Source: Gautieria morchelliformis (Eukaryota > Basidiomycota > Agaricomycetes > Gomphales > Gomphaceae). From it: DNA of 64,000 bases. A program made the translations under genes and the position numbers. Below are positions 1-64,000 of this stretch, one piece after another (positions within the stretch are counted from its first letter, which is position 1; each line of letters begins with the position of its first letter). The notes under the pieces were generated by a model, which was given only the letters and a program-made list of their open reading frames with translations, ran no database searches and had not been told where the DNA came from. The stretch covers positions 43,560 through 107,559 of the forward strand of contig WHVA01000400.1 of the NCBI GenBank assembly GCA_015179125.1. Reading direction: 5' to 3'.

Positions 1-1105
1 AAGCCAAGGAAGCTTGGAAGGCTTCTGAGGTGTGGGAGGCGGAGAAGAAAGCCCTAAAGGCAAAAGCCAACGAGGCTCCGAAGGCATGGGGGCCAGCATT
101 CGAACATGAGCGACAGCGACTTCTCATTATATTGGAAGCTGAAATGATCCAACAAGCCGATGTGAATCAAAATTATCACATCCCGTCACCCAAGCCAGTG
201 ATTGTGGATTTGGCCACCGGGCAGGCTCAGTTTTTGGCGGCAAAACGTGCAGTGGAAAGAAATGCAGCTAAGGCAAAGCCGAAAGCCTTGGGAACAAAAA
301 GGAAAGCAACCAAGGAGTCAGATGAGGAGGAGTCGGATGAAAATGTAAGTACTCGGGTCGGGTCAGTTCGGTTGGACTTATGCTTTTTTGTTCAGCATGA
401 ACCTTGCGACACTTGCAGGCGTCGCCACACCCGGTGTCTGAGCGGAAAGAAAACTGCATGCCAGCAGTGCATGGACTGGAAAGTCTGGTGCAGTTTCCTG
501 GATGGGAAACGGAAATGAAAGGATGAGGAGGGAACCGAAGGGCCGGGGCCGAAGAAGGCCAAGGTGGCTTCGGTCAAGCTGTTGGGAGTCATACTGATGA
601 TTGACATCTGTGCTGGGCCATCGGGAGCAGGGATTAAGGGTTTGAAACCCGTCGGATATTCCTGAGCCAAGGTTTGCGGTATGCTGAGGAACTTGCTGTC
701 CCAGCAGAACCAGCAACTGGAGCGGAGCAATCACCTGCTCTGGGGTGTACTCGGCTTTGTGCAGCAGATCGAGCAGCACAATTCATGGATGAACAAGCGG
801 CTGCACTTGTGGACCAGAGTGGCTGAGAATGCTGCCTTGTGGTTGGGTTTGGTTCGGGTTGGGGCAGGTTTGATTTGGCTGGGGGTTCAGGTTTGGGTTT
901 GGGAAGTGTGGAGAAAGGGAAGGAGGCAGAGGGAAAAGAAAAGGGAAAAGAAAAAGAAACAGAGATAGAGGAAAGATCAGAGACGGGTTTGGGTTTGGAG
1001 GATGGGGACGAGGATGTGGGAAAGACGGGGGATGGGGATTCGAAAGATGAGCAGGCTGACGGGCAAAGGGATGTGGATGAGGATGCTACAATGGAAGATA
1101 ATTAA
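1..1105 (+). pseudogene. Zn2Cys6-like accessory gene, antisense in gypsy element A (5' partial, broken)
   Basis: An open frame runs in from the left edge (ATG at 30) to a stop at 518. It encodes a charged, Lys/Ala-rich helical stretch, an acidic patch, then a cysteine cluster spaced C-x2-C-x6-C-x7-C-x2-C-x6-C (about 405-490), the spacing of fungal Zn(II)2Cys6 binuclear clusters. After a TGA at 516-518 the same frame stays open for some distance. A Gln/Leu-rich coiled-coil-like piece (681-850) and an acidic Gly/Lys tail (to 1105) follow in other frames, so the gene looks decayed. It is convergent with the minus-strand gypsy pol at 1316-3263 and sits where a similar gene lies in element B (15466-16616). 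DNA binding is inferred from the cysteine spacing only. Confidence 0.55.
345..395 (+). other. Predicted 51-bp intron in the Zn2Cys6-like gene
   Basis: GTAAGT donor at 345, pyrimidine-rich tract and TTCAG acceptor ending at 395. The length is a multiple of three with no stop, so read-through is also open. The cysteine cluster starts just downstream. Confidence 0.5.
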
Positions 1106-1315
1106 ACTAATGTTTTTTAGGATTTTCTATCTTAATGTGAATCTTTTTTCTTGGTGCTTTTTGTTTCGGAATCAGGATTGGAAACGGGAGTGAAATTAAC
1201 AGACAGAGAGAAAGGAAAAGCCGAGAACTACAAGCGTAGCTATTTGGCCAAACGGCTGAGATAAAACATAGCAAATGAGTGTTGTGTCTAACTAAGAAAG
1301 TGACCATTAAATGAT

Positions 1316-3263
1316 TCAAAGGAAACGGGAGAGCCAAAGCTTGGGTTCTGGTCCAGGCTTGGCAGGGTAGGCTGAGTGAAAGTCAGTCATTATCTCGGCC
1401 GCGTGGCCAAGCTCAGTCGCAAGGACCCATGACGTCTCTTCATCGGTACCTTCATAACCAGCCCAATGGACAAGGTACAGGAGGTTACAGGGTCTACGTC
1501 GTCGGTCGATCTTGGAATCAAGAATATCTGAAATCTTGTACTCTGTCTTGCCCTCGATTTCGACTGGAGGTGGCGTAGACTGAACCCAGTTCAGAATGGT
1601 GTTCGGGATTGTGGGTTTGAGCATGGAGACGTGAAAGACCGGGTGGACTGCCCGAAGGCTATCTGGGAGGTGTAGAATGTAAGCTCAGGATCTGGCCTGG
1701 CCTATAATCTCAAAGGGACTGAGGTACTTCTCAGCCAGCTTCTTTGAGGGCTGGGTTGTCCGGAAGAACTGCGCGTTTACAAAAATGGAGGAACCTATCA
1801 TGAACTTGGGAGCGGGAGCGTGACGCGCATCGGCCGAGACCTGATACCAAGATTAAGTAGATTTGATTTGCTCTTTCAAGGCAGTGTGAAGCTTGTCAAG
1901 GTCAACTGTGAAGTCTCAGGCTCGGGAGGATGCGAGGTCCCGTTTGGGGTGAACCGTGAGGTTTGGGTTGTATCCCTTGTTGGCAAAGAAGGGTGATATG
2001 CCGGTAGTTGCACTGGGAGCATTGTTGTACAAAAACTCGGCGAGTGGTAGCAACTCGGAACAATTGTCCTGTTGGTAGTTGCAGTACACACGAAGATACT
2101 GTTCCAGAGTTTGGTTTACACGTTCTGTTTGACCATCGCCTTTGGGATGATATCCCGAGGTGAAATGTGGTTTCATGTCGAGGGCCTTACCAAGGGAACG
2201 GAAAAAGTGAGAGACGAATTCCGTGTTGGAAATGCTGAGGAAATACAATGTCAACACAGTGATCATAACAACACAACCCCAAACTGAGACCAACTCACCG
2301 ATATTCTTCCGAACGCATACACATTACAACGACTTATGCCCAAGATCACCGAACTCACACCTGCCCACTCAATACAACCCAATTCACGCCCCCGACCGTT
2401 CCAATATCACAGGAACACACACCATATGCCACTGTAGTCTAGAACACCCCTAAAGACCCTTCCCAAGCACGCCGAGCCCGACTCAAATGGTAAACACCCC
2501 ATAATCACATGACCCAATCAAGGGACGCGACGCGACGAGCCGACCCTGCCCATAGTTAGATCACGCCCCTATCCATTCCCAAAGACCGTTCCCTTTCTCT
2601 ATTTTACACTTCACACCCCAACCCAACTTGTATAACACCCGTCAACACTCCTATCAACGGCTATGCGCCGCTCCCCCATCCCACCTTTTCTTTGTTCCTA
2701 TTCCATGAACGTTATGACCGCCAAGCACTAGCACCAACTAATAAATAGCTAGTCTCATGTACCATAAAGAAGCAGCAAAATCCTATTCCATTTTGCTCTA
2801 CATTTTTTACAATAGTTAAACTCTCATCAACATATATCATAAGACGCACATATATAATTGTGTGTGCAGATATTCTTACTAGCTTTGATTCCTACTCGAT
2901 TTATCTCACATTCAGGGATTAAATCACATCATTTTCGATATCATTTACAATACTAACAAGATTCCGAACCTCGGTTGGATGTCACATGGCTAGGGACACA
3001 GTGCTTTGAGAATACATGCAAGACAAACAGGCAGGCGAGGTCTGCGGATGTGACCGCATTGTAAGTCGGGATGAATATGCTCTGCTTGGTTAAGCGACAA
3101 ACTATTACAAGGATTGCAGTGAATCCTGAAGACACCCACAACTGCTCAATGAAATCCATGGAGATGGAATTCCAAGGTTGCTCGGGTATCGGAAGTTGCT
3201 GTAGGGAGCTGTAAGGCCGATGACGCTGTGACTTTGAATGCAAGCAAGTAGTGCAGGACTTCT
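1316..3263 (-). pseudogene. Ty3/gypsy element A pol remnant: integrase core and chromodomain
   Basis: Reading on the minus strand, 3260-2960 encodes the end of the integrase zinc region (CTTC), the core with first catalytic Asp (MDFIEQL) and the start of the SDRGSEF-like motif (here SNRGSE). The rest of the core, including GQTERVNQTLEQYLR with its Glu, resumes at 2217-1916. A chromodomain (ILDSKID.. VHWAGYEGTDEETSW) lies at 1545-1370. A 735-bp LTR-like insertion splits the integrase at 2224-2958, and stops break the segment joining integrase to chromodomain. Protease, RT and RNase H are absent because an LTR replaces the sequence beyond 3264. Related to but clearly diverged from element B. 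Confidence 0.85.
2224..2958. mobile_element. Solo LTR (family X, copy 1) inserted in gypsy A integrase
   Basis: About 735 bp beginning TGTTGG and ending CTAACA, placed exactly where the integrase frame breaks. ATTCCG occurs just before it (2218-2223) and again just after (2961-2966, with an extra AG between), consistent with a slightly eroded target duplication. Most of its length matches, in inverse orientation, the sequence at 3264-3960. No long reading frame. Confidence 0.7.
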
Positions 3264-3960
3264 TGTTAGTATCGATATTAGTATTGATAGAAATATGATT
3301 CAATCTCTGAATGTGAGACAAATCAAGTGAAAACTTGGAGTAGCAAAATATCTGCGTGTATAACTAAGTATATGCGTCTTACAATAGATGCTATCAAGAA
3401 TTGACTAGTACAATGTAGAACGAGTAAGAGTCGTATTTCACTATCGATTGTAGTATACAGAATCGACTATTTATCTGACAAGAAGTAGGACTTGGCGTTC
3501 TTGGTACATTATGGAAAGAGAACAATGGATAGGTGGGATGGGGAGAATGGCGCATGGATGTGGATAGGAGCGATGATAGATGCTGTACAGAATTTACTAG
3601 AGTGTAAAGCATAATGTTGTGAAAGGAAATGGGTCTTAGGGAAGGATAGGAGTTGTGGTCCAGCTATAAGCAGGGTCGACTCGTCGTGTCACATCCCTTG
3701 ATTGAATCACATGACTATGCAACATGTGGCTCTTGGGTTGGGCTTGGCGTACTTGTGCAGGGTTTATAGGAGTGGTCTGGACTGTCGTAGCATGTGGTGT
3801 GAGCTCCTGTGATATCGGGGTATTCGGACCTGTGGATTGGGTTGGTTCGAGTGTGCATGTGGGGGTTCGGCGATCTCGGGGATAGGTTGTAGTGGTGTAT
3901 GCGTATTCGGGTGTGTGTAGGCGACTTGGTTTAATGACTTCTATCTTAGCACATTGCCCT
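3264..3960 (-). repeat. Truncated LTR (family X, copy 2), inverted relative to copy 1
   Basis: Starts TGTTAGTATCG at 3264, which matches the reverse complement of the copy-1 end. Its reverse complement then aligns with copy 1 through shared blocks such as AATCAAGGGA, CGACCCTGC and CCAATATCACAGGA-like text, with many substitutions. The far end lacks the TGTTGG terminus and meets a Helitron helicase scrap near 3960. It truncates gypsy A on its right side. Confidence 0.65.
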
Positions 3961-3972
3961 AGGGGCAATGTG
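3950..3972. other. Perfect 10-bp hairpin at a repeat junction
   Basis: CACATTGCCC, TAG, GGGCAATGTG. It sits where the family X LTR ends and the helicase fragment begins. It could be an old transposon end or a recombination scar. Confidence 0.5.
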
Positions 3973-3989
3973 GGTAAACAGGTTAGTTA

Positions 3990-4170
3990 CAGACACCTGC
4001 CATTTGAGCTCCAGCATCACCAGTTTTCTGTCAGGCTGGCCTTTGCCATGACTATCAACAAGTCTCAAGGGCAGTCTCTTGGCAGGGTAGGCATAGACTT
4101 ACGATACATAGTATTTTCACATGGACAGTTTTATGTTGCAGTGTCAAGAGGTTTTGGATTAAGATATCAA
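3990..4170 (+). pseudogene. Helitron helicase (Pif1-like) C-terminal fragment
   Basis: The plus frame encodes LPFELQHHQF, then AFAMTINKSQGQSLG and a degraded YVAVSRG, the last conserved motifs of Helitron/Pif1 SF1 helicases. The same motifs close the RepHel genes at 41700-41840, 47750-47880 and 59150-59270. Everything upstream of these motifs is missing and the reading decays after about 4170. A dead scrap of an older Helitron, not part of the array at 30-64 kb. Confidence 0.8.
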
Positions 4171-4249
4171 CTAGTGCCTTTAGCAAATAAAATCTATTGC
4201 TTAGCGGTTGGAACTGCTATGTTCGTCCTTCCTCTGTGTGCTGACTAAG

Positions 4250-5510
4250 CCTCTTGAGACGCGTCGGGCACTGATGGCTGGAAGTCACGTGACCGTGTTG
4301 ACAAGAAAATGGTGTCGATCTAAGGGATAACCAAATCAAAAGCATTCGCTTTTGAGGTAGTGTAGAGTAAACAGTGATAGTGAACTCTCAATGAAGAATT
4401 GGAGTAAAATATCGAGATCTAAGTCCTGTAGCTATCAAACAAGACTACAATGACTTCAAGGGGTGAAACAGTTGATTCTGGATGATTGATTCATACATTC
4501 GTAGTAGCTATTTATACTATACTAGTGGTAACTACTAGTGTTCGAGATAGTGAGTCAATGGGTCGAAAAACTTGTAACTAGAGGGGTGACTAATTATAGT
4601 CATAAAGTCATGGGAGTGATGGGGATAGTATCAGGGTTGTTTAAGCTTTGGAATAGAGTCTTGTACCTATTATACAAAGCCCCTGTCTACATGGTGTCAA
4701 GATAGTAGTCAGCTGGTCATGTCATGGAGCTCACTAGAAAATGAAATTAAATCTCTCCTGCCTAGCATAAATGCTAGGCTTGGTGATGGGGCCGCTGTCT
4801 CTGTGCCTCTTCTATGGGGCAGCTGATTGAGCACACGTATTAGGGATGACATTCTGAAGTCACGCCACGATGTCCGGTGCTCCTGCGCAGTCTACACTCC
4901 TCTGCGGCGTTTGGTGCCCGCACCTCCTCGGTGCCTGTGGCCTGGCACCTGGCGACATCATGGCCGATGCGATCAGTCGATAGGCGTGCTGTCTCTGATC
5001 GGCCGCACATGGTCAATGCCCGTATCCCTGTATCTTATCTAATCTGTAGATAAGATAGCTGTTCGTGATGTCATGTGTCTGTCGTCTGTGTCGATGTCCG
5101 TCATAAATGTCGTTCCTATTCTTTTTGGTCGTCTTTCTTCCTTTCTTTTATTAGCTTCTTTGTGTACATAGATGACTTAAAATAAAATAGTTGTGTATAT
5201 CATAACAAGCACAAACAAGGGTTTGGAGACAAAGGTGGTGAAGGTGAGATATAGAAACTCACCAGGGTGCTTAAGCTCTACTCTGGTTAAAGGTAGTAGT
5301 CTAGAGAAGAGGGCTTAAGACAGACGATGGTCACAGTGTAGTTTGGCAGTCACATGAAGGATCACATGACTCATTTGTCAGCTTTGGAGGTCTAAGAAAA
5401 AACATTGCACTGCTACTCCTAGGCCCTCCTACCCCTTCTGCTTCTCAGAATAGTTATATTTGAACAATCTGAGCCACAAGATGGGCTGAAAATATAAAGA
5501 TAAGGCTTTT
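4250..5510. other. Non-coding stretch with two short hairpins
   Basis: No convincing gene. Two perfect hairpins are visible: CCTAGCAT/AA/ATGCTAGG at 4761-4778 and TATCTTATCTA/ATCTG/TAGATAAGATA at 5031-5057. TGTTGACAAG at 4298 could begin another LTR, but I found no matching end or duplication. The ORF at 4827-5042 shows no recognisable domain and I do not support it. Confidence 0.4.
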
Positions 5511-5549
5511 CAACTCCACAATCTCAAATCTGCATGTCCAAGGCCACCA

Positions 5550-6787
5550 AAGGCTGCAGTCATGGTTGCAGAGGATTCAGAGGATTCAGATGATGAGTAC
5601 ATACCTTCCGTTGATGGGCACACTTCACATGCAGCTGAATGAGAGCATGATGCTTCTAGATGGCTTCCAGTGCTTGGAGATGAAGGATTTATTATGGGGG
5701 CAGAAGACGAAGATGAAGCGAGGTCAGAAGATGAAGCGCTGAAGATGAAATACATATGGACACTGAGCTATTGATCTTTGCAGAAACACTGCAGAGGGCT
5801 CATGATGCTGCTGCTGCTGCTGAAGGAGAGAGACAAAAGAAGAGAAAGTGGTCAAGACACTACACTGGGAATTCAGTGAGGTTGAAACAACAGTGGGCTG
5901 CAAAAAGAAAAGACATAACCTATGCAGGGAATAAACTAACTCTCAAAAACAAATAGAACTGTCATGGTAGCTGGAGACATTGCAGAACTCAGGTCAGATC
6001 CTTCAGCGGCCAAAGAGCATGCAGTGGAGACTCAGGTAGGCTGTTTGATTCACTGTTGATTTAAATTATCACCTGAATGCCTGCTTAGCCCGCTGTTACT
6101 GCCACAACTGTCGAGGAAAGTGCACCTTGGCGAAGTGCGGGCAACTAAGAGTCTCAGGAAGATGCCAAGACCAGAAATACAGCTGAAGCACAGATAAACA
6201 GTGCAGATGCTGCACAAAAAATAAAACCTACAAAATGAGAGCCTGCCAAATGCCACAGACAGGGCACTGGGTAGCCTTAACTGGTGTGATTTCCCTGCAC
6301 TGTGTCAAGCACAATCAAAGCTCACAGTGGTTAGTAAATATAAGAAACTAGATGTGTTCTTCTGGAGCTGAAACACCACAATGGTTAGTACTCTGAACCT
6401 GTACCTTGACCCTGAGCTTTTGTTTTCATGGTGCGAAGCATCACTTGCTTCCAAAGCAGCAGGTAAGGGAAATCAACATGCATGAGCTCTGCGTTCATGG
6501 ATCCACCAGTTTCTGGCCAGTGGCAAACTGCCAGTGCATTGGTGTGGTCGGCGTAGTTGTTCAGTTCTGGAGGATGAAGACTTGTCCCAGGCAATTCAGC
6601 TACACATGCAGTCAATTGCAAAGGAAGGTTACATACAAGCACACAATGTTGTTGATTATATGGCCACCTCAGAGATGCAGGAATGACTTGGTGACAAACA
6701 AACCTAAAACCAGCCTCTCAATGGCACGGTGGTGGTTGCACAAACTTGATTGGCGGTTTTCAAGGAAACCAAATGGGATGTATATTG
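5550..6787 (+). pseudogene. Degenerate DDE transposase, N-terminal part
   Basis: Fragments in several plus frames recall a transposase common in basidiomycetes. An acidic Ser/Asp/Glu segment lies at 5570-5750, a basic segment with RHYTGNSVR at 5756-5956, and a helical segment (LEDEDLSQAIQLHMQS..) followed by DYMATSEMQ and ARWWLHKLDWRFSRKPNGMYI at 6560-6787. Frameshifts and stops separate them. The frame is cut right after NGMYI by copia copy 1. The matching C-terminal part (FYPKFHCELNFIE) lies beyond the copia element at 12830, while the middle with the first catalytic acidic residues is not seen. Family assignment is from memory of the motifs. Confidence 0.55.
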
Positions 6788-7285
6788 TGTTGGGTGCATT
6801 TATGCTCCTGCACCAAAATCAAGCATAATATATCCAATTTGTTGTGTGGCCTTCCAATTTCTTCTCACATTGTTCTTGTATTATGCATCCATTTCTCTGG
6901 TTATTTTCGAAATTTTCCACTCATTCCTTATCTCTCTATTTCATCTTGTTATCCCTACTTTCACAAGCGGCTGCACCCAGCGGAGTCTGAAATGACTTCG
7001 ACGCGCGAGCTCTTGGGCGCTAAAGGGCCGGGTAGTAGTACATGCGCAGTGGAACACATTTCCCCCTCTCTCAGTGACCACTAAATTCACTGAGAGAGGC
7101 AAGTAAATTAGTCTAGTGTTCTTTGCATTTATTGACCTAGAAATGCTCTGTAGTGAATTGATTTCTAGGTAGTGTATAATATATTTATAGTGACCACTAA
7201 ATTCACTGAGAGAGTGAATTGATTTCTAGTCTATTCTTTTGAATAACAAGTCCATACCTACTGCCTATAATTCCTGTCCTCTACA
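6788..7285 (+). repeat. 5' LTR of copia copy 1
   Basis: 498 bp, TG..CA ends. Contains two copies of a block built on AGTGACCACTAAATTCACTG and repeated GAATTGATTTCTAG, which may be regulatory. The gag ATG comes only five bases after the LTR, so a primer binding site would have to overlap the start of gag. Confidence 0.93.
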
Positions 7286-7290
7286 GGGTT

Positions 7291-10200
7291 ATGGGCCCCG
7301 GAGACACTTCTGAGAAGCTATTGGGTGTTGAGAAGCTTGCTACTGATGGTAGTAATTGGCCACTGTGGCGAGCCACTCTCATCAGCTATTTCGAGTCCAA
7401 AAATCTACTCAAGCATGTAGAAGGGAGAGTCACTCGACCTCCTGATCCTCCAGTTATGCCCCCAGGCCATATTCTAACAGAAGCTGAGGAAACTCAGATG
7501 GATAAGGCCGAGGAGAAGCTGGAGAGATACCTTGCTAGAGAAGGACAAGCCAAGACCCAAATCATCGTCTCAGTGTCAGAGTCATTAGCCCTGATGCTAC
7601 AGAAGCAGAAGACAGCAAAAGAGACTTGGGATGCACTGGTCAATGAAATGACCAAAAAGCCCAAGATGGTCCTCACCAGCCTGCAGAGACAACTCCGCAG
7701 TATGAGATGTCCTGAGGATGGAGACTTGAGAGATCACTTGGACAAGGCCCAAGACCTATATGCTCGTCTTAATGAGATGGGGGCTAGAGTTTCTGAAGAA
7801 GAATTCATGGACATAATCCTTGCGTCACTTCCACCATCCTATGAGGCAGTCATGAATGCCCTTACAACTTCGCTTGAAGAATGCGGGATGCCATTGGTCC
7901 CTGATAATATTATTAGGGTACTAAAGGCTCAGTATGACAGGAAGAAAACACTCCCGCAAGAAGAGCAGGTGTTTATTGGTTCATCTACTAAGAAGGACCA
8001 GAAGGGGCAGAAGGCGCATGTATGCACCAACTGCAAAAAGCCTGGACATTCCATCGAAAATTGCTGGGCTAAAGGAGGTGGTAAAGAAGGTCAAGGACCA
8101 CGTCAGAAGAAGAAAGCCAAAGGCAAGAAGAAGAAGAAGGGTAAAGCAAAAGCGAATGTTGCCGAAGAAGAGTCTACTTCTGAGGAAAGTGGTGATGGGC
8201 ATCTTGCCTTCACCAATTTCGACGAGTGCTCTAATTTCAATTTGAGCACATCCTCAGGAGTTATAGTTATACTCGACACCGGAACGACATCGCATATGAC
8301 TCCTCACAAAAATTTATTGAGGAACTACTGTCAATTCTCACAGCCGAGGACTATCCGAGCAGCCAACAAAGGTACCTTTGATGCCTTCGGCTCAGGACTG
8401 CTCGTATTATCCAATAAGGTTGGAGATAGAACAGTAGAAGTCACGTTGCAAGATACATACTATGCACCCAAAATTGCTGCTACCCTCGTCTCGATCGGTC
8501 GGTGCGATGATGCTGGCTACGACATTCGACTCGGTGGCCAGAAATGCACAATATCTAACGCTACTGGAAAGGTATTGATGCAAGCACCGAAAGTCAATGG
8601 CTTATATCGACTAGACCTCCAGTCACCAAGTGCTCAAGCCCATATGTGTTTATCTGCCATGGAAATTCATCAAAAGATGGGGCACATCTCGCAGAAGTCC
8701 CTACAACATCTATTAAATCATGGCATGATATTGGGCATTGAACTGAGCTCCACAGGCGATAGAATTGTCTGTGATGCGTGTATTCAGGCCAAGATTGCGC
8801 GCAAACCTCTTCCTCGAGAACCCAGAGACCGAACATCAAAATTCGGTGACAGAATTTATTCTGATGTCTGGGGACCTGCAAGACACCTCACGATCGATAA
8901 GAAGTCATATTATGTCTCCTTTATCGATGACTACTCAAGAGAATCGGTGATCTATCTCATGGCGAACAAATCAGAAGCATTCTCAAAGTACAAGCTCTAC
9001 GAGGCTTTAATGCTTCGACAGAGAAATGTGCACATCAAGGCACTTGTTTCTGATCGAGGGGGCGAGTATACGAGCTCTGAATTCGAACAGCATCTAGCCA
9101 AACAAGGCACGAAGCATCAGTTGACGGTACACGACACACCAGAGTCCAATGGTGTTGCGGAACACCTGAACCGAACTCTCACTGAGAGAACTCGTGCCAT
9201 GCTGCTAGAATCAGGTCTTCCTAAGATATTATGGGGCTATGCGATACAGCATGCCAATTATCTTAGGAACAGGACGCATACAAGAGCTCTACCAGATAAA
9301 ACACCCTACGAGATGATTCACCATGAAAAACCGAATCTCAAAGACATTCACGCGTGGGGAACTGAAATTTACGTTAAAATCACTCAGGGAGATAAATTGG
9401 CAGCTCGTGCCAAGAGAGCTCGGTGGATAGGAATTTCTGCGCAGAGCCATGGTCATTATGTTTATTGGCCTGACTCGCACAAAGTTTCTGTCGAGCGGAA
9501 CGTTGTCTTTGATTCAGAAATGAAGAAGGGAAAGGTCCCAATCATTTCTATTGAGGAATCCAAGCTACCTACGTCTAAAGAAGAGAAGAAGCCATTCCGG
9601 CATCAGTGCCTGTGCCCGGTCGCTTAGTCAGCGAAGAGGCAAAGATCGAAGAAATTGATGAAAGTGCACCGGAAGAATATCTTGAAAAGCTGCAACCTAT
9701 TCAGGGAGTTGATGACAGACCTAGAGAAGCTGAACCGATAAGGAGAAGCGAAAGGATCCGTCAACAACAAGTGCAGCCGGCCCCATCAGGTCCCGTGACA
9801 AGATCTCAAACTCAGAGACAAACTGGCGCACATATGACTACGCTAGCTTACGAGGACGTTGAGGACCATGAAGAAGTTTTATTCGACCAAGAATTATCCT
9901 CCGAGATTGATGGCATCAGTAGCTATGAGTGTGCCATCAGTGCGTTTCTAACCGACGGTCAAAACAAAACAAGGCGCCGGATTTGAGTCAAATTGAACCT
10001 AGCAATGCAGACGAAGCTCTGAATAATCCTATGTGGAAGAAATCAATGGACAAAGAGTATGAGGCCCTAATCGACAAGGGAGTGTGGGAAAGAACCAAAC
10101 CACCTCCTGGAGCCAACATTGTCGGCAACAAATGGGTCTACCTTTGGAAGCGTAATCCAGAAGGGAAACCAATAGTACCTAAATCGAGAATGGTCGCCCA

Positions 10201-11533
10201 AGGCTTCACGCAGAAGTTTGGAATCGACTATGATGAGACATACTCACCTGTTGCTCGGTTATCCTCCCTACGGATCATATGCGCCATTGCTGCTAGGAAT
10301 GACTGGCCTATTCATCAAATGGACGTGGACTATGCATACCTCAATGCTAAGTTGCCCGAACCTATTTACATGAAGCAGCCGTATGGATATGAGTCAGGAG
10401 ACAAAGGCGAAGTGCTACTTTTGAAGAAAGCACTCTACGGCCTCAAGCAATCTGGAAGAGAATGGTACAAACGTCTAAGTGGTGAATTCCACAAGTTAGG
10501 ATTCACTACGTCAGCCACAGACGGGGCTGTATTTTATAGACGTGGCGGAAAGGGGCATGTGATCATTGCAACAGCTGTGGACGACCTTACCATCACAGCT
10601 GAGAATCAATCAGTCCTGGACGAAGTCAAACGAGATCTTGCTCAGGTCTTCAGTATGAAAGATCTAGGCGAGATTCATTGGCTATTGAATCTCAAAATCG
10701 AAAGAGACTGGCAGAAGAAGACCATTGCAATTTCACAACCTGCATACATCGAGAAGATCATCAAAAAATTTAATCTCGAAGATGCAAAGACTTATGCTAC
10801 GCCTCTTGATCCAGCCGTAAAATTATCTAAAGACCAATGTCCTTCTACAGAGAGAGGCAAGAAAGCCATGTCGAAGTTTCCATACAGGCAAGCTATAGGA
10901 TCACTGATGTGGGCGGCTGTAGCCACTCGACCTGACATTGCATTTGCGGTGTCATTACTCTCGCAATTCCTTGAAAATCCAGGTGGCACACACTGGAATG
11001 CAGTCAAACGTGTCTTCAAATATTTGAAAGGCACGAAGCATTACAAGCTCACACTTGGAAGAAATCAAGACGGCTTGATGGGGTATTCAGATGCGGATTG
11101 GGGTTCACAGAGTCATAGGCGTTCGTATTCGGCATACTTATTTCAGATTGATGGAGGCACTGTTTCATGGAGTTGCCAGAAACAGTCGATAGTAGCCCTC
11201 TCATCAACTGAAGCCGAATTCGTCGCCCTGACCCATGCGGGCAAAGAGGCTCTTTGGATGCGCCATTTTATTTCTGAAATATTCCAACCACTGAACAGAC
11301 CCATCCAAGTTTATTCAGACAATCAATCAGCCATTGCCATCACGTATGGCACCCAACAACACACGAGAACCAAGCATTTCGACATCAGGTTATATTTCCT
11401 CCGAGATATAATCAAAAATCAACAAGCCAAGCTCGTTTATTTGCCAACCGAACAAATGTTGGCAGATATCCTCACTAAAGGACTTCCTAGTCCTAGAGTG
11501 AAGATTCTCAACGAGCAAATCGGAATATATTAA
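7291..11533 (+). pseudogene. copia Gag-Pol polyprotein, copy 1, two frameshifts
   Basis: The first frame (7291-9627, 778 codons) holds a UBN2-type Gag, a CCHC knuckle (C245, C248, H253, C258), the protease DTG (D329), the GAG-pre-integrase zinc site (H460, H465, C494, C497) and the integrase DDE triad (D525, D588, E624). One G is missing near 9590 (copy 2 reads AAGGCC where this reads AAGCC), which shifts the frame. One T is missing near 9970. The remaining frame (9929-11533) carries RT with AVDD in place of the usual YVDD, and RNase H (YSDADWG, SSTEAE, DNQSA). Without frameshifting this copy cannot make a full Gag-Pol. Confidence 0.93.
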
Positions 11534-11546
11534 GCTTGAGGGGGCG
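11532..11546 (+). promoter_or_regulatory. Polypurine tract of copia copy 1
   Basis: AAGCTTGAGGGGGCG lies directly before the 3' LTR, where second-strand priming occurs in LTR retrotransposons. The same sequence precedes the 3' LTR of copy 2. Confidence 0.7.
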
Positions 11547-12044
11547 TGTTGGGTGCATTTATGCTCCTGCACCAAAATCAAGCATAATATATCCAATTTG
11601 TTGTGTGGCCTTCCAATTTCTTCTCACATTGTTCTTGTATTATGCATCCATTTCTCTGGTTATTTTCGAAATTTTCCACTCATTCCTTATCTCTCTATTT
11701 CATCTTGTTATTCCTACTTTCACAAGCGGCTGCACCCAGCGGAGTCTGAAATGACTTCGACGCGCGAGCTCTTGGGCGCTAAAGGGCCGGGTAGTAGTAC
11801 ATGCGCAGTGGAACACATTTCCCCCTCTCTCAGTGACCACTAAATTCACTGAGAGAGGCAAGTAAATTAGTCTAGTAGTCTTTGCATTTATTGACCTAGA
11901 AATGCTCTGTAGTGAATTGATTTCTAGGTAGTGTATAATATATTTATAGTGACCACTAAATTCACTGAGAGAGTGAATTGATTTCTAGTCTATTCTTTTG
12001 AATAACAAGTCCATACCTACTGCCTATAATTCCTGTCCTCTACA
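11547..12044 (+). repeat. 3' LTR of copia copy 1
   Basis: 498 bp. Matches the 5' LTR except at about three positions (for example TATTCC for TATCCC and TAGTAGTC for TAGTGTTC). Confidence 0.93.
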
Positions 12045-12800
12045 GTTCCTCCTCTGCGCAGTCCGTGATTCTCGCATTTATACCCTTCTCCCACCCCCAA
12101 CAGGCCATTGTACATTCTCCCTGCATCTGGGAGTCTGTCAGGGAATGCGGGTGCCTGGAACACACGGGCCACACGCCCCTGTACCACATCACCTCTTGGA
12201 ACGTGTCCAACACGTCACTGCTTCCCCATGCTCATTTCCAAAGAAAAGCACTTCCCCGCTCGATCAACTCGCTCTAGCACCTAACATGGCAGTTTATATG
12301 ACGATCATGATCCAAGTGATCAATCAACTGTGGATCATGATATACCCATTTAGGGTCGATTCACATCAAGCGCAGGCCGCTTCGCTGGCACGCCACACCA
12401 CAAGACACACATCAATTTGGGAAGCAGAAGCCCCGAAGCTTGCAAGCACGAGAAGCATGTATAGCTCGAAGCGCTCACAGTAGATACGTTATAGAGGTTT
12501 GTAGTTCAATGTCCTGACAGCAATGAGAGTCACTGTCCTAAATACACATTCTATCCTAATTGTATTAAGTTCCTTGTTCTATAGTTCCTTGTATCTTACT
12601 GCACTCCTTTGCCCATTCTCTCTTTTGTGTCCTATACGCGTCATTGGCACATGCATCATCGGCTTACATTAGCAGACCGAAGTGCCGCATCCATGCCGTA
12701 CCGTCCTTTACTCAACAGTGTGCGCAATCTTCGTTTCTATTCTTGGCACCCGGCAGCACATGGTGCCCCATTATGCTCAATTTGGTTACGACCCATCACA
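12045..12800. other. Non-coding stretch after copia copy 1
   Basis: No recognisable coding sequence. ORFs here (for example 11998-12483) start inside the LTR and show no domain. This sequence stands where the middle of the DDE transposase would be expected and may be an unrecognised repeat. Confidence 0.35.
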
Positions 12801-12814
12801 CATGGCGGTGTAGC

Positions 12815-13230
12815 TAGTATGAGAAAAGGTGCCCCGAATGACTTTTATCCAAAATTTCATTGTGAGCTCAACTTTATTGAGCAATACTGAGGTGCAGTCA
12901 AGTTCTGATACAGGTCAAGTGCACAAATGACAGATATAGATGCCATGGAGCACAATGTGATTGCTTGCCTTGATGATATCCCATTGATCCAAATTCAGCG
13001 GTCAGTGGTTTCCAAGTCCATCATCTGAATATGGATTACTCATTGGTTTTATTTATTTATTTATTTATTTATTTATTTGGAGTAGCTATGCAAATCAATC
13101 TGCAATATTCATTTCAGCATACTCACAAGGCTTTTCTGGCTCAATGGCTGCCTGGGCAAACCAAAACCAAAGGTATCATGGACAACAGACTTTGGATGGC
13201 TGAGAAAGCAAAGGCTGCCTATGCATAGCA
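12815..13230 (+). pseudogene. Degenerate DDE transposase, C-terminal part
   Basis: Around 12835 the plus frame reads DFYPKFHCELNFIEQ, a motif carrying the final catalytic Glu of this transposase family as I know it. It is followed after stops by MEHNVIACLDDIPLIQIQR at 12943-13000. Beyond an (ATTT)n insertion come ISAYSQ- and AWANQKYHGH-like residues from the tail. Stops and frameshifts make it non-functional. It looks like the other half of the remnant at 5550-6787. Confidence 0.55.
13047..13078. repeat. (ATTT)n microsatellite
   Basis: About eight uninterrupted ATTT units, lying inside the transposase remnant. Confidence 0.95.
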
Positions 13231-13354
13231 CTTCATTATTGATCTGGAGGTACTTGATACATTACAATACATAGACTATGAGTGGGGAGGCATCCTTGAT
13301 GTGAAATTTGATGAGTAGTTTTTTCAAACTCGACTTGAGGATTTTGGCCACCTT

Positions 13355-13372
13355 TTAGGGTTAGGGTTAGGG
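13355..13372 (+). repeat. Three TTAGGG units
   Basis: TTAGGG repeated three times without mismatch. This is the usual fungal telomere unit, here internal and short. Confidence 0.9.
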
Positions 13373-13429
13373 ATTACATAAGGTTGCCCTATTAGAGCGT
13401 CCTCTATCTTATGCTGATAGTAATGAAGA

Positions 13430-14043
13430 AGCCGGGTCCCAATGGAGAACCCCGCATCCTGACCGTACTGGACAAACGTGAGCAGAATCAAAACACATGC
13501 AAATTGGCAAGCCCACTCCCAAATATTGAAACTATTCTGACCAACATCCTATGACACCCGTTCAGAACGCTAGTAGATGGGAGGGACGCGTATGAGCAGA
13601 TCCATGTTATTGACGAACATGTCGGTCGTACGACTTTCAACACACCTGATGGCACAATGGAGAGTTTAGTCATGCAGCAGGGAGACTGCAACGGTCCAGC
13701 AACATACCAAACTGTCATGAACAATATCTTTGGCGCACACCTTGGTGTCTTCATGGACGTATATCTCGATGACATAGTGATTTACTCAAACTCAATCGAG
13801 GACCACATAAAACACTGCAAGTTAGTCATTGACATCCTGCACCGAGAAAAAATGTACCTTTCCACACCAGATAAGCTCCAGTTTTTTGCAAAGGAAATGA
13901 AGATCCTGGGTCATGTAATCGACGCGCAAGGAATCGTCATGGATCCTGAAAAGGTCGACCAAATATTGAACTGGAAAACACCTACGGGTAGGGATACCCT
14001 GGCATCCTTCATAGGCACTGTCAGCTACATGGCGCCAAACTGC
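13430..14043 (+). pseudogene. Ty3/gypsy reverse transcriptase fragment
   Basis: The first part is interrupted (TVLDKREQNQ.., SPLPNIETIL, LVDGRDAYEQIHV). From 13657 a clean frame runs through VMQQGDCNGPATYQTVMN, the catalytic FMDVYLDDIVIYS, and LGHVIDAQGIVMDPEKV, ending near FIGTVSYMA at 14030. This is the gypsy RT palm and thumb. RNase H and everything beyond are absent. The protein differs in type from elements A and B, so a third gypsy lineage is represented. Confidence 0.88.
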
Positions 14044-14360
14044 AACATGGTATATTCACTGGTGCTGTTGTGATGTGACCAGACCCCTTGTTGATCCTTC
14101 AAATGCCACACATTCAAAGATTTGCCCTTGATTCTAAACTGTGCTGTCAAGTCACCCACCATCCATCTTGCCACACAGTATCTGAAGCCATGGACCTTCA
14201 TCCTACAAGCACTGCTGAGGGAGGGGGCAAGGTTCAGATTGCCGATGGTGGTGACTGCATGAGAACTAGCAGGACAGCTGGATGTTATCAGTCGTTCATT
14301 TGGGTGCACACACATCTCCTATTTTATTTATTGGTGGTGATACTTGAATTTTAGTTCAAT

Positions 14361-14738
14361 TTGCTGGTTGATGTGTATGCACATAAACTGAAGCACCCAT
14401 CTGTCTTTGAGAGACAGTGCTTCTATAGACAGCTCCATCATGTTCTTGTATGTAAACTACCTGATGATCCCCTCTTTGAAGCCTGTCCTATAAGACACTG
14501 GCTCATGGCTGTAAAAAGGTGTCATACAGGCAGTGTGGACATGATGAAGGAAATGGTAACATATATGAGCATGCGACCACAGTTGGAGGTGATTGAGATT
14601 ACTGCCATAAGCTGTGTGGTGGGATGCATACAAGTGGGGATGGGGAACAATTGGAGCATCATTGACCAAAGCAGAGATGTAGTCAGGCTAGACCTTATTC
14701 ATGACCCTGAGCTAATTGAGGAAATGGATGCAGTGTAG
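14361..14738 (+). CDS. Unknown ORF, probably transposon-associated fragment
   Basis: 125 codons, starting MLVDVYAHKLKHPSV. The layout (a hydrophobic LHHVLVCKLPDDPLF strand pattern, a second LMAVKRC strand, then a segment on VVGCIQ and WSIIDQS) recalls C-terminal parts of hypothetical proteins that accompany transposons in basidiomycetes. I cannot name the family with certainty. It ends 45 bp before gypsy element B, whose CCTTT target duplication lies in between. Probably partial, since nothing convincing precedes it. Confidence 0.4.
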   Translation: MLVDVYAHKLKHPSVFERQCFYRQLHHVLVCKLPDDPLFEACPIRHWLMAVKRCHTGSVDMMKEMVTYMSMRPQLEVIEITAISCVVGCIQVGMGNNWSIIDQSRDVVRLDLIHDPELIEEMDAV

Positions 14739-14782
14739 GACTACAATATGCAATATATTGAATTGATGGCTTACTAGCCTTT

Positions 14783-15329
14783 TGTTACAGTACGATCCGT
14801 CGTAAGATGGACCTAGGTCGGGGACGAAACCCGAGGCAAGGTCCGAGGTTGCGGGGCGAGGTTGGATGGGGAAGTCGGAGAGGGACTTGGCTTCAGCTTA
14901 TGTGCTGCACCGACCCTACGCACGAGTCCTAATTTCGGAGGTAAACGAATAAGAGGCGAGGTTTGGCTTAAGAGGCGAGGCTTAGAAACTAGCTAAGGAT
15001 CGAAGGGATACGATAGTTGATTTTCAGACTGAGGAGTAGGAATGCATACAAGGGGGTTTATATATGGGCGAGGGTGCGAGTCAGGGGCGAACATATTAGT
15101 GGAGGTCAGGGCGAGGTCAGGGCGAGGTAATATACGAATGATGCATGATGGAGCGGAATCAGTAACTAAGGGGATACGGGCATGGCATCAAGGTCGGATA
15201 TGAACTCAAGCTCGGGCTCGGGCTTGGGCGCGGATAAGGATCATATGTACTCGGGCACGAATATCACACGGCTCGGGCTCGGAAGAAGGTTTTACCGGTA
15301 AGTAACCGGCCAAAGGCCGGGTTCTTACA
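14783..15329 (-). repeat. 3' LTR of gypsy B
   Basis: 547 bp, TGTTACAG..TTCTTACA as written on the plus strand, rich in GGCGAGG and CTCGGGC text. Differs from the other LTR at a small number of positions (for example TACAGTACG/TACGGTACG and GAGGCGAGG/GAGGGAGG). Confidence 0.93.
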
Positions 15330-15465
15330 GTATCCCCTCCTTATGGCCGAGACCCCCGAGGCCGTAATGTGAACAAGGTTCGCCTATCCTCGAATCTAGA
15401 TCCCGGCCCGATGTTAAGTAGCCGGAAAGGCGAAGCTTAAATCGTAGCCGAGGTTAGATAAAAGG

Positions 15466-16616
15466 GTGGGTAGGAGGCAGCGAACCCAAGTGCCAACGAA
15501 TATGGTGCGCCCGCAACCCCTCTTCAACTCAGCCGTCGACGAGAACAGCGCGAACAATGCGTTTGACCAGACATTGCTGTCTGAGGAGAACGGAGCCTTG
15601 GGCGAGGTTATGCCCGAGGATCGACACAAGGTTGGCACATTGCCAGTTGATGAGACGGGGGCCATCGACATGCGGCAGCCGTGGCAGGAAGGGCCGAATG
15701 GTAAAAAGGTGAGTCGTTGAGTAGTATCGTTTTTGCTGTTCGCTGACTTGAGTAGTACAAGCGAATGTTATTCTCGTACCACCCGACCGACTTGTCCCCA
15801 TACAGGTACAAGCTCGCCGACGGGGGACCTCGTGAGTGGCAACTCGCGACCAAGGCCGAGGCGAGGTGCACGCGCTGTGAAGAGCACGACTATACGTGCC
15901 TTCGGGCCGTTAGTCTCGACTTCGGGCTCGCCGACCAGGGTGCCTGCGTGTGGTGCAGGACACGCTCCTTGGGCTGTAGCATAGCCCAAGGTCGCCGCAG
16001 TAAGGCGTCCTTAGGAAAAGGTCAGGCGGGTGCCGGGGGCAAGAAGCGAGCGAGGAGCGAGGAGGCCGAGGAAAGAGGCCAAGGTTCGGGACGAGGTTGA
16101 GGATGACAACGACTCGAGCGACTGGGTCGAGCGGAATCTCGAGACGAGGGTTGAGAGGATGGAAGCGAGGATGAGCCAGGAGAAGGGTAAGGGGACAGAG
16201 GGAGCGAGGCAGAGTGAGGGGAAGGAAACCGAGGTGGAAGGTCGGAGGGCGAAGAAAGACAAGAAGGTGAAAAGGTCGGAGCGAAGTGCGGAGATGAGGG
16301 AGTTGATAGCGGTGGTGAGGGACGTGGGACAGAAGGTTGGCGAGGTTGGGGAGAGGGTGTGCGAGTTGCTGGGGAGAGGGTGTGCGAGTTGCTGGGGGAG
16401 TTTAGGGCTGCGAATGACCGGATGAACAGGGCGGATGTGGAGTTCATGAGAATAAGGAGGAGGCGGAATTACTTGAAGCGGATGCAGGGGGCGAGAGACT
16501 TGGCCGATTATGGGGGACATGGGGGTCTGGTGGAGCGAAGTAGCAGTAGTAATGAGGAGGAGTCAGGCGAGGGTAGCGAGGAGAGCGAGGGAGAGGATAT
16601 GAGGATGGTGGAATAA
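15466..16616 (+). pseudogene. Antisense Zn2Cys6-like gene inside gypsy B
   Basis: Exon 1 (ATG at 15466 or 15502) ends at 15708. A GT..AG intron of 47 bp follows and exon 2 continues in phase 0 with YKRMLFSYHPTDLSPY. Exon 2 encodes C-x2-C-x6-C-x15-C-x2-C-x6-C (about 15870-15980), close to the Zn(II)2Cys6 pattern but with a longer middle loop. A basic, acidic and coiled-coil region (to 16616) follows in shifted frames. One shift lies near 16090. A second is explained by a 23-bp tandem duplication (AGAGGGTGTGCGAGTTGCTG plus GGG) around 16350-16395. The gene converges on pol. Its position and cysteine spacing match the gene at 1-1105, while the rest of the protein differs. Confidence 0.62.
15709..15755 (+). 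other. Predicted 47-bp intron in the antisense gene
   Basis: GTGAGT donor at 15709, a GCTGAC branch-like site and a TAG acceptor ending at 15755. Unspliced, the frame stops at 15720. Spliced, it joins the cysteine-cluster exon without a phase change. Confidence 0.72.
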
Positions 16617-16734
16617 ACTAGTAACTGGAATAATGGAAGATTTCTTGGATTTTATTGATTTTTTTTGTTGGTGTTCGATTGCGAGGGGATTTTGTTATCT
16701 AACTACTGGGTCATGGGGGGTAAACAAGGAATGA

Positions 16735-19183
16735 TCATAGAGAAGTCAAAGGTCCTGGCTTGGCCGGGTAAGATTCGTGGAAGTCAGTGACCAGCTCCGA
16801 GGCATGATCAAGCTTGGAAGCGAGGATCCACGAGGTTTCTTCGTCGGTACCTTCGTAACCAGTCCACCTAACAAGATAGAGTAACTTGCAGCTCTTGCGT
16901 CTATTATCGATCTTCGAGTCGAGGATTTCGGAAACCTCGAACTCGGGTTCACCATCGATAATGACTGGGGGCGGAGGCGGCTGAACTCGGTTCGGGATGG
17001 TGTTGGGTGAGGCTGGTTCGAGCATAGATACGTGGAATACTGGATGGACTGAATGCATGTGTTCTGGAAGTCGAAGGGTGAATGGGTGAGTACCCGCTCG
17101 GGAAATGATCTCAAACGGTCCCAAGAACTTCTCGGCGAGTTTTTTGGTAGGGTGAGTCATTCTGAAGTACTGTGCCTTCACAAAGGCGAGGGATCCCACT
17201 TGGAAATCAGGAGCGGGCTTGCGGCGAACATCGGCCGAGGCTTGGTAGGTCTTCTGAGCCTCGAGGATGGCGCGGCGAAGTTCTTGGTGAAGCTCGTCCA
17301 GGTCAACCACAAAGTCTCGAGCTCGTGCCGAGGTGAGGTCACGCTCGGGGTGAACTGCGAGGTTCGGATGGTAACCCTTATTAGCAAAGAATGGGGAGAT
17401 ACCGGTGGTTGCGCTAGGCGCGTTGTTGTAGGCGAACTCGGCTAGGGGAAGGAGCGAAGCCCAATTGGACTGCTGATAGTTGCAATATATCCTGAGGTAC
17501 TGTTCCAAGGTCTGGTTAGCACGCTCGGTTTGACCGTCACCCTCGGGATGATATCCCGAGGTGAAATGCAACCGCATGTCCAATGCTTTCCCTAGGGAAC
17601 GCCAGAAGTGCGAGACGAACTCGGAACCCCTGTCCGAGGTGATGTGCGAGGGGACTCCATGCTTGGAAAAGACATGAAGGACGAAGAGGTGAGCGAGCTC
17701 TTGCGAGGTTATCTTGTCTGTGGTTGGATTGAAGATAACCTGCTTAGTGAAGTGGTCAACAATCACTAGGATGGAGGTGAACTCGGATGAAGGGGGAAGC
17801 TGCTCAATGAAATCCATAGAGATGGAATTCCAAGGCTTCTCGGGAACGGGAAGTTGTTTGAGGAGACCATAGGGTTTGTGACATTGCGGCTTGCTTCACA
17901 TACAAGTGGTGCATGTTTTGCAATATTCCTTGACAAAGGATCTAATCCCTGGCCAAGTGTAGTCTCGTCGGATCAGCTCCAAGGTCTTGTTGACTCCGAA
18001 GTGTCCCGAGAGAATGTGGTCGTGCTTGTATTGCAGGATGTGAAGTCGAAGGTCTTGGGCCGCTGGAACATAGGTTCGGTTGTCAAGCTTGAGAAAACCC
18101 TCGGGGTCTGTGGTCCACCTCGGGTCATCAACCAAGCCGAGGTGCGACTTGGCTATGGGGTCCGAGGGGAGGTTCGCTAGTATGTCAGCTCGGATCTGCT
18201 CGTTATCAAGCAGTGAAGCTGCTCGGAGTACAACCGGAGCGATGTTAGTAGCTCTAAGGGATGATGCCAGCTGGTGTTGGGTAAACACTGGTCGTAGGTT
18301 CTGTGGGTTTATGGTGGCATAGTCGCTATTCCCCTCTTTAAGATAGACGTCCCATCGTCTAGTGAGAGAGTAGATGGGACCGATAGGTGGCGAGGTCCCT
18401 TCTTCGAGGTTGATTTTGATATCGTGGGGTCGGTGGGGAGCTAGAGTGTCAGCGCGTGCTTTGCTGAACACATCTGCAAATTCGTGATATACTTCGGGAA
18501 CATGTTTTTTAATGTTCTCAGAAAGCTCGGAAGAACTTTCTCCCGATGTTGCCCCTCTGGCGAGGAGCTCAGGCGAAGCCAGATTGAGCTGAACACTTCG
18601 GACCCTTCCAACCTAGATGCACGCATGAAAGCAGGCGCATTGATTAGGGACATGAGCGGTGCTTGCAATTTCGGAGGCGAGGTCGGAGGTGAGGTCGGAA
18701 GCGGGGGCGAAGATGCCGTAGGCGAGGTTGAAGTCGTAGCCAAAGCTGAGCGGGCTGACGTCGCCGTGGTCGCTGGAGCCGTAGTTAGGTCGATGGTCTT
18801 GAACGTAATACTGCCCAATACCCAGTCAATCGACGGATTGTAGCGGGTGAGCCAGTTGTGGCCAAGTACCATCGAGAAACTCGAGTCGAGCGAGGTTACG
18901 TAGAAGGTAACCCATTGTTGTTCACCAGTCGGAAAGCAAATGCAGAGGTCTAGAGCTTGGGTAATGGTAGTGTTAGTACTACCGTCAAACAGTTCAGAGG
19001 TATAGGGGAGACAGGATAAGCAGGCATAGAGTACTTCTGGACAAATCTGGATTCAATAAAACAATCTGAGGACCCACAGTCAACTAATGCAACAAAAGCG
19101 ACGTTGGGGAGCGAAGGCGAGGTTAGATCTACATTAAGGGAATCTTTGGACAATGAATGAGAAGCGGCGCTGAGTCTGAGCAC
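16735..19183 (-). pseudogene. gypsy B pol: protease, integrase and chromodomain, RT/RNase H deleted
   Basis: On the minus strand the aspartic protease reads ALVDCGSSDCFIE (19090-19050) and LGHNWLTRYNPSIDW (18870-18810), with breaks between. The linker to RT ends EEGTSPPIGPIYSLT and passes directly into RRWDVYLKEGNSDY (junction 18360-18372). That second motif normally follows RNase H, so RT and RNase H are gone without loss of frame. The integrase zinc region (HDHILSGHFG.. CKTCTTC) ends at a TGA near 17896. The core continues with MDFIEQL, TSDRGSEF and the Glu of GQTERANQTL. A chromodomain (ILDSKID, VRWTGYEGTDEETSW) closes the frame at 16735. Confidence 0.9.
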
Positions 19184-19233
19184 ACGGGTGAGGGTACCGC
19201 AATCCTCGGATCGTGCGGTTCCGAGGTTGCTAC

Positions 19234-20465
19234 CTATTTTTTCACCTCCGTAATGGAGGCCGAAGTCCCCTCGTTAGGGGTCTTCGCTGCCCGACCTTTA
19301 GAACCGCTACCGCTGGTAGACTTGTTCTTCGGGCAGTCCTTGACGATGTGGCCTTTGGTGCCGCAAAGCAGACAAAGGCCTTGGTCGACCCGACGTTGGC
19401 GCTCCTTGGGAAGTAGTTTGCCATCCTTCCCGAGCTTGCTCGAAATGTCGGGCTGGCCCTTGTTGTTCGAAGAGTTGTTATTGGAACCCCTGCCGTTGTT
19501 GTTAGTCTTGTTGCGGTTCTTATTGCTGTTGGAACCACTGGAAGACTGGTTGTTGTTAGTGGCATTGCTGCTGGACTGATTAGCAGTGCGTGCAGGCTGG
19601 GAGCTACTACGACCATGGATCATGGCGTCATATTCCTTACGCTCCCAGTAGCGGCTGTCGCATTCCAGCGCGAAGTTCCTAAGCTCGGCGAGGCTGTGGA
19701 ATCGAGGGAAGTGAAGTAAGTCGTCCTTGATTCTTTTGGCCAAGCCCTTGTAGGCGAAGTGTCGGAGGGCCGCATCGTTCCACTGAGTCTGAGTCGAAGC
19801 TCGGGCGAAGTCGATAAAGAATCGGCGGCCTTGTGGTGCTCTTTCATAACGATCTTCTCGAGGTCAATCTCGGCTTGGGCAGCGTTGTCGTATGGGCCGA
19901 AGTTGAGCTCGAGCTCGGCTTTGAAGCTGTCCCAGTCCTCGAGCCAATCTGGCTCGGGTTGGACTTCGCCGAGGATCGCCCGCTCAAAATACTGTAGAGC
20001 TGAGCCGGACAGGTAAGAAATAGCATAATGCACCTTCGAGGCCCCAGTCTTGAACGCTGTGGGACAATCTCGGAAGTTGAGTACGCATTGAAGGAAGAAG
20101 GTGCGAAGCTTGGCTTGGTCAGTACCGTCATAACTATCCGGTTCCTTGACCTTGGCTCGTGCTTCGGACTCGCAAGGTTTCGCGAGTTTGATGAACACTC
20201 GACGCATAAGCACGTTGTCCTCGAGGTCACCGAGGTCCTCGGGTGGTAGGTTGGGGAGATCCTGATCGTTGTCAGAACTTCCCGAGCCATCACCTGGATC
20301 ACCTGAAGGATCACCGGGGTTAGCCCTACCTTTGCCTTTGTTACTAGGCTCGGCGGGGTCTGCGAGGGGTATCCCCGGCGACGGTGGTGAATCATCGGGG
20401 GCTTCCGAGAAGCGTCGTTGTTCTGATATACCCCGAAGGGTGCGGGAACGAGTTATCATGGACAT
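19234..20465 (-). pseudogene. gypsy B gag, frameshifted
   Basis: Starts MSMITRSRTL, with a second ATG six bases on. Contains a retrotransposon Gag domain (VHYAISYLSGSALQYFERAI, then LELNFGPYDNAAQAEIDL). One T is missing near 19812, which shifts the frame. The rest (19743-19234) includes an Asn/Ser-rich linker and a CCHC knuckle (CLLCGTKGHIVKDC, near 19340-19380). A stop separates it from protease, which may be native or acquired. Confidence 0.88.
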
Positions 20466-20509
20466 AGTGAAGAAAAGGGATACGTAGGGTGTAAGCAGTC
20501 TGAAAATAC

Positions 20510-21056
20510 TGTTACGGTACGATCCGTCGTAAGGTGGACCTAGGTCAGGGACGAAACCCGAGGCAAGGTCCGAGGTTGCGGGGCGAGGTTGGATGGGGGA
20601 AGTCGGAGAGGGACTTGGCTTCAGCTTATGTGCTGCGCCAACCCTACGCACGAGTCCCAATTTCGGAGGTAAACGAATAAGAGGCGAGGTTTGGCTTAAG
20701 AGGGAGGCTTAGAAACTAGCTAAGGATCGAAGGGATACGATAGTTGATTTTCAGACTGAGGAGTAGGAATGCATACAAGGGGGTTTATATATGGGCGAGG
20801 GTGCGAGTCAGGGGCGAACATATTAGTGGAGGTCAGGGCGAGGTCAGGGCGAGGTAATATACGAATGATGCGTGATGGAGCAGAATCAGTAACTAAGGGG
20901 ATACGGGCATGGCATCAAGCTCGGATATGAACTCAAGCTCGGGCTCGGGCTCGGGCGCGGATAAGGATCCTATGTACTCGGGCACGAATATCACACAGCT
21001 CGGGCTCGGAAGAAGGTTTTACCGGTAAGTAACCGGCCAAAGGCCGGGTTCTTACA
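20510..21056 (-). repeat. 5' LTR of gypsy B
   Basis: 547 bp. Gag starts 45 bp downstream (toward lower coordinates). The sequence next to this LTR shows no match I recognise to a tRNA end, so the priming mode is unknown. Confidence 0.93.
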
Positions 21057-22404
21057 CCTTTTTGAGGAAAAGTCATCATTATGTCTTGGTTTTATCATGC
21101 ATATATATACTTATAGACATCACCCAAACGTATCCATGGGATTGGCACTCAAATTGGGTAGGTATACCATGTATTATATATGCAGTATCACCACGAGTTA
21201 AATAAATATATTTTCTACTAACTACTGGTAGGAAATCCATGTTTTCATTACTTCCCACATACTGACCTCGTGACTTTCCAAGCATTTATTCACAGTCCTG
21301 GACATTTTTTTATCCACATATTTTGTTCATGGATAAATATGTGGACCAGGTATCAGTGGGAATTCCACATATACCAGATTTTACTTGGGATCTTCATGTA
21401 TTATATGTGGAGACTTACCGCAGTGCGTGGCTGCTGCCACAGGGCATGTGGGTGAGCTTGCGGGAGTTGGACCCAATCTGTGGGCAGTGCACATGTAACT
21501 TGGTCAAGTGTCACTGGAGGCATATAAAATTTTTCTGGTCTGAAAAACTGTTCAAAAAACTATAAAGATATTCCAATTTTTTTTAGTGTTTTTAAGGTAA
21601 AATAACTTTAACAAAAATTTTTGTTTTTGTTAGACTTTGTTGAGCAAGAAAATTGTAAAAAAGTTTAAAGTTTTTTGCAGGGTTTTTTATGTCTTTTTAT
21701 AAGTTTCTTTGTGAAAACACATAGAAACCCATAAAAAACCCTGAAAAAAACTTTGAATCTTTTTACAATTATCTTGCTCAACAAATTCTAATAAAAACAC
21801 AAAATTTTATTATAGTTTTTTTTACATAAAAAAACACTAAAAATATTTGGAAAATCTTTACAGTTTTTTCAACAGTTTTTCAGACAAGAAAACTTTTATA
21901 TGCCTGCAGTGTGTGGAAGCACTGTCAGCTGTCCCACCTGGATAGCACCCATATCACCTGTATTAGAGGTTTGATGTCGCCACTTACACAGTTCTAGTTA
22001 GAGGGACCTATGTGATCTACAATGTACCAGCAGTCAAACCAGTGCTCAGCAGTCGCTTTAGATTTATCTATTTTGGAAAAAACAACACCCCAGCTCAACC
22101 CTGTGCATCCCTCATGCTCCAGCCAGTCTGTCTTTGTCCAGATCCTGTGCCTTCCATCAAAGACCACTGTGGGGGCCAGGCTGAGCAACTGCAAGGGCAA
22201 CAATGAGGGCACCATAGCGTAAGTCTACAATCACTTCTCTAGTAACCCAATCGTTCACTCTCCACCCAGAAGCATTCCTGCAGCAGTAAGGGTGATCAAA
22301 GCCCTTTCAAGGGATGTATGATATGCCAGAAGTTAAATTACTATGATACTATGATAGCAGGAGATGCAATATCTGTGTGTCAATGAGCATTTGCCCTGGG
22401 AAAC
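21057..22404. other. Non-coding stretch with a foldback
   Basis: No gene supported. The foldback at 21512-21911 is the only structured part seen. The piece next to 22404 should include the 3' UTR of the NACHT-WD40 gene. Confidence 0.5.
21512..21911. repeat. 400-bp imperfect foldback, MITE-like
   Basis: The left arm starts CACTGGAGGCATATAAAA and the right arm ends TTTTATATGCCTGCAGTG. Read inward, the two arms match almost throughout (shared blocks TCTGAAAAACTGTT, TTGTTGAGCAAGA, CAGGGTTTTTTATG) down to a GTTTCT..AGAAAC centre near 21713. Arms are about 195 bp, AT-rich and non-coding. No target duplication could be assigned with confidence. Confidence 0.8.
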
Positions 22405-25400
22405 TTAGGGGGCCTCTCTGCACTGCATCCATGAAGTCCCATGCTCAAACCAGCCGAGATCAACCTTTGTGGACCCCTTCCCGATGACAGCGGTATTTGC
22501 CGGCCACCACAAACCTAACTGGGACCAGGGTGGGACCCAGAATAAAAGTTCTGTGGGTGAGTTGAGTAACCAGCCATTTTTGAGCTGGGAATCATTTTGA
22601 AACCCAGGCCCCATAGCTGAGCAAAGGATATTAGCAGATGTCGTCTCTGACAAATGAAGGTAACAGCTACTGACTAGCCTGACCAGTGAATGGTGCTGAA
22701 ATGGCCTCCCCGGTGTCTGCATTCCACAGACGGATCGTGTTGTCATCAGACCCGGAGACGATGCGCTTGCCGTCGTGCGAGAACGCCACCGACCTGACGC
22801 AGTGGGTGTGGCCTTCGAATGGTGCTGAAATGGCCTCCCCGGTGTCTGCATGCCACACACGGATCGTCTTGTCATAAGACCCGGAGACGATGCGCTTGCC
22901 GTCGTGTGAGAACGCCACCGACCTGACCCAGTCGGTGTGGCCTTCGAATGGTGCTGAAATGGCGTCCCCGGTGTCTGCATTCCACATACGGATCGTCTTG
23001 TCACGAGACCCGGAGACGATGCGCTTGCCGTCGTGCGAGAACGCCACCGAGTTGACGCAGTCGGTGTGGCCTTCGAATGGTGCTGAAATGGCCTCCCCGG
23101 TGTCTGCATTCCACACACGGATCGTCTTGTCATAAGACCCGGAGACGATGCGCTTGCCGTCGTGCGAGAACGCCACCGAGTTGACGCAGTGGGTGTGGCC
23201 TTCGAATGGTGCTGAAATGGCCTCCCCGGTGTCTGCATTCCACAGACGGATCGTGTTGTCATCAGACCCGGAGACGATGCGCTTGCCGTCGTGCGAGCAC
23301 GCCACCGACGTGACGCAGTGGGTGTGGCCTTCGAATGGTGCTGAAATGGCCTCCCCGGTGTCTGCATGCCACACACGGATCGTCTTGTCATAAGACCCGG
23401 AGACGATGCGCTTGCCGTCGTGTGAGAACGCCACCGACGTGACCCAGTGGGTGTGGCCTTCGAATGGTGCTGAAATGGCGTCCCCGGTGTCTGCATTCCA
23501 CATACGGATCGTCTTGTCACGAGACCCGGAGACGATGCGCTTGCCGTCGTGCGAGAACGCCACCGAGTTGACGCAGTCGGTGTGGCCTTCGAATGGTGCT
23601 GAAATGGCCTCCCCGGTGTCTGCATTCCACACACGGATCGTCTTGTCATAAGACCCGGAGACGATGCGCTTGCCGTCGTGTGAGAACGCCACCGACGTGA
23701 CCCAGTGGGTGTGGCCTTCGAATGGTGCTGAAATGGCGTCCCCGGTGTCTGCATTCCACATACGGATCGTCTTGTCACGAGACCCGGAGACGATGCGCTT
23801 GCCGTCGTGCGAGAACGCCACCGACGTGACCCAGTGGGTGTGGCCTTCGAATGGTGCTGAAATGGCCTCCCCAGTGTCTGCATTCCACACACGAATCGTC
23901 TTGTCATAAGACCCGGAGACGATGCGCTTGCCGTCGTGCAAGAACGCCACCGACCTGACGATGTCGGTGTGGCCTTCGAATGGTGCTGAAATGGCCTCCC
24001 CGGTGTCTGCATTCCACACACGGATCGTGTTGTCATCAGACCCGGAGACGATGCGCTTGTCGTCGTGTGAGAACGCCACCGACCTGACCCAGTCGGTGTG
24101 GCCTTCGAATGGTGCTGAAATGGCCTCCCCGGTGTCTGCATTCCACACACGGATCGTGTTGTCATAAGACCCGGAGACGATGCGCTTGTCGTCGTGTGAG
24201 AACGCCACCGACCTGACGCAGTCGGTGTGGCCTTCGAATGGTGCTGAAATGGCCTCCCCGGTGTCTGCATTCCACACACGGATCGTCTTGTCATAAGACC
24301 CGGAGACGATGCGCTTGCCGTCGTGCGAGAACGCCACCGAGTTGACGCAGTCGGTGTGGCCTTCGAATGGTGCTGAAATGGCCTCCCCGGTGTCTGCATT
24401 CCACACACGGATCGTCTCGTCATCAGACCCCGAGACGATGCGCTTGCCGTCGTGCGAGAATGCTACCGATGAGACACCGCGGTTGTGGCCTACCAAGACG
24501 TTTTCAATAGCTGGCCACTCCTGTAGTTTCCCTGTCTCTATGCGGAGTAGTCTTGGAAAGTCTGGGAGGTACGTCTGTGACACTATGGAACTTTCAGGTG
24601 CAAGCGGGAGTGCCGACAAATACAGATGAGGAGCGCTCTCCAAGATTGCGCTCCAGAAAGTAGCAACAAACTTGCGGGTATCCAATACGAATGCTGTAGT
24701 GTCAATATCCTGAAGTTCATTAGACTCACGTCGGAGCTCATAACAACTCGGGCACTCACCTGACTCCAGTCTATTATTGACAAGAGCGCTGCTGAATAAT
24801 CGGGTACCTTCTTGATCAGACTCAAAACTTCTAGCCAGTACAGTAGCTTAGTCTCGAAGAACTCCTTGACCTTTGCACTTATACCCGGCGCAAAGGTGGT
24901 GGCGCGAACATGGTCCGCCCAAAAACGGCAAGAGTAGGAAAGTTGCGAGGATATATACCTCTTGGTCCGTGTCTCCAAGTCCACAACATCGTCATTGCGC
25001 AGATGCGAAGTTTCAAGCCGACATATGTTGAAAGAAAGCTCATCCTTCATCACGCGCAAGCATGAGAGCGCAAGGCCGACATGGTGTAAAGATGTATCAA
25101 TGTAGAATGCTTTACTCGAGTTGCGATCTGTCAAGAAGTCACGAAAAGACGTGTGGAGCAGAGTGATTGTGCCAGATTCTTGAGCAGGAAGGCTCAGCAG
25201 AGCACCCATAGGTCCAACGATATGTTGCACCGCGGTACCCGAGTTGCCTTCCTCGTACAATTTCTGCAGGGCAGACATCGAGAGCGGCTCTCTGGCAGTC
25301 AGGATGCAGCCCATCACCAAGCAAAAGCGATCCTTGACATTGTCCGGCAAGCCAGCGCCATCCCCGAATCTCTTCTTGAGGATACCGAGATACAGGTTAT

Positions 25401-27637
25401 CCATCCCATGGAACTTCTCGTCTAAAAGTTCCTCCAGTTGCTCAACAGGATCCCGACCACCCATCCCATCTCCTTTGACAAATCGACAAGCCGTGGACGC
25501 CCATTGAAAGTGACCTTCAGATTTCTCGACTAATAATCGACACCAGCCATCGTTGGGCCATTCGCGCTCGAGAGCAGTAAGGTTACCTAGTTCTTCTTTC
25601 ACAAAGCGGGCGACGGCATCGGCAGGGTTCGGGTCTATATCCTTTAGGGCCCTGGAAAGTACGTGCTTCTTCCCCAAAAGGGCATCCATAATGTCTTTTT
25701 CGGCACGGGCGGTGATGAGAACGCGGAAGTTAGGCGGCAGTTCTGCAGCTTCGTTGCCAAGGACAGACAAGAGACCCTCGCGAGATTCCTGGTCTCCGCT
25801 CTCATCCAATGCATCAATAACGATCACCGTTGGTCCGACGGACGTAAGCCGATGGGCGGCGCCTAGAATGAACTTCTGGAACTGCTGACGAGGTATGCGT
25901 GTTGTCCGAAGGGCTGTCTGCCCTTTGACCACTTCCACCAACGATGCTTTGCGTTGTGGGTCCAGATCAGCCAGATCACGAGCAATTGTGCTGAAGACAT
26001 TTTGGGGGGAGCGTTCTTTCTGCTGCGCGCGGTTAAAACAGTACGACGATCCAAGACGTTTGAGTTTATTAAATTGTCGAGCGATCTCGTGAGCAATCGC
26101 AGATTTCCCGGCACCTGCAACATCGTACAAGAAAAATATCCGAGGGGTGTCGTCGCTATCCTGGTTGACCCAATCGCAGATCTCCTCAATAACTTTCTTG
26201 CGAGTACCCGGCAAACAGCCTTTTTCAGGATCGCATCCAGCTGACGTTGCATAGGGCATCTCACTCAGCAGAACTACTTCAGCTGGTTGCAAGGGGTATT
26301 AGGCTCGGGAAAGGCCCAAAGTCAGAAAACTCACAGAGGTCGCCGACGGCATCCAGAACACGTAGTACAGTGATTTCGGTATGAATGACGGCTTGTTCCT
26401 GTAACGCCGACCTGAGATTCTTGAACCTTTCCCGGTATTGTGTGACCTTGCTGTCGACATCCGAGACTACATTCTTCGCGGCCCTTTTCCCTGAACAAAG
26501 ATCATCAGCCATGGCCACTTGATACAATGGGTCCAACATACAGAAGTCCTTGATTTTGGCATAGTCACGGATAAAGTAACCGCATTCTACCGTCAGATTT
26601 GTCAAGGATATGATAATTTGCCTTTGCGATTGAATTTTCTTTAACGGCTCCGCCAAGTGGACGAACGCATAGGTGTCCGCAATAACCTTCGCCAGCTCAT
26701 TAATGCTATCGTCCCGGTCCTTCTGAGCAATGATCGTCTGCCCAGATGTCAGATATGTCCATCAAGCTGGTGCATGTGATAGATCTACCTTGTGCGCAAT
26801 AGACAGGATAGACCATGCCATTTTTGCGTAAGGATGGACCTAGAACCAAGCAAACCGTGTACATGAGATGACCTGGGAGACCGCCGGCGTTTGAACAATA
26901 CCTCGGAGATCCCATCCACGATCTCGGTAAACAGCCTGATCTTGTCCAGGAGTGGATCCCAAGCCGCCGACATTGTTTCGAGGGTATTGATGGCGGAAGT
27001 GGCGGCATCGGCTCCAGGCCCTCCAACAACAAATGGGGACGGCACCGGGTTCATCTTATCGACCTCTTCCGTTCGCCCAACTGCTTCGTTCAACTGGGCG
27101 TCCCGCGCCTCGTCGGACGTCGCGAAAGACGAAATGGTGAACTCTAGGACAGTCTGAACCTCATGCGTCCTCCCTGCCTTATCTGATTTTTGCAGTTTGC
27201 GAGCAATGGCTGCTGTGTTCGATGTTTACACGTGCATTCCGTCGACAAGCGAAAAGGACTGACCTCCAGTTGCTCCTTCTGCAAGCAATGACTCAATGCT
27301 TTCCTTCGTACCGCCTATGAAATTATCAGGTCGGATGGTACGATGCCGATATATTTCAATTTCCAACACAGAAGACCGAGTCAAGTGGAAGCTGTGGATG
27401 GATTTAAGATCACATTGAGACAATCACGATGAAATTCACGCACAAATAGAATGGCTCATTCCACGAGGCAGTATTGGCTCTCGCAGAAAACGTAGTCTTC
27501 TGGGGGGGTTCCTTATCGACGACGAGTTTCACGAAGAACTGACTAGGACGCTTGCCGAACAGTGAGACATTGGGAAGGTGCTCGCATTTCAAGCCTGTTG
27601 TCGACCGGCAAGAGTCAGTATACCATAGATAGCGCAA
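22405..27637 (-). CDS. NACHT-WD40 NLR-like receptor with N-terminal C2 domain
   Basis: Predicted exons on the minus strand: 27637-27444, 27391-27264, 27212-26902, 26839-26789, 26737-26335, 26282-24760, 24709-22684 and 22616-22405. They total 4,848 nt, or 1,615 aa, with matching phases at every junction and introns of 50-67 bp. Order: C2 domain (FGKRPSQFFVKLVVD.. SSVLEIEIYRHR); helical N-terminal region (VHPYAKMAWSILSIAHK); NACHT with Walker A DVAGAGKSAIA and Walker B TVIVIDALDESG; 14 WD40 repeats; and a tail with LLFWVPP and HGTSW. NLRs of this type act as intracellular sensors in fungi, some in self/non-self recognition; that role here is inferred. Uncertain points are the start (an upstream mini-exon is possible) and the last donor (22683 or 22674). 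Confidence 0.88.
22690..24495 (-). repeat. 14 tandem 129-bp WD40-coding repeats
   Basis: Each 43-residue unit follows GHTxxVxSVAFSHDGKRIVS.. with WNADTGEAISAPFE at the end. Units are nearly identical at DNA level. Differences concentrate at residues 4, 5 and 7 of the unit (D/H, C/W/I, N/R/T/S) and at the Y/D/R-D-K/N triplet near residue 23. Units 7-10 and 11-14 repeat the same order of second-half variants (YDK-V, RDK-M with GDAI, YDK-V with HADT, DDN-L), a 516-bp higher-order duplication. Confidence 0.95.
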
Positions 27638-28686
27638 ACGAAAGAGTCTTTCCAGCCACTTTGATTCCTGCAGGAATACTTCGGGGTGGAGTGAGCAGTT
27701 GGCTCTAGAGAAGCGATCGTGGGCTTACGGTGCTGCCACAGTGCCCTCAACGTTGTTCATAGTGCGCAGTGTTCGAGGTGGGTGGTAGACGGAAAGAGAC
27801 GACGGGAGGCGCCGCCGCACACTCCGACTTCGGACCTGTCAAGACATGGCACTCACCTAACTCCACGTGTTCCCAGCGTCAATGTGAAGCGCCCGCCGAT
27901 GTGGCTCCGTCTACGGTAGGTACTCGGCCGTCTTCGTAAGAGGCAAGGCGGCTACATATCATGTCGTGCCTTGCAGTGAGTGAGCTCCGTGCACGCCTGG
28001 GCAAGTTTCGCGGATCGTTGCTGCGCACACAACATGTGCGTCAACGCAAGGAAGGATTTTACCCACGGAGTCTATCCCGCCCTTATACATATGAGGTCAG
28101 TACACGTTCGCACCTGCAGTTTTTTCGACTTGTTCCCATTCCCAAAGCATCGCTACCAGATCTCCAAATGCGATACTTGTCCCTCCAATCCATTTTCCCT
28201 CCCGACTTTTCAAGCTTGCCTAGACCCTCCAATGCCCCACGTCCCGTTTCACCAGTACTCCCTCCGTGGACAGCGACCCTACAGTCCCCCGGGACTCCTT
28301 CTCCAAATCCTGCCAAGCCCTGGGAGCGTCAAACGCCATTCACTTCCGAATCATCGAGTACCAAACCGCCCCCAAATGGTTCACCCTTCATTCCCCGCCA
28401 ACATGTTCTATGACCCCGCAAGCCGCTGTCTTTACGGGCGTTTGCACGAACCAAATCCAGCCAAGCCCCATACCCAGCCAAAGCCCCGAACCTCCCAAGA
28501 CTACGACAGCTCCGCCTGGTGGCGGCCCCGCGAAACATAAAAATCTCTCGCCCAATCATCCGCGGCGGAATAGGCTGCGATTTGATTCATCAAACTCGTC
28601 TCCTGTCCGTCTGACAGTTCCGCACTAACCCCGCACCTTCCAGCGCCGTATTCTCCGTCCGCTTACCCGCCGACGGGTGGGTCCCC
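27638..28686. other. Intergenic region between divergent host genes
   Basis: About 1 kb between the NACHT-WD40 gene and the velvet gene. Should hold both promoters. Open frames on the plus strand (27961-28413, 27980-28540, 28266-28628) are Pro/Ser-rich and overlap one another. Part of them could be upstream exons or leader of the velvet gene, but no splice path was convincing. Confidence 0.45.
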
Positions 28687-30016
28687 ATGAGGCTCGGCGC
28701 AGGTACTTATACGACACGGTCACCGGGGAAAGCCCTGTACACGCGCGACACGAAAGCGCGCGAGAGATGGAACCCAACCACCGCCACGTCCCATCCGAAA
28801 CTGTCCAGTACCACCGGTGGGTGCGATTTTCTTGTCGGGAAGTCGGCGTTCACTCATCAGGTAACCAGAGCTGAGCCTCAAGGTGAGCCATCTCCGTAGT
28901 TGAGCTACACAAACCCTTGCTGATGCGTATATTCGGAATAGAGGAACAGAAAGCTGACCTGGGTCGAAAGTAAGCCTTGGGTGTTGAATTTTTTTTTTTT
29001 GTGTCCACTTAGAAGTCGTTTCCAGGTTCGCCAAACGAGATAGAAGGCCAGTCGACCCGCCGCCTGTCGTCCGTTTACGGATGTATCAAGTCTTTAATGC
29101 CGAAACCGACCACCCCACCGACCAGGAGATTCCAGCCGAGTACGTCCTTTGCTTCTATTTTTAAACTGACGACAATTTTGGGATTTGCAGACAAATCGAG
29201 GTCGGGGGACTAATTTGTCACGTCGATCTTTACGCTATTCGACCTACTCCTTATCCTCACTCAAGGCCGGTGGGTTCTGGGGAAGGCTCTTCGGCCGCTC
29301 CACCGGCTCCACAGGCTACACTTGTCGCCCCTTTGCCTGCAGAAGAAAGCAAGGTTACGACCTCGTTGTTCGGTACCACGTTCGCTCATGCCTCCCAAAT
29401 CAAGGGCTTGGATGGAGATGAAGTCATCTTTTTTGTGTTCCCTGTACGTCTATTGTCTCCTTTTTCTGACTCGCTGACACGAAATTTTGCAACGTAGGAT
29501 CTGGCTGTACGAACTGAAGGCCTGTGAGTCAAGCCAAGTTCATACTAAAAGGACGTGGGGCGCCGATAAACAGCAACTTTCTATAGCTTCATATTACGTT
29601 ACCGAATGTTCGACATACTCAGGTACGTGTTGACATTCATCCCGCAGCCGATCTTGTCCCAGTCGTATGGAAGGCTCAGAAGACATTCCTGTTCTCGCAC
29701 AATGCTATAGTGGCCCCTTCGCCATCTACTCCACTACAGAGTGCGTAGTTGTGCGCTATCTCGTGAAACTAGTGCTCAGGGCGTTTCCTGCAGATATCCG
29801 GGTTTACGCGCGTCAACAGAGCTTACGAAGGTTCACTTTAATTATTAGGTGTGGTTCTGTGACGTATGCTGATGCCCAGCACAGCATCTCTCTCGTTACG
29901 GAATCCGTGTCAATCTTCGTGAGTCTGAGCGGAAGCGGAAGGCAGCTGAGCCGCCTGCTGTGGAGCCCGAAGAGCCAGCAGAAAGTTCATCAGGGCGGCC
30001 ACCCCATCTCTCCTGA
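28687..30016 (+). CDS. Velvet-domain transcriptional regulator
   Basis: Predicted exons: 28687-28882, 28942-28969, 29026-29139, 29191-29443, 29498-29523, 29587-29622, 29663-29740, 29794-29830 and 29885-30016. They total 900 nt (299 aa), with phases agreeing at every junction and introns of 40-63 bp with GT..AG ends. Spliced motifs are those of the velvet family: QKADLGRKFAKRDRRPVDPPP, GGLICHVDLYAI, FFVFPDLAVRTEGLFILRY, FDILS, QCYSGPFAIYSTTEYPGL, STELTKHLSRYGIRVN. Velvet proteins form dimers that bind DNA and link development with secondary metabolism. The variable middle (about 25 residues rich in Pro/Ala) splits the domain, as is common. The start is uncertain; a Pro-rich N-terminus could be encoded upstream. 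The first Helitron begins 180 bp after the stop. Confidence 0.87.
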
Positions 30017-30400
30017 GGCCGTCGATCCGGACATGGACGCTGAACGCTGAAGTACATAACGTTTTTCCTTGATTGTGCGAATTTTTTAGAACCCAGGTGA
30101 TTAGTCCCTGTTGCGCAAAGGAGCTCTGGATTCTGTGATTTTCTAGTCTGCGCCTGTCTCTCCGAATACACAAGTCCAACAATCATGATACCGCAAATTC
30201 CTATAGGTGAAAGCGGCTCGGTGGGTTGTGGGCGTCGAGCTTATGTCAGGTTTTAGGTCAGCCTTAGTCAGCTGGCCAATCGGATGCGAGCGGCGCAGCC
30301 GCGAACCAAGAACGCTGCGCAGCATGGTCATGTGACCGTTTGCGTTCCAAATTAGGTCAGCAGCGAGCGGCGCAGCCGCGAGCATAGAACGTTGCGCAGC

Positions 30401-30476
30401 GGTCACGTGACCCGTTCGCGACCAGAGCGCGCATAAGCGAGCGTGGTCCGTGCACGACACGCGCGCGCGGTATAAA
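30401..30476 (+). promoter_or_regulatory. Helitron U1 promoter module
   Basis: GGTCACGTGACC palindrome at 30401-30412, GTGGTCCGTGCACGAC just downstream, and TATAAA at 30471-30476, followed by CT-rich sequence. The same order occurs in U2, U6 and U7. Confidence 0.65.
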
Positions 30477-30689
30477 GGCCGAATGGTAAGGAGGGAACGC
30501 CAGGAACCTGCCCAACCGCCGATTCCTCTGTCTGCTGTCTGCTATGTGCTCTGTCTGCTCTGTCCTCTGTGCTGTCTGCTATGTGCTCTGTCCGCTGTCT
30601 GCTCTGTGCTCTGCTGTCTGCTCTGGGTGCTGTCTCCTCCTTTAGCTGGCTGCCTGTCTATTGCTTTGCTGGCTTTCTATTGGTAGGTA

Positions 30690-31430
30690 ATATGTTTTGT
30701 TTAATCCATTGCCATGTATTTTATTTTATTTGTGTTTGTAATTTTATTAGTTCTTTTTTTTTTCATCATAGTATTGTCACATGTGTATTATATTTTGGTG
30801 ATTTCTTTCGAAAATAGATTTAAATACCTTCCAAAGACTGCTGAAAAAAATGTATTTTAATATCAATATTTTTCCGGTTTTTTTCGAAAATAGACATCAA
30901 TAAGTTCCCTCTAAAATTAATGAGATTCTGCTTTTAAATGTGGTTTGTTTTATTGTTTTATTTACTGTAAAGCCACTTACCAGCCACTCCTCTCTGGCTA
31001 TACTGGTGGCCGGCTTACTATGGCTTTGGCTGGGCTCTGGGTTTCTCTGTCAGTCTCAGGGCTTCTCTGGCTTTGGCTGGGCATTAATAACAGCCTCTGC
31101 TTCAATGTACTGTACTTTTTTGACATTTTTTCGCAGATAGATGTCAATAAATTATCCTGACTTTGTGAAAATTGTCAGCTTAAATGTACAGTGCATTTTT
31201 TTGACATTTTTCAAAAATAGATAATCTTGACTCTGCTAAAATTAATAACAACTTCAGCTTAAATGTACTGAACATTTATTTTGACATTTTTTGAAAAATA
31301 GATAATCCTGACTTTGCTAAAATTAATGACAGCAGCTGCTTAAATATGGCTTCCTTTACTATTTTATTTATATCTGTATATGTCACAAAATAGATATTGA
31401 TACATGTCCCTGAGTTTGCGAAAAGTTAAT
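30690..31430 (+). repeat. AT-rich leader repeats of Helitron U1
   Basis: Degenerate tandem units of about 80-100 bp, each with a T-rich tract, a TTTTTCGAAAATAG- or TTTTCGCAGATAG-like element, then ATxxCAATAAATTATCCTGACTTTG and AATGACAGC-like text. They match the leader units of U2, U6 and U7. Confidence 0.7.
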
Positions 31431-31469
31431 GATAAGTAACAACCCCTGCTCGCTTCACTTTGAAGCCCT

Positions 31470-32110
31470 TGGGGATATGCTACACATGCCATTGGGACAT
31501 GCTATGCATGCTATACTTGAGGGGCATGCTACACACACTAACATGCATGCTATGCATGGGGACACACGCTATGCTTGGGGACACCCATGTTATGCGTGGA
31601 GACACACATGTTATGCATGGGGACAAGCATGCTATGCATGGGGATGTGCACACTATATGTGGGGACACACTATGCTTGGGGGACATGGTACAAACAAGGG
31701 ACACACTACAGGGGAATACACTACAAACACGGGACATTCTACACATGCTATACTTGGGGGACATGCTACAAACAAAGGACATGCTATGCACACTATACTT
31801 GGGGGACATGTTATGCATTGGGGACACACTTTGCACACTATACTTGAGGGGGATGCTACACACACTACATGGAGGGACATGCTATGTTTGGGGACATGCT
31901 ACAAACCAGGGACATGCTATGCATGTGGGACACGCCATGCACACTGTACTTGGGGATATGCAACATGTGGAGACACACTATGCATGGAGGACATGCTACA
32001 CACACTATACTTGGGGACATGTTATATGTGGGCCAGGGACACAATAAGCATGCTATATTCGAGGCTATGCATGGAGGACATGCTATGCACGCTATACTTG
32101 GGCACATGCA
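31470..32110 (+). repeat. Minisatellite of Helitron U1 (17/21 bp)
   Basis: Tandem units of the form TATGCATGGGGACACGC with longer forms adding CATG. Apparent ORFs through it (Trp-Gly-His-rich on plus, Cys-Met-Ser-Pro-rich on minus) are by-products of the repeat. Confidence 0.9.
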
Positions 32111-32253
32111 GATATGTGTAGAGACATTACCTATCTTGATGTGTTACTTATAGCTACTTTCAATTGCAATGAGATGTGTTTTACTTATCCCAAGTTTGAT
32201 TTACCCAATGCGTTTGACCTACACCCCCGTGTGAAGCATGGGTATCCACCTAG

Positions 32254-33559
32254 AGGTAAGGGTTCAACAATCGAGTTAAGTTGGATATCAGAAATCGAGT
32301 TGGAAGGCAGAGGTCAGAGAGACAGAGGCCTTGCAAGTACTTGCTGTGGTAAGAACAGGAAACAGTGCAAAGAGAGTCACATATCAAAGTCAATTATCTG
32401 ATTGCAGAACAGAGGTACACATGACTGGGTTTTATACAAAGAGCTGAGACAACATGTCAGAAGGTAGAGGTAAGCAATTCCAGTGCAAGCAAAAGTAACT
32501 AGGATAAATGGAGTAAGTAACTAATACAGAACAAGAGGAACTACAAGGGGGTGCCGGGTAGAACTAAGAACAATCAATAGGCAAAAGAACAAGGGGAATG
32601 TGGGTCTAATTGATTGTTACGTATTGGAATTCCCGGAGGTCGGAACTGGACGGGACAACAGCTTCAAATTATGTGTTGCACCCCTGATGAACTACCATCC
32701 TAAGTATTTCGGGATTGACTTGCAGATATCGGAGAAGGCAGAAGTCGGGAACAGAGTACTGAGAGTCGAGGTTCGAGGGTCGGAGAACAAAGGTCAGAAG
32801 AGGCGGAAGAGGCGGAGGACACAGGGTCGGGAGCGGAAGGAGACAAGACTAGCAAAACTCGCTGTGCTAAGAACAGGAGACAGTGCGAAGGGAATCACAT
32901 ATCGAAGTTGATTATCTGATTGTAGGAACGGAGACATACATGAGGGGGTTTAATACAAAGAGCTGAAGCAACAGGTAATGGTATGGTACTAAGCAAATTC
33001 TGGAGAGTGCAGGAATCGGATAGACATACGGGGCAAGTAACTAATACGGAACAATGGGATGACAAGGGGGGTGCAGGGTAGGGTAAGTACAATGGCAAAG
33101 AACAAGGCAAGTAAGTACAATAGGCCTCGGAAGAAACAGAATTACGGAAATGGTATCTTGCTGTGTTCAGGGTCGAGTAAGGGGGCCGGTATCTGGAGGT
33201 GGCCAGGGGTACTGAAATCACAAGGGTCGAGGTAGAGGGTTGCGGATGGTGCGGATGTTGTGGAATAGAGTTGGAGGTGGTGTGGAGGCGGTGCAGAGGT
33301 GGTGCGGAGGATATGCGGATATGGCGGAGATGGTTGAGGGGAACAGTCGTAACATTGATAGTGGAACAAATGGATCTCCTGATGCTCTGGACTTGCTATG
33401 CTAAGGGTCAAGTAGGGAACGCCGGTGAATAGAGTCAAAAGGGGAAGTATGTGAATAGTAAAGAACAAGGGGATGAAAAGGTCAAAGTGTGGACATTGCA
33501 GAATAGAGCCAGAGGAGGCATGGAGGTACCAGAGTTGGTCAAGCAGCATGGTCATAACA
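32254..33559 (+). repeat. LTR family Y, truncated copy, interrupted by LTR Y2
   Basis: Aligns with the complete solo LTR at 63242-63911 from its AGAGGTAAGG block onward, but lacks the first roughly 130 bp. Ends CATAACA at 33559, followed by TTACC, as does the copy at 63911. The segment 32615-33354 inside it is the inserted LTR. Confidence 0.7.
32615..33354 (+). mobile_element. Solo LTR Y2 (740 bp) nested in LTR Y
   Basis: TGTTACG..CGTAACA ends with a perfect TTGAT duplication (32610-32614 and 33355-33359). Shares blocks such as GATTATCTGATTGTAG with the surrounding LTR, so the two belong to one superfamily. Non-coding. Confidence 0.82.
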
Positions 33560-33694
33560 TTACCTACCTTGATGTGTTACTTAGAGCTACTGTCAATCAA
33601 TAAGATGCATTTTACTTATCTGAAAGAAAATTTCTTATCCGAATGTGTTTGACTTATCCCAAGTTTGATTTACCCAAGGCGTTTGACTTGCACC

Positions 33695-33722
33695 CCCGCG
33701 CGAAGCGCGGGTATCCACCTAG
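33695..33722 (+). other. Helitron 3' terminus (hairpin + CTAG)
   Basis: CCCGCGC-GAA-GCGCGGG stem-loop, seven spacer bases, CTAG. Hairpin followed closely by CTRR is the canonical Helitron 3' end. U2 starts at the next base. Confidence 0.88.
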
Positions 33723-33889
33723 TCTAAGAGTGAAACGCGCTCAGTGGGTTGTGGGCGCTGCTGACCAATGCTTGGTCATTAGTTTGTCAGCGGAGCGCGC
33801 GAGCGGCGCAGCCGCGAGCCCCCCGGTCTGTTTAGGTCAGCGGCGAGCGGCGCAGCCGCGAGTTACAAACGCTGCGCAGCAGCGTTCCA

Positions 33890-33955
33890 GGTCACGTGTC
33901 CGGTTCGCGACCATACGCGAGGGTGGTCCGTGCATGACCCTTCGCTTGGTATAAA
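33890..33955 (+). promoter_or_regulatory. Helitron U2 promoter module
   Basis: GGTCACGTGTCC (one change from the palindrome) at 33890, GGTTCGCGACC, GTGGTCCGTGCATGACC, then TATAAA at 33950-33955. Confidence 0.65.
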
Positions 33956-34115
33956 GAGAGCGATGCCGCAGAACCGCACTCCCCACTGGTGTCCTCCTGT
34001 GTTCTGGCTGTGGTGGGCTTACTACTGCTTTGGCTGGTGTCTTTCTGTGTGTCTTTCTGTGTGTCTCTGGGTGTCTCTGGGCTTCTTTGGCTGTGAATTG
34101 ACACCAGCTTCTGCT

Positions 34116-34605
34116 TCAATGTCCTGTATATTTTTTGATATTTTTTCGCAAATTGCTATCAATACACCTAACTTGCTAACCTTAATAATAGCCAACTTAA
34201 ATATCCTGTACATTTTTTTGATATTTTTTCGCAAATAGCTATCAATAAACCTAACTTGCTAACCTTAACAATAGCCAACTTACATATCCTGTACATTTTT
34301 TGATATTTTTTCGCAAATAGACATCAATAAATCAAACTTGCTCACCTCAATAACAGCCACCTTAACTATCCTGTAATTTTTTTGACATTTTTTCGCAAAT
34401 GGATATCAATAACTTATACTGACTCTGCTCAAGTTGATAACAACTTCTGTTTTAATGTAGTGTGTTTTTGTTATCTTTTTTTGAAAAATAAATATAGATA
34501 TCAATGAGTTATCCTGACTTTGCTAAAATTAATAAGAACAGCTGCTTAAATGTGGTTTCTTTTCCTATTTTATATATGTCACAAAATAGATACTGATACA
34601 TGTCC
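34116..34605 (+). repeat. Leader repeats of Helitron U2 (about 83-bp units)
   Basis: About five to six units, each built as ATCCTGTACATTTTTTTGA, TTTTTTCGCAAATAG, then ATCAATAAA..CTAACTTGCTAACC and AATAACAGCCAACTTAA. Later units drift toward the TGACTTTGCTAAAATTAAT form that occurs in the RepHel leaders of U3 and U4. Unit boundaries carry GT..AG pairs, but about 31 bp apart. Confidence 0.8.
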
Positions 34606-34607
34606 CT

Positions 34608-35505
34608 GAGATGTGTGAGGACACGCTACCTGTGGGGACACGCTACCTGTGAGGACACATTACGTGTGGGGGCATGCTACCTGTGAGGACACGTTACGTG
34701 TGGGGACATGCTGCCTGTGAGGACACGCTACCTGTGAGGACATGCTACCTACCAGCGAGGACACATTACATGTGGGGACATGCTACCTGTGGGGACACAT
34801 TATGTGTGGGGACACGCTACCTGTGAGGGCACGTTATGTGTGAAATTGCTATCAATACACCTAACTTGCTAACCTTAATAATAGCCAACTTAAATATCCT
34901 GTACATTTTTTTGATATTTTTTCGCAAATAGACATCAATAAATCTAACTTCCTAACATTAATAACAGCCAACTTAAATATCCTGTACATTTTTTTGATAT
35001 TTTTTCGCAAATAGATAACTTATTCTGACTTTGCTAAAGTTAATAACAACTTCTGTTTTAATGTAGTGTTTTTTTTTTTATCTTTTTTCAAAAAATAAAT
35101 ATAGATATCAATAAATTATCCTGACTTTGCTAAAATTAATGACAACAGCTGCTTAAATGTGGTTTCTTTTCCTATTTTATATATGTCACAAAATAGATAC
35201 TGATACATGTCCCTGATATGTGTGAGGACACGCTACCTGTGGGGACATGCTATTACCTGTGGGGACATGTTACGTATGGGGACACACTACCTGTGAGGAC
35301 ATGTTACGTGTGAGGACACGTTACATGTGAGGACACACTACCTGTGGGATCATGCTACCTGTGAGGACATGTTACGTGTGAGCTACCTGTGAGGACATGC
35401 TACCTACCAGTGAGGACACATTACATGTGGGGACATGCTACCTGTGGGGACACATTATGTGTGGGGACACGCTACCTGTGAGGGCATGTTATGTGTGAGG
35501 ACATG
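34608..35505 (+). repeat. Minisatellites of Helitron U2 in two blocks
   Basis: Blocks at 34608-34845 and 35215-35505 of 17-bp units such as TACCTGTGAGGACACGC and TACGTGTGGGGACATGC. They are separated by a second copy of the leader repeats, implying a roughly 0.65-kb internal tandem duplication. Confidence 0.88.
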
Positions 35506-35507
35506 CT

Positions 35508-35823
35508 ATCCAACTGCACTTTGGGCCTTCCCCCATTTCTGATTTTGGTATTGTTTCTGGTTCTGTGAGAGTGTCCCCGGAGGATCGGCTGGCATATTGA
35601 TATAACCACATTGTCAAAATTCAGGATCCCCAAGATCACTATTGGGTCTATTTTACAATGCACGAGCTTTGAAACCTGTGGATTATGACAATAGGTGCAA
35701 TCTTATAATCTCTGATGATTCAGTCAAGACCATTACCACTTTCATGTCTAGAGTCGCTGGGAGGGCCATCCCAGAGGTTGAGAGAGAGTCTGCATGTTCG
35801 GCTGTTCCATGGGTGCATACATG
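35508..35823 (+). pseudogene. Captured coding fragment in U2, unknown protein
   Basis: One frame reads SDFGIVSGSVRVSPEDRLAY then a TGA, then YNHIVKIQDPQDHYW. After a one-base shift, ALKPVDYDNRCNLIISDDSV and TTFMSRVAGRAIPEVER follow. U6 has the same fragment without the TGA. I do not recognise the protein. Helitrons are known to pick up host gene pieces, so capture is the likely explanation. Non-functional here. Confidence 0.5.
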
Positions 35824-35930
35824 ATTCATGATACTATATGAACAGGGATATATTTTGCATGATCCTATTTACCCCAATGCACTTGACCTTACTGCTTCAC
35901 TTGCCCTTACTGAGGCGTTTGACCTACACC

Positions 35931-35958
35931 CCCGCGCGAAGCGCGGGTACCCACCTAG
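35931..35958 (+). other. Helitron U2 3' terminus
   Basis: CCCGCGC-GAA-GCGCGGG hairpin (35931-35947), spacer TACCCAC, CTAG at 35955-35958, directly followed by the U3 5' end. Confidence 0.88.
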
Positions 35959-36640
35959 TTCCTATAGGTGAAAGCGGCTCGGTGGGTTGTGGGCGTCGAG
36001 CTTATGTCAGGTTTTAGGTCAGCCTTAGTCAGCTGGCCAATCGGACGCGAGCGGCGCAGCCGCGAGCCAAGGACGCGGGTGGCGCAGCTGGCCCAAACCG
36101 GATCATGCCGGGCTGCCGGTTTGCGCCAGTCTTCTGGCTCCAGCGCTCAATGCGGCTGCGCAGCGTTCTGGAGCGCGCTCGCGGCTGCGGTTTATGCCTG
36201 TCTGCCGGCTCAGGCGCTCAAAGCAGCGCTGCGCTGGCAGAACGCTGCGCAGCCGCATCTGCGCACTCCACCACCCTCCTCTCCTCTCTGCCTACTAGAT
36301 AGAATAAAATTGTGTGAGAGTGAAACAATAGATAGCCTATATAGTGTAGACTACAAAAGATCTCTTCCCAGGGAGATCTCTGCTCTGAACTATTGGGGTT
36401 GACCTCTTCAGTGGGGCAGCTTTTTCTCTGCTAAGGAGCCAGGTAGTCATCCCAGGCTGCCTTAGAGGGAGCTACAATTGCATTGCAGTTCTCTTAGTGT
36501 TGACTTGCACTACTGGTGGCTGAAGAAGACATCTCCCAGGACCAGGACCAGGACCAGGACCTTTTACTGGAATTATTCCAGTTGGATAGCCGAAGAAGAC
36601 TTGGATATTTTCATCAATCAATTTCCCTGTCCCTTCCTTG

Positions 36641-36937
36641 GTATGTATATATTTCTCTGTGGTCTGGTGTGAGCCATCTGACATTTATTTATTTTATTTT
36701 AAATAGAAATTAATAAATTCCCTTGACTTTGCTTAACAAACAATTACCTGTCCCTTCCTGGGTATGTATGTATTTCTCGGTGGTCTGGTGTGAGCTGTCT
36801 GACATTTATTTAATTAGAAATTAATAAATTCCCCTGACTTGCCCAAGAAAAATTAACAACAGCTGCATCTGCTTGCAAATGTAAGTTGAATTGTGGTAGC
36901 TTGATTGTTCCTCTAAGCTTATGCCTGCACTTCTCAG
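36641..36937 (+). other. Duplicated exon-intron-like leader of U3 RepHel
   Basis: GT..AG segments at 36641-36706, 36762-36817 and 36881-36937, all with GTATGT or GTAAGT donors. The first two are tandem copies of one unit, as are the AAATTAATAAATTCCC-starting exon-like pieces between them. The last one covers the ATG at 36921, so if it is spliced RepHel must start elsewhere. An in-frame TGA in the exon just upstream argues for use of the ATG. Confidence 0.5.
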
Positions 36938-39900
36938 GGATCCATCTACTCCAGAGAGAAATCGTCAGCAGGAGCGTGAAAGGGCAAGGGAGGAGCAGGA
37001 GGGTCATATGACATCGCCCACTGATCGGAGAGCACGTGCGCTTGCTGCTGCTGCTGTCAGAGCTCAGGACCTGCCACCCCCTCCCCCACAGCCTTTTGCC
37101 ATCCCTCACCCTCCTCCTAGAAGCAATGTCGCTGATCCTTTTCAACAACCTGTGGCCGGGCCATCACGTCCTCCTATGCTTGCACCCTCTTCACGTCTGC
37201 CCATGCTGGCACCCTCATCACGTCCTCCTAATCTCAGTCCTGGAGAGCAGGTGGCAGCCCTTCATGCTCAGTTAGCAGTTATCCCACCATTACAGCCCCT
37301 GAGAAGAAATAGGCCAGACCCTGTACAGCCAGCTCCTATAGTAGGTTCAGCAGCCATTGCAGACTTGCGTGCTCAGGCAGCTGCATTGCGGCCTTTGGGA
37401 AGGCACAGGCCTGCATCTGTACAACCAGCGCCTCCTCCTGTAGTAGGTTCTGCAGGAGTGGCAGCATTGCGTGCTCAGGCCAATGCAATAAGACCAATGC
37501 CTCCGCTACTCCCTGCGCTTTTGCGGCCTCTTCAGCGACTCCCTGCACCTCCTCAGCCTCCTCAGCCACTCCCTGCACCTCCTCAGCCTCCCCAGATGTT
37601 CCCTGCACCTCCTCAGCCTCTCCCTGCACCTCCACAGCCTCCTCAGCCACTCCCTGCACCTCCTCAGCCTCCTCAGCCACTCCCTATGCCTCGGCAGCGT
37701 CCTCAGCGACCTCCTCCTTTTATTCCACTCGGTCGCTCTAGAATAATCGAGGCAGATGTGCTGCGTCATGATCTGGGTCCCATGGTTGTTCCCTGCCCTG
37801 ACTGTGGAGCATTACACTGGATGGCAGAACGCCTGCAGAAATCCTCAAATGTGCGACCCAGGTTTGGTGATTGCTGTATGGAAGGAAAGGTGCAGCTGGA
37901 AGACCTGCCAGAGCCCCCTCAGCCATTGAAACAGCTCTTAGAAGGCCAGGACCCTGAGGCAAAAGGATTTCGCCAGAATATCAGGCAGTATAATGCTGCG
38001 TTTGCATTCACTTCTGTGGGGGCCAACTTTGACCAAGATTTGCTTCGGGAGGGTCGTGGTCCATATGTGCTCAAGCTACAGGGTGAACTGTATCATCTCC
38101 ATGGCTCTCTCCTCCCTGACAATGAAGACGATCCAAAGTATGCCCAGCTTTACATATATGATCCTGCACTGGCTTTGGCAAAGAGAAAAAATCGTAATGA
38201 GCGTCTGTCTCCAACTATCATGGGAGACTTGCAGGAAATGCTCCTGCTATGCAATCCTCATGTGCGCACATATAAACAAGCAGCTGAGAGGCTCAGAGCT
38301 CAAGAACAGAATGGTGACATCCAGGCAAGGCTCACATATAGGGCACACAGGGATCCTAGGAGATATAATGTCCCAACTGCAGATGAGATTGCAGTCGTTC
38401 TTCCTGGAGATGGCATCGACCCTGGACCTAGGGATATTATTGTCCAGCTCAGAGGTGGCGTTTCAGAAGGGTATTGGATACCAATGCAAACTATGCCTCT
38501 CTGCACTATGTCTTGCTCTTTCCCAAGGGAGAGTTGGGATGGGAACCAGATATTCCTTATCATGAGCCAGAGCGTGCTCGGCAGGCCAATCCCAATCAAA
38601 CAGACGGACACAGGTCACCCAAATACAGTACCATGCGTATCGTCTGTTCCAGAGAGCGAGAGAACCTACAACACTCCTGCGTGGTGGCAAATTGTTCCAG
38701 CAGTACATTGTAGACTCCTGGGCTGCTGCAGAGCAAAGCAGACTGAGGTGGATCAGGGCCAATCAACACACTCTGCGTGCTGAGCAGTATAACCAGATGG
38801 TAGATTCATATGGAGGCTTGGACAATGACATTGGAGATGCAAACAGCTTGGGTGTAAAAGTCATTCTGCCTGCGACATTTCAAGGGAGTACACGGGACAT
38901 GAATCAAAACTGCCAGAACTCCCTGGCCATTGCAACAAAGAAGGGTCCCCCTGATTTATTTATTACCATGACTGCCAATCCAAAGTGGGATGAGATAGTG
39001 GCCGAGTTGCTCCCTGGACAAACTGCTCAGGACAGACCTGACCTGGTGTCGCGGGTGTTTCACCTCAAAAAGAAATACCTCATTGACTTGATCGTCAAGG
39101 ACAAGATCTTTGGAGAAACCGTCGCTCGCGTTCACACTATTGAATTCCAGAAGAGGGGGCTCCCACACATGCACCTGCTTACCTGGTTCGATAGGGAGTC
39201 CAAGGTCAAACATCCACATGAGGTGGATTCTATGATTTCAGCAGAGTTCCCTGATCCAGAGACACATCCTGTCCTCTACCAGTTGGTCTGTGAGCTGATG
39301 ACACATGGTCCCTGTGGACAAATGAATCCAGATGCACCCTGCATGGAAAATGGCAAGTGCAAGAAAGGCTTCCCAAAGCCATTCTGTGAGGAGACCGTTG
39401 TGAATGTAGATGGATATCCAAAATATCGTCGTCGCAATGATGGAAGGCTGCACAATGTCAGAGGTCACATGCTGGACAACAGATGGGTTGTGCCATACTC
39501 TGCTCTGCTCTTGCTCAAACTCCGGTGTCACATCAACCTTGAATTCACCTTCAGTGTGAGGTGCGTCAAGTATATCCACAAGTATCTATACAAGGGCCAC
39601 GATCGGACCACGATGGAGTTTGGTGTCAACCATGATGAGATAAAGAAGTACCTGGACGCTCGCTATGTCAGTGCTCATGAGGCCTGTTGGAGGTTGCTGG
39701 AGCGGGAAATCCACACCCAGGTGCCTGCAGTCATGGCACTGCCAGTCCATGAAAAAGACCAGCAATCAGTCGTTTTCAATCCTGATGCTGATCCGCTCAC
39801 CATCATGAACAGGGTTGAGGGGTCAAAGACAGCGCTCATGGCTTACTTTGAGGCCAATGCTGCCTACCCTCATGCACGCGATGTGCTCTATGTGGATTTT

Positions 39901-41916
39901 CCTGAGCATTTTACCTGGCAAAAAGAGGGAAGGGTATGGACACCACGTCAAAGGGGATATAGCATTGGACGCCTTCACTTTGCAAGCCCAAAATCAGGAG
40001 AGAGATTTTATTTGCGCACTCTCCTCACGGTGGTCAAGGGGGCCAGATCCTTTGAGGAGCTTAGGACGGTGGATGGCATACAATGTGCTACTTACAAGGA
40101 GGCCTGTCTTGCCAGGGGACTTCTGGAGGATGATCAGGAGTGGAGGTTGTGTCTCCAGGAAGCCAGTGGCATGAAAACAGGTGCTCAGCTCAGACATCTC
40201 TTTGCCACCATCCTTGGTCATTGCATTCCCTCACAGCCTGACAGACTATGGGACGCCTTCAAGGAGCACATATGTGATGATCTCAGACATCGGCTCCAAG
40301 TCAGACACAATATCCAGGAGCCACGGGATGATCAGGTCTATGATTTTGGCCTCTTTCTCTTGGATAAACTCCTTCAGCGTAATGGAATGTCCTTGAGCAG
40401 CTTTAAAGATATGCCTCGGGTGGTAGGCGAGTGGGAGGTCCTGATTGGAAACAGGTTCATAGCTGAGCAGAGGGACTATGACCCTGTTCAAGAGAGGCAG
40501 ATGGCTGATGAGGAGGTTCCCAAGCTGAATGAGGGGCAAAGGTCTGCGCATGATCAGATATTACGGTCGGCACTGGACATAGATGCTCAGGGGAAACCTA
40601 ATGGACAAATGTTTTTCGTCACTGGATCAGGGGGCGCTGGGAAATCATTCACATGGAACACCCTAATCCACTCCTGTAGAGCGGAGAGTCTCATTGTGCT
40701 TGCTGTAGCCTCATCTGCAATGGCTGCACTTATCCTCACTAATGGGACAACCTCTCACAGCATGCTTGGAATTCCAATTCCTGTCCATGAGGGCTCTCTC
40801 TCCTCCATCAAAAAGAACTCTGACCAGGCTGATATGCTGAGACTGGCCAGGCTCATCATTTGGGATGAGGCTGCAATGCAGCATCGCCATGCCGTAGAGG
40901 CCATTGACAGGACACTGAGGGATTTCCTTGACCAGCCTGACAGACCCTTTGGTGGCATCACGGTCGCCTTTGGAGGTGACTTTCAGCAGACTCTCCCAAT
41001 TGTCCCTAAAGGCTCCAAGGAGGATATCGTGGGAGCTACCCTTCAGAAGTCATATCTGTGGCCAAAGATCAAGGTCCTCCATCTGACAGAGAACATGCGG
41101 GTGAGAAATGACCCTGACAGAGCCCGGTTTGCAGAATGGCTGCAGAATGTGGGTCAGGGAAAGGATCTCCCACTAGATCATACGTTCTCACTCCCTCCTC
41201 ACATGGTTTGTGGCCCTGGAATTGCAGAGCTGATCCAGGAAATATACCCTGGCATTGGCAATGCAATCCCTGCCCAGGACAATTATTTTTTAGAGCGGGC
41301 CATCCTCTGTCCCAGAAATATTGAGGTCAATGAGATCAATTCCATGGTGTTGAGGCAGTTTCCAGGTGATGCTCAGGTCTTCCACTGTGCAGATTCTGTC
41401 AAGGAAACCGACTTTGCAGAGCAGTATCCTGTGGAGTATCTGAATTCCATAGAGATGGGCAGTCTTCCTCCTGCTCACTTGGAAGTCAAGCCTGGAGTGC
41501 CTCTGATGATGTTGCGCAATTTGGATAAGAAGCAAGGACTATGCAATGGGACAAGGTTGCGGTTGGTGAGGATGAGGAATAGAGTGTTGGAGGTCAGGAT
41601 CATCTCAGGTCCACGTGCAGGAAATACTGCTTTCATCCCCAGGATAACCATTTCACCATCAGAGGGGGAATTACCATTTGTGCTGCAGAGGAGACAGTTT
41701 CCAGTGCGTGTGGCATTTGCAATGACCATCAACAAGTCTCAGGGACAGTCTTTGGGTACGGTTGGGCTGGACCTGAGATATCCAGTGTTTGGACATGGTC
41801 AGTTGTATGTTGGTGTTTCAAGGGGAACAAGCTGGAACAAAGTGAAGGTCTTGCTTGAGGAGGGTTTGAACACAACCAACATTGTATATAAAGATGTATT
41901 ACTTAGAGCTCCTTGA
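36921..41916 (+). pseudogene. RepHel (Rep nuclease-helicase) of U3, two frameshifts
   Basis: Frame 1 (36921 to about 38460) encodes a Pro/Gln-rich N-terminus, a Cys site (CPDCGALHW.. FGDCC) and part of the Helitron N-region. Relative to U4, one base is missing near 38460 and one C near 38598. The second frame (to 41916) keeps the Rep nuclease: HUH motif HMH at 39166-39174 and the paired tyrosines of KYIHKYLYKG at 39571-39585. It also keeps the Pif1-type SF1 helicase: GSGGAGKS near 40628-40650, WDEAAM near 40862, and NKSQGQSL and GVSRG near 41730-41825. Rep would nick and join DNA for rolling-circle transposition. The frameshifts separate the N-terminus from the catalytic part. Confidence 0.93.
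37530..37700 (+). repeat. Pro-rich tandem repeat in U3 RepHel
   Basis: Units coding LPAPPQPPQP and variants, mainly 21-30 bp. Unit number and sequence differ in U4 (43680-43905) and U5 (49640-49895). Confidence 0.85.
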
Positions 41917-42050
41917 TTTCTGATATCTACTTGATGCAAATTGATTGCTTTGATTTTCCCCAATGCACTTGACCTTACTGATATGTTAGACTTACCGATG
42001 TGTTAGACTTACTGATGCATTTGACCTTACCGAGGCGTTTGACTTGCACC

Positions 42051-42078
42051 CCCGCGCGAAGCGCGGGTATCCACCTAG
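42051..42078 (+). other. Helitron U3 3' terminus
   Basis: CCCGCGC-GAA-GCGCGGG (42051-42067), TATCCAC, CTAG at 42075-42078, with U4 starting at the next base. Confidence 0.88.
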
Positions 42079-43012
42079 TCTAAGAGTTAAACGCGCTCAG
42101 TGGGTTGTGGGCGCTGCTGACCAATGCTTGGTCATTAGTTTGTCAGCGGAGCGCGCGAGCGGCGCAGCCGCAAGCCCCTGGGCCCTCCCGGCGGTTTGCG
42201 CCACTCTGCCGGCTCCAGCGCTGCGCAGCGTTCTGGAGCGTGCGAGCGGCGCAGCCGCGAGCGGTTTACGCCGGTCTGCCGGCTCAGGCGCTCAAAGCAG
42301 CGCTGCGCTGGCAGATCGCTGCGCAGCCAGCCGCTTTGCGCACTCCACCACCACCCTCCTCTCCTCTCCTCTCTGCCCACTACTAGATAGAATAAAAATT
42401 GCGTGAGACTGAATTAATAGATAGCCTATATAGTGTAGTACACAAAAGATCTCTTCCCAGGGAGGTCTCTGCAGTGAACTATTGGGGTTGACCCCTTCAT
42501 TGGGGCAGCTTTTTCTCTGCTAAGGAGCCAGGTAGTCATCCCAGGCTGCCTTAGAGGGAGCCACAATTGCATTGCAGTTCTTTCAGTGTTGACTTGCACT
42601 ACTGGTGGCTGAAGAAGACATCTCCCCAGGACCAGGACCAGGACCAGGACCTTTTACTGGAATTATTCCAGTTGGATAGCCGAAGAAGACTTGGATATTT
42701 TCATCAAAAAAATTTCCCATCCCTTCCTTGGTACATATATTTCTCTGTGGTCTGGTGTGAGCCATCTGACATTTTTTTATTTTATTTTTTTAAATAGAAA
42801 TTAATAAATTCCCTGACTTTGCCTAACAAACAGAATCCCTGTCCCTTCCTTGGTATGTATGTATTTCTCTGTGGTCTGGTGTGAGCTGTCTGACATTGAT
42901 TTAATTAGAAATTAATAAATTCCCCTGACTTTGCCCAAGAAAAATTAACAACAGCAGCATCTGCTTGCAAATGTAAGTTGAAGTGGGGTAGCTTGATTGT
43001 TCCTCTAAGCTT

Positions 43013-46000
43013 ATGCCTGCATTTCTCAGGGATCCTTCTACTCCAGAGAGAAATCGTCAGCAGGAGCGTGAAAGGGCGAGGGAGGAGCAGGAGGGTCGTA
43101 TGACGTCGCCTACTGATCGGAGAGCGCGCGCCCTTGCTGTGGCAGCTGCCAGAGCTCGGAACCAGCCACCCCCTCCACCACCTCCTTTTGCCATCCCTCA
43201 CCCTCCTCCTAGAAGCAATATGGCTGATCCTTTTCAACAACCTGCTGCAGAGCCATTACGTCCTCCTGATCCCAGTCCTGGACAGCAGGTGGCAGCCCTT
43301 CGTGCTCAGTTAGCAGCAATCCCAGCAGCACAACCCTTGAGAAGATACAGGCAGGAGCCGATACAGCCACCTCCTAATCTTCCTGTGGTTGGTTCTGCAG
43401 GAATTGCACAGTTGCGTGCTCAGGCTGCTGAGCCAGCACAGCCCTTGAGAAGATACAGGGAGGAGCCAATACAGCCACCTCCCAATCTTCCTGTGGTTGG
43501 TTCTGCAGGAATTGCACAGTTGCGTGCTCAGGCTGCTGAGCAGTCTGCTATATTGCAGCAATTGGGAAGGGGTAGACAGGCAGCTAATCCTCCTGTAGTA
43601 GGTTCTGCAGGAGTGGCAGCATTGCGTGCTCAGGCCAATGCAATAAGACCAATGCCGCCGCTACTCCCTGCGCTTTTGCGGCCTCTTCAGCGACTCCCTG
43701 CACCTCCTCAGCTGCTCCCTGCACCTCCGCAGCCTCCGCAGCCACTCCCTGAACCTCCTCAGCCGCTCCCTGCACCTCCTCAGCCGCTCCCTGCACCTCC
43801 TCAGCCGCTCCCTGCACCTCCTCAGCCGCTCCCTGCACCTCCTCAGCTGCTCCCTGCACCTCCTCAGCCGCTCCCTGCACCTCCTCAGCCGCTCCCTGTA
43901 CCTCGGCAGCGTCCTCAGCGACCTCCTCCTCCTCTTCCACTGGGTCGCTCTAGAATAATTGAGGCAGATGTGCAGCGTCATGATTTGGGTCCCATGGTTA
44001 TTCCCTGCCCTGACTGTGGAGCATTACACTGGAGGGCAGAACGTCTGCAGAAATCCTCAAATGTGCGGCCCAGATTTGGTGATTGCTGTATGGAAGGAAA
44101 GGTGCAGCTGGAAGACCTGCCAGAGCCCCCTCAGCCATTGAAACAGCTCTTAGAAGGCCAGGACCCTGAGGCAAAAGGATTTCGCCAGAATATCAGGCAG
44201 TATAATGCTGCGTTTGCATTCATTTCTGTGGGGGCCGACTTTGACCAGGATTTGCTTCGGGAGGGTCGTGGTCCATATGTGCTCAAGCTACAGGGTGAAC
44301 TGTATCATCTCCATGGCTCTCTCCTCCCTGACAATGAAGACGATCCAAAGTATGCCCAGCTTTACATATATGATCCTGCACTGGCTTTGGCAAAGAGAAA
44401 AAATCGTAATGAGCGTCTGTCTCCAACTATCATGGGAGACTTGCAGGAAATGCTCCTGCTATGCAATCCTCATGTGCGCACATATAAACAAGCAGCTGAG
44501 AGGCTCAGAGCTCAAGAACAGAATGGTGACATCCAGGCAAGGCTCACGTACAGGGCACACAGGGATCCTAGGAGATATAATGTCCCAACTGCAGATGAGA
44601 TTGCAGTCGTTCTTCCTGGAGATGGCATCGACCCTGGACCTAGGGATATTATTGTCCAGCTCAGAGGTGGACCTTTCAGAAGGGTATTGGATACCAATGC
44701 AAACTATGCCTCGCTGCACTATGTCTTGCTCTTTCCCAAGGGAGAGTTGGGATGGGAACCAGGTATTCCTTATCATGAGCCAGAGCGTGCTCGGCAGGCC
44801 AATCCCAATCCAAACAGATGGACACAGGTCACCCAAATACAGTACCATGCGTATCGTCTGTTCCAGAGAGCGAGAGAACCTACAACACTCCTGCGTGGTG
44901 GTAAATTGTTCCAGCAGTACATTGTAGACTCCTGGGCTGCTGCAGAGCAAAGCAGACTGAGGTGGATCAGGGCCAATCAACACACTCTGCATGCTGAGCA
45001 GTATAACCAGATGGTAGATTCATATGGAGGCTTGGACAATGACATTGGAGATGCAAACAGCTTGGGCATAAAAGTCATTCTGCCTGCGACATTTCAAGGA
45101 AGTACACGGGACATGAATCAAAACTGCCAGAACTCCCTGGCCATTGCAACAAAGAAGGGTCCCCCTGATTTATTTATTACCATGACTGCCAATCCAAAGT
45201 GGGATGAGATAGTGGCCGAGTTGCTCCCTGGACAAATGCACCTGCTTACCTGGTTCGATAGGGAGTCCAAGGTCAAACATCCACATGAGGTGGATTCTAT
45301 GATTTCAGCTGAGTTCCCTGATCCAGAGACACATCCTGTCCTCTACCAGTTGGTCTGTGAGCTGATGACACATGGTCCCTGTGGACAAATGAATCCAAAT
45401 GCACCCTGCATGGAAAATGGCAAGTGCAAGAAAGGCTTCCCAAAGCCATTCTGTGAGGAGACCGTTGTGAATGTAGATGGATATCCAAAATATCGTCGTC
45501 GCAATGATGGAAGGCTGCACAATGTCAGAGGTCACATGCTGGACAACAGATGGGTTGTGCCATACTCTCCTCTGCTCTTACTCAAACTCCGGTGTCACAT
45601 CAACCTTGAATTCACCTTCAGTGTGAGGTGCGTCAAGTATATCCACAAGTATCTATACAAGGGCCACGATCGGACCACGATGGAGTTTGGTGTCGACCAC
45701 GATGAGATAAAGAAGTACCTGGACGCTCGCTATGTCAGTGCTCATGAGGCCTGTTGGAGGTTGCTGGAGCGGGAAATCCACACCCAGGTGCCTGCAGTCA
45801 TGGCACTGCCAGTCCATGAAAAAGACCAGCAATCAGTCATTTTCAATCCTGATGCTGATCCACTCACCATCATGAACAGGGTGGAGGGGTCAAAGACAGC
45901 GCTCATGGCTTACTTTGAGGCCAATGCTGCCTATCCTCATGCACGCGATGTGCTCTATGTGGATTTTCCTGAGCATTTTACCTGGAAAAAAGAGGAAAGG

Positions 46001-47962
46001 GTATGGACACCACGTCAAAGGGGATATAGCATTGGACGCCTTCACTTTGCAAGCCCAAAATCAGGAGAGAGATTTTATTTGCGCACTCTCCTCACGGTGG
46101 TCAAGGGGGCCAGATCCTTTGAGGAGCTTAGGACAGTGGATGGCATACAATGTGCTACTTACAAGGAGGCCTGTCTTGCCAGGGGACTTCTGGAGGATGA
46201 TCAGGAGTGGAGGTTGTGTCTCCAGGAAGCCAGTGGCATGAAAACAGGCGCTCAGCTCAGACATCTCTTTGCCACCATCCTTGGCCATTGCATTCCCTCA
46301 CAACCTGACAGACTATGGGACGCCTTCAAGGAGCACATATGTGATGATCTCAGACATCGGCTCCAAACCAGACACAATATCCAAGAGCCACAGGATGATC
46401 AGGTCTTGGATAAACTCCTTCAGCGTAATGGAATGTCCTTGAGCAGCTTTAAAGATATGCCTCGGGTGGTAGGCGAGTGGGAGGTCCTGATTGGAAACAG
46501 GTTCATAGCTGAGCAGAGGGACTATGACCCTGTTCAAGAGAGGCAGACGGCTGAGGAGGAGGTTCCCAAGCTGAATGAGGGGCAAAGGTCTGCACATGAT
46601 CAGATATTACGGTCAGCACTGGACATAGATGCTCAGGGGAAACCTAACGGACAAATGTTTTTCGTCACTGGCTCAGGGGGCGCTGGGAAATCATTCACAT
46701 GGAACACCCTAATCCACTCCTGTAGAGCGGAGAGTCTCATTGTGCTTGCTGTAGCCTCATCTGCAATGGCTGCACTTATCCTCACTAATGGGACAACCTC
46801 TCACAGCATGCTTGGAATTCCAATTCCTGTCCATGAGGGCTCTCTCTCCTCCATCAAAAAGAACTCTGACCAGGCTGATATGCTGAGACTGCCCAGGCTC
46901 ATCATTTGGGATGAGGCTGCAATGCAGCATCGCCATGCCGTAGAGGCCATTGACAGGACACTGAGGGATTTCCTTGACCAGCCTGACAGACCCTTTGGTG
47001 GCATCACGGTCGCCTTTGGAGGTGACTTTCAGCAGACTCTCCCAATTGTCCCTAAAGGTTCCAAGGAGGATATCGTGGGAGCTACCCTTCAGAAGTCATA
47101 TCTGTGGCCAAGGATCAAGGTCCTCCATCTGACAGAGAACATGCGGGTGAGAAATGACCCTGACAGAGCCAGGTTTGCAGAATGGCTGCAGAATGTGGGT
47201 CAGGGAAAGGATCTCCCACTAGATCATACGTTCTCACTCCCTCCTCACATGGTTTGTGGCCCTGGAATTGCAGAGCTGATCCAGGAAATATACCCTGGCA
47301 TTGGCAATGCAATCCCTGCCCAGGACAATTATTTTTTAGAGTGGGCCATCCTCTGTCCCAGAAATATTGAGGTCAATGAGATCAATTCCATGGTGTTGAG
47401 GCAGTTTCCAGGTGATGCTCAGGTCTTCCACTGTGCAGATTCTGTCAAGGAAACCGACTTTGCAGAGCAGTATCCTGTGGAGTATCTGAGTTCCATAGAG
47501 ATGGGCAGTCTTCCTCCTGCTCACTTGGAAGTCAAGCCTGGAGTGCCTCTGATGATCTTGCGCAATTTGGATAAGAAGCAAGGACTATGCAATGGGACAA
47601 GGTTGCGGTTGGTGAGGATGAGGAATAGAGTGTTGGAGGTCAGGATCATCTCAGCTCCACGTGCAGGAAATACTGCTTTCATCCCCAGGATCACCATTTC
47701 ACCATCAGAGGGGGAATTACCATTTGTGCTGCAGAGGAGACAGTTTCCAGTGCGTGTGGCATTTGCAATGACCATCAACAAGTCTCAGGGACAGTCTTTG
47801 GGTACGGTTGGGCTGGACCTGAGATATCCAGTGTTTGGACATGGTCAGTTGTATGTTGGTGTTTCAAGGGGAACAAGCTGGAACAAAGTGAAGGTCTTGC
47901 TTGAGGAGGGTTTGAACACAACCAACATTGTATATAAAGATGTATTACTTAGAGCTCCTTGA
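43013..47962 (+). CDS. RepHel of U4, uninterrupted but lacking the HUH nuclease motif
   Basis: 1,649 codons. N-terminal Pro-rich repeats, CPDCGALHW zinc-like site, Helitron N-region, the tyrosine pair in KYIHKYLYKGHDR (about 45640-45660), and a Pif1-type helicase with GSGGAGKS (near 46675-46695), WDEAAM, LTENMRV and NKSQGQSL. Compared with U3 and U5, 147 bp (49 codons) are missing at 45235/45236. ELLPGQ joins MHLLTW, removing GLPH and the first His of HxH. A second in-frame loss (21 bp) lies near 46405, where DDQV joins LDKLLQ. The helicase could still fold, but metal binding for DNA nicking should fail. Start chosen as for U3; an intron-like GTAAGT..CTCAG segment overlaps this ATG. Confidence 0.92.
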   Translation: MPAFLRDPSTPERNRQQERERAREEQEGRMTSPTDRRARALAVAAARARNQPPPPPPPFAIPHPPPRSNMADPFQQPAAEPLRPPDPSPGQQVAALRAQLAAIPAAQPLRRYRQEPIQPPPNLPVVGSAGIAQLRAQAAEPAQPLRRYREEPIQPPPNLPVVGSAGIAQLRAQAAEQSAILQQLGRGRQAANPPVVGSAGVAALRAQANAIRPMPPLLPALLRPLQRLPAPPQLLPAPPQPPQPLPEPPQPLPAPPQPLPAPPQPLPAPPQPLPAPPQLLPAPPQPLPAPPQPLPVPRQRPQRPPPPLPLGRSRIIEADVQRHDLGPMVIPCPDCGALHWRAERLQKSSNVRPRFGDCCMEGKVQLEDLPEPPQPLKQLLEGQDPEAKGFRQNIRQYNAAFAFISVGADFDQDLLREGRGPYVLKLQGELYHLHGSLLPDNEDDPKYAQLYIYDPALALAKRKNRNERLSPTIMGDLQEMLLLCNPHVRTYKQAAERLRAQEQNGDIQARLTYRAHRDPRRYNVPTADEIAVVLPGDGIDPGPRDIIVQLRGGPFRRVLDTNANYASLHYVLLFPKGELGWEPGIPYHEPERARQANPNPNRWTQVTQIQYHAYRLFQRAREPTTLLRGGKLFQQYIVDSWAAAEQSRLRWIRANQHTLHAEQYNQMVDSYGGLDNDIGDANSLGIKVILPATFQGSTRDMNQNCQNSLAIATKKGPPDLFITMTANPKWDEIVAELLPGQMHLLTWFDRESKVKHPHEVDSMISAEFPDPETHPVLYQLVCELMTHGPCGQMNPNAPCMENGKCKKGFPKPFCEETVVNVDGYPKYRRRNDGRLHNVRGHMLDNRWVVPYSPLLLLKLRCHINLEFTFSVRCVKYIHKYLYKGHDRTTMEFGVDHDEIKKYLDARYVSAHEACWRLLEREIHTQVPAVMALPVHEKDQQSVIFNPDADPLTIMNRVEGSKTALMAYFEANAAYPHARDVLYVDFPEHFTWKKEERVWTPRQRGYSIGRLHFASPKSGERFYLRTLLTVVKGARSFEELRTVDGIQCATYKEACLARGLLEDDQEWRLCLQEASGMKTGAQLRHLFATILGHCIPSQPDRLWDAFKEHICDDLRHRLQTRHNIQEPQDDQVLDKLLQRNGMSLSSFKDMPRVVGEWEVLIGNRFIAEQRDYDPVQERQTAEEEVPKLNEGQRSAHDQILRSALDIDAQGKPNGQMFFVTGSGGAGKSFTWNTLIHSCRAESLIVLAVASSAMAALILTNGTTSHSMLGIPIPVHEGSLSSIKKNSDQADMLRLPRLIIWDEAAMQHRHAVEAIDRTLRDFLDQPDRPFGGITVAFGGDFQQTLPIVPKGSKEDIVGATLQKSYLWPRIKVLHLTENMRVRNDPDRARFAEWLQNVGQGKDLPLDHTFSLPPHMVCGPGIAELIQEIYPGIGNAIPAQDNYFLEWAILCPRNIEVNEINSMVLRQFPGDAQVFHCADSVKETDFAEQYPVEYLSSIEMGSLPPAHLEVKPGVPLMILRNLDKKQGLCNGTRLRLVRMRNRVLEVRIISAPRAGNTAFIPRITISPSEGELPFVLQRRQFPVRVAFAMTINKSQGQSLGTVGLDLRYPVFGHGQLYVGVSRGTSWNKVKVLLEEGLNTTNIVYKDVLLRAP
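43680..43905 (+). repeat. Pro-rich tandem repeat in U4 RepHel
   Basis: At least nine units close to CAGCCGCTCCCTGCACCTCCT (one base over in some copies) encoding QPLPAPP, more homogeneous than in U3 or U5. The minus-strand frame through it gives EEVQGAA repeats, which are not a gene. Confidence 0.88.
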
Positions 47963-48096
47963 TTTCTGATATCTACTTGATGCAAATTGATTGCTTTGAT
48001 TTTCCCCAATGCACTTGACCTTACTGATATGTTATACTTACCGATGTGTTAGACTTACTGATGCATTTGACCTTACCGAGGTGTTTGACTTGCACC

Positions 48097-48124
48097 CCCG
48101 CGCGAAGTGCGGGTATCCACCTAG
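48097..48124 (+). other. Helitron U4 3' terminus
   Basis: CCCGCGC-GAA-GTGCGGG (one pair weakened), TATCCAC, CTAG at 48121-48124. Confidence 0.85.
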
Positions 48125-48445
48125 TCTAAGAGTTAAACACGCTCAGTGGGTGGTTGTGGGCGTCGCTTATGTCAGGTTTTAGGTCAGCATTGGTCAGCTG
48201 GCCAATCGGACGCGAGCGGCGCAGCCGCGAGCCAAGAACGCTGCGCAGCAGCCCCGGTTCAAGCGCCCAACTGGCCAGATCCGGCGACCGGTCACTGCTT
48301 CAGACCGAGCGGTCTGCCGTTCCTCCGCAGGAACGCACAGCTGTGCAGCGTGCTGGCTCTCTCTCTCTCTGTCTGCCACTGGCTATCTCTCTCCTCTTGC
48401 TGGCTTTCTCTGTCTGTGCCTTCCAGGCTCTCATCACTGCACCTG

Positions 48446-48973
48446 GTGGGTTTTCTTTGCCATTGATTTTTGCTTTTTTATCTTCTTTTTTATCTTCTTT
48501 TTTATTGCTAATATTTTCGCTTTTTTATTCATTTTCTGACTGCTTTTCAGCATAGGTTGCTCCTCTCACTGCCTCCCCATCCTTCCTGGCTCTCATCACT
48601 GCCCCTGGTGTGTTTTCCTTGCCATTGATTTTCGCTTTTTTATCTTCTTTTTTATTGTTGTTATTTTCGCTTTTTTAGTCATTTTCTGACTGCTTTTCAG
48701 CATAGGTTGCTCCTCTCCCTGCCTCCCCATCCTTCCTGGCTCTCATCACTGCCCCTGGTGTGTTTTCCTTGCCATTGGTTTTCGCTTTTTTATCTTCTTT
48801 TTTATTGTTGTTATTTTCGCTTTTTTTAATCATTTTCTGACTGCTTTTCAGCATAGGTTGCTCCTCTCACTGCCTCCCCATCATTCCTGGCTCTCATCCC
48901 TGCCCCTGGTGGGTTTTCCTTGCCATTGATGTTTGTTTGTTAGGTTAATTTTGTTTCTGTTTCTATGATAAAG
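48446..48973 (+). repeat. Tandem exon-intron-like modules in the U5 leader
   Basis: Three exact 57-bp exon-like units (48551-48607, 48701-48757, 48852-48908; CATAGGTTGC..GCCCCTG) alternate with intron-like segments at 48446-48550, 48608-48700, 48758-48851 and from 48909. Each intron-like segment starts GTGGGT or GTGTGT, and the first three end CTGACTGCTTTTCAG, a textbook branch site plus acceptor. The 57-bp unit is open in two frames. The last segment's end near 48973 is less certain. Confidence 0.6.
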
Positions 48974-49639
48974 AGAAATCAATAAATAAATTCTTCTGAG
49001 TCTGCCTTGGTCTGTGTGCAATGTAAGTCTGATATTGGAAGCTTTATTGTCTCACTACTCTTATGCCTGCATTTCTCAGGGATCCATCTACTCCAGAGAG
49101 TAAGCGTCAGCGGGAGCGTGCACAGGCGAGGGAGCAGCGGTTAATGACACCACACACTGATCGGAGAGCGCGTATCAGAGATCGGGACCAGTCACTCCCT
49201 CCACCACCCCCACCTTTTGCCATCCCTCACCCTCCTCCTAGAAGCAATGCAGCTGATCCTTTTCAACAACCTGTTGCTGGGCCATCACATCCTCCAAGGC
49301 TTGCTGGGCCATCACTTGCTCCAAGGCTTGCGGGACCATCACGTGCTCCTGATCCCAGTCCTACAGAGCAGGTGGCAGCCCTTCGTGCTCAGTTAGCAGT
49401 TATCACACCATGGCAGCCCCTGAGAGGACATAGGCCAGACCCTGTACAGCCAGCTCCTGTAGTAGGTTCAGCAGCCATTGCAGACTTGCGTGCTCAGGCA
49501 GCTGCATTGCAGCCTTTGGGAAGGCACAGGCGCGCATCTGTACAACCAGCTCCTCCTCCTCCTGTAGTAGGTTCTGCAGGAGTGGCAGCATTGCGGGCTC
49601 AGGCTAATGCAGTAAGACCAATGCCTCGGCTACTCCCTG

Positions 49640-49895
49640 CACTTCTGCGGCCTCTTCAGCGACTGCCTGCACCTCCTCAGCCTCCTCAGCCACTCCCTGC
49701 GCCTCCTCGGCCTCCTCAGCCACTCCCTGCACTTCTGCGGCCTCTTCAGCGACTGCCTGCACCTCCTCAGCATCCTCAGCCACTCCCTGCTCCTCCTCAG
49801 CCTCCTCAGCCACTCCCTGCACCTCCACAGCCTCTTCAGCCACTCCCTGCACCTCCTCGGCCTCCTCAGCCACTCCCTGTACCTCGGCAGCGTCC
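49640..49895 (+). repeat. Pro-rich tandem repeat in U5 RepHel
   Basis: Mixed 30-bp and longer units encoding QPPQPLPAPP and a larger block containing LLRPLQRLPAPP that occurs twice. Unit structure differs from U3 and U4. Confidence 0.85.
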
Positions 49896-50333
49896 TCAGC
49901 GACCTCCTCCTCCTGTTCCACTTGGTCGCTCTAGAATAATTGAGGCAGATGTGCAGCGTCATGATCTGGGTCCCATGGTTATTCCCTGCCCTGACTGTGG
50001 AGCATTACACTGGATGGCAGAACACCTGCAGAGATCCTCAAATCGGCGGCCCAGATTTGGTGATTGCTGTATGGAAGGAAAGGTGCAGCTTCCAGAGCTG
50101 CCAGTGCTCCCTCAGCCATTGAGACGGCTCTTAGAGGGCCAGGACCCTGAGGCCAAACAGTTACGCCAGAACATCAGACAGTACAATGCTGCATTTGCAT
50201 TCACTTCCTTGGGAGCCGAGTTTGATCTAGATTTGCTTCGGGAGGGTCGTGGTCCATATGTCCTCAAGCTGCAGGGCGAACTGTATCATATTCATGGCTC
50301 TCTCATCCCTAACCCTGGGAGGCGGATACAGTA

Positions 50334-50831
50334 TGTAGAGGACAGGAATTATAGGCAGTAGGTATGGACTTGTTATTCAAAAGAATAGACTAGAAATCAA
50401 TTCACTCTCTCAGTGAATTTAGTGGTCACTATAAATATATTATACACTACCTAGAAATCAATTCACTACAGATGATTTCTAGGTCAATAAATGCAAAGAC
50501 TACTAGACTAATTTACTTGCCTCTCTCAGTGAATTTAGTGGTCACTGAGAGAGGGGGAAATGTGTTCCACTGCGCATGTACTACTACCCGGCCCTTTAGC
50601 GCCCAAGGGCTCGCGCGTCGAAGTCATTTCAGACTCCGCTGGGTGCAGCCGCTTGTGAAAGTAGGAATAACAAGATGAAATAGAGAGATAAGAAATGAGT
50701 GGAAAATTTCGAAAATAACCAGAGAAATGGATGCATAATACAAGAGCAATGTGAGAAGAAATTGGAAGGCCACACAACAAATTGGATATATTATGCTTGA
50801 TTTTGGTGCAGGAGCATGAATGCACCCAACA
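50334..50831 (-). repeat. 3' LTR of copia copy 2
   Basis: 498 bp, in inverse orientation. The polypurine tract (as CGCCCCCTCAAGCTT on the plus strand) follows at 50832-50846. Confidence 0.95.
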
Positions 50832-50844
50832 CGCCCCCTCAAGC

Positions 50845-53800
50845 TTAATATATTCCGATTTGCTCGTTGAGAATCTTCACTCTAGGACTAGGAAGTCCTT
50901 TAGTGAGGATATCTGCCAACATTTGTTCGGTTGGCAAATAAACGAGCTTGGCTTGTTGATTTTTGATTATATCTCGAAGGAAATATAATCGGATGTCGAA
51001 GTGCTTGGTTCTCGTGTGTTGTTGGGTGCCATACGTGATGGCAATGGCTGATTGATTGTCTGAACAAACTTGGATGGGTCTGTTCAGTGGTTGGAATATT
51101 TCAGAAATAAAATGGCGCATCCAAAGAGCCTCTTTGCCCGCATGGGTCAGGGCGACGAATTCGGCTTCAGTTGATGAGAGGGCTACTATCGACTGTTTCT
51201 GGCAACTCCATGAAACAGTGCCTCCATCAATCTGAAATAAGTATGCCGAATACGAACGCCTATGACTCTGTGAACCCCAATCCGCATCTGAATACCCCAT
51301 CAAGCCGTCTTGATTTCTTCCAAGTGTGAGCTTGTAATGCTTCGTGCCTTTCAAATATTTGAAGACACGTTTGACTGCATTCCAGTGTGTGCCACCTGGA
51401 TTTTCAAGGAATTGCGAGAGTAATGACACCGCAAATGCAATGTCAGGTCGAGTGGCTACAGCCGCCCACATCAGTGATCCTATAGCTTGCCTGTATGGAA
51501 ACTTCGACATGGCTTTCTTGCCTCTCTCTGTAGAAGGACATTGGTCTTTAGATAATTTTACGGCTGGATCAAGAGGCGTAGCATAAGTCTTTGCATCTTC
51601 GAGATTAAATTTTTTGATGATCTTCTCGATGTATGCAGGTTGTGAAATTGCAATGGTCTTCTTCTGCCAGTCTCTTTCGATTTTGAGATTCAATAGCCAA
51701 TGAATCTCGCCTAGATCTTTCATACTGAAGACCTGAGCAAGATCTCGTTTGACTTCGTCCAGGACTGATTGATTCTCAGCTGTGATGGTAAGGTCGTCCA
51801 CAGCTGTTGCAATGATCACATGCCCCTTTCCGCCACGTCTATAAAATACAGCCCCGTCTGTGGCTGACGTAGTGAATCCTAACTTGTGGAATTCACCACT
51901 TAGACGTTTGTACCATTCTCTTCCAGATTGCTTGAGGCCGTAGAGTGCTTTCTTCAAAAGTAGCACTTCGCCTTTGTCTCCTGACTCATATCCATACGGC
52001 TGCTTCATGTAAATAGGTTCGGGCAACTTAGCATTGAGGTATGCATAGTCCACGTCCATTTGATGAATAGGCCAGTCATTCCTAGCAGCAATGGCGCATA
52101 TGATCCGTAGGGAGGATAACCGAGCAACAGGTGAGTATGTCTCATCATAGTCGATTCCAAACTTCTGCGTGAAGCCTTGGGCGACCATTCTCGATTTAGG
52201 TACTATTGGTTTCCCTTCTGGATTACGCTTCCAAAGGTAGACCCATTTGTTGCCGACAATGTTGGCTCCAGGAGGTGGTTTGGTTCTTTCCCACACTCCC
52301 TTGTCGATTAGGGCCTCATACTCTTTGTCCATTGATTTCTTCCACATAGGATTATTCAGAGCTTCGTCTGCATTGCTAGGTTCAATTTGACTCAAATCCG
52401 GCGCCTTGTTATTGTTTTGACCGTCGGTTAGAAACGCACTGATGGCACACTCATAGCTACTGATGCCATCAATCTCGGAGGATAATTCTTGGTCGAATAA
52501 AACTTCTTTATGGTCCTCAACGTCCTCGTAAGCTAGCGTAGTCATATGTGCGCCAGCTTGTCTCTGGGTTTGAGATCTTGTTACGGGACCTGATGGGGCT
52601 GGCTGCACTTGTTGTTGACGGATCCTTTCGCTTCTCCTTATCGGTTCAGCTTCTCTAGGTCTGTCATCAACTCCCTGAATAGGTTGCAGCTTTTCAAGAT
52701 ATTCCTCTGGTGCACTTTCATCAATTTCTTCGATCTTTGCCTCTTCGCTGACTAAGCGACCGGGCATAGGCACTGATGCCGGAATGGCCTTCTTCTCTTC
52801 TTTAGACGTAGGTAGCTTGGATTCCTCAATAGAAATGATTGGGACCTTTCCCTTCTTCATCTCTGAATCAAACACAACGTTCCGCTCGACAGAAACTTTG
52901 TGCGAGTCAGGCCAATAAACATAATGACCATGGCTCTGCGCAGAAATTCCTATCCACCGAGCTCTCTTGGCACGAGCTGCCAATTTATCTCCCTGAGTGA
53001 TTTTGACGTAAATTTCAGTTCCCCACGCGTGAATGTCTTTGAGATTCGGTTTTTCATGGTGAATCATCTCGTAGGGCGTTTTATCTGGTAGAGCTCTTGT
53101 ATGCGTCCTGTTCCTAAGATAATTGGCATGCTGTATCGCATAGCCCCATAATATCTTAGGAAGGCTTGATTCTAGCAGCATGGCACGAGTTCTCTCAGTG
53201 AGGGTTCGGTTCAGGCGTTCCGCAACACCATTGGACTCTGGTGTGTCGTGTACCGTCAACTGATGCTTCGTGCCTTGTTTGGCTAGATGCTGTTCGAATT
53301 CAGAGCTCATATACTCGCCCCCTCGATCAGAAACAAGTGCCTTGATGTGCACATTTCTCTGTCGAAGCATTAAAGCCTCGTAGAGCTTGTACTTTGAGAA
53401 TGCTTCTGATTTGTTCGCCATGAGATAAATCACCGATTCTCTTGAGTAGTCATCGATAAAGGAGACATAATATGACTTCTTATCGATCGTGAGGTGTCTT
53501 GCAGGTCCCCAGACATCAGAATAAATTCTGTCACCGAATTTTGATGTTCGGTCTCTGGGTTCTCGAGGAAGAGGTTTGCGCGCAATCTTGGCCTGAATAC
53601 ACGCATCACAGACAATTCTATCGCCTGTGGAGCTCAGTTCAATGCCCAATATCATGCCATGATTTAATAGATGTTGTAGGGACTTCTGCGAGATGTGCCC
53701 CATCTTTTGATGAATTTCCATGGCAGATAAACACATATGGGCTTGAGCACTTGGTGACTGGAGGTCTAGTCGATATAAGCCATTGACTTTCGGTGCTTGC

Positions 53801-55089
53801 ATCAATACTTTTCCAGCAGCATTAGATATTGTGCATTTCTGGCCACCGAGTCGAATGTCGTAGCCAGCATCATCGCACCGACCGATCGAGACGAGGGTAG
53901 CAGCAATTTTGGGTGCATAGTATGTATCTTGCAACGTGACTTCTACTGTTCTATCTCCAACCTTATTGGATAATACGAGCAGTCCTGAGCCGAAGGCATC
54001 AAAGGTACCTTTGTTGGCTGCTCGGATAGTCCTCGGCTGTGAGAATTGACAGTAGTTCCTCAATAAATTTTTGTGAGGAGTCATATGCGATGTCGTTCCG
54101 GTGTCGAGTATGACTATAACTCCTGAGGATGTGCTCAAATTGAAATTAGAGCACTCGTCAAAATTGGTGAAGGCAAGATGCCCATCACCACTTTCCTCAG
54201 AAGTAGACTCTTCTTCGGCAACATTCGCTTTTGCTTTACCCTTCTTCTTCTTCTTGCCTTTGGCTTTCTTCTTCTGGCGTGGTCCTTGACCTTCTTTACC
54301 ACCTCCTTTAGCCCAGCAATTTTCGATGGAATGTCCAGGCTTTTTGCAGTTGGTGCATACATGCGCCTTCTGCCCCTTCTGGTCCTTCTTAGTAGATGAA
54401 CCAATAAACACCTGCTCTTCTTGCGGGAGTGTTTTCTTCCTGTCATACTGAGCCTTTAGTACCCTAATAATATTATCAGGGACCAATGGCATCCCGCATT
54501 CTTCAAGCGAAGTGGTAAGGGCGTTCATGACTGCCTCATAGGATGGTGGAAGTGATGCAAGGATGATGTCCATGAATTCTTCTTCGGAAACTCTGGCTCC
54601 CATCTCATTAAGACGAGCATATAGGTCTTGGGCCTTGTCCAAGTGATCTCTCAAATCTCCATCCTCAGGACATCTCATACTGCGGAGTTGTCTCTGCAGG
54701 CTGGTGAGGACCATCTTGGGCTTTTTGGTCATTTCATTGACCAGTGCATCCCAAGTCTCTTTTGCTGTCTTCTGCTTCTGTAGCATCAGGGCTAATGACT
54801 CTGACACTGAGACGATGATTTGGGTCTTGGCTTGTCCTTCTCTAGCAAGGTATCTCTCCAGCTTCTCCTCAGCCTTATCCATCTGAGTTTCCTCAGCTTC
54901 TGTAAGAATATGGCCTGGGGGCATGACTGGAGGATCAGGAGGTCTAGTGACTCTCCCTTCTACATGCTTGAGTAGATTTTTGGACTCGAAATAGCTGATG
55001 AGAGTGGCTCGCCACAATGGCCAATTACTACCATCAGTAGCAAGCTTCTCAACACCCAATAGCTTCTCAGAAGTGTCTCCGGGGCCCAT
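50845..55089 (-). CDS. copia Gag-Pol polyprotein, full length (1,414 aa)
   Basis: A single frame whose ATG lies five bases inside the 5' LTR. Order: UBN2-type Gag (about 1-230); CCHC knuckle (C245-x2-C-x4-H-x4-C258); Lys-rich patch; aspartic protease LDTGTTSH (D329); integrase zinc site (H460, H465, C494, C497); catalytic D525, D588 and E624 (35 residues between the last two); RT from about 900 with AVDD at about 1097-1099; RNase H (YSDADWG, SSTEAEFVAL, DNQSAIAI). It would make the particle proteins and all enzymes for copying and inserting the element. All motifs are present. AVDD for YVDD is shared with copy 1, so it belongs to the family rather than being a lesion. Confidence 0.95.
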   Translation of the reverse strand: MGPGDTSEKLLGVEKLATDGSNWPLWRATLISYFESKNLLKHVEGRVTRPPDPPVMPPGHILTEAEETQMDKAEEKLERYLAREGQAKTQIIVSVSESLALMLQKQKTAKETWDALVNEMTKKPKMVLTSLQRQLRSMRCPEDGDLRDHLDKAQDLYARLNEMGARVSEEEFMDIILASLPPSYEAVMNALTTSLEECGMPLVPDNIIRVLKAQYDRKKTLPQEEQVFIGSSTKKDQKGQKAHVCTNCKKPGHSIENCWAKGGGKEGQGPRQKKKAKGKKKKKGKAKANVAEEESTSEESGDGHLAFTNFDECSNFNLSTSSGVIVILDTGTTSHMTPHKNLLRNYCQFSQPRTIRAANKGTFDAFGSGLLVLSNKVGDRTVEVTLQDTYYAPKIAATLVSIGRCDDAGYDIRLGGQKCTISNAAGKVLMQAPKVNGLYRLDLQSPSAQAHMCLSAMEIHQKMGHISQKSLQHLLNHGMILGIELSSTGDRIVCDACIQAKIARKPLPREPRDRTSKFGDRIYSDVWGPARHLTIDKKSYYVSFIDDYSRESVIYLMANKSEAFSKYKLYEALMLRQRNVHIKALVSDRGGEYMSSEFEQHLAKQGTKHQLTVHDTPESNGVAERLNRTLTERTRAMLLESSLPKILWGYAIQHANYLRNRTHTRALPDKTPYEMIHHEKPNLKDIHAWGTEIYVKITQGDKLAARAKRARWIGISAQSHGHYVYWPDSHKVSVERNVVFDSEMKKGKVPIISIEESKLPTSKEEKKAIPASVPMPGRLVSEEAKIEEIDESAPEEYLEKLQPIQGVDDRPREAEPIRRSERIRQQQVQPAPSGPVTRSQTQRQAGAHMTTLAYEDVEDHKEVLFDQELSSEIDGISSYECAISAFLTDGQNNNKAPDLSQIEPSNADEALNNPMWKKSMDKEYEALIDKGVWERTKPPPGANIVGNKWVYLWKRNPEGKPIVPKSRMVAQGFTQKFGIDYDETYSPVARLSSLRIICAIAARNDWPIHQMDVDYAYLNAKLPEPIYMKQPYGYESGDKGEVLLLKKALYGLKQSGREWYKRLSGEFHKLGFTTSATDGAVFYRRGGKGHVIIATAVDDLTITAENQSVLDEVKRDLAQVFSMKDLGEIHWLLNLKIERDWQKKTIAISQPAYIEKIIKKFNLEDAKTYATPLDPAVKLSKDQCPSTERGKKAMSKFPYRQAIGSLMWAAVATRPDIAFAVSLLSQFLENPGGTHWNAVKRVFKYLKGTKHYKLTLGRNQDGLMGYSDADWGSQSHRRSYSAYLFQIDGGTVSWSCQKQSIVALSSTEAEFVALTHAGKEALWMRHFISEIFQPLNRPIQVCSDNQSAIAITYGTQQHTRTKHFDIRLYFLRDIIKNQQAKLVYLPTEQMLADILTKGLPSPRVKILNEQIGIY

Positions 55090-55094
55090 AACCC

Positions 55095-55592
55095 TGTAAA
55101 GGACAGGAATTATAGGCAGTAGGTATGGACTTGTTATTCAAAAGAATAGACTAGAAATCAATTCACTCTCTCAGTGAATTTAGTGGTCACTATAAATATA
55201 TTATACACTACCTAGAAATCAATTCACTACAGATGATTTCTAGGTCAATAAATGCAAAGACTACTAGACTAATTTACTTGCCTCTCTCAGTGAATTTAGT
55301 GGTCACTGAGAGAGGGGGAAATGTGTTCCACTGCGCATGTACTACTACCCGGCCCTTTAGCGCCCAAGGGCTCGCGCGTCGAAGTCATTTCAGACTCCGC
55401 TGGGTGCAGCCGCTTGTGAAAGTAGGAATAACAAGATGAAATAGAGAGATAAGAAATGAGTGGAAAATTTCGAAAATAACCAGAGAAATGGATGCATAAT
55501 ACAAGAGCAATGTGAGAAGAAATTGGAAGGCCACACAACAAATTGGATATATTATGCTTGATTTTGGTGCAGGAGCATGAATGCACCCAACA
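55095..55592 (-). repeat. 5' LTR of copia copy 2
   Basis: 498 bp. Drives the minus-strand gag-pol, whose ATG is at 55089. Confidence 0.95.
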
Positions 55593-58500
55593 CAGTATGC
55601 CCAACTTTATATATATGATCCAGCATTGGCTTTGGCACAGAGGAACACGCGTAACCCAGGTCTGTCTCCAACTATCATGGGAGACTTGCAGGAAATGCTC
55701 CTCTTATGCAATCCTCATGTTCCCATATATAGACAAGCGGCTGAGAGGCTCAGAGCTCAGGGACAGAATGGTGAGATCCGGGCTAGGCTCACGTACAGGG
55801 AACACAGGGATCCTAGGAGGTATAATATCCCTACTGCGGATGAGATTGCGGTGGTTCTTCCTGGAGATGGCATCATCCCTGAACCTAGGGATATTATTGT
55901 CCAGCTCAAAGGTGGATGTTTTAAAAGGGTATCCAATATGAATCCAAACTATGCCTCTCTTCACTATGTCTTGCTCTTTCCCAGGGGAGAGTTGGGGTGG
56001 CAACCTGGTATTCGCTATCGCCAATTACCAGGCGGGCGTGAGCGACCTGGGCGTGTCACCCAAATTCAGTATCATTCCTATCGTCTCTTCCAGAGGACAG
56101 AAGAACCTACAACACTCCTGCGTGCTGGGAAATTATTCCAGCAGTACATTGTAGACTCTTGGGCCGCTGCAGAGCAAAGCAGGCTGAAGTGGATCAGGAC
56201 AAATCAACACACTCTCCATGCTGAGATGTATAACCAGATGATGGATGCCTTTCATCGCAATGACAATGACAGAGATCCAAACAACTTGGGCACAAGGTCC
56301 ATTCTGCCTGCCACATTTCAGGGGGGGACACGGGACATGCAGGAAAACCTCCAGAACTCTCTGGCCATTTCAAGGAAGCATGGTGTGGCTGATCTCTTTA
56401 TTACCATGACTGGCAATCCCAACTGGCAGGAGATATTGGATCCGTTGTTGCCTGGACAAACTCCTCAGGACAGACCTGACCTGGTGTCATGGGTGTTCCA
56501 GCTCAAAAAGAAATACCTCATTGACTTGATCGTCAAGGAAAAGATTTTTGGGGAAACCGTCGCTCGCGTGCACACCATTGAATTCCAGAAAAGGGGACTC
56601 CCACACATGCATATTCTTATCTGGTTTGAAAGAGATTCCAAGATCAGACATCCACATGAGGTGGATTCAATGATTTCGGCAGAGTTCCCTGATCCAGAGA
56701 CTCATCCTGTCCTCTACCGGTTGGGCTGTGAGCTGATGACACATGGTCCCTGTGGACAATTGAATCGAAAAGCACCCTGCATGGAAAATGGCAAGTGCAA
56801 GAAAAACTTCCCAAAGCCATTCTGTGAGGAAACCAGTCTGAATGAGGATGGATATCCAAAATATCGTCGTCGCAATGATGGAAGGCTGCACAATGTCAGA
56901 GGTGACATGCTGGACAACAGATGGGTTGTGCCATACTCTGCTCTGCTCTTGCTCAAATTCTGGTGTCACATCAACCCTGAGCTCACCATCAATGTGAGGT
57001 GTATCAAGTATATCCACAAGTATCTCTACAAGGGCCATGATCGGACCACCATGGAGTTTGGTCGCACCCAGGATGAAATTAAGCAGTACCTGGACGCTCG
57101 CTATGTCAGTGCTCACGAGGCCTGTTGGAGGTTGCTGGAGCGGGAAATCCACACCCAGGTGCCTGCAGTCATGGCACTGCCAGTCCATGAAAAGGACCAT
57201 CACACAATCATCTTTGATCCCAACCAGGATGTGGACAACATCCTGGAAAGGGCTGAGGCAAAAAAGACACCGCTCATGGCTTACTTTGAGGCCAATGATA
57301 TCTACCCTGAAGCACGTGATCTGCTCTATGTGGAGTTTCCTGAGCATTTTACCTGGCACTCACAGGAAAAGGTATGGACACCACGCCAAGGAGGTTATAG
57401 CATCGGTCGCCTTCACTTTGCAAACCCTAGATCAGGAGAGAGATTTTTTGTGCGCACTCTCCTCACAGTGGTCAAGGGGGCTAGATCCTTTGAGGAGCTT
57501 AGGTCGGTGGATGGCATACAATATGCTACTTACAAGGAGGCCTGTCGTGCAAGGGGACTTCTGGATGATGATCAGGAGTTGAGGTTGTGTCTCCAGGAAG
57601 CCAGTGGCATGAAAACAGGTGCTCAGCTCAGACATCTCTTTGCCACCATCCTTGGCCATTGCAATCCATCGGGTCCTGGCAGACTATGGGATGGCTTCAG
57701 GGAGCACATATGTGATGATCTCAGACATCAGCTCCAAATCAGACATGGTATGCAGGATACACAGGACGATCAGGTTTATGATTTTGGCCTCTTTCTCTTG
57801 GAAAAAATCCTCCAGCAGGGTGGAATGTCCTTGAGCAGCTTTGATGATATGCCTCGGGTGGCAGGCGAGTGGGAGGCCCTCATTGGAAACAGGTTCATAG
57901 CTGAGCAGAGGGACTATGACCCTGTTGAAGAGAGGAACATAGCTGATGAGGAGGTTCCCAAGCTGAATGAGGGGCAAAGGTCTGCGCATGATCAGATATT
58001 ACGGTCGGCACTGACCAGAGATGCTCATGGGAAACCTGATGGACAAATGTTTTTTGTCACTGGCTCAGGTGGCGCCGGGAAATCATTCACATGGAACACT
58101 CTAATCCACTCCTGTAGAGCGGAGAGCCTCATTGTGATTGCAGTAGCCTCATCTGCAATGGCTGCACTTATCCTCACTAAGGGTACAACCTCTCATAGCA
58201 TGCTTGGAATTCCCATTCCTGTCCATGAGCGCTCTTTCTCCTCCATCAAAAAGAACTCTGACAAGGCTGACATGCTGAGACAGGCCAGTCTCCTCATCTG
58301 GGATGAGGCTGCAATGCAGCATCGCCATGCCATAGAGGCCATTGACAGGACACTGAGGGATTTCCTTGACCAGCCTGACAGACCCTTTGGTGGCATCACA
58401 GTTGCCTTTGGAGGTGACTTTCACCAGACTCTGCCAATTGTCCCTAAAGGCTCCAAGGAGGATATCGTGGGAGCTACCCTTCAGAAGTCATATCTGCGGC

Positions 58501-59475
58501 CAAAGATCAAGGTCCTCCATCTGACAGAGAACATGCGGGTGAGAAATGACCCTGACAGAGCCAGGTTTGCAGAATGGCTGCAGAATGTGGGCCAGGGAAA
58601 GGATCTCCCCCTAGATCATACGTGCTCACTCCCTCCTCACATGGTTTGTGGCCCTGGAATTGAAGATCTGATCCAGGAAATATACCCTGGCATTGGCAAT
58701 CAAGTCCCTGTCCAGGACAATTACTTTCTGGAGCGTGCCATCCTCTGTGCCAGAAACACTGAGGTCAATGAGATCAATTCCATGGTGTTTAGGGAGTTTC
58801 CAGGTGATGCTCAGGTCTTGCACTGCGCAAATTCCATTGAAGAATCCGACAATGCAGATCGGTATCCTGTGGAGTATCTGAATTCCATAGAGATGGGCTG
58901 TCTTCCTCCTGCTCGCTTGGAAGTCAAGCCTGGAGTGCCTCTGATGCTGTTGCGCAATTTGGATCAGAAGCAAGGACTATGCAATGGGACAAGGTTGCGG
59001 TTGGTGAGGATAAGCATTAGAGTGTTGGAGGTCAGGATCATCTCAGGTCCATGTGCAGGCAATATTGCTTTCATCCCCAGGATCATCATTAAGCCATCAG
59101 AGGGAGAGTTGCCATTTGTGCTGCAAAGGAGGCAGTTTCCAGTGCGTTTGGCATTTGCAATGACTATCAACAAGTCTCAAGGACAGTCTTTGGGTACGGT
59201 TGGGCTGGACCTGAGATATCCAGTGTTTGGACATGGTCAGTTGTATGTTGGTGTATCAAGAGGGACCAACTGGAACAGAGTGAAGGTCTTGCTTGAGGAG
59301 GGTTTGGACACAACCAACATTGTATATAAAGATGTATTACTTAGAGCTCCTTGATTTTATTATATCCACTTCTCTTGATATGGTTTATGTGTGTTACTTG
59401 ATTTTACTTGATGCAAATTGGTTACTTTTATTTTCCACAATGCACTTGACCTTACCGATGCGTTTGACCTACACC

Positions 59476-59503
59476 CCCGCGCGAAGCGCGGGTACCCACC
59501 TAG
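59476..59503 (+). other. Helitron U5 3' terminus
   Basis: CCCGCGC-GAA-GCGCGGG (59476-59492), TACCCAC, CTAG at 59500-59503, followed directly by U6. Confidence 0.88.
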
Positions 59504-59650
59504 TCTAAGAGTGAAACGCGCTCAGTGGGTTGTGGGCGCACCGCTGACAAATAATGTTATGTAAAAATTAGGTCAGCGGAGCGAGCGGCGCAGCCGCGAG
59601 CCCTAGGCCTGGCCCAGGCCAGACCATTGACGCTGCGCAGCAGCGTCCCA

Positions 59651-59714
59651 GGTCACGTGACCGGTTCGCGACCATACGCGAGTGGTCCGTGCACGACCCT
59701 TCGCTTGGTATAAA
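59651..59714 (+). promoter_or_regulatory. Helitron U6 promoter module
   Basis: GGTCACGTGACC at 59651-59662, GGTTCGCGACC, GTGGTCCGTGCACGACC, TATAAA at 59709-59714. A (TGTGTCTCTGGGTGTCTTTC)n run follows at 59800-59930. Confidence 0.65.
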
Positions 59715-59959
59715 GAGAGCGATGCTGCAGAACCGCACTCCCCACTGGTGTCCTCCTGCGTTGTAGCTGTGGTGGGCTTACTACTGCTCTGGCTGGGGTC
59801 TTGGTGTCTTTCTGTGTGTCTCTGGGTGTCTTTCTGTGTGTCTCTGGGTGTCTTTCTGTGTGTCTCTGGGTGTCTTTCTGTGTGTCTCTGGGTGTCTTTT
59901 GGTGTGTCTCTGGGTGTCTCTGGGCTTCTTGGCTGAAAATTGACACTAGCTTCTGCTTC

Positions 59960-60350
59960 AATGTCCTGTATATTTTTGATATTTTTTCGCAAATTGCTAT
60001 CAATACACCTAACTTGCTAACCTTAATAATAGCCAACTTAAATATCCTGTACATTTTTTTGATATTTTTTCGCAAATAGAAATCAATAAATCTAACTTCC
60101 TAACCTTAATAACAGCCAACTTAAATATCCTGGATATTTTTTCGCAAATAGATATCAATAACTTATTCTGACTTTGCTAAAGTTAATAACAACTTCTGTT
60201 TTAATGTAGTGTGTTTTTTTTGTATCTTTTTTCAAAAAATAAATATAGATATCAATGAATTATCCTGACTTTGCTAAAATTAATGACAACAGCTGCTTAA
60301 ATGTGATTTCATTTCCTATTTTATATATGTCACAAAATAGATACTGATAC
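59960..60350 (+). repeat. Leader repeats of Helitron U6
   Basis: Four or five of the roughly 83-bp units described for U2, the last two in the TGACTTTGCTAAAATTAAT form. Confidence 0.78.
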
Positions 60351-60359
60351 ATGTCCCTG

Positions 60360-60770
60360 ATATGTGTGAGGACACGCTACCTGTGAGGACACGTTACGTG
60401 TGGGACATGTTATGTGTGGGGACACGTTACGTCTGAGGACACGCTACCAGTGGGGACACATTACGTGTGGGGACATGCTACCTGTGAGGACACGTTACGT
60501 GTGGGACATGTTATGTGTGGGGACACGTTATGTGTGGGGACACGCTACCTGTGGGGACACATTACGTGTGGGGACATGCTACCTGTGAGGACACGCTACC
60601 TGTGGGGACACATTACGTGTGGGGACACGCTACCTGTGAGGACACGCTACCTGTGAGGACATGCTACCTGTGGGGACACCTTACGTGTGCGGACATGCTA
60701 CCTGTGAGGACACGTTACGTGGGGGGACACGCTGCGTGTGAGGACACACTACGTGTGAGGACATGCTATC
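60360..60770 (+). repeat. Minisatellite of Helitron U6 (17 bp)
   Basis: More than 20 units of TACSTGTGRGGACAYGY type. Apparent ORFs at 60400-60802 are repeat by-products. Confidence 0.92.
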
Positions 60771-61102
60771 CAACTGCACTTTGGGTCTTCCCTCATTTCT
60801 GATTTTGGTATTGTTTCTGGTTCTGTGAGAGTGTCACCGGAGGATCAGCTGGCATATCGATATAACCACTTTGTCAAAATTCTGGATCCCCAAGATCACT
60901 ATTGGATCTATTTCACAATGCACAAGCTTTGAAACCTTTGGATTATGACAATAGGCGCAATCTTATAATCTCTGATGATTCAGTCAAGACTATTACCACT
61001 TTCATGTCTAGAGTCGCTGGGAGGCCCATCCCAGAGGTCGAGAGAGAGCTCTGCATGTTCGGCTGTTCCATGGGTGCATACATGATTCATGATACTATAT
61101 GA
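60765..61102 (+). pseudogene. Captured coding fragment in U6, unknown protein
   Basis: A frame from the minisatellite edge reads SDFGIVSGSVRVSPEDQLAY, then NHFVKILDPQDHYWIYFTMH, and stops at 60930. A one-base change of frame continues as ALKPLDYDNRRNLIISDDSV, KTITTFMSRVAGRPIPEVER, MGAYMIHDTI and stops at 61102. The frame break is at the same place in U2, so it predates their separation or marks an unrecognised intron. Function unknown. Confidence 0.5.
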
Positions 61103-61191
61103 TCAGGGATATATTTTGCATGATCCTATTTACCCCAATGCACTTGACCTTGCTGATGCATTTGACCTTACCAAGGCGCTTGACCTACACC

Positions 61192-61219
61192 CCCGCGCGA
61201 AGCGCGGGTACCCACCTAG
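61192..61219 (+). other. Helitron U6 3' terminus
   Basis: CCCGCGC-GAA-GCGCGGG, TACCCAC, CTAG at 61216-61219, then the U7 5' end. Confidence 0.88.
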
Positions 61220-61343
61220 TTACACTATATGAAAGCGGCTCGGTGGGTTGTGGGCGCACTGCTGACAAATAATATTACGTAAAAATTATGTCAGCGGCGA
61301 GCGGCGCAGCCGCGAGCAATGAACACTGCGCAGCAGCGTCCAC

Positions 61344-61400
61344 GGTCACGTGACCCATTCGCACGTGGTCCGTGCACGACATGCGCACGCAGTATATAAA
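61344..61400 (+). promoter_or_regulatory. Helitron U7 promoter module
   Basis: GGTCACGTGACC at 61344-61355, GTGGTCCGTGCACGAC, TATATAAA at 61393-61400. Confidence 0.65.
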
Positions 61401-61609
61401 GGCAGTTCGGTAGGGTGGAACGCCAGGAATCTGCCTGACCGGCAATTCCTCTCTCTGCTGTGTCTGCTCTCTGCTTTGTCTGCTGTGTCTGCGCTGTCTG
61501 CTGTCTGCTGCGCTCTCTGGTGTCTCCTCCTTTAGCTGGCTGGCAGTCTATTGCTTTGGTTGGCTGGCTATCTATTGGCTTGGCTGGCTTTCTATTGGTA
61601 GGTAATATC

Positions 61610-62345
61610 TCTTTTTTAATGCATTCCCATGTATTGTATTTTATTTGTGTTGGTAATTTTATTGCTTCCAAATTTTTTTTTTCATCATATTGTATTGTCA
61701 CATGTGCTTTATATTTTTGTGAATTTTTTCGAAAATAGATTTAAATAAAATCCCAAGACTGTGCTGAAAAAAAGTGTTTTTATATATATATTTTTCAGGT
61801 TTTTTTCGAAAATTGACATCAATAAGTTTCCTCTAAAATTACTGACAATAGGTTCTACTTTTAAATGTGGTTTGTTTTGTTGTTTTATTTACTGTAAAGC
61901 TGCCAGGCACCCCTCTCTGGCTATACTGGTGGCTGGCTTACTATGGCTGTGGCTGGGCTCTGGGTTTCTCTGTCAGTCTCTGGGCTTCTCTGGCTTGGGC
62001 TGGGCATTAATAACAGCTTCTGCTTCAATGTACTGTACTTTTTGGCATTTTTTCACAAATAGATGTCAATAAATTATCCTGACTTTGTGAAAATTGACAA
62101 CAGCTCCAGCTTAAATGTACAGTGCATTGTTTTGACATTTTTCGAAAAATAGGTATCTTGACTCTGCTAAAATTAATAATAACTTCAGCTTAAATGTACT
62201 GGACATTTGTTTTGACATTTTTCAAAAAATAGATAATCCAGACTTTGCTAAAATTAATGACAGCAGCTGCTTAAATATGGTTTCCTTTACTATTTTATTT
62301 ATATCTGTATATCACAAAATAGATATTGATACATGTCCCTGAGTT
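61610..62345 (+). repeat. AT-rich leader repeats of Helitron U7
   Basis: Counterpart of 30690-31430 in U1, aligned almost throughout with scattered substitutions and small indels. Confidence 0.72.
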
Positions 62346-62399
62346 TACTAAAAGTTAATGAAAAGACAGCCTCTGCTTGCTTCACTTTGAGGCCCTTGG

Positions 62400-63190
62400 G
62401 ATATGCTACACACGCTATGCATGGGGACACGCACGCTATGCATGGAGACACATATGTTATGCATGGAGACATGCATGTTAGGCGTGAAGACATGCATGTT
62501 ATGTGTGGAGACATGCATGTTAGGCGTGGAGACATGCATGTTGTGCATGGGGACACGCATGCTATGCTTGGGGACATGCATGTTATGCGTAGAGACACAC
62601 ATGTTATGCATGGGGACAAGCATGCTATGCATGGGCACACACACACTATGCATGGGGGTGTGCACACTATATGGTGGGATACACTATGCTTGGGGACATA
62701 CTATGCTTGAGGACAGACACTATGCTTGGGGGACATGGTACAAACAAGAGACACACTACACACACTATGCATGGGGAAAAACAAGGGACATTCTATACAT
62801 GCTATCCTTGGGGGACATGTTATACGCTATGCATGGGGGACACACATGCTATAATTTAGGGACATGCTACATTTGGGGACATGCTACAAACCAGGGACAC
62901 GCTACACACAAAATACTTGAGGGATATGTTATGTGTGTGGGACATGCCACACACACTGTACTTGGGGACATGCTGCATGTGGGGACACACTATGCACACT
63001 ATACTTAGGGACACGTTACAAACAAGGGACACACTACACACACTATACTTGAGGGACACACTATGCACACTATACTTGGGGACACAGTACATGTGGGGAC
63101 ATGCCACCTGTGAGAACACGCTACGTGTGAGGATGCGATATGTGTGAGGACAGATGAAGTGTGATGACAACTACAGGTGAGGACATGCTA
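62400..63190 (+). repeat. Minisatellite of Helitron U7 (17/21 bp)
   Basis: Units such as TATGCATGGGGACACGC and 21-bp forms with an added CATG. At the right end it changes to the TGTGAGGACACGCTACG form seen in U2 and U6. Confidence 0.9.
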
Positions 63191-63241
63191 CACATGAGGT
63201 AGGGGACACCAGACATGGGAGAAATGTGTAGAGTCATTACC

Positions 63242-63911
63242 TGTTATGTATCGTTTGGCTCTAAAAGATGCGGCTTCAACTTATATGTTGCGCCCCCAAC
63301 TATCATCCTAATATTTTGGAGATTGGAGATCAGAAGTTGGAAGAGGTCAAGTATTATAACTGAGAGGTAAGGTTCAAGAATTAAGTGAAGTTGGATATCG
63401 AAATCGAGTTGGAAGATGGAGGTCAGAGAGGCAGAGGCCTTGCAAGTACTTGCTGTGCTAAGATAGGAAACGGTGCAAAGGGATCACATATTAAAGTTGA
63501 TTATCTGATTGTAGAACAGAGGCATATGTGACTGGGTTTTATACAAAAGCTGAGACAGCATGTCAGAAGGTGAGAGGTAAGCAATTCCAGTGCAAGCGAA
63601 AGTCCACTAGGATACATGGAGTAAGTAACTAATGCGGAACAAGAGGAACTACCAGGGGTGCAGGGTAGAACTAAGAACAATGGGCAAAAGAACAAGGGTG
63701 TGTAGGTCTAATTGATAGCAAAACAAATGGAACTTCTGATGATCCAGACTTGCTATGCTGACAGTTGAGTACGGAAGGCGGTGAAATCGGCAATAGGGAA
63801 GCTGTGAATAGGAAAGAACAAGGGATCAAAAGGTCCAAAGTGCAGATGATGTGGAATAGAGTTGGAGGAGGTGGAGGTACTGGGACTTGGTCAACCAGTA
63901 TGGTCATAACA
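63242..63911 (+). mobile_element. Solo LTR of family Y (670 bp) in U7
   Basis: TGTTATG..CATAACA ends with a perfect TTACC target duplication (63237-63241 and 63912-63916). Complete relative of the truncated LTR at 32254-33559. No coding potential. Confidence 0.85.
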
Positions 63912-64000
63912 TTACCTACCTTGAATGTGTTTGACTTATCCCAAGTTTGATTCACCCAATGCATTTGACCTTGCTGATGCATTTGACCTCACTGATGTGT

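Follow-up and report, generated by a model that had tools for sequence, protein, structure and literature searches.

Abutting head-to-tail Helitrons in the genome of Gautieria morchelliformis and their possible accretion at resident 5′ ends

Hundreds of Helitrons in the genome of Gautieria morchelliformis are joined head to tail with zero bases between them, and outside these junctions the insertions lie between A and T (written A/T, the slash marking the point of joining). The units abut, share one orientation and are mixed in type and length. On balance we favour the reading that an array is a stack of separate insertions, with newcomers entering at the 5′ end of a resident in one orientation, and we infer that the Rep/helicase of this family prefers resident 5′ ends as targets.

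The window, a 64,000-nucleotide stretch at the end of a contig, carries such an array from 30198 onward (Table 1). Seven Helitron units and six exact CTAG/T junctions were confirmed in the assembled sequence. The positions of the abutting ends in the preliminary description (33722, 35958, 42078, 48124, 59503 and 61219) are correct to the single base, and the units, as it stated, all point the same way, on the + strand, and mix autonomous types (units 3, 4 and 5) with non-autonomous ones (units 1, 2 and 6). All six 3′ ends terminate in CCACCTAG and the next base already starts the following unit, with TCTAAGAG in four cases and TTCCTATAGG and TTACACTATATG in one each. The 5′ edge of the array reads CCGCAAA/TTCC while the array-free paralogous loci on contigs C183 and C278 read CCGCAAATAACCC, and the array thus occupies an A/T site. 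Its 3′ edge lies beyond the sequence, since the contig (C450, 107559 long) ends at the window end, inside unit 7.

Table 1. Features of the Helitron array in the window
Feature	Position	Strand	Remarks
Unit starts	30198, 33723, 35959, 42079, 48125, 59504, 61220	all +	exact junction positions
Host AAA bordering the array 5′ edge	30195..30197	+	empty paralogous site AAA/TAACCC in C183, C278
Unit 1, non-autonomous Helitron, 3525 bp, 5′ type TTCCTATAGG	30198..33722	+	A/TTCC edge, CTAG/T end; internal decayed 3′ end at 32253
Unit 2, non-autonomous, 2236 bp, 5′ type TCTAAGAG	33723..35958	+	exact junctions
Unit 3, autonomous type, 6120 bp, 5′ type TTCCTATAGG	35959..42078	+	exact junctions; Helitron_like_N and PIF1
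Unit 4, autonomous, 6046 bp, 5′ type TCTAAGAG	42079..48124	+	exact junctions; Helitron_like_N, PIF1, Pif1_2B
Unit 5, autonomous type, copia-split, 5′ type TCTAAGAG	48125..59503	+	exact junctions; Helitron_like_N and PIF1 in ORF 55581-59354
Copia LTR retrotransposon within unit 5	50334..55592	-	target duplication CAGTA; LTRs 498/499 identical
Unit 6, non-autonomous, 1716 bp, 5′ type TCTAAGAG	59504..61219	+	exact junctions
Unit 7, non-autonomous in visible part, 5′ type TTACACTATATG	61220..64000	+	exact 5′ junction; cut by contig end

The assignment of the elements to the Helitrons was borne out by their domains, CTAG end, hairpin and A/T target. ORFs of units 3, 4 and 5 combine Rep (Helitron_like_N, PF14214) and a PIF1-type helicase (PF05970) within one protein. 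Shortly 5′ of CTAG lies a hairpin of -9.6 kcal/mol (the 33722 and 42078 ends and the 35958-type end) whose stem stops 11 bases from the terminus; the slightly altered end at 48124 gives -6.5 kcal/mol. The 5′ starts are TC in the TCTAAGAG type and TT in both other types, and insertion falls between A and T and duplicates no target bases, the right edge of the window array lying beyond the contig. The coding part of unit 3 consists of two overlapping ORFs, 36921-38783, for which a Pfam search gave zero matches, and 38692-41916, which holds both domains. In unit 4 a 1649-aa ORF (43013-47962) is uninterrupted. Unit 5 owes its length of 11,379 bp solely to insertion of a young copia element, and measures 6,115 bp without it. 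Units 2 and 6 are 80–83% alike in their two longest alignments.

A degraded terminus at 32253 had been taken to bound a further unit; it is instead a decayed 3′ end internal to unit 1. The hairpin there is weak (-3.5 kcal/mol, z -0.6), the next base is A rather than T, and this same decayed end, together with the sequence after it, recurs inside units at seven other sampled loci (L014, L015, L016, L017, L020, L021 and L022, with L016, L017 and L020 ∼98% alike), so that 30198-33722 is a single unit. Hairpin decay by itself is no marker of an internal end, because at L015:1052 a sampled end whose hairpin has decayed in the same way directly adjoins a 5′ end.

Genome-wide comparison of CTAG/5′ junctions, which the preliminary description had proposed as a check, found 443 strict head-to-tail junctions (304 + 77 + 62 by 5′ type) and 811 exact 3′ ends, all counts being exact-pattern matches. 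Reversed-pattern controls for 3′ ends and junctions gave 0 matches genome-wide, and ∼660 insertions placed at random on AT sites would be expected to give ∼0.03 strict junctions. Places of the 3′ ends come from the first 100 listed, and the sampled stretches were drawn from those low-numbered contigs; one listing of 3′ ends took in just those with T as the next base, A or G as the one after, and a non-A last letter. Outside junctions, 162 5′ ends with A, C or T before them were listed. The set calls for A, G or T at the twelfth base upstream (∼1/4 missed), excludes G directly before the element and carries some redundancy through duplicate contigs or recurrences of a single site (15 flanks appear at least twice). 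Unit types differ between 5′ edges and internal positions (85/63/14 vs 304/77/62; chi-square 31.2, p 1.7e-7).

Among these 162 ends A precedes 155 and T seven. Of type-1 5′ ends with G but not AG in front, three were listed, and one of these comes after the 3′-end-like CCACCTGG; a base other than T follows a 3′ end in one case, with a pattern that catches ∼3/4 of ends (the 811 were counted separately). Exact head-to-head junctions were absent from the 162 rows, where TCTAAGAG residents could be seen, and from 39 rows covering the two other types. The A/T site is symmetrical, yet exact head-to-head joins do not occur in the rows examined.

Accretion at the 5′ end may proceed as follows. The host A and the first T of a resident together form an A/T site, which is where Rep would nick at the start of transposition. 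A newcomer joined there would produce CTAG/T without a spare base, with orientation kept, and would re-create A/T at its own 5′ end; growth would then continue at the 5′ end, the youngest unit lying outermost at the 5′ edge. Small misses would use A/T steps a few bases inside the resident 5′ end and leave short tags.

Scars of this kind point to A/T steps at the resident 5′ end or a few bases inside it. At least 6 bases of another element's 5′ terminus end 21/162 listed flanks; 18 derive from the TTCC and TTAC types and three from TCTATAG and TTGC termini, which were inferred from the sequence after 3′ ends, and six represent one repeated flank. On contig C846 the tags form a ladder, host-TCTATAGTA-TCTATAGTA-TTCC, and on C493 host-TCTATAGTA-TTCC. 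C1070 reads CTAG-TTCCTA/newcomer and then, ∼9 kb on, CTAG/TAGGTGAAAG; the two pieces are probably the halves of one split resident. A same-orientation remainder of a resident 5′ end follows 10/76 listed 3′ edges and an opposite one follows four, a bias that is not significant (p 0.18). On C133 a TTCC 5′ fragment of ∼710 bp follows 17 bp of host sequence that recur immediately before a resident TCTAAGAG unit, which suggests a truncated insertion at the resident's own A/T. Reverse-orientation flank suffixes are mostly 5-base matches and were left uncounted; one 12-base reverse match (AACTTTATACTA) is a true opposite-orientation case.

Tags appear more frequent at A-flanked than at CTAG-flanked residents when all types are taken (7/162 vs 2/443, p 0.002), a comparison that omits tag lengths 7 and 8, which the pattern cannot show after CTAG, and six TTCCTATTCCTA flanks, identical to each other, for which the upstream base is hidden. 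Its denominators are too wide because TCTAAGAG residents have no tag-giving A/T. Restriction to the types able to give tags yields 5/77 vs 2/139 (p 0.10, not significant), so that no preference of the tags for A-flanked residents is demonstrated.

The alternative that survives best, though we consider it less likely, is that newcomers enter at the resident CTAG/T (G/T), perhaps through Rep cleavage at termination, arrays growing at their 3′ edge or at junctions inside them. This would yield the identical exact junction and orientation, and 13/162 flanks lie on, or a few bases past, CCACCTA(G), so that some newcomers do land at 3′ ends; four of these read CCACCTA/T, for which accretion at the 5′ end offers no explanation. 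G/T insertion is one option named for an adjacent pair in maize, where lines with the upstream Helitron alone fit a 3′ model or excision (passages of PMC2267711). Passages on the Helraiser Rep (PMC4778049) bear on both readings: single strands are cut exactly 5′ of 5′-TC on the top strand, which counts for 5′ accretion, and precise 3′-end cuts on both strands are also reported, which count against it. Two contig pairs, C45/C1074 and C47/C732, have their 5′ flank and first-unit start in common and differ downstream, as growth at the 3′ side would predict, but C45 and C1074 diverge no more than ∼50 bp from where a contig ends and the C47 and C732 units are just 94% alike at their ends, so both differences may be misjoins. 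Entry at CTAG/T would moreover require a G flank on the 5′ side of as many as 443 ends, whereas elsewhere A is the rule and G is rare, and it leaves the tags, the ladders and the C133 fragment unexplained. Repeated insertion, as first described, is supported; the site then proposed, the T next to CTAG, is less well supported than A/T, given the A-flanked ends and the scars pointing to resident 5′ A/T steps, and retains some likelihood.

It is very improbable that the order of units arose through misjoins in the assembly or ectopic recombination among copies. The window array does stop at a contig end, and C256 and C385, whose left flanks differ, have in common a unit end and a right flank of ∼950 bp (99.7% across 1587 columns). 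This pattern is ectopic recombination or misassembly, and it gives partial support to the exchange raised in the preliminary description. Homologous exchange or misjoins could, however, only reshuffle neighbours and cannot make 443 base-exact CTAG/T joins. As evidence on growth direction we set aside this pair, C45/C1074 and C47/C732, together with C450/C683, which differ at their 5′ edges and are no clean plus/minus pair because C683 has an 8-base scar and lacks AA. Also discarded were the common 5′ flank of C179, C1009 and C140, which is another repeat (80–88% alike), and C652/C981 and C476/C1079, uninformative with fetched pieces 99.9% alike and an identical first unit. For a comparison of last with first unit types, the unit was assignable at 12/23 3′ edges, a number too small to be of use.

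Rolling-circle multimers, in which replication overruns the terminator and one-element concatemers integrate, are how tandem Helitrons have been interpreted in plants and bats (in passages of PMC5876387 and PMC4067079), and the decayed terminator within unit 1, the one place where a failure to stop may be inferred, is compatible with read-through; as the main source they are rejected as highly improbable, since neighbours are not copies of one another, with like 5′ types in 24/58 pairs (28.3, sd 3.0, by shuffling), lengths within 2% in 0/22 (contigs up to C316, complete listings, strict junctions only, so that measured lengths can span missed boundaries) and window units 3, 4 and 5 mostly 80–98% alike by region with one stretch at 69%, which upholds the earlier preference for repeated insertion.

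The extended form of 5′ accretion is more tentative. It is conceivable, at somewhat less than even chances, that this is a self-targeting family whose Rep uses resident 5′ termini, in fixed orientation, as its main landing site, the target being rebuilt each time, so that most of the family stands in mixed stacks whose order records insertion from old (3′) to young (5′). If so, a eukaryotic rolling-circle transposase would be steered by its own donor site, array order would serve as a relative clock and large mixed clusters could build up away from genes.

The origin of head-to-tail Helitrons has so far been argued from single pairs or arrays of like units, with multimers, 3′ G/T insertion and 5′ A/T insertion under debate, and hundreds of mixed junctions in one genome make the question testable. 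Tandem Helitrons are already known; the scale, the mixture and the evidence on order are new. Pleurotus ostreatus likewise has clustered basidiomycete RepHel Helitrons, HELPO1 and HELPO2 (PMC4289320, whose main text does not use 'tandem', 'array' or 'head-to-tail'). Bat tandem and plant centromeric arrays are also head to tail, and are ascribed to bypassed termination or rolling-circle amplification in the relevant passages (via PMC4067079, PMC5876387 and PMC5148889), whereas neighbours in Gautieria are mixed in type and length. According to passages of PMC5148889, FoHeli of Fusarium oxysporum similarly shows repeated short 5′ termini and an element lying 2 bp upstream of the 5′ end of another, and for a triple tandem in Metarhizium acridum one of two readings is insertion into a 5′ end; those elements have Helitron2-type ends, in contrast to the CTAG ends, A/T target and mostly abutted strict 5′ ends of Gautieria. 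The closest likeness is the adjacent pair in maize, described in passages of PMC2267711, in which CTAG is followed directly by TC at a G/T junction between unlike neighbours and the AT formed by the host A and the first T was already named as a possible site; there, one pair left the order open, whereas Gautieria offers 443 strict junctions and scars that inform on order.

All six junctions between the same-strand Helitron units of the array proved base-exact on checking, as the preliminary description had claimed; the terminus at 32253, which it took for a unit boundary, is instead a decayed terminator inside unit 1. Its hairpin is weak (−3.5 kcal/mol, versus −9.6 for intact ends), the base after it is A, and this end, with the same tail after it, recurs within a unit at 7 other sampled loci (L016, L017 and L020 being ∼98% alike). 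We read it as a bypassed terminator. At L015:1052, a 3′ end with a similarly decayed hairpin nevertheless directly abuts a TTAC-type 5′ end. The 5′ edge of the array reads CCGCAAA/TTCC (slashes mark joins) and is an A/T site, since two paralogs (C183 and C278) read CCGCAAATAACCC there. Among the 120 listed of 1424 matches, the unit-4 RepHel protein has relatives at 42–46% identity in Coprinopsis, Antrodiella, Phanerochaete and Psilocybe, as well as Rhododendron at 43–45% and one weak soybean match. Together with the NACHT-WD40 gene in the window, this makes a basidiomycete host probable.

Features of the window (unit positions are starts)
Feature	Position	Strand	Description
Copia element	6788-12044		98.9% identical, full length, to the copia of unit 5; ORFs 7291-9627 and 9929-11533
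Integrase	16735-17817	-	Tf2-like SH3 and chromodomain; gypsy-type remnant
NLR-like gene	22667-26292	-	NACHT/NPHP3_N ORF adjoining ORF with 14 WD40 stretches, encoded by a very uniform 129-bp repeat (13.8 copies, 94% alike)
Unit 1	30198		3525 bp
Unit 2	33723		2236 bp
Unit 3	35959		6120 bp
Unit 4	42079		6046 bp
Unit 5	48125		11,379 bp; contains copia (CAGTA duplication, LTRs 498/499 identical)
Unit 6	59504		1716 bp
Unit 7	61220		cut by contig end (C450, of which the window is bases 43,560-107,559, stops where the window stops)

Such junctions are abundant in the assembly searched (122 Mb, 1113 contigs). The exact 3′ end GCGAAGCGCGGGTANCCACCTAG occurs 811 times (control 0), and CCACCTAG is directly followed by TCTAAGAGTKAAACG 304 times, by TTCCTATAGGTGAAAGCRGC 77 times and by TTACACTATRTGAAAGCRGC 62 times, a total of 443 strict head-to-tail junctions where random insertion on AT sites would be expected to give ∼0.03. 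The 5′ ends of the same three types with A, C or T before them (85 and 77 in two listings) amount to ∼216 after correction for the upstream letter restriction of the pattern; ∼two thirds of strict 5′ ends therefore adjoin a 3′ end.

It is somewhat probable that newcomers join at the 5′ A/T of an older resident copy; joining at the G/T of its 3′ end is possible but doubtful. The base before the listed 5′ ends is A in 155 of 162 and T in 7; three type-1 ends preceded by G (not AG) are listed, one of them after CCACCTGG, and a non-T base after the 3′ end is listed once, against 811 ends in all. Although A/T is symmetrical, exact head-to-head pairs were absent from the 162 rows, which can reveal them for TCTAAGAG residents, and from 39 rows covering the remaining two types; one pair with 5 bp spacing lies on C590. 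5′ ends directly after CCACCTA without the final G (C364, C592, C802 and C803) are not explained by A/T insertion. In three copies of another repeat (L026, L027 and L028; 80–88% alike), a Helitron sits at the same position to within one base.

According to one study (PMC4778049), Helraiser Rep cuts single-stranded substrates precisely before 5′-TC at the left end (top strand) and precisely at the right end (both strands), with no cutting of double-stranded DNA in that test. Were a left-end cut in a resident used as the target for a newcomer, the two would abut exactly, in one fixed orientation, and an A/T would be rebuilt; a right-end cut would serve insertion at the 3′ end equally well.

Flanks ending in at least 6 bases of another element's 5′ terminus number 21 of 162, six with the same double tag TTCCTATTCCTA. 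C846 carries a ladder, host-TCTATAGTA-TCTATAGTA-TTCC, and C493 reads host-TCTATAGTA-TTCC. On C1070, one end reads CTAG-TTCCTA/newcomer and, ∼9 kb further, CTAG/TAGGTGAAAG is found, probably the halves of a single resident. Of 76 listed 3′ edges, 10 run on into what remains of a resident 5′ end pointing the same way and 4 into one pointing the opposite way, a bias that is not significant (p 0.18). A TTCC 5′ fragment of ∼710 bp without a 3′ end (L029, C133:14750-16900) has the same 17-bp host stretch on either side, the second copy immediately preceding a full resident TCTAAGAG unit; the fragment looks like an insertion that was aborted at the A/T of this resident. TTCC elements are commoner at 5′ edges (63/162 versus 77/443, p 1e-7), an excess that would match the youngest lying at the edge only with TTCC as the most recent type. 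The 5′ end at L044 (C256:160267) is a hybrid, TTCCTATATATGAAAG, which looks like a TTAC-type end headed by the initial six bases of the TTCC type; residents of this kind would be consistent with the 8-base TTCCTATA scars at other sites.

Against accretion at the 5′ end, 13 of the 162 flanks coincide with a 3′ end or lie slightly past one, and among types able to show hits inside the 5′ end, A-flanked residents are not hit significantly more often than CTAG-flanked ones (5/77 versus 2/139, p 0.10; p 0.002 in a wider count including types unable to show them). None of the contig pairs examined gave a clean direction of growth. C683 and the left flank of the window differ at 11 positions of a 2204-column alignment, 7 of these lying in its final columns by the edge; C683 also bears an 8-base scar and lacks AA, and one of its units is 99.0% like unit 3. 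C45/C1074 and C47/C732 diverge downstream of the first unit, and C256/C385 (L045/L047) have unit end and right flank in common (99.7%) with unlike left flanks, reflecting either a misjoin or an exchange by recombination among Helitrons.

Among the contigs as far as C316, where 142 junctions form 84 clusters (48 single; the biggest, on C269, with 8), adjacent junctions show no excess of like types (24/58 pairs alike, versus 28.3 ± 3.0 by shuffling) and neighbour lengths are unequal (0/22 within 2%). Multimers are thus very unlikely to be the main source of arrays, which bears out the earlier preference for repeated insertion over multimer release.

The literature searched, which covers few subscription journals and was available in part, yielded no report of mixed head-to-tail arrays at such scale. 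Du et al. (PMC2267711) describe one maize head-to-tail pair and leave undecided whether it arose at a GT beyond the 3′ end of one element or at the AT that host A forms with the first T. Chellapan et al. (PMC5148889) describe 5′ termini that are repeated, and give insertion at a 5′ end as one possible explanation for a triple tandem.
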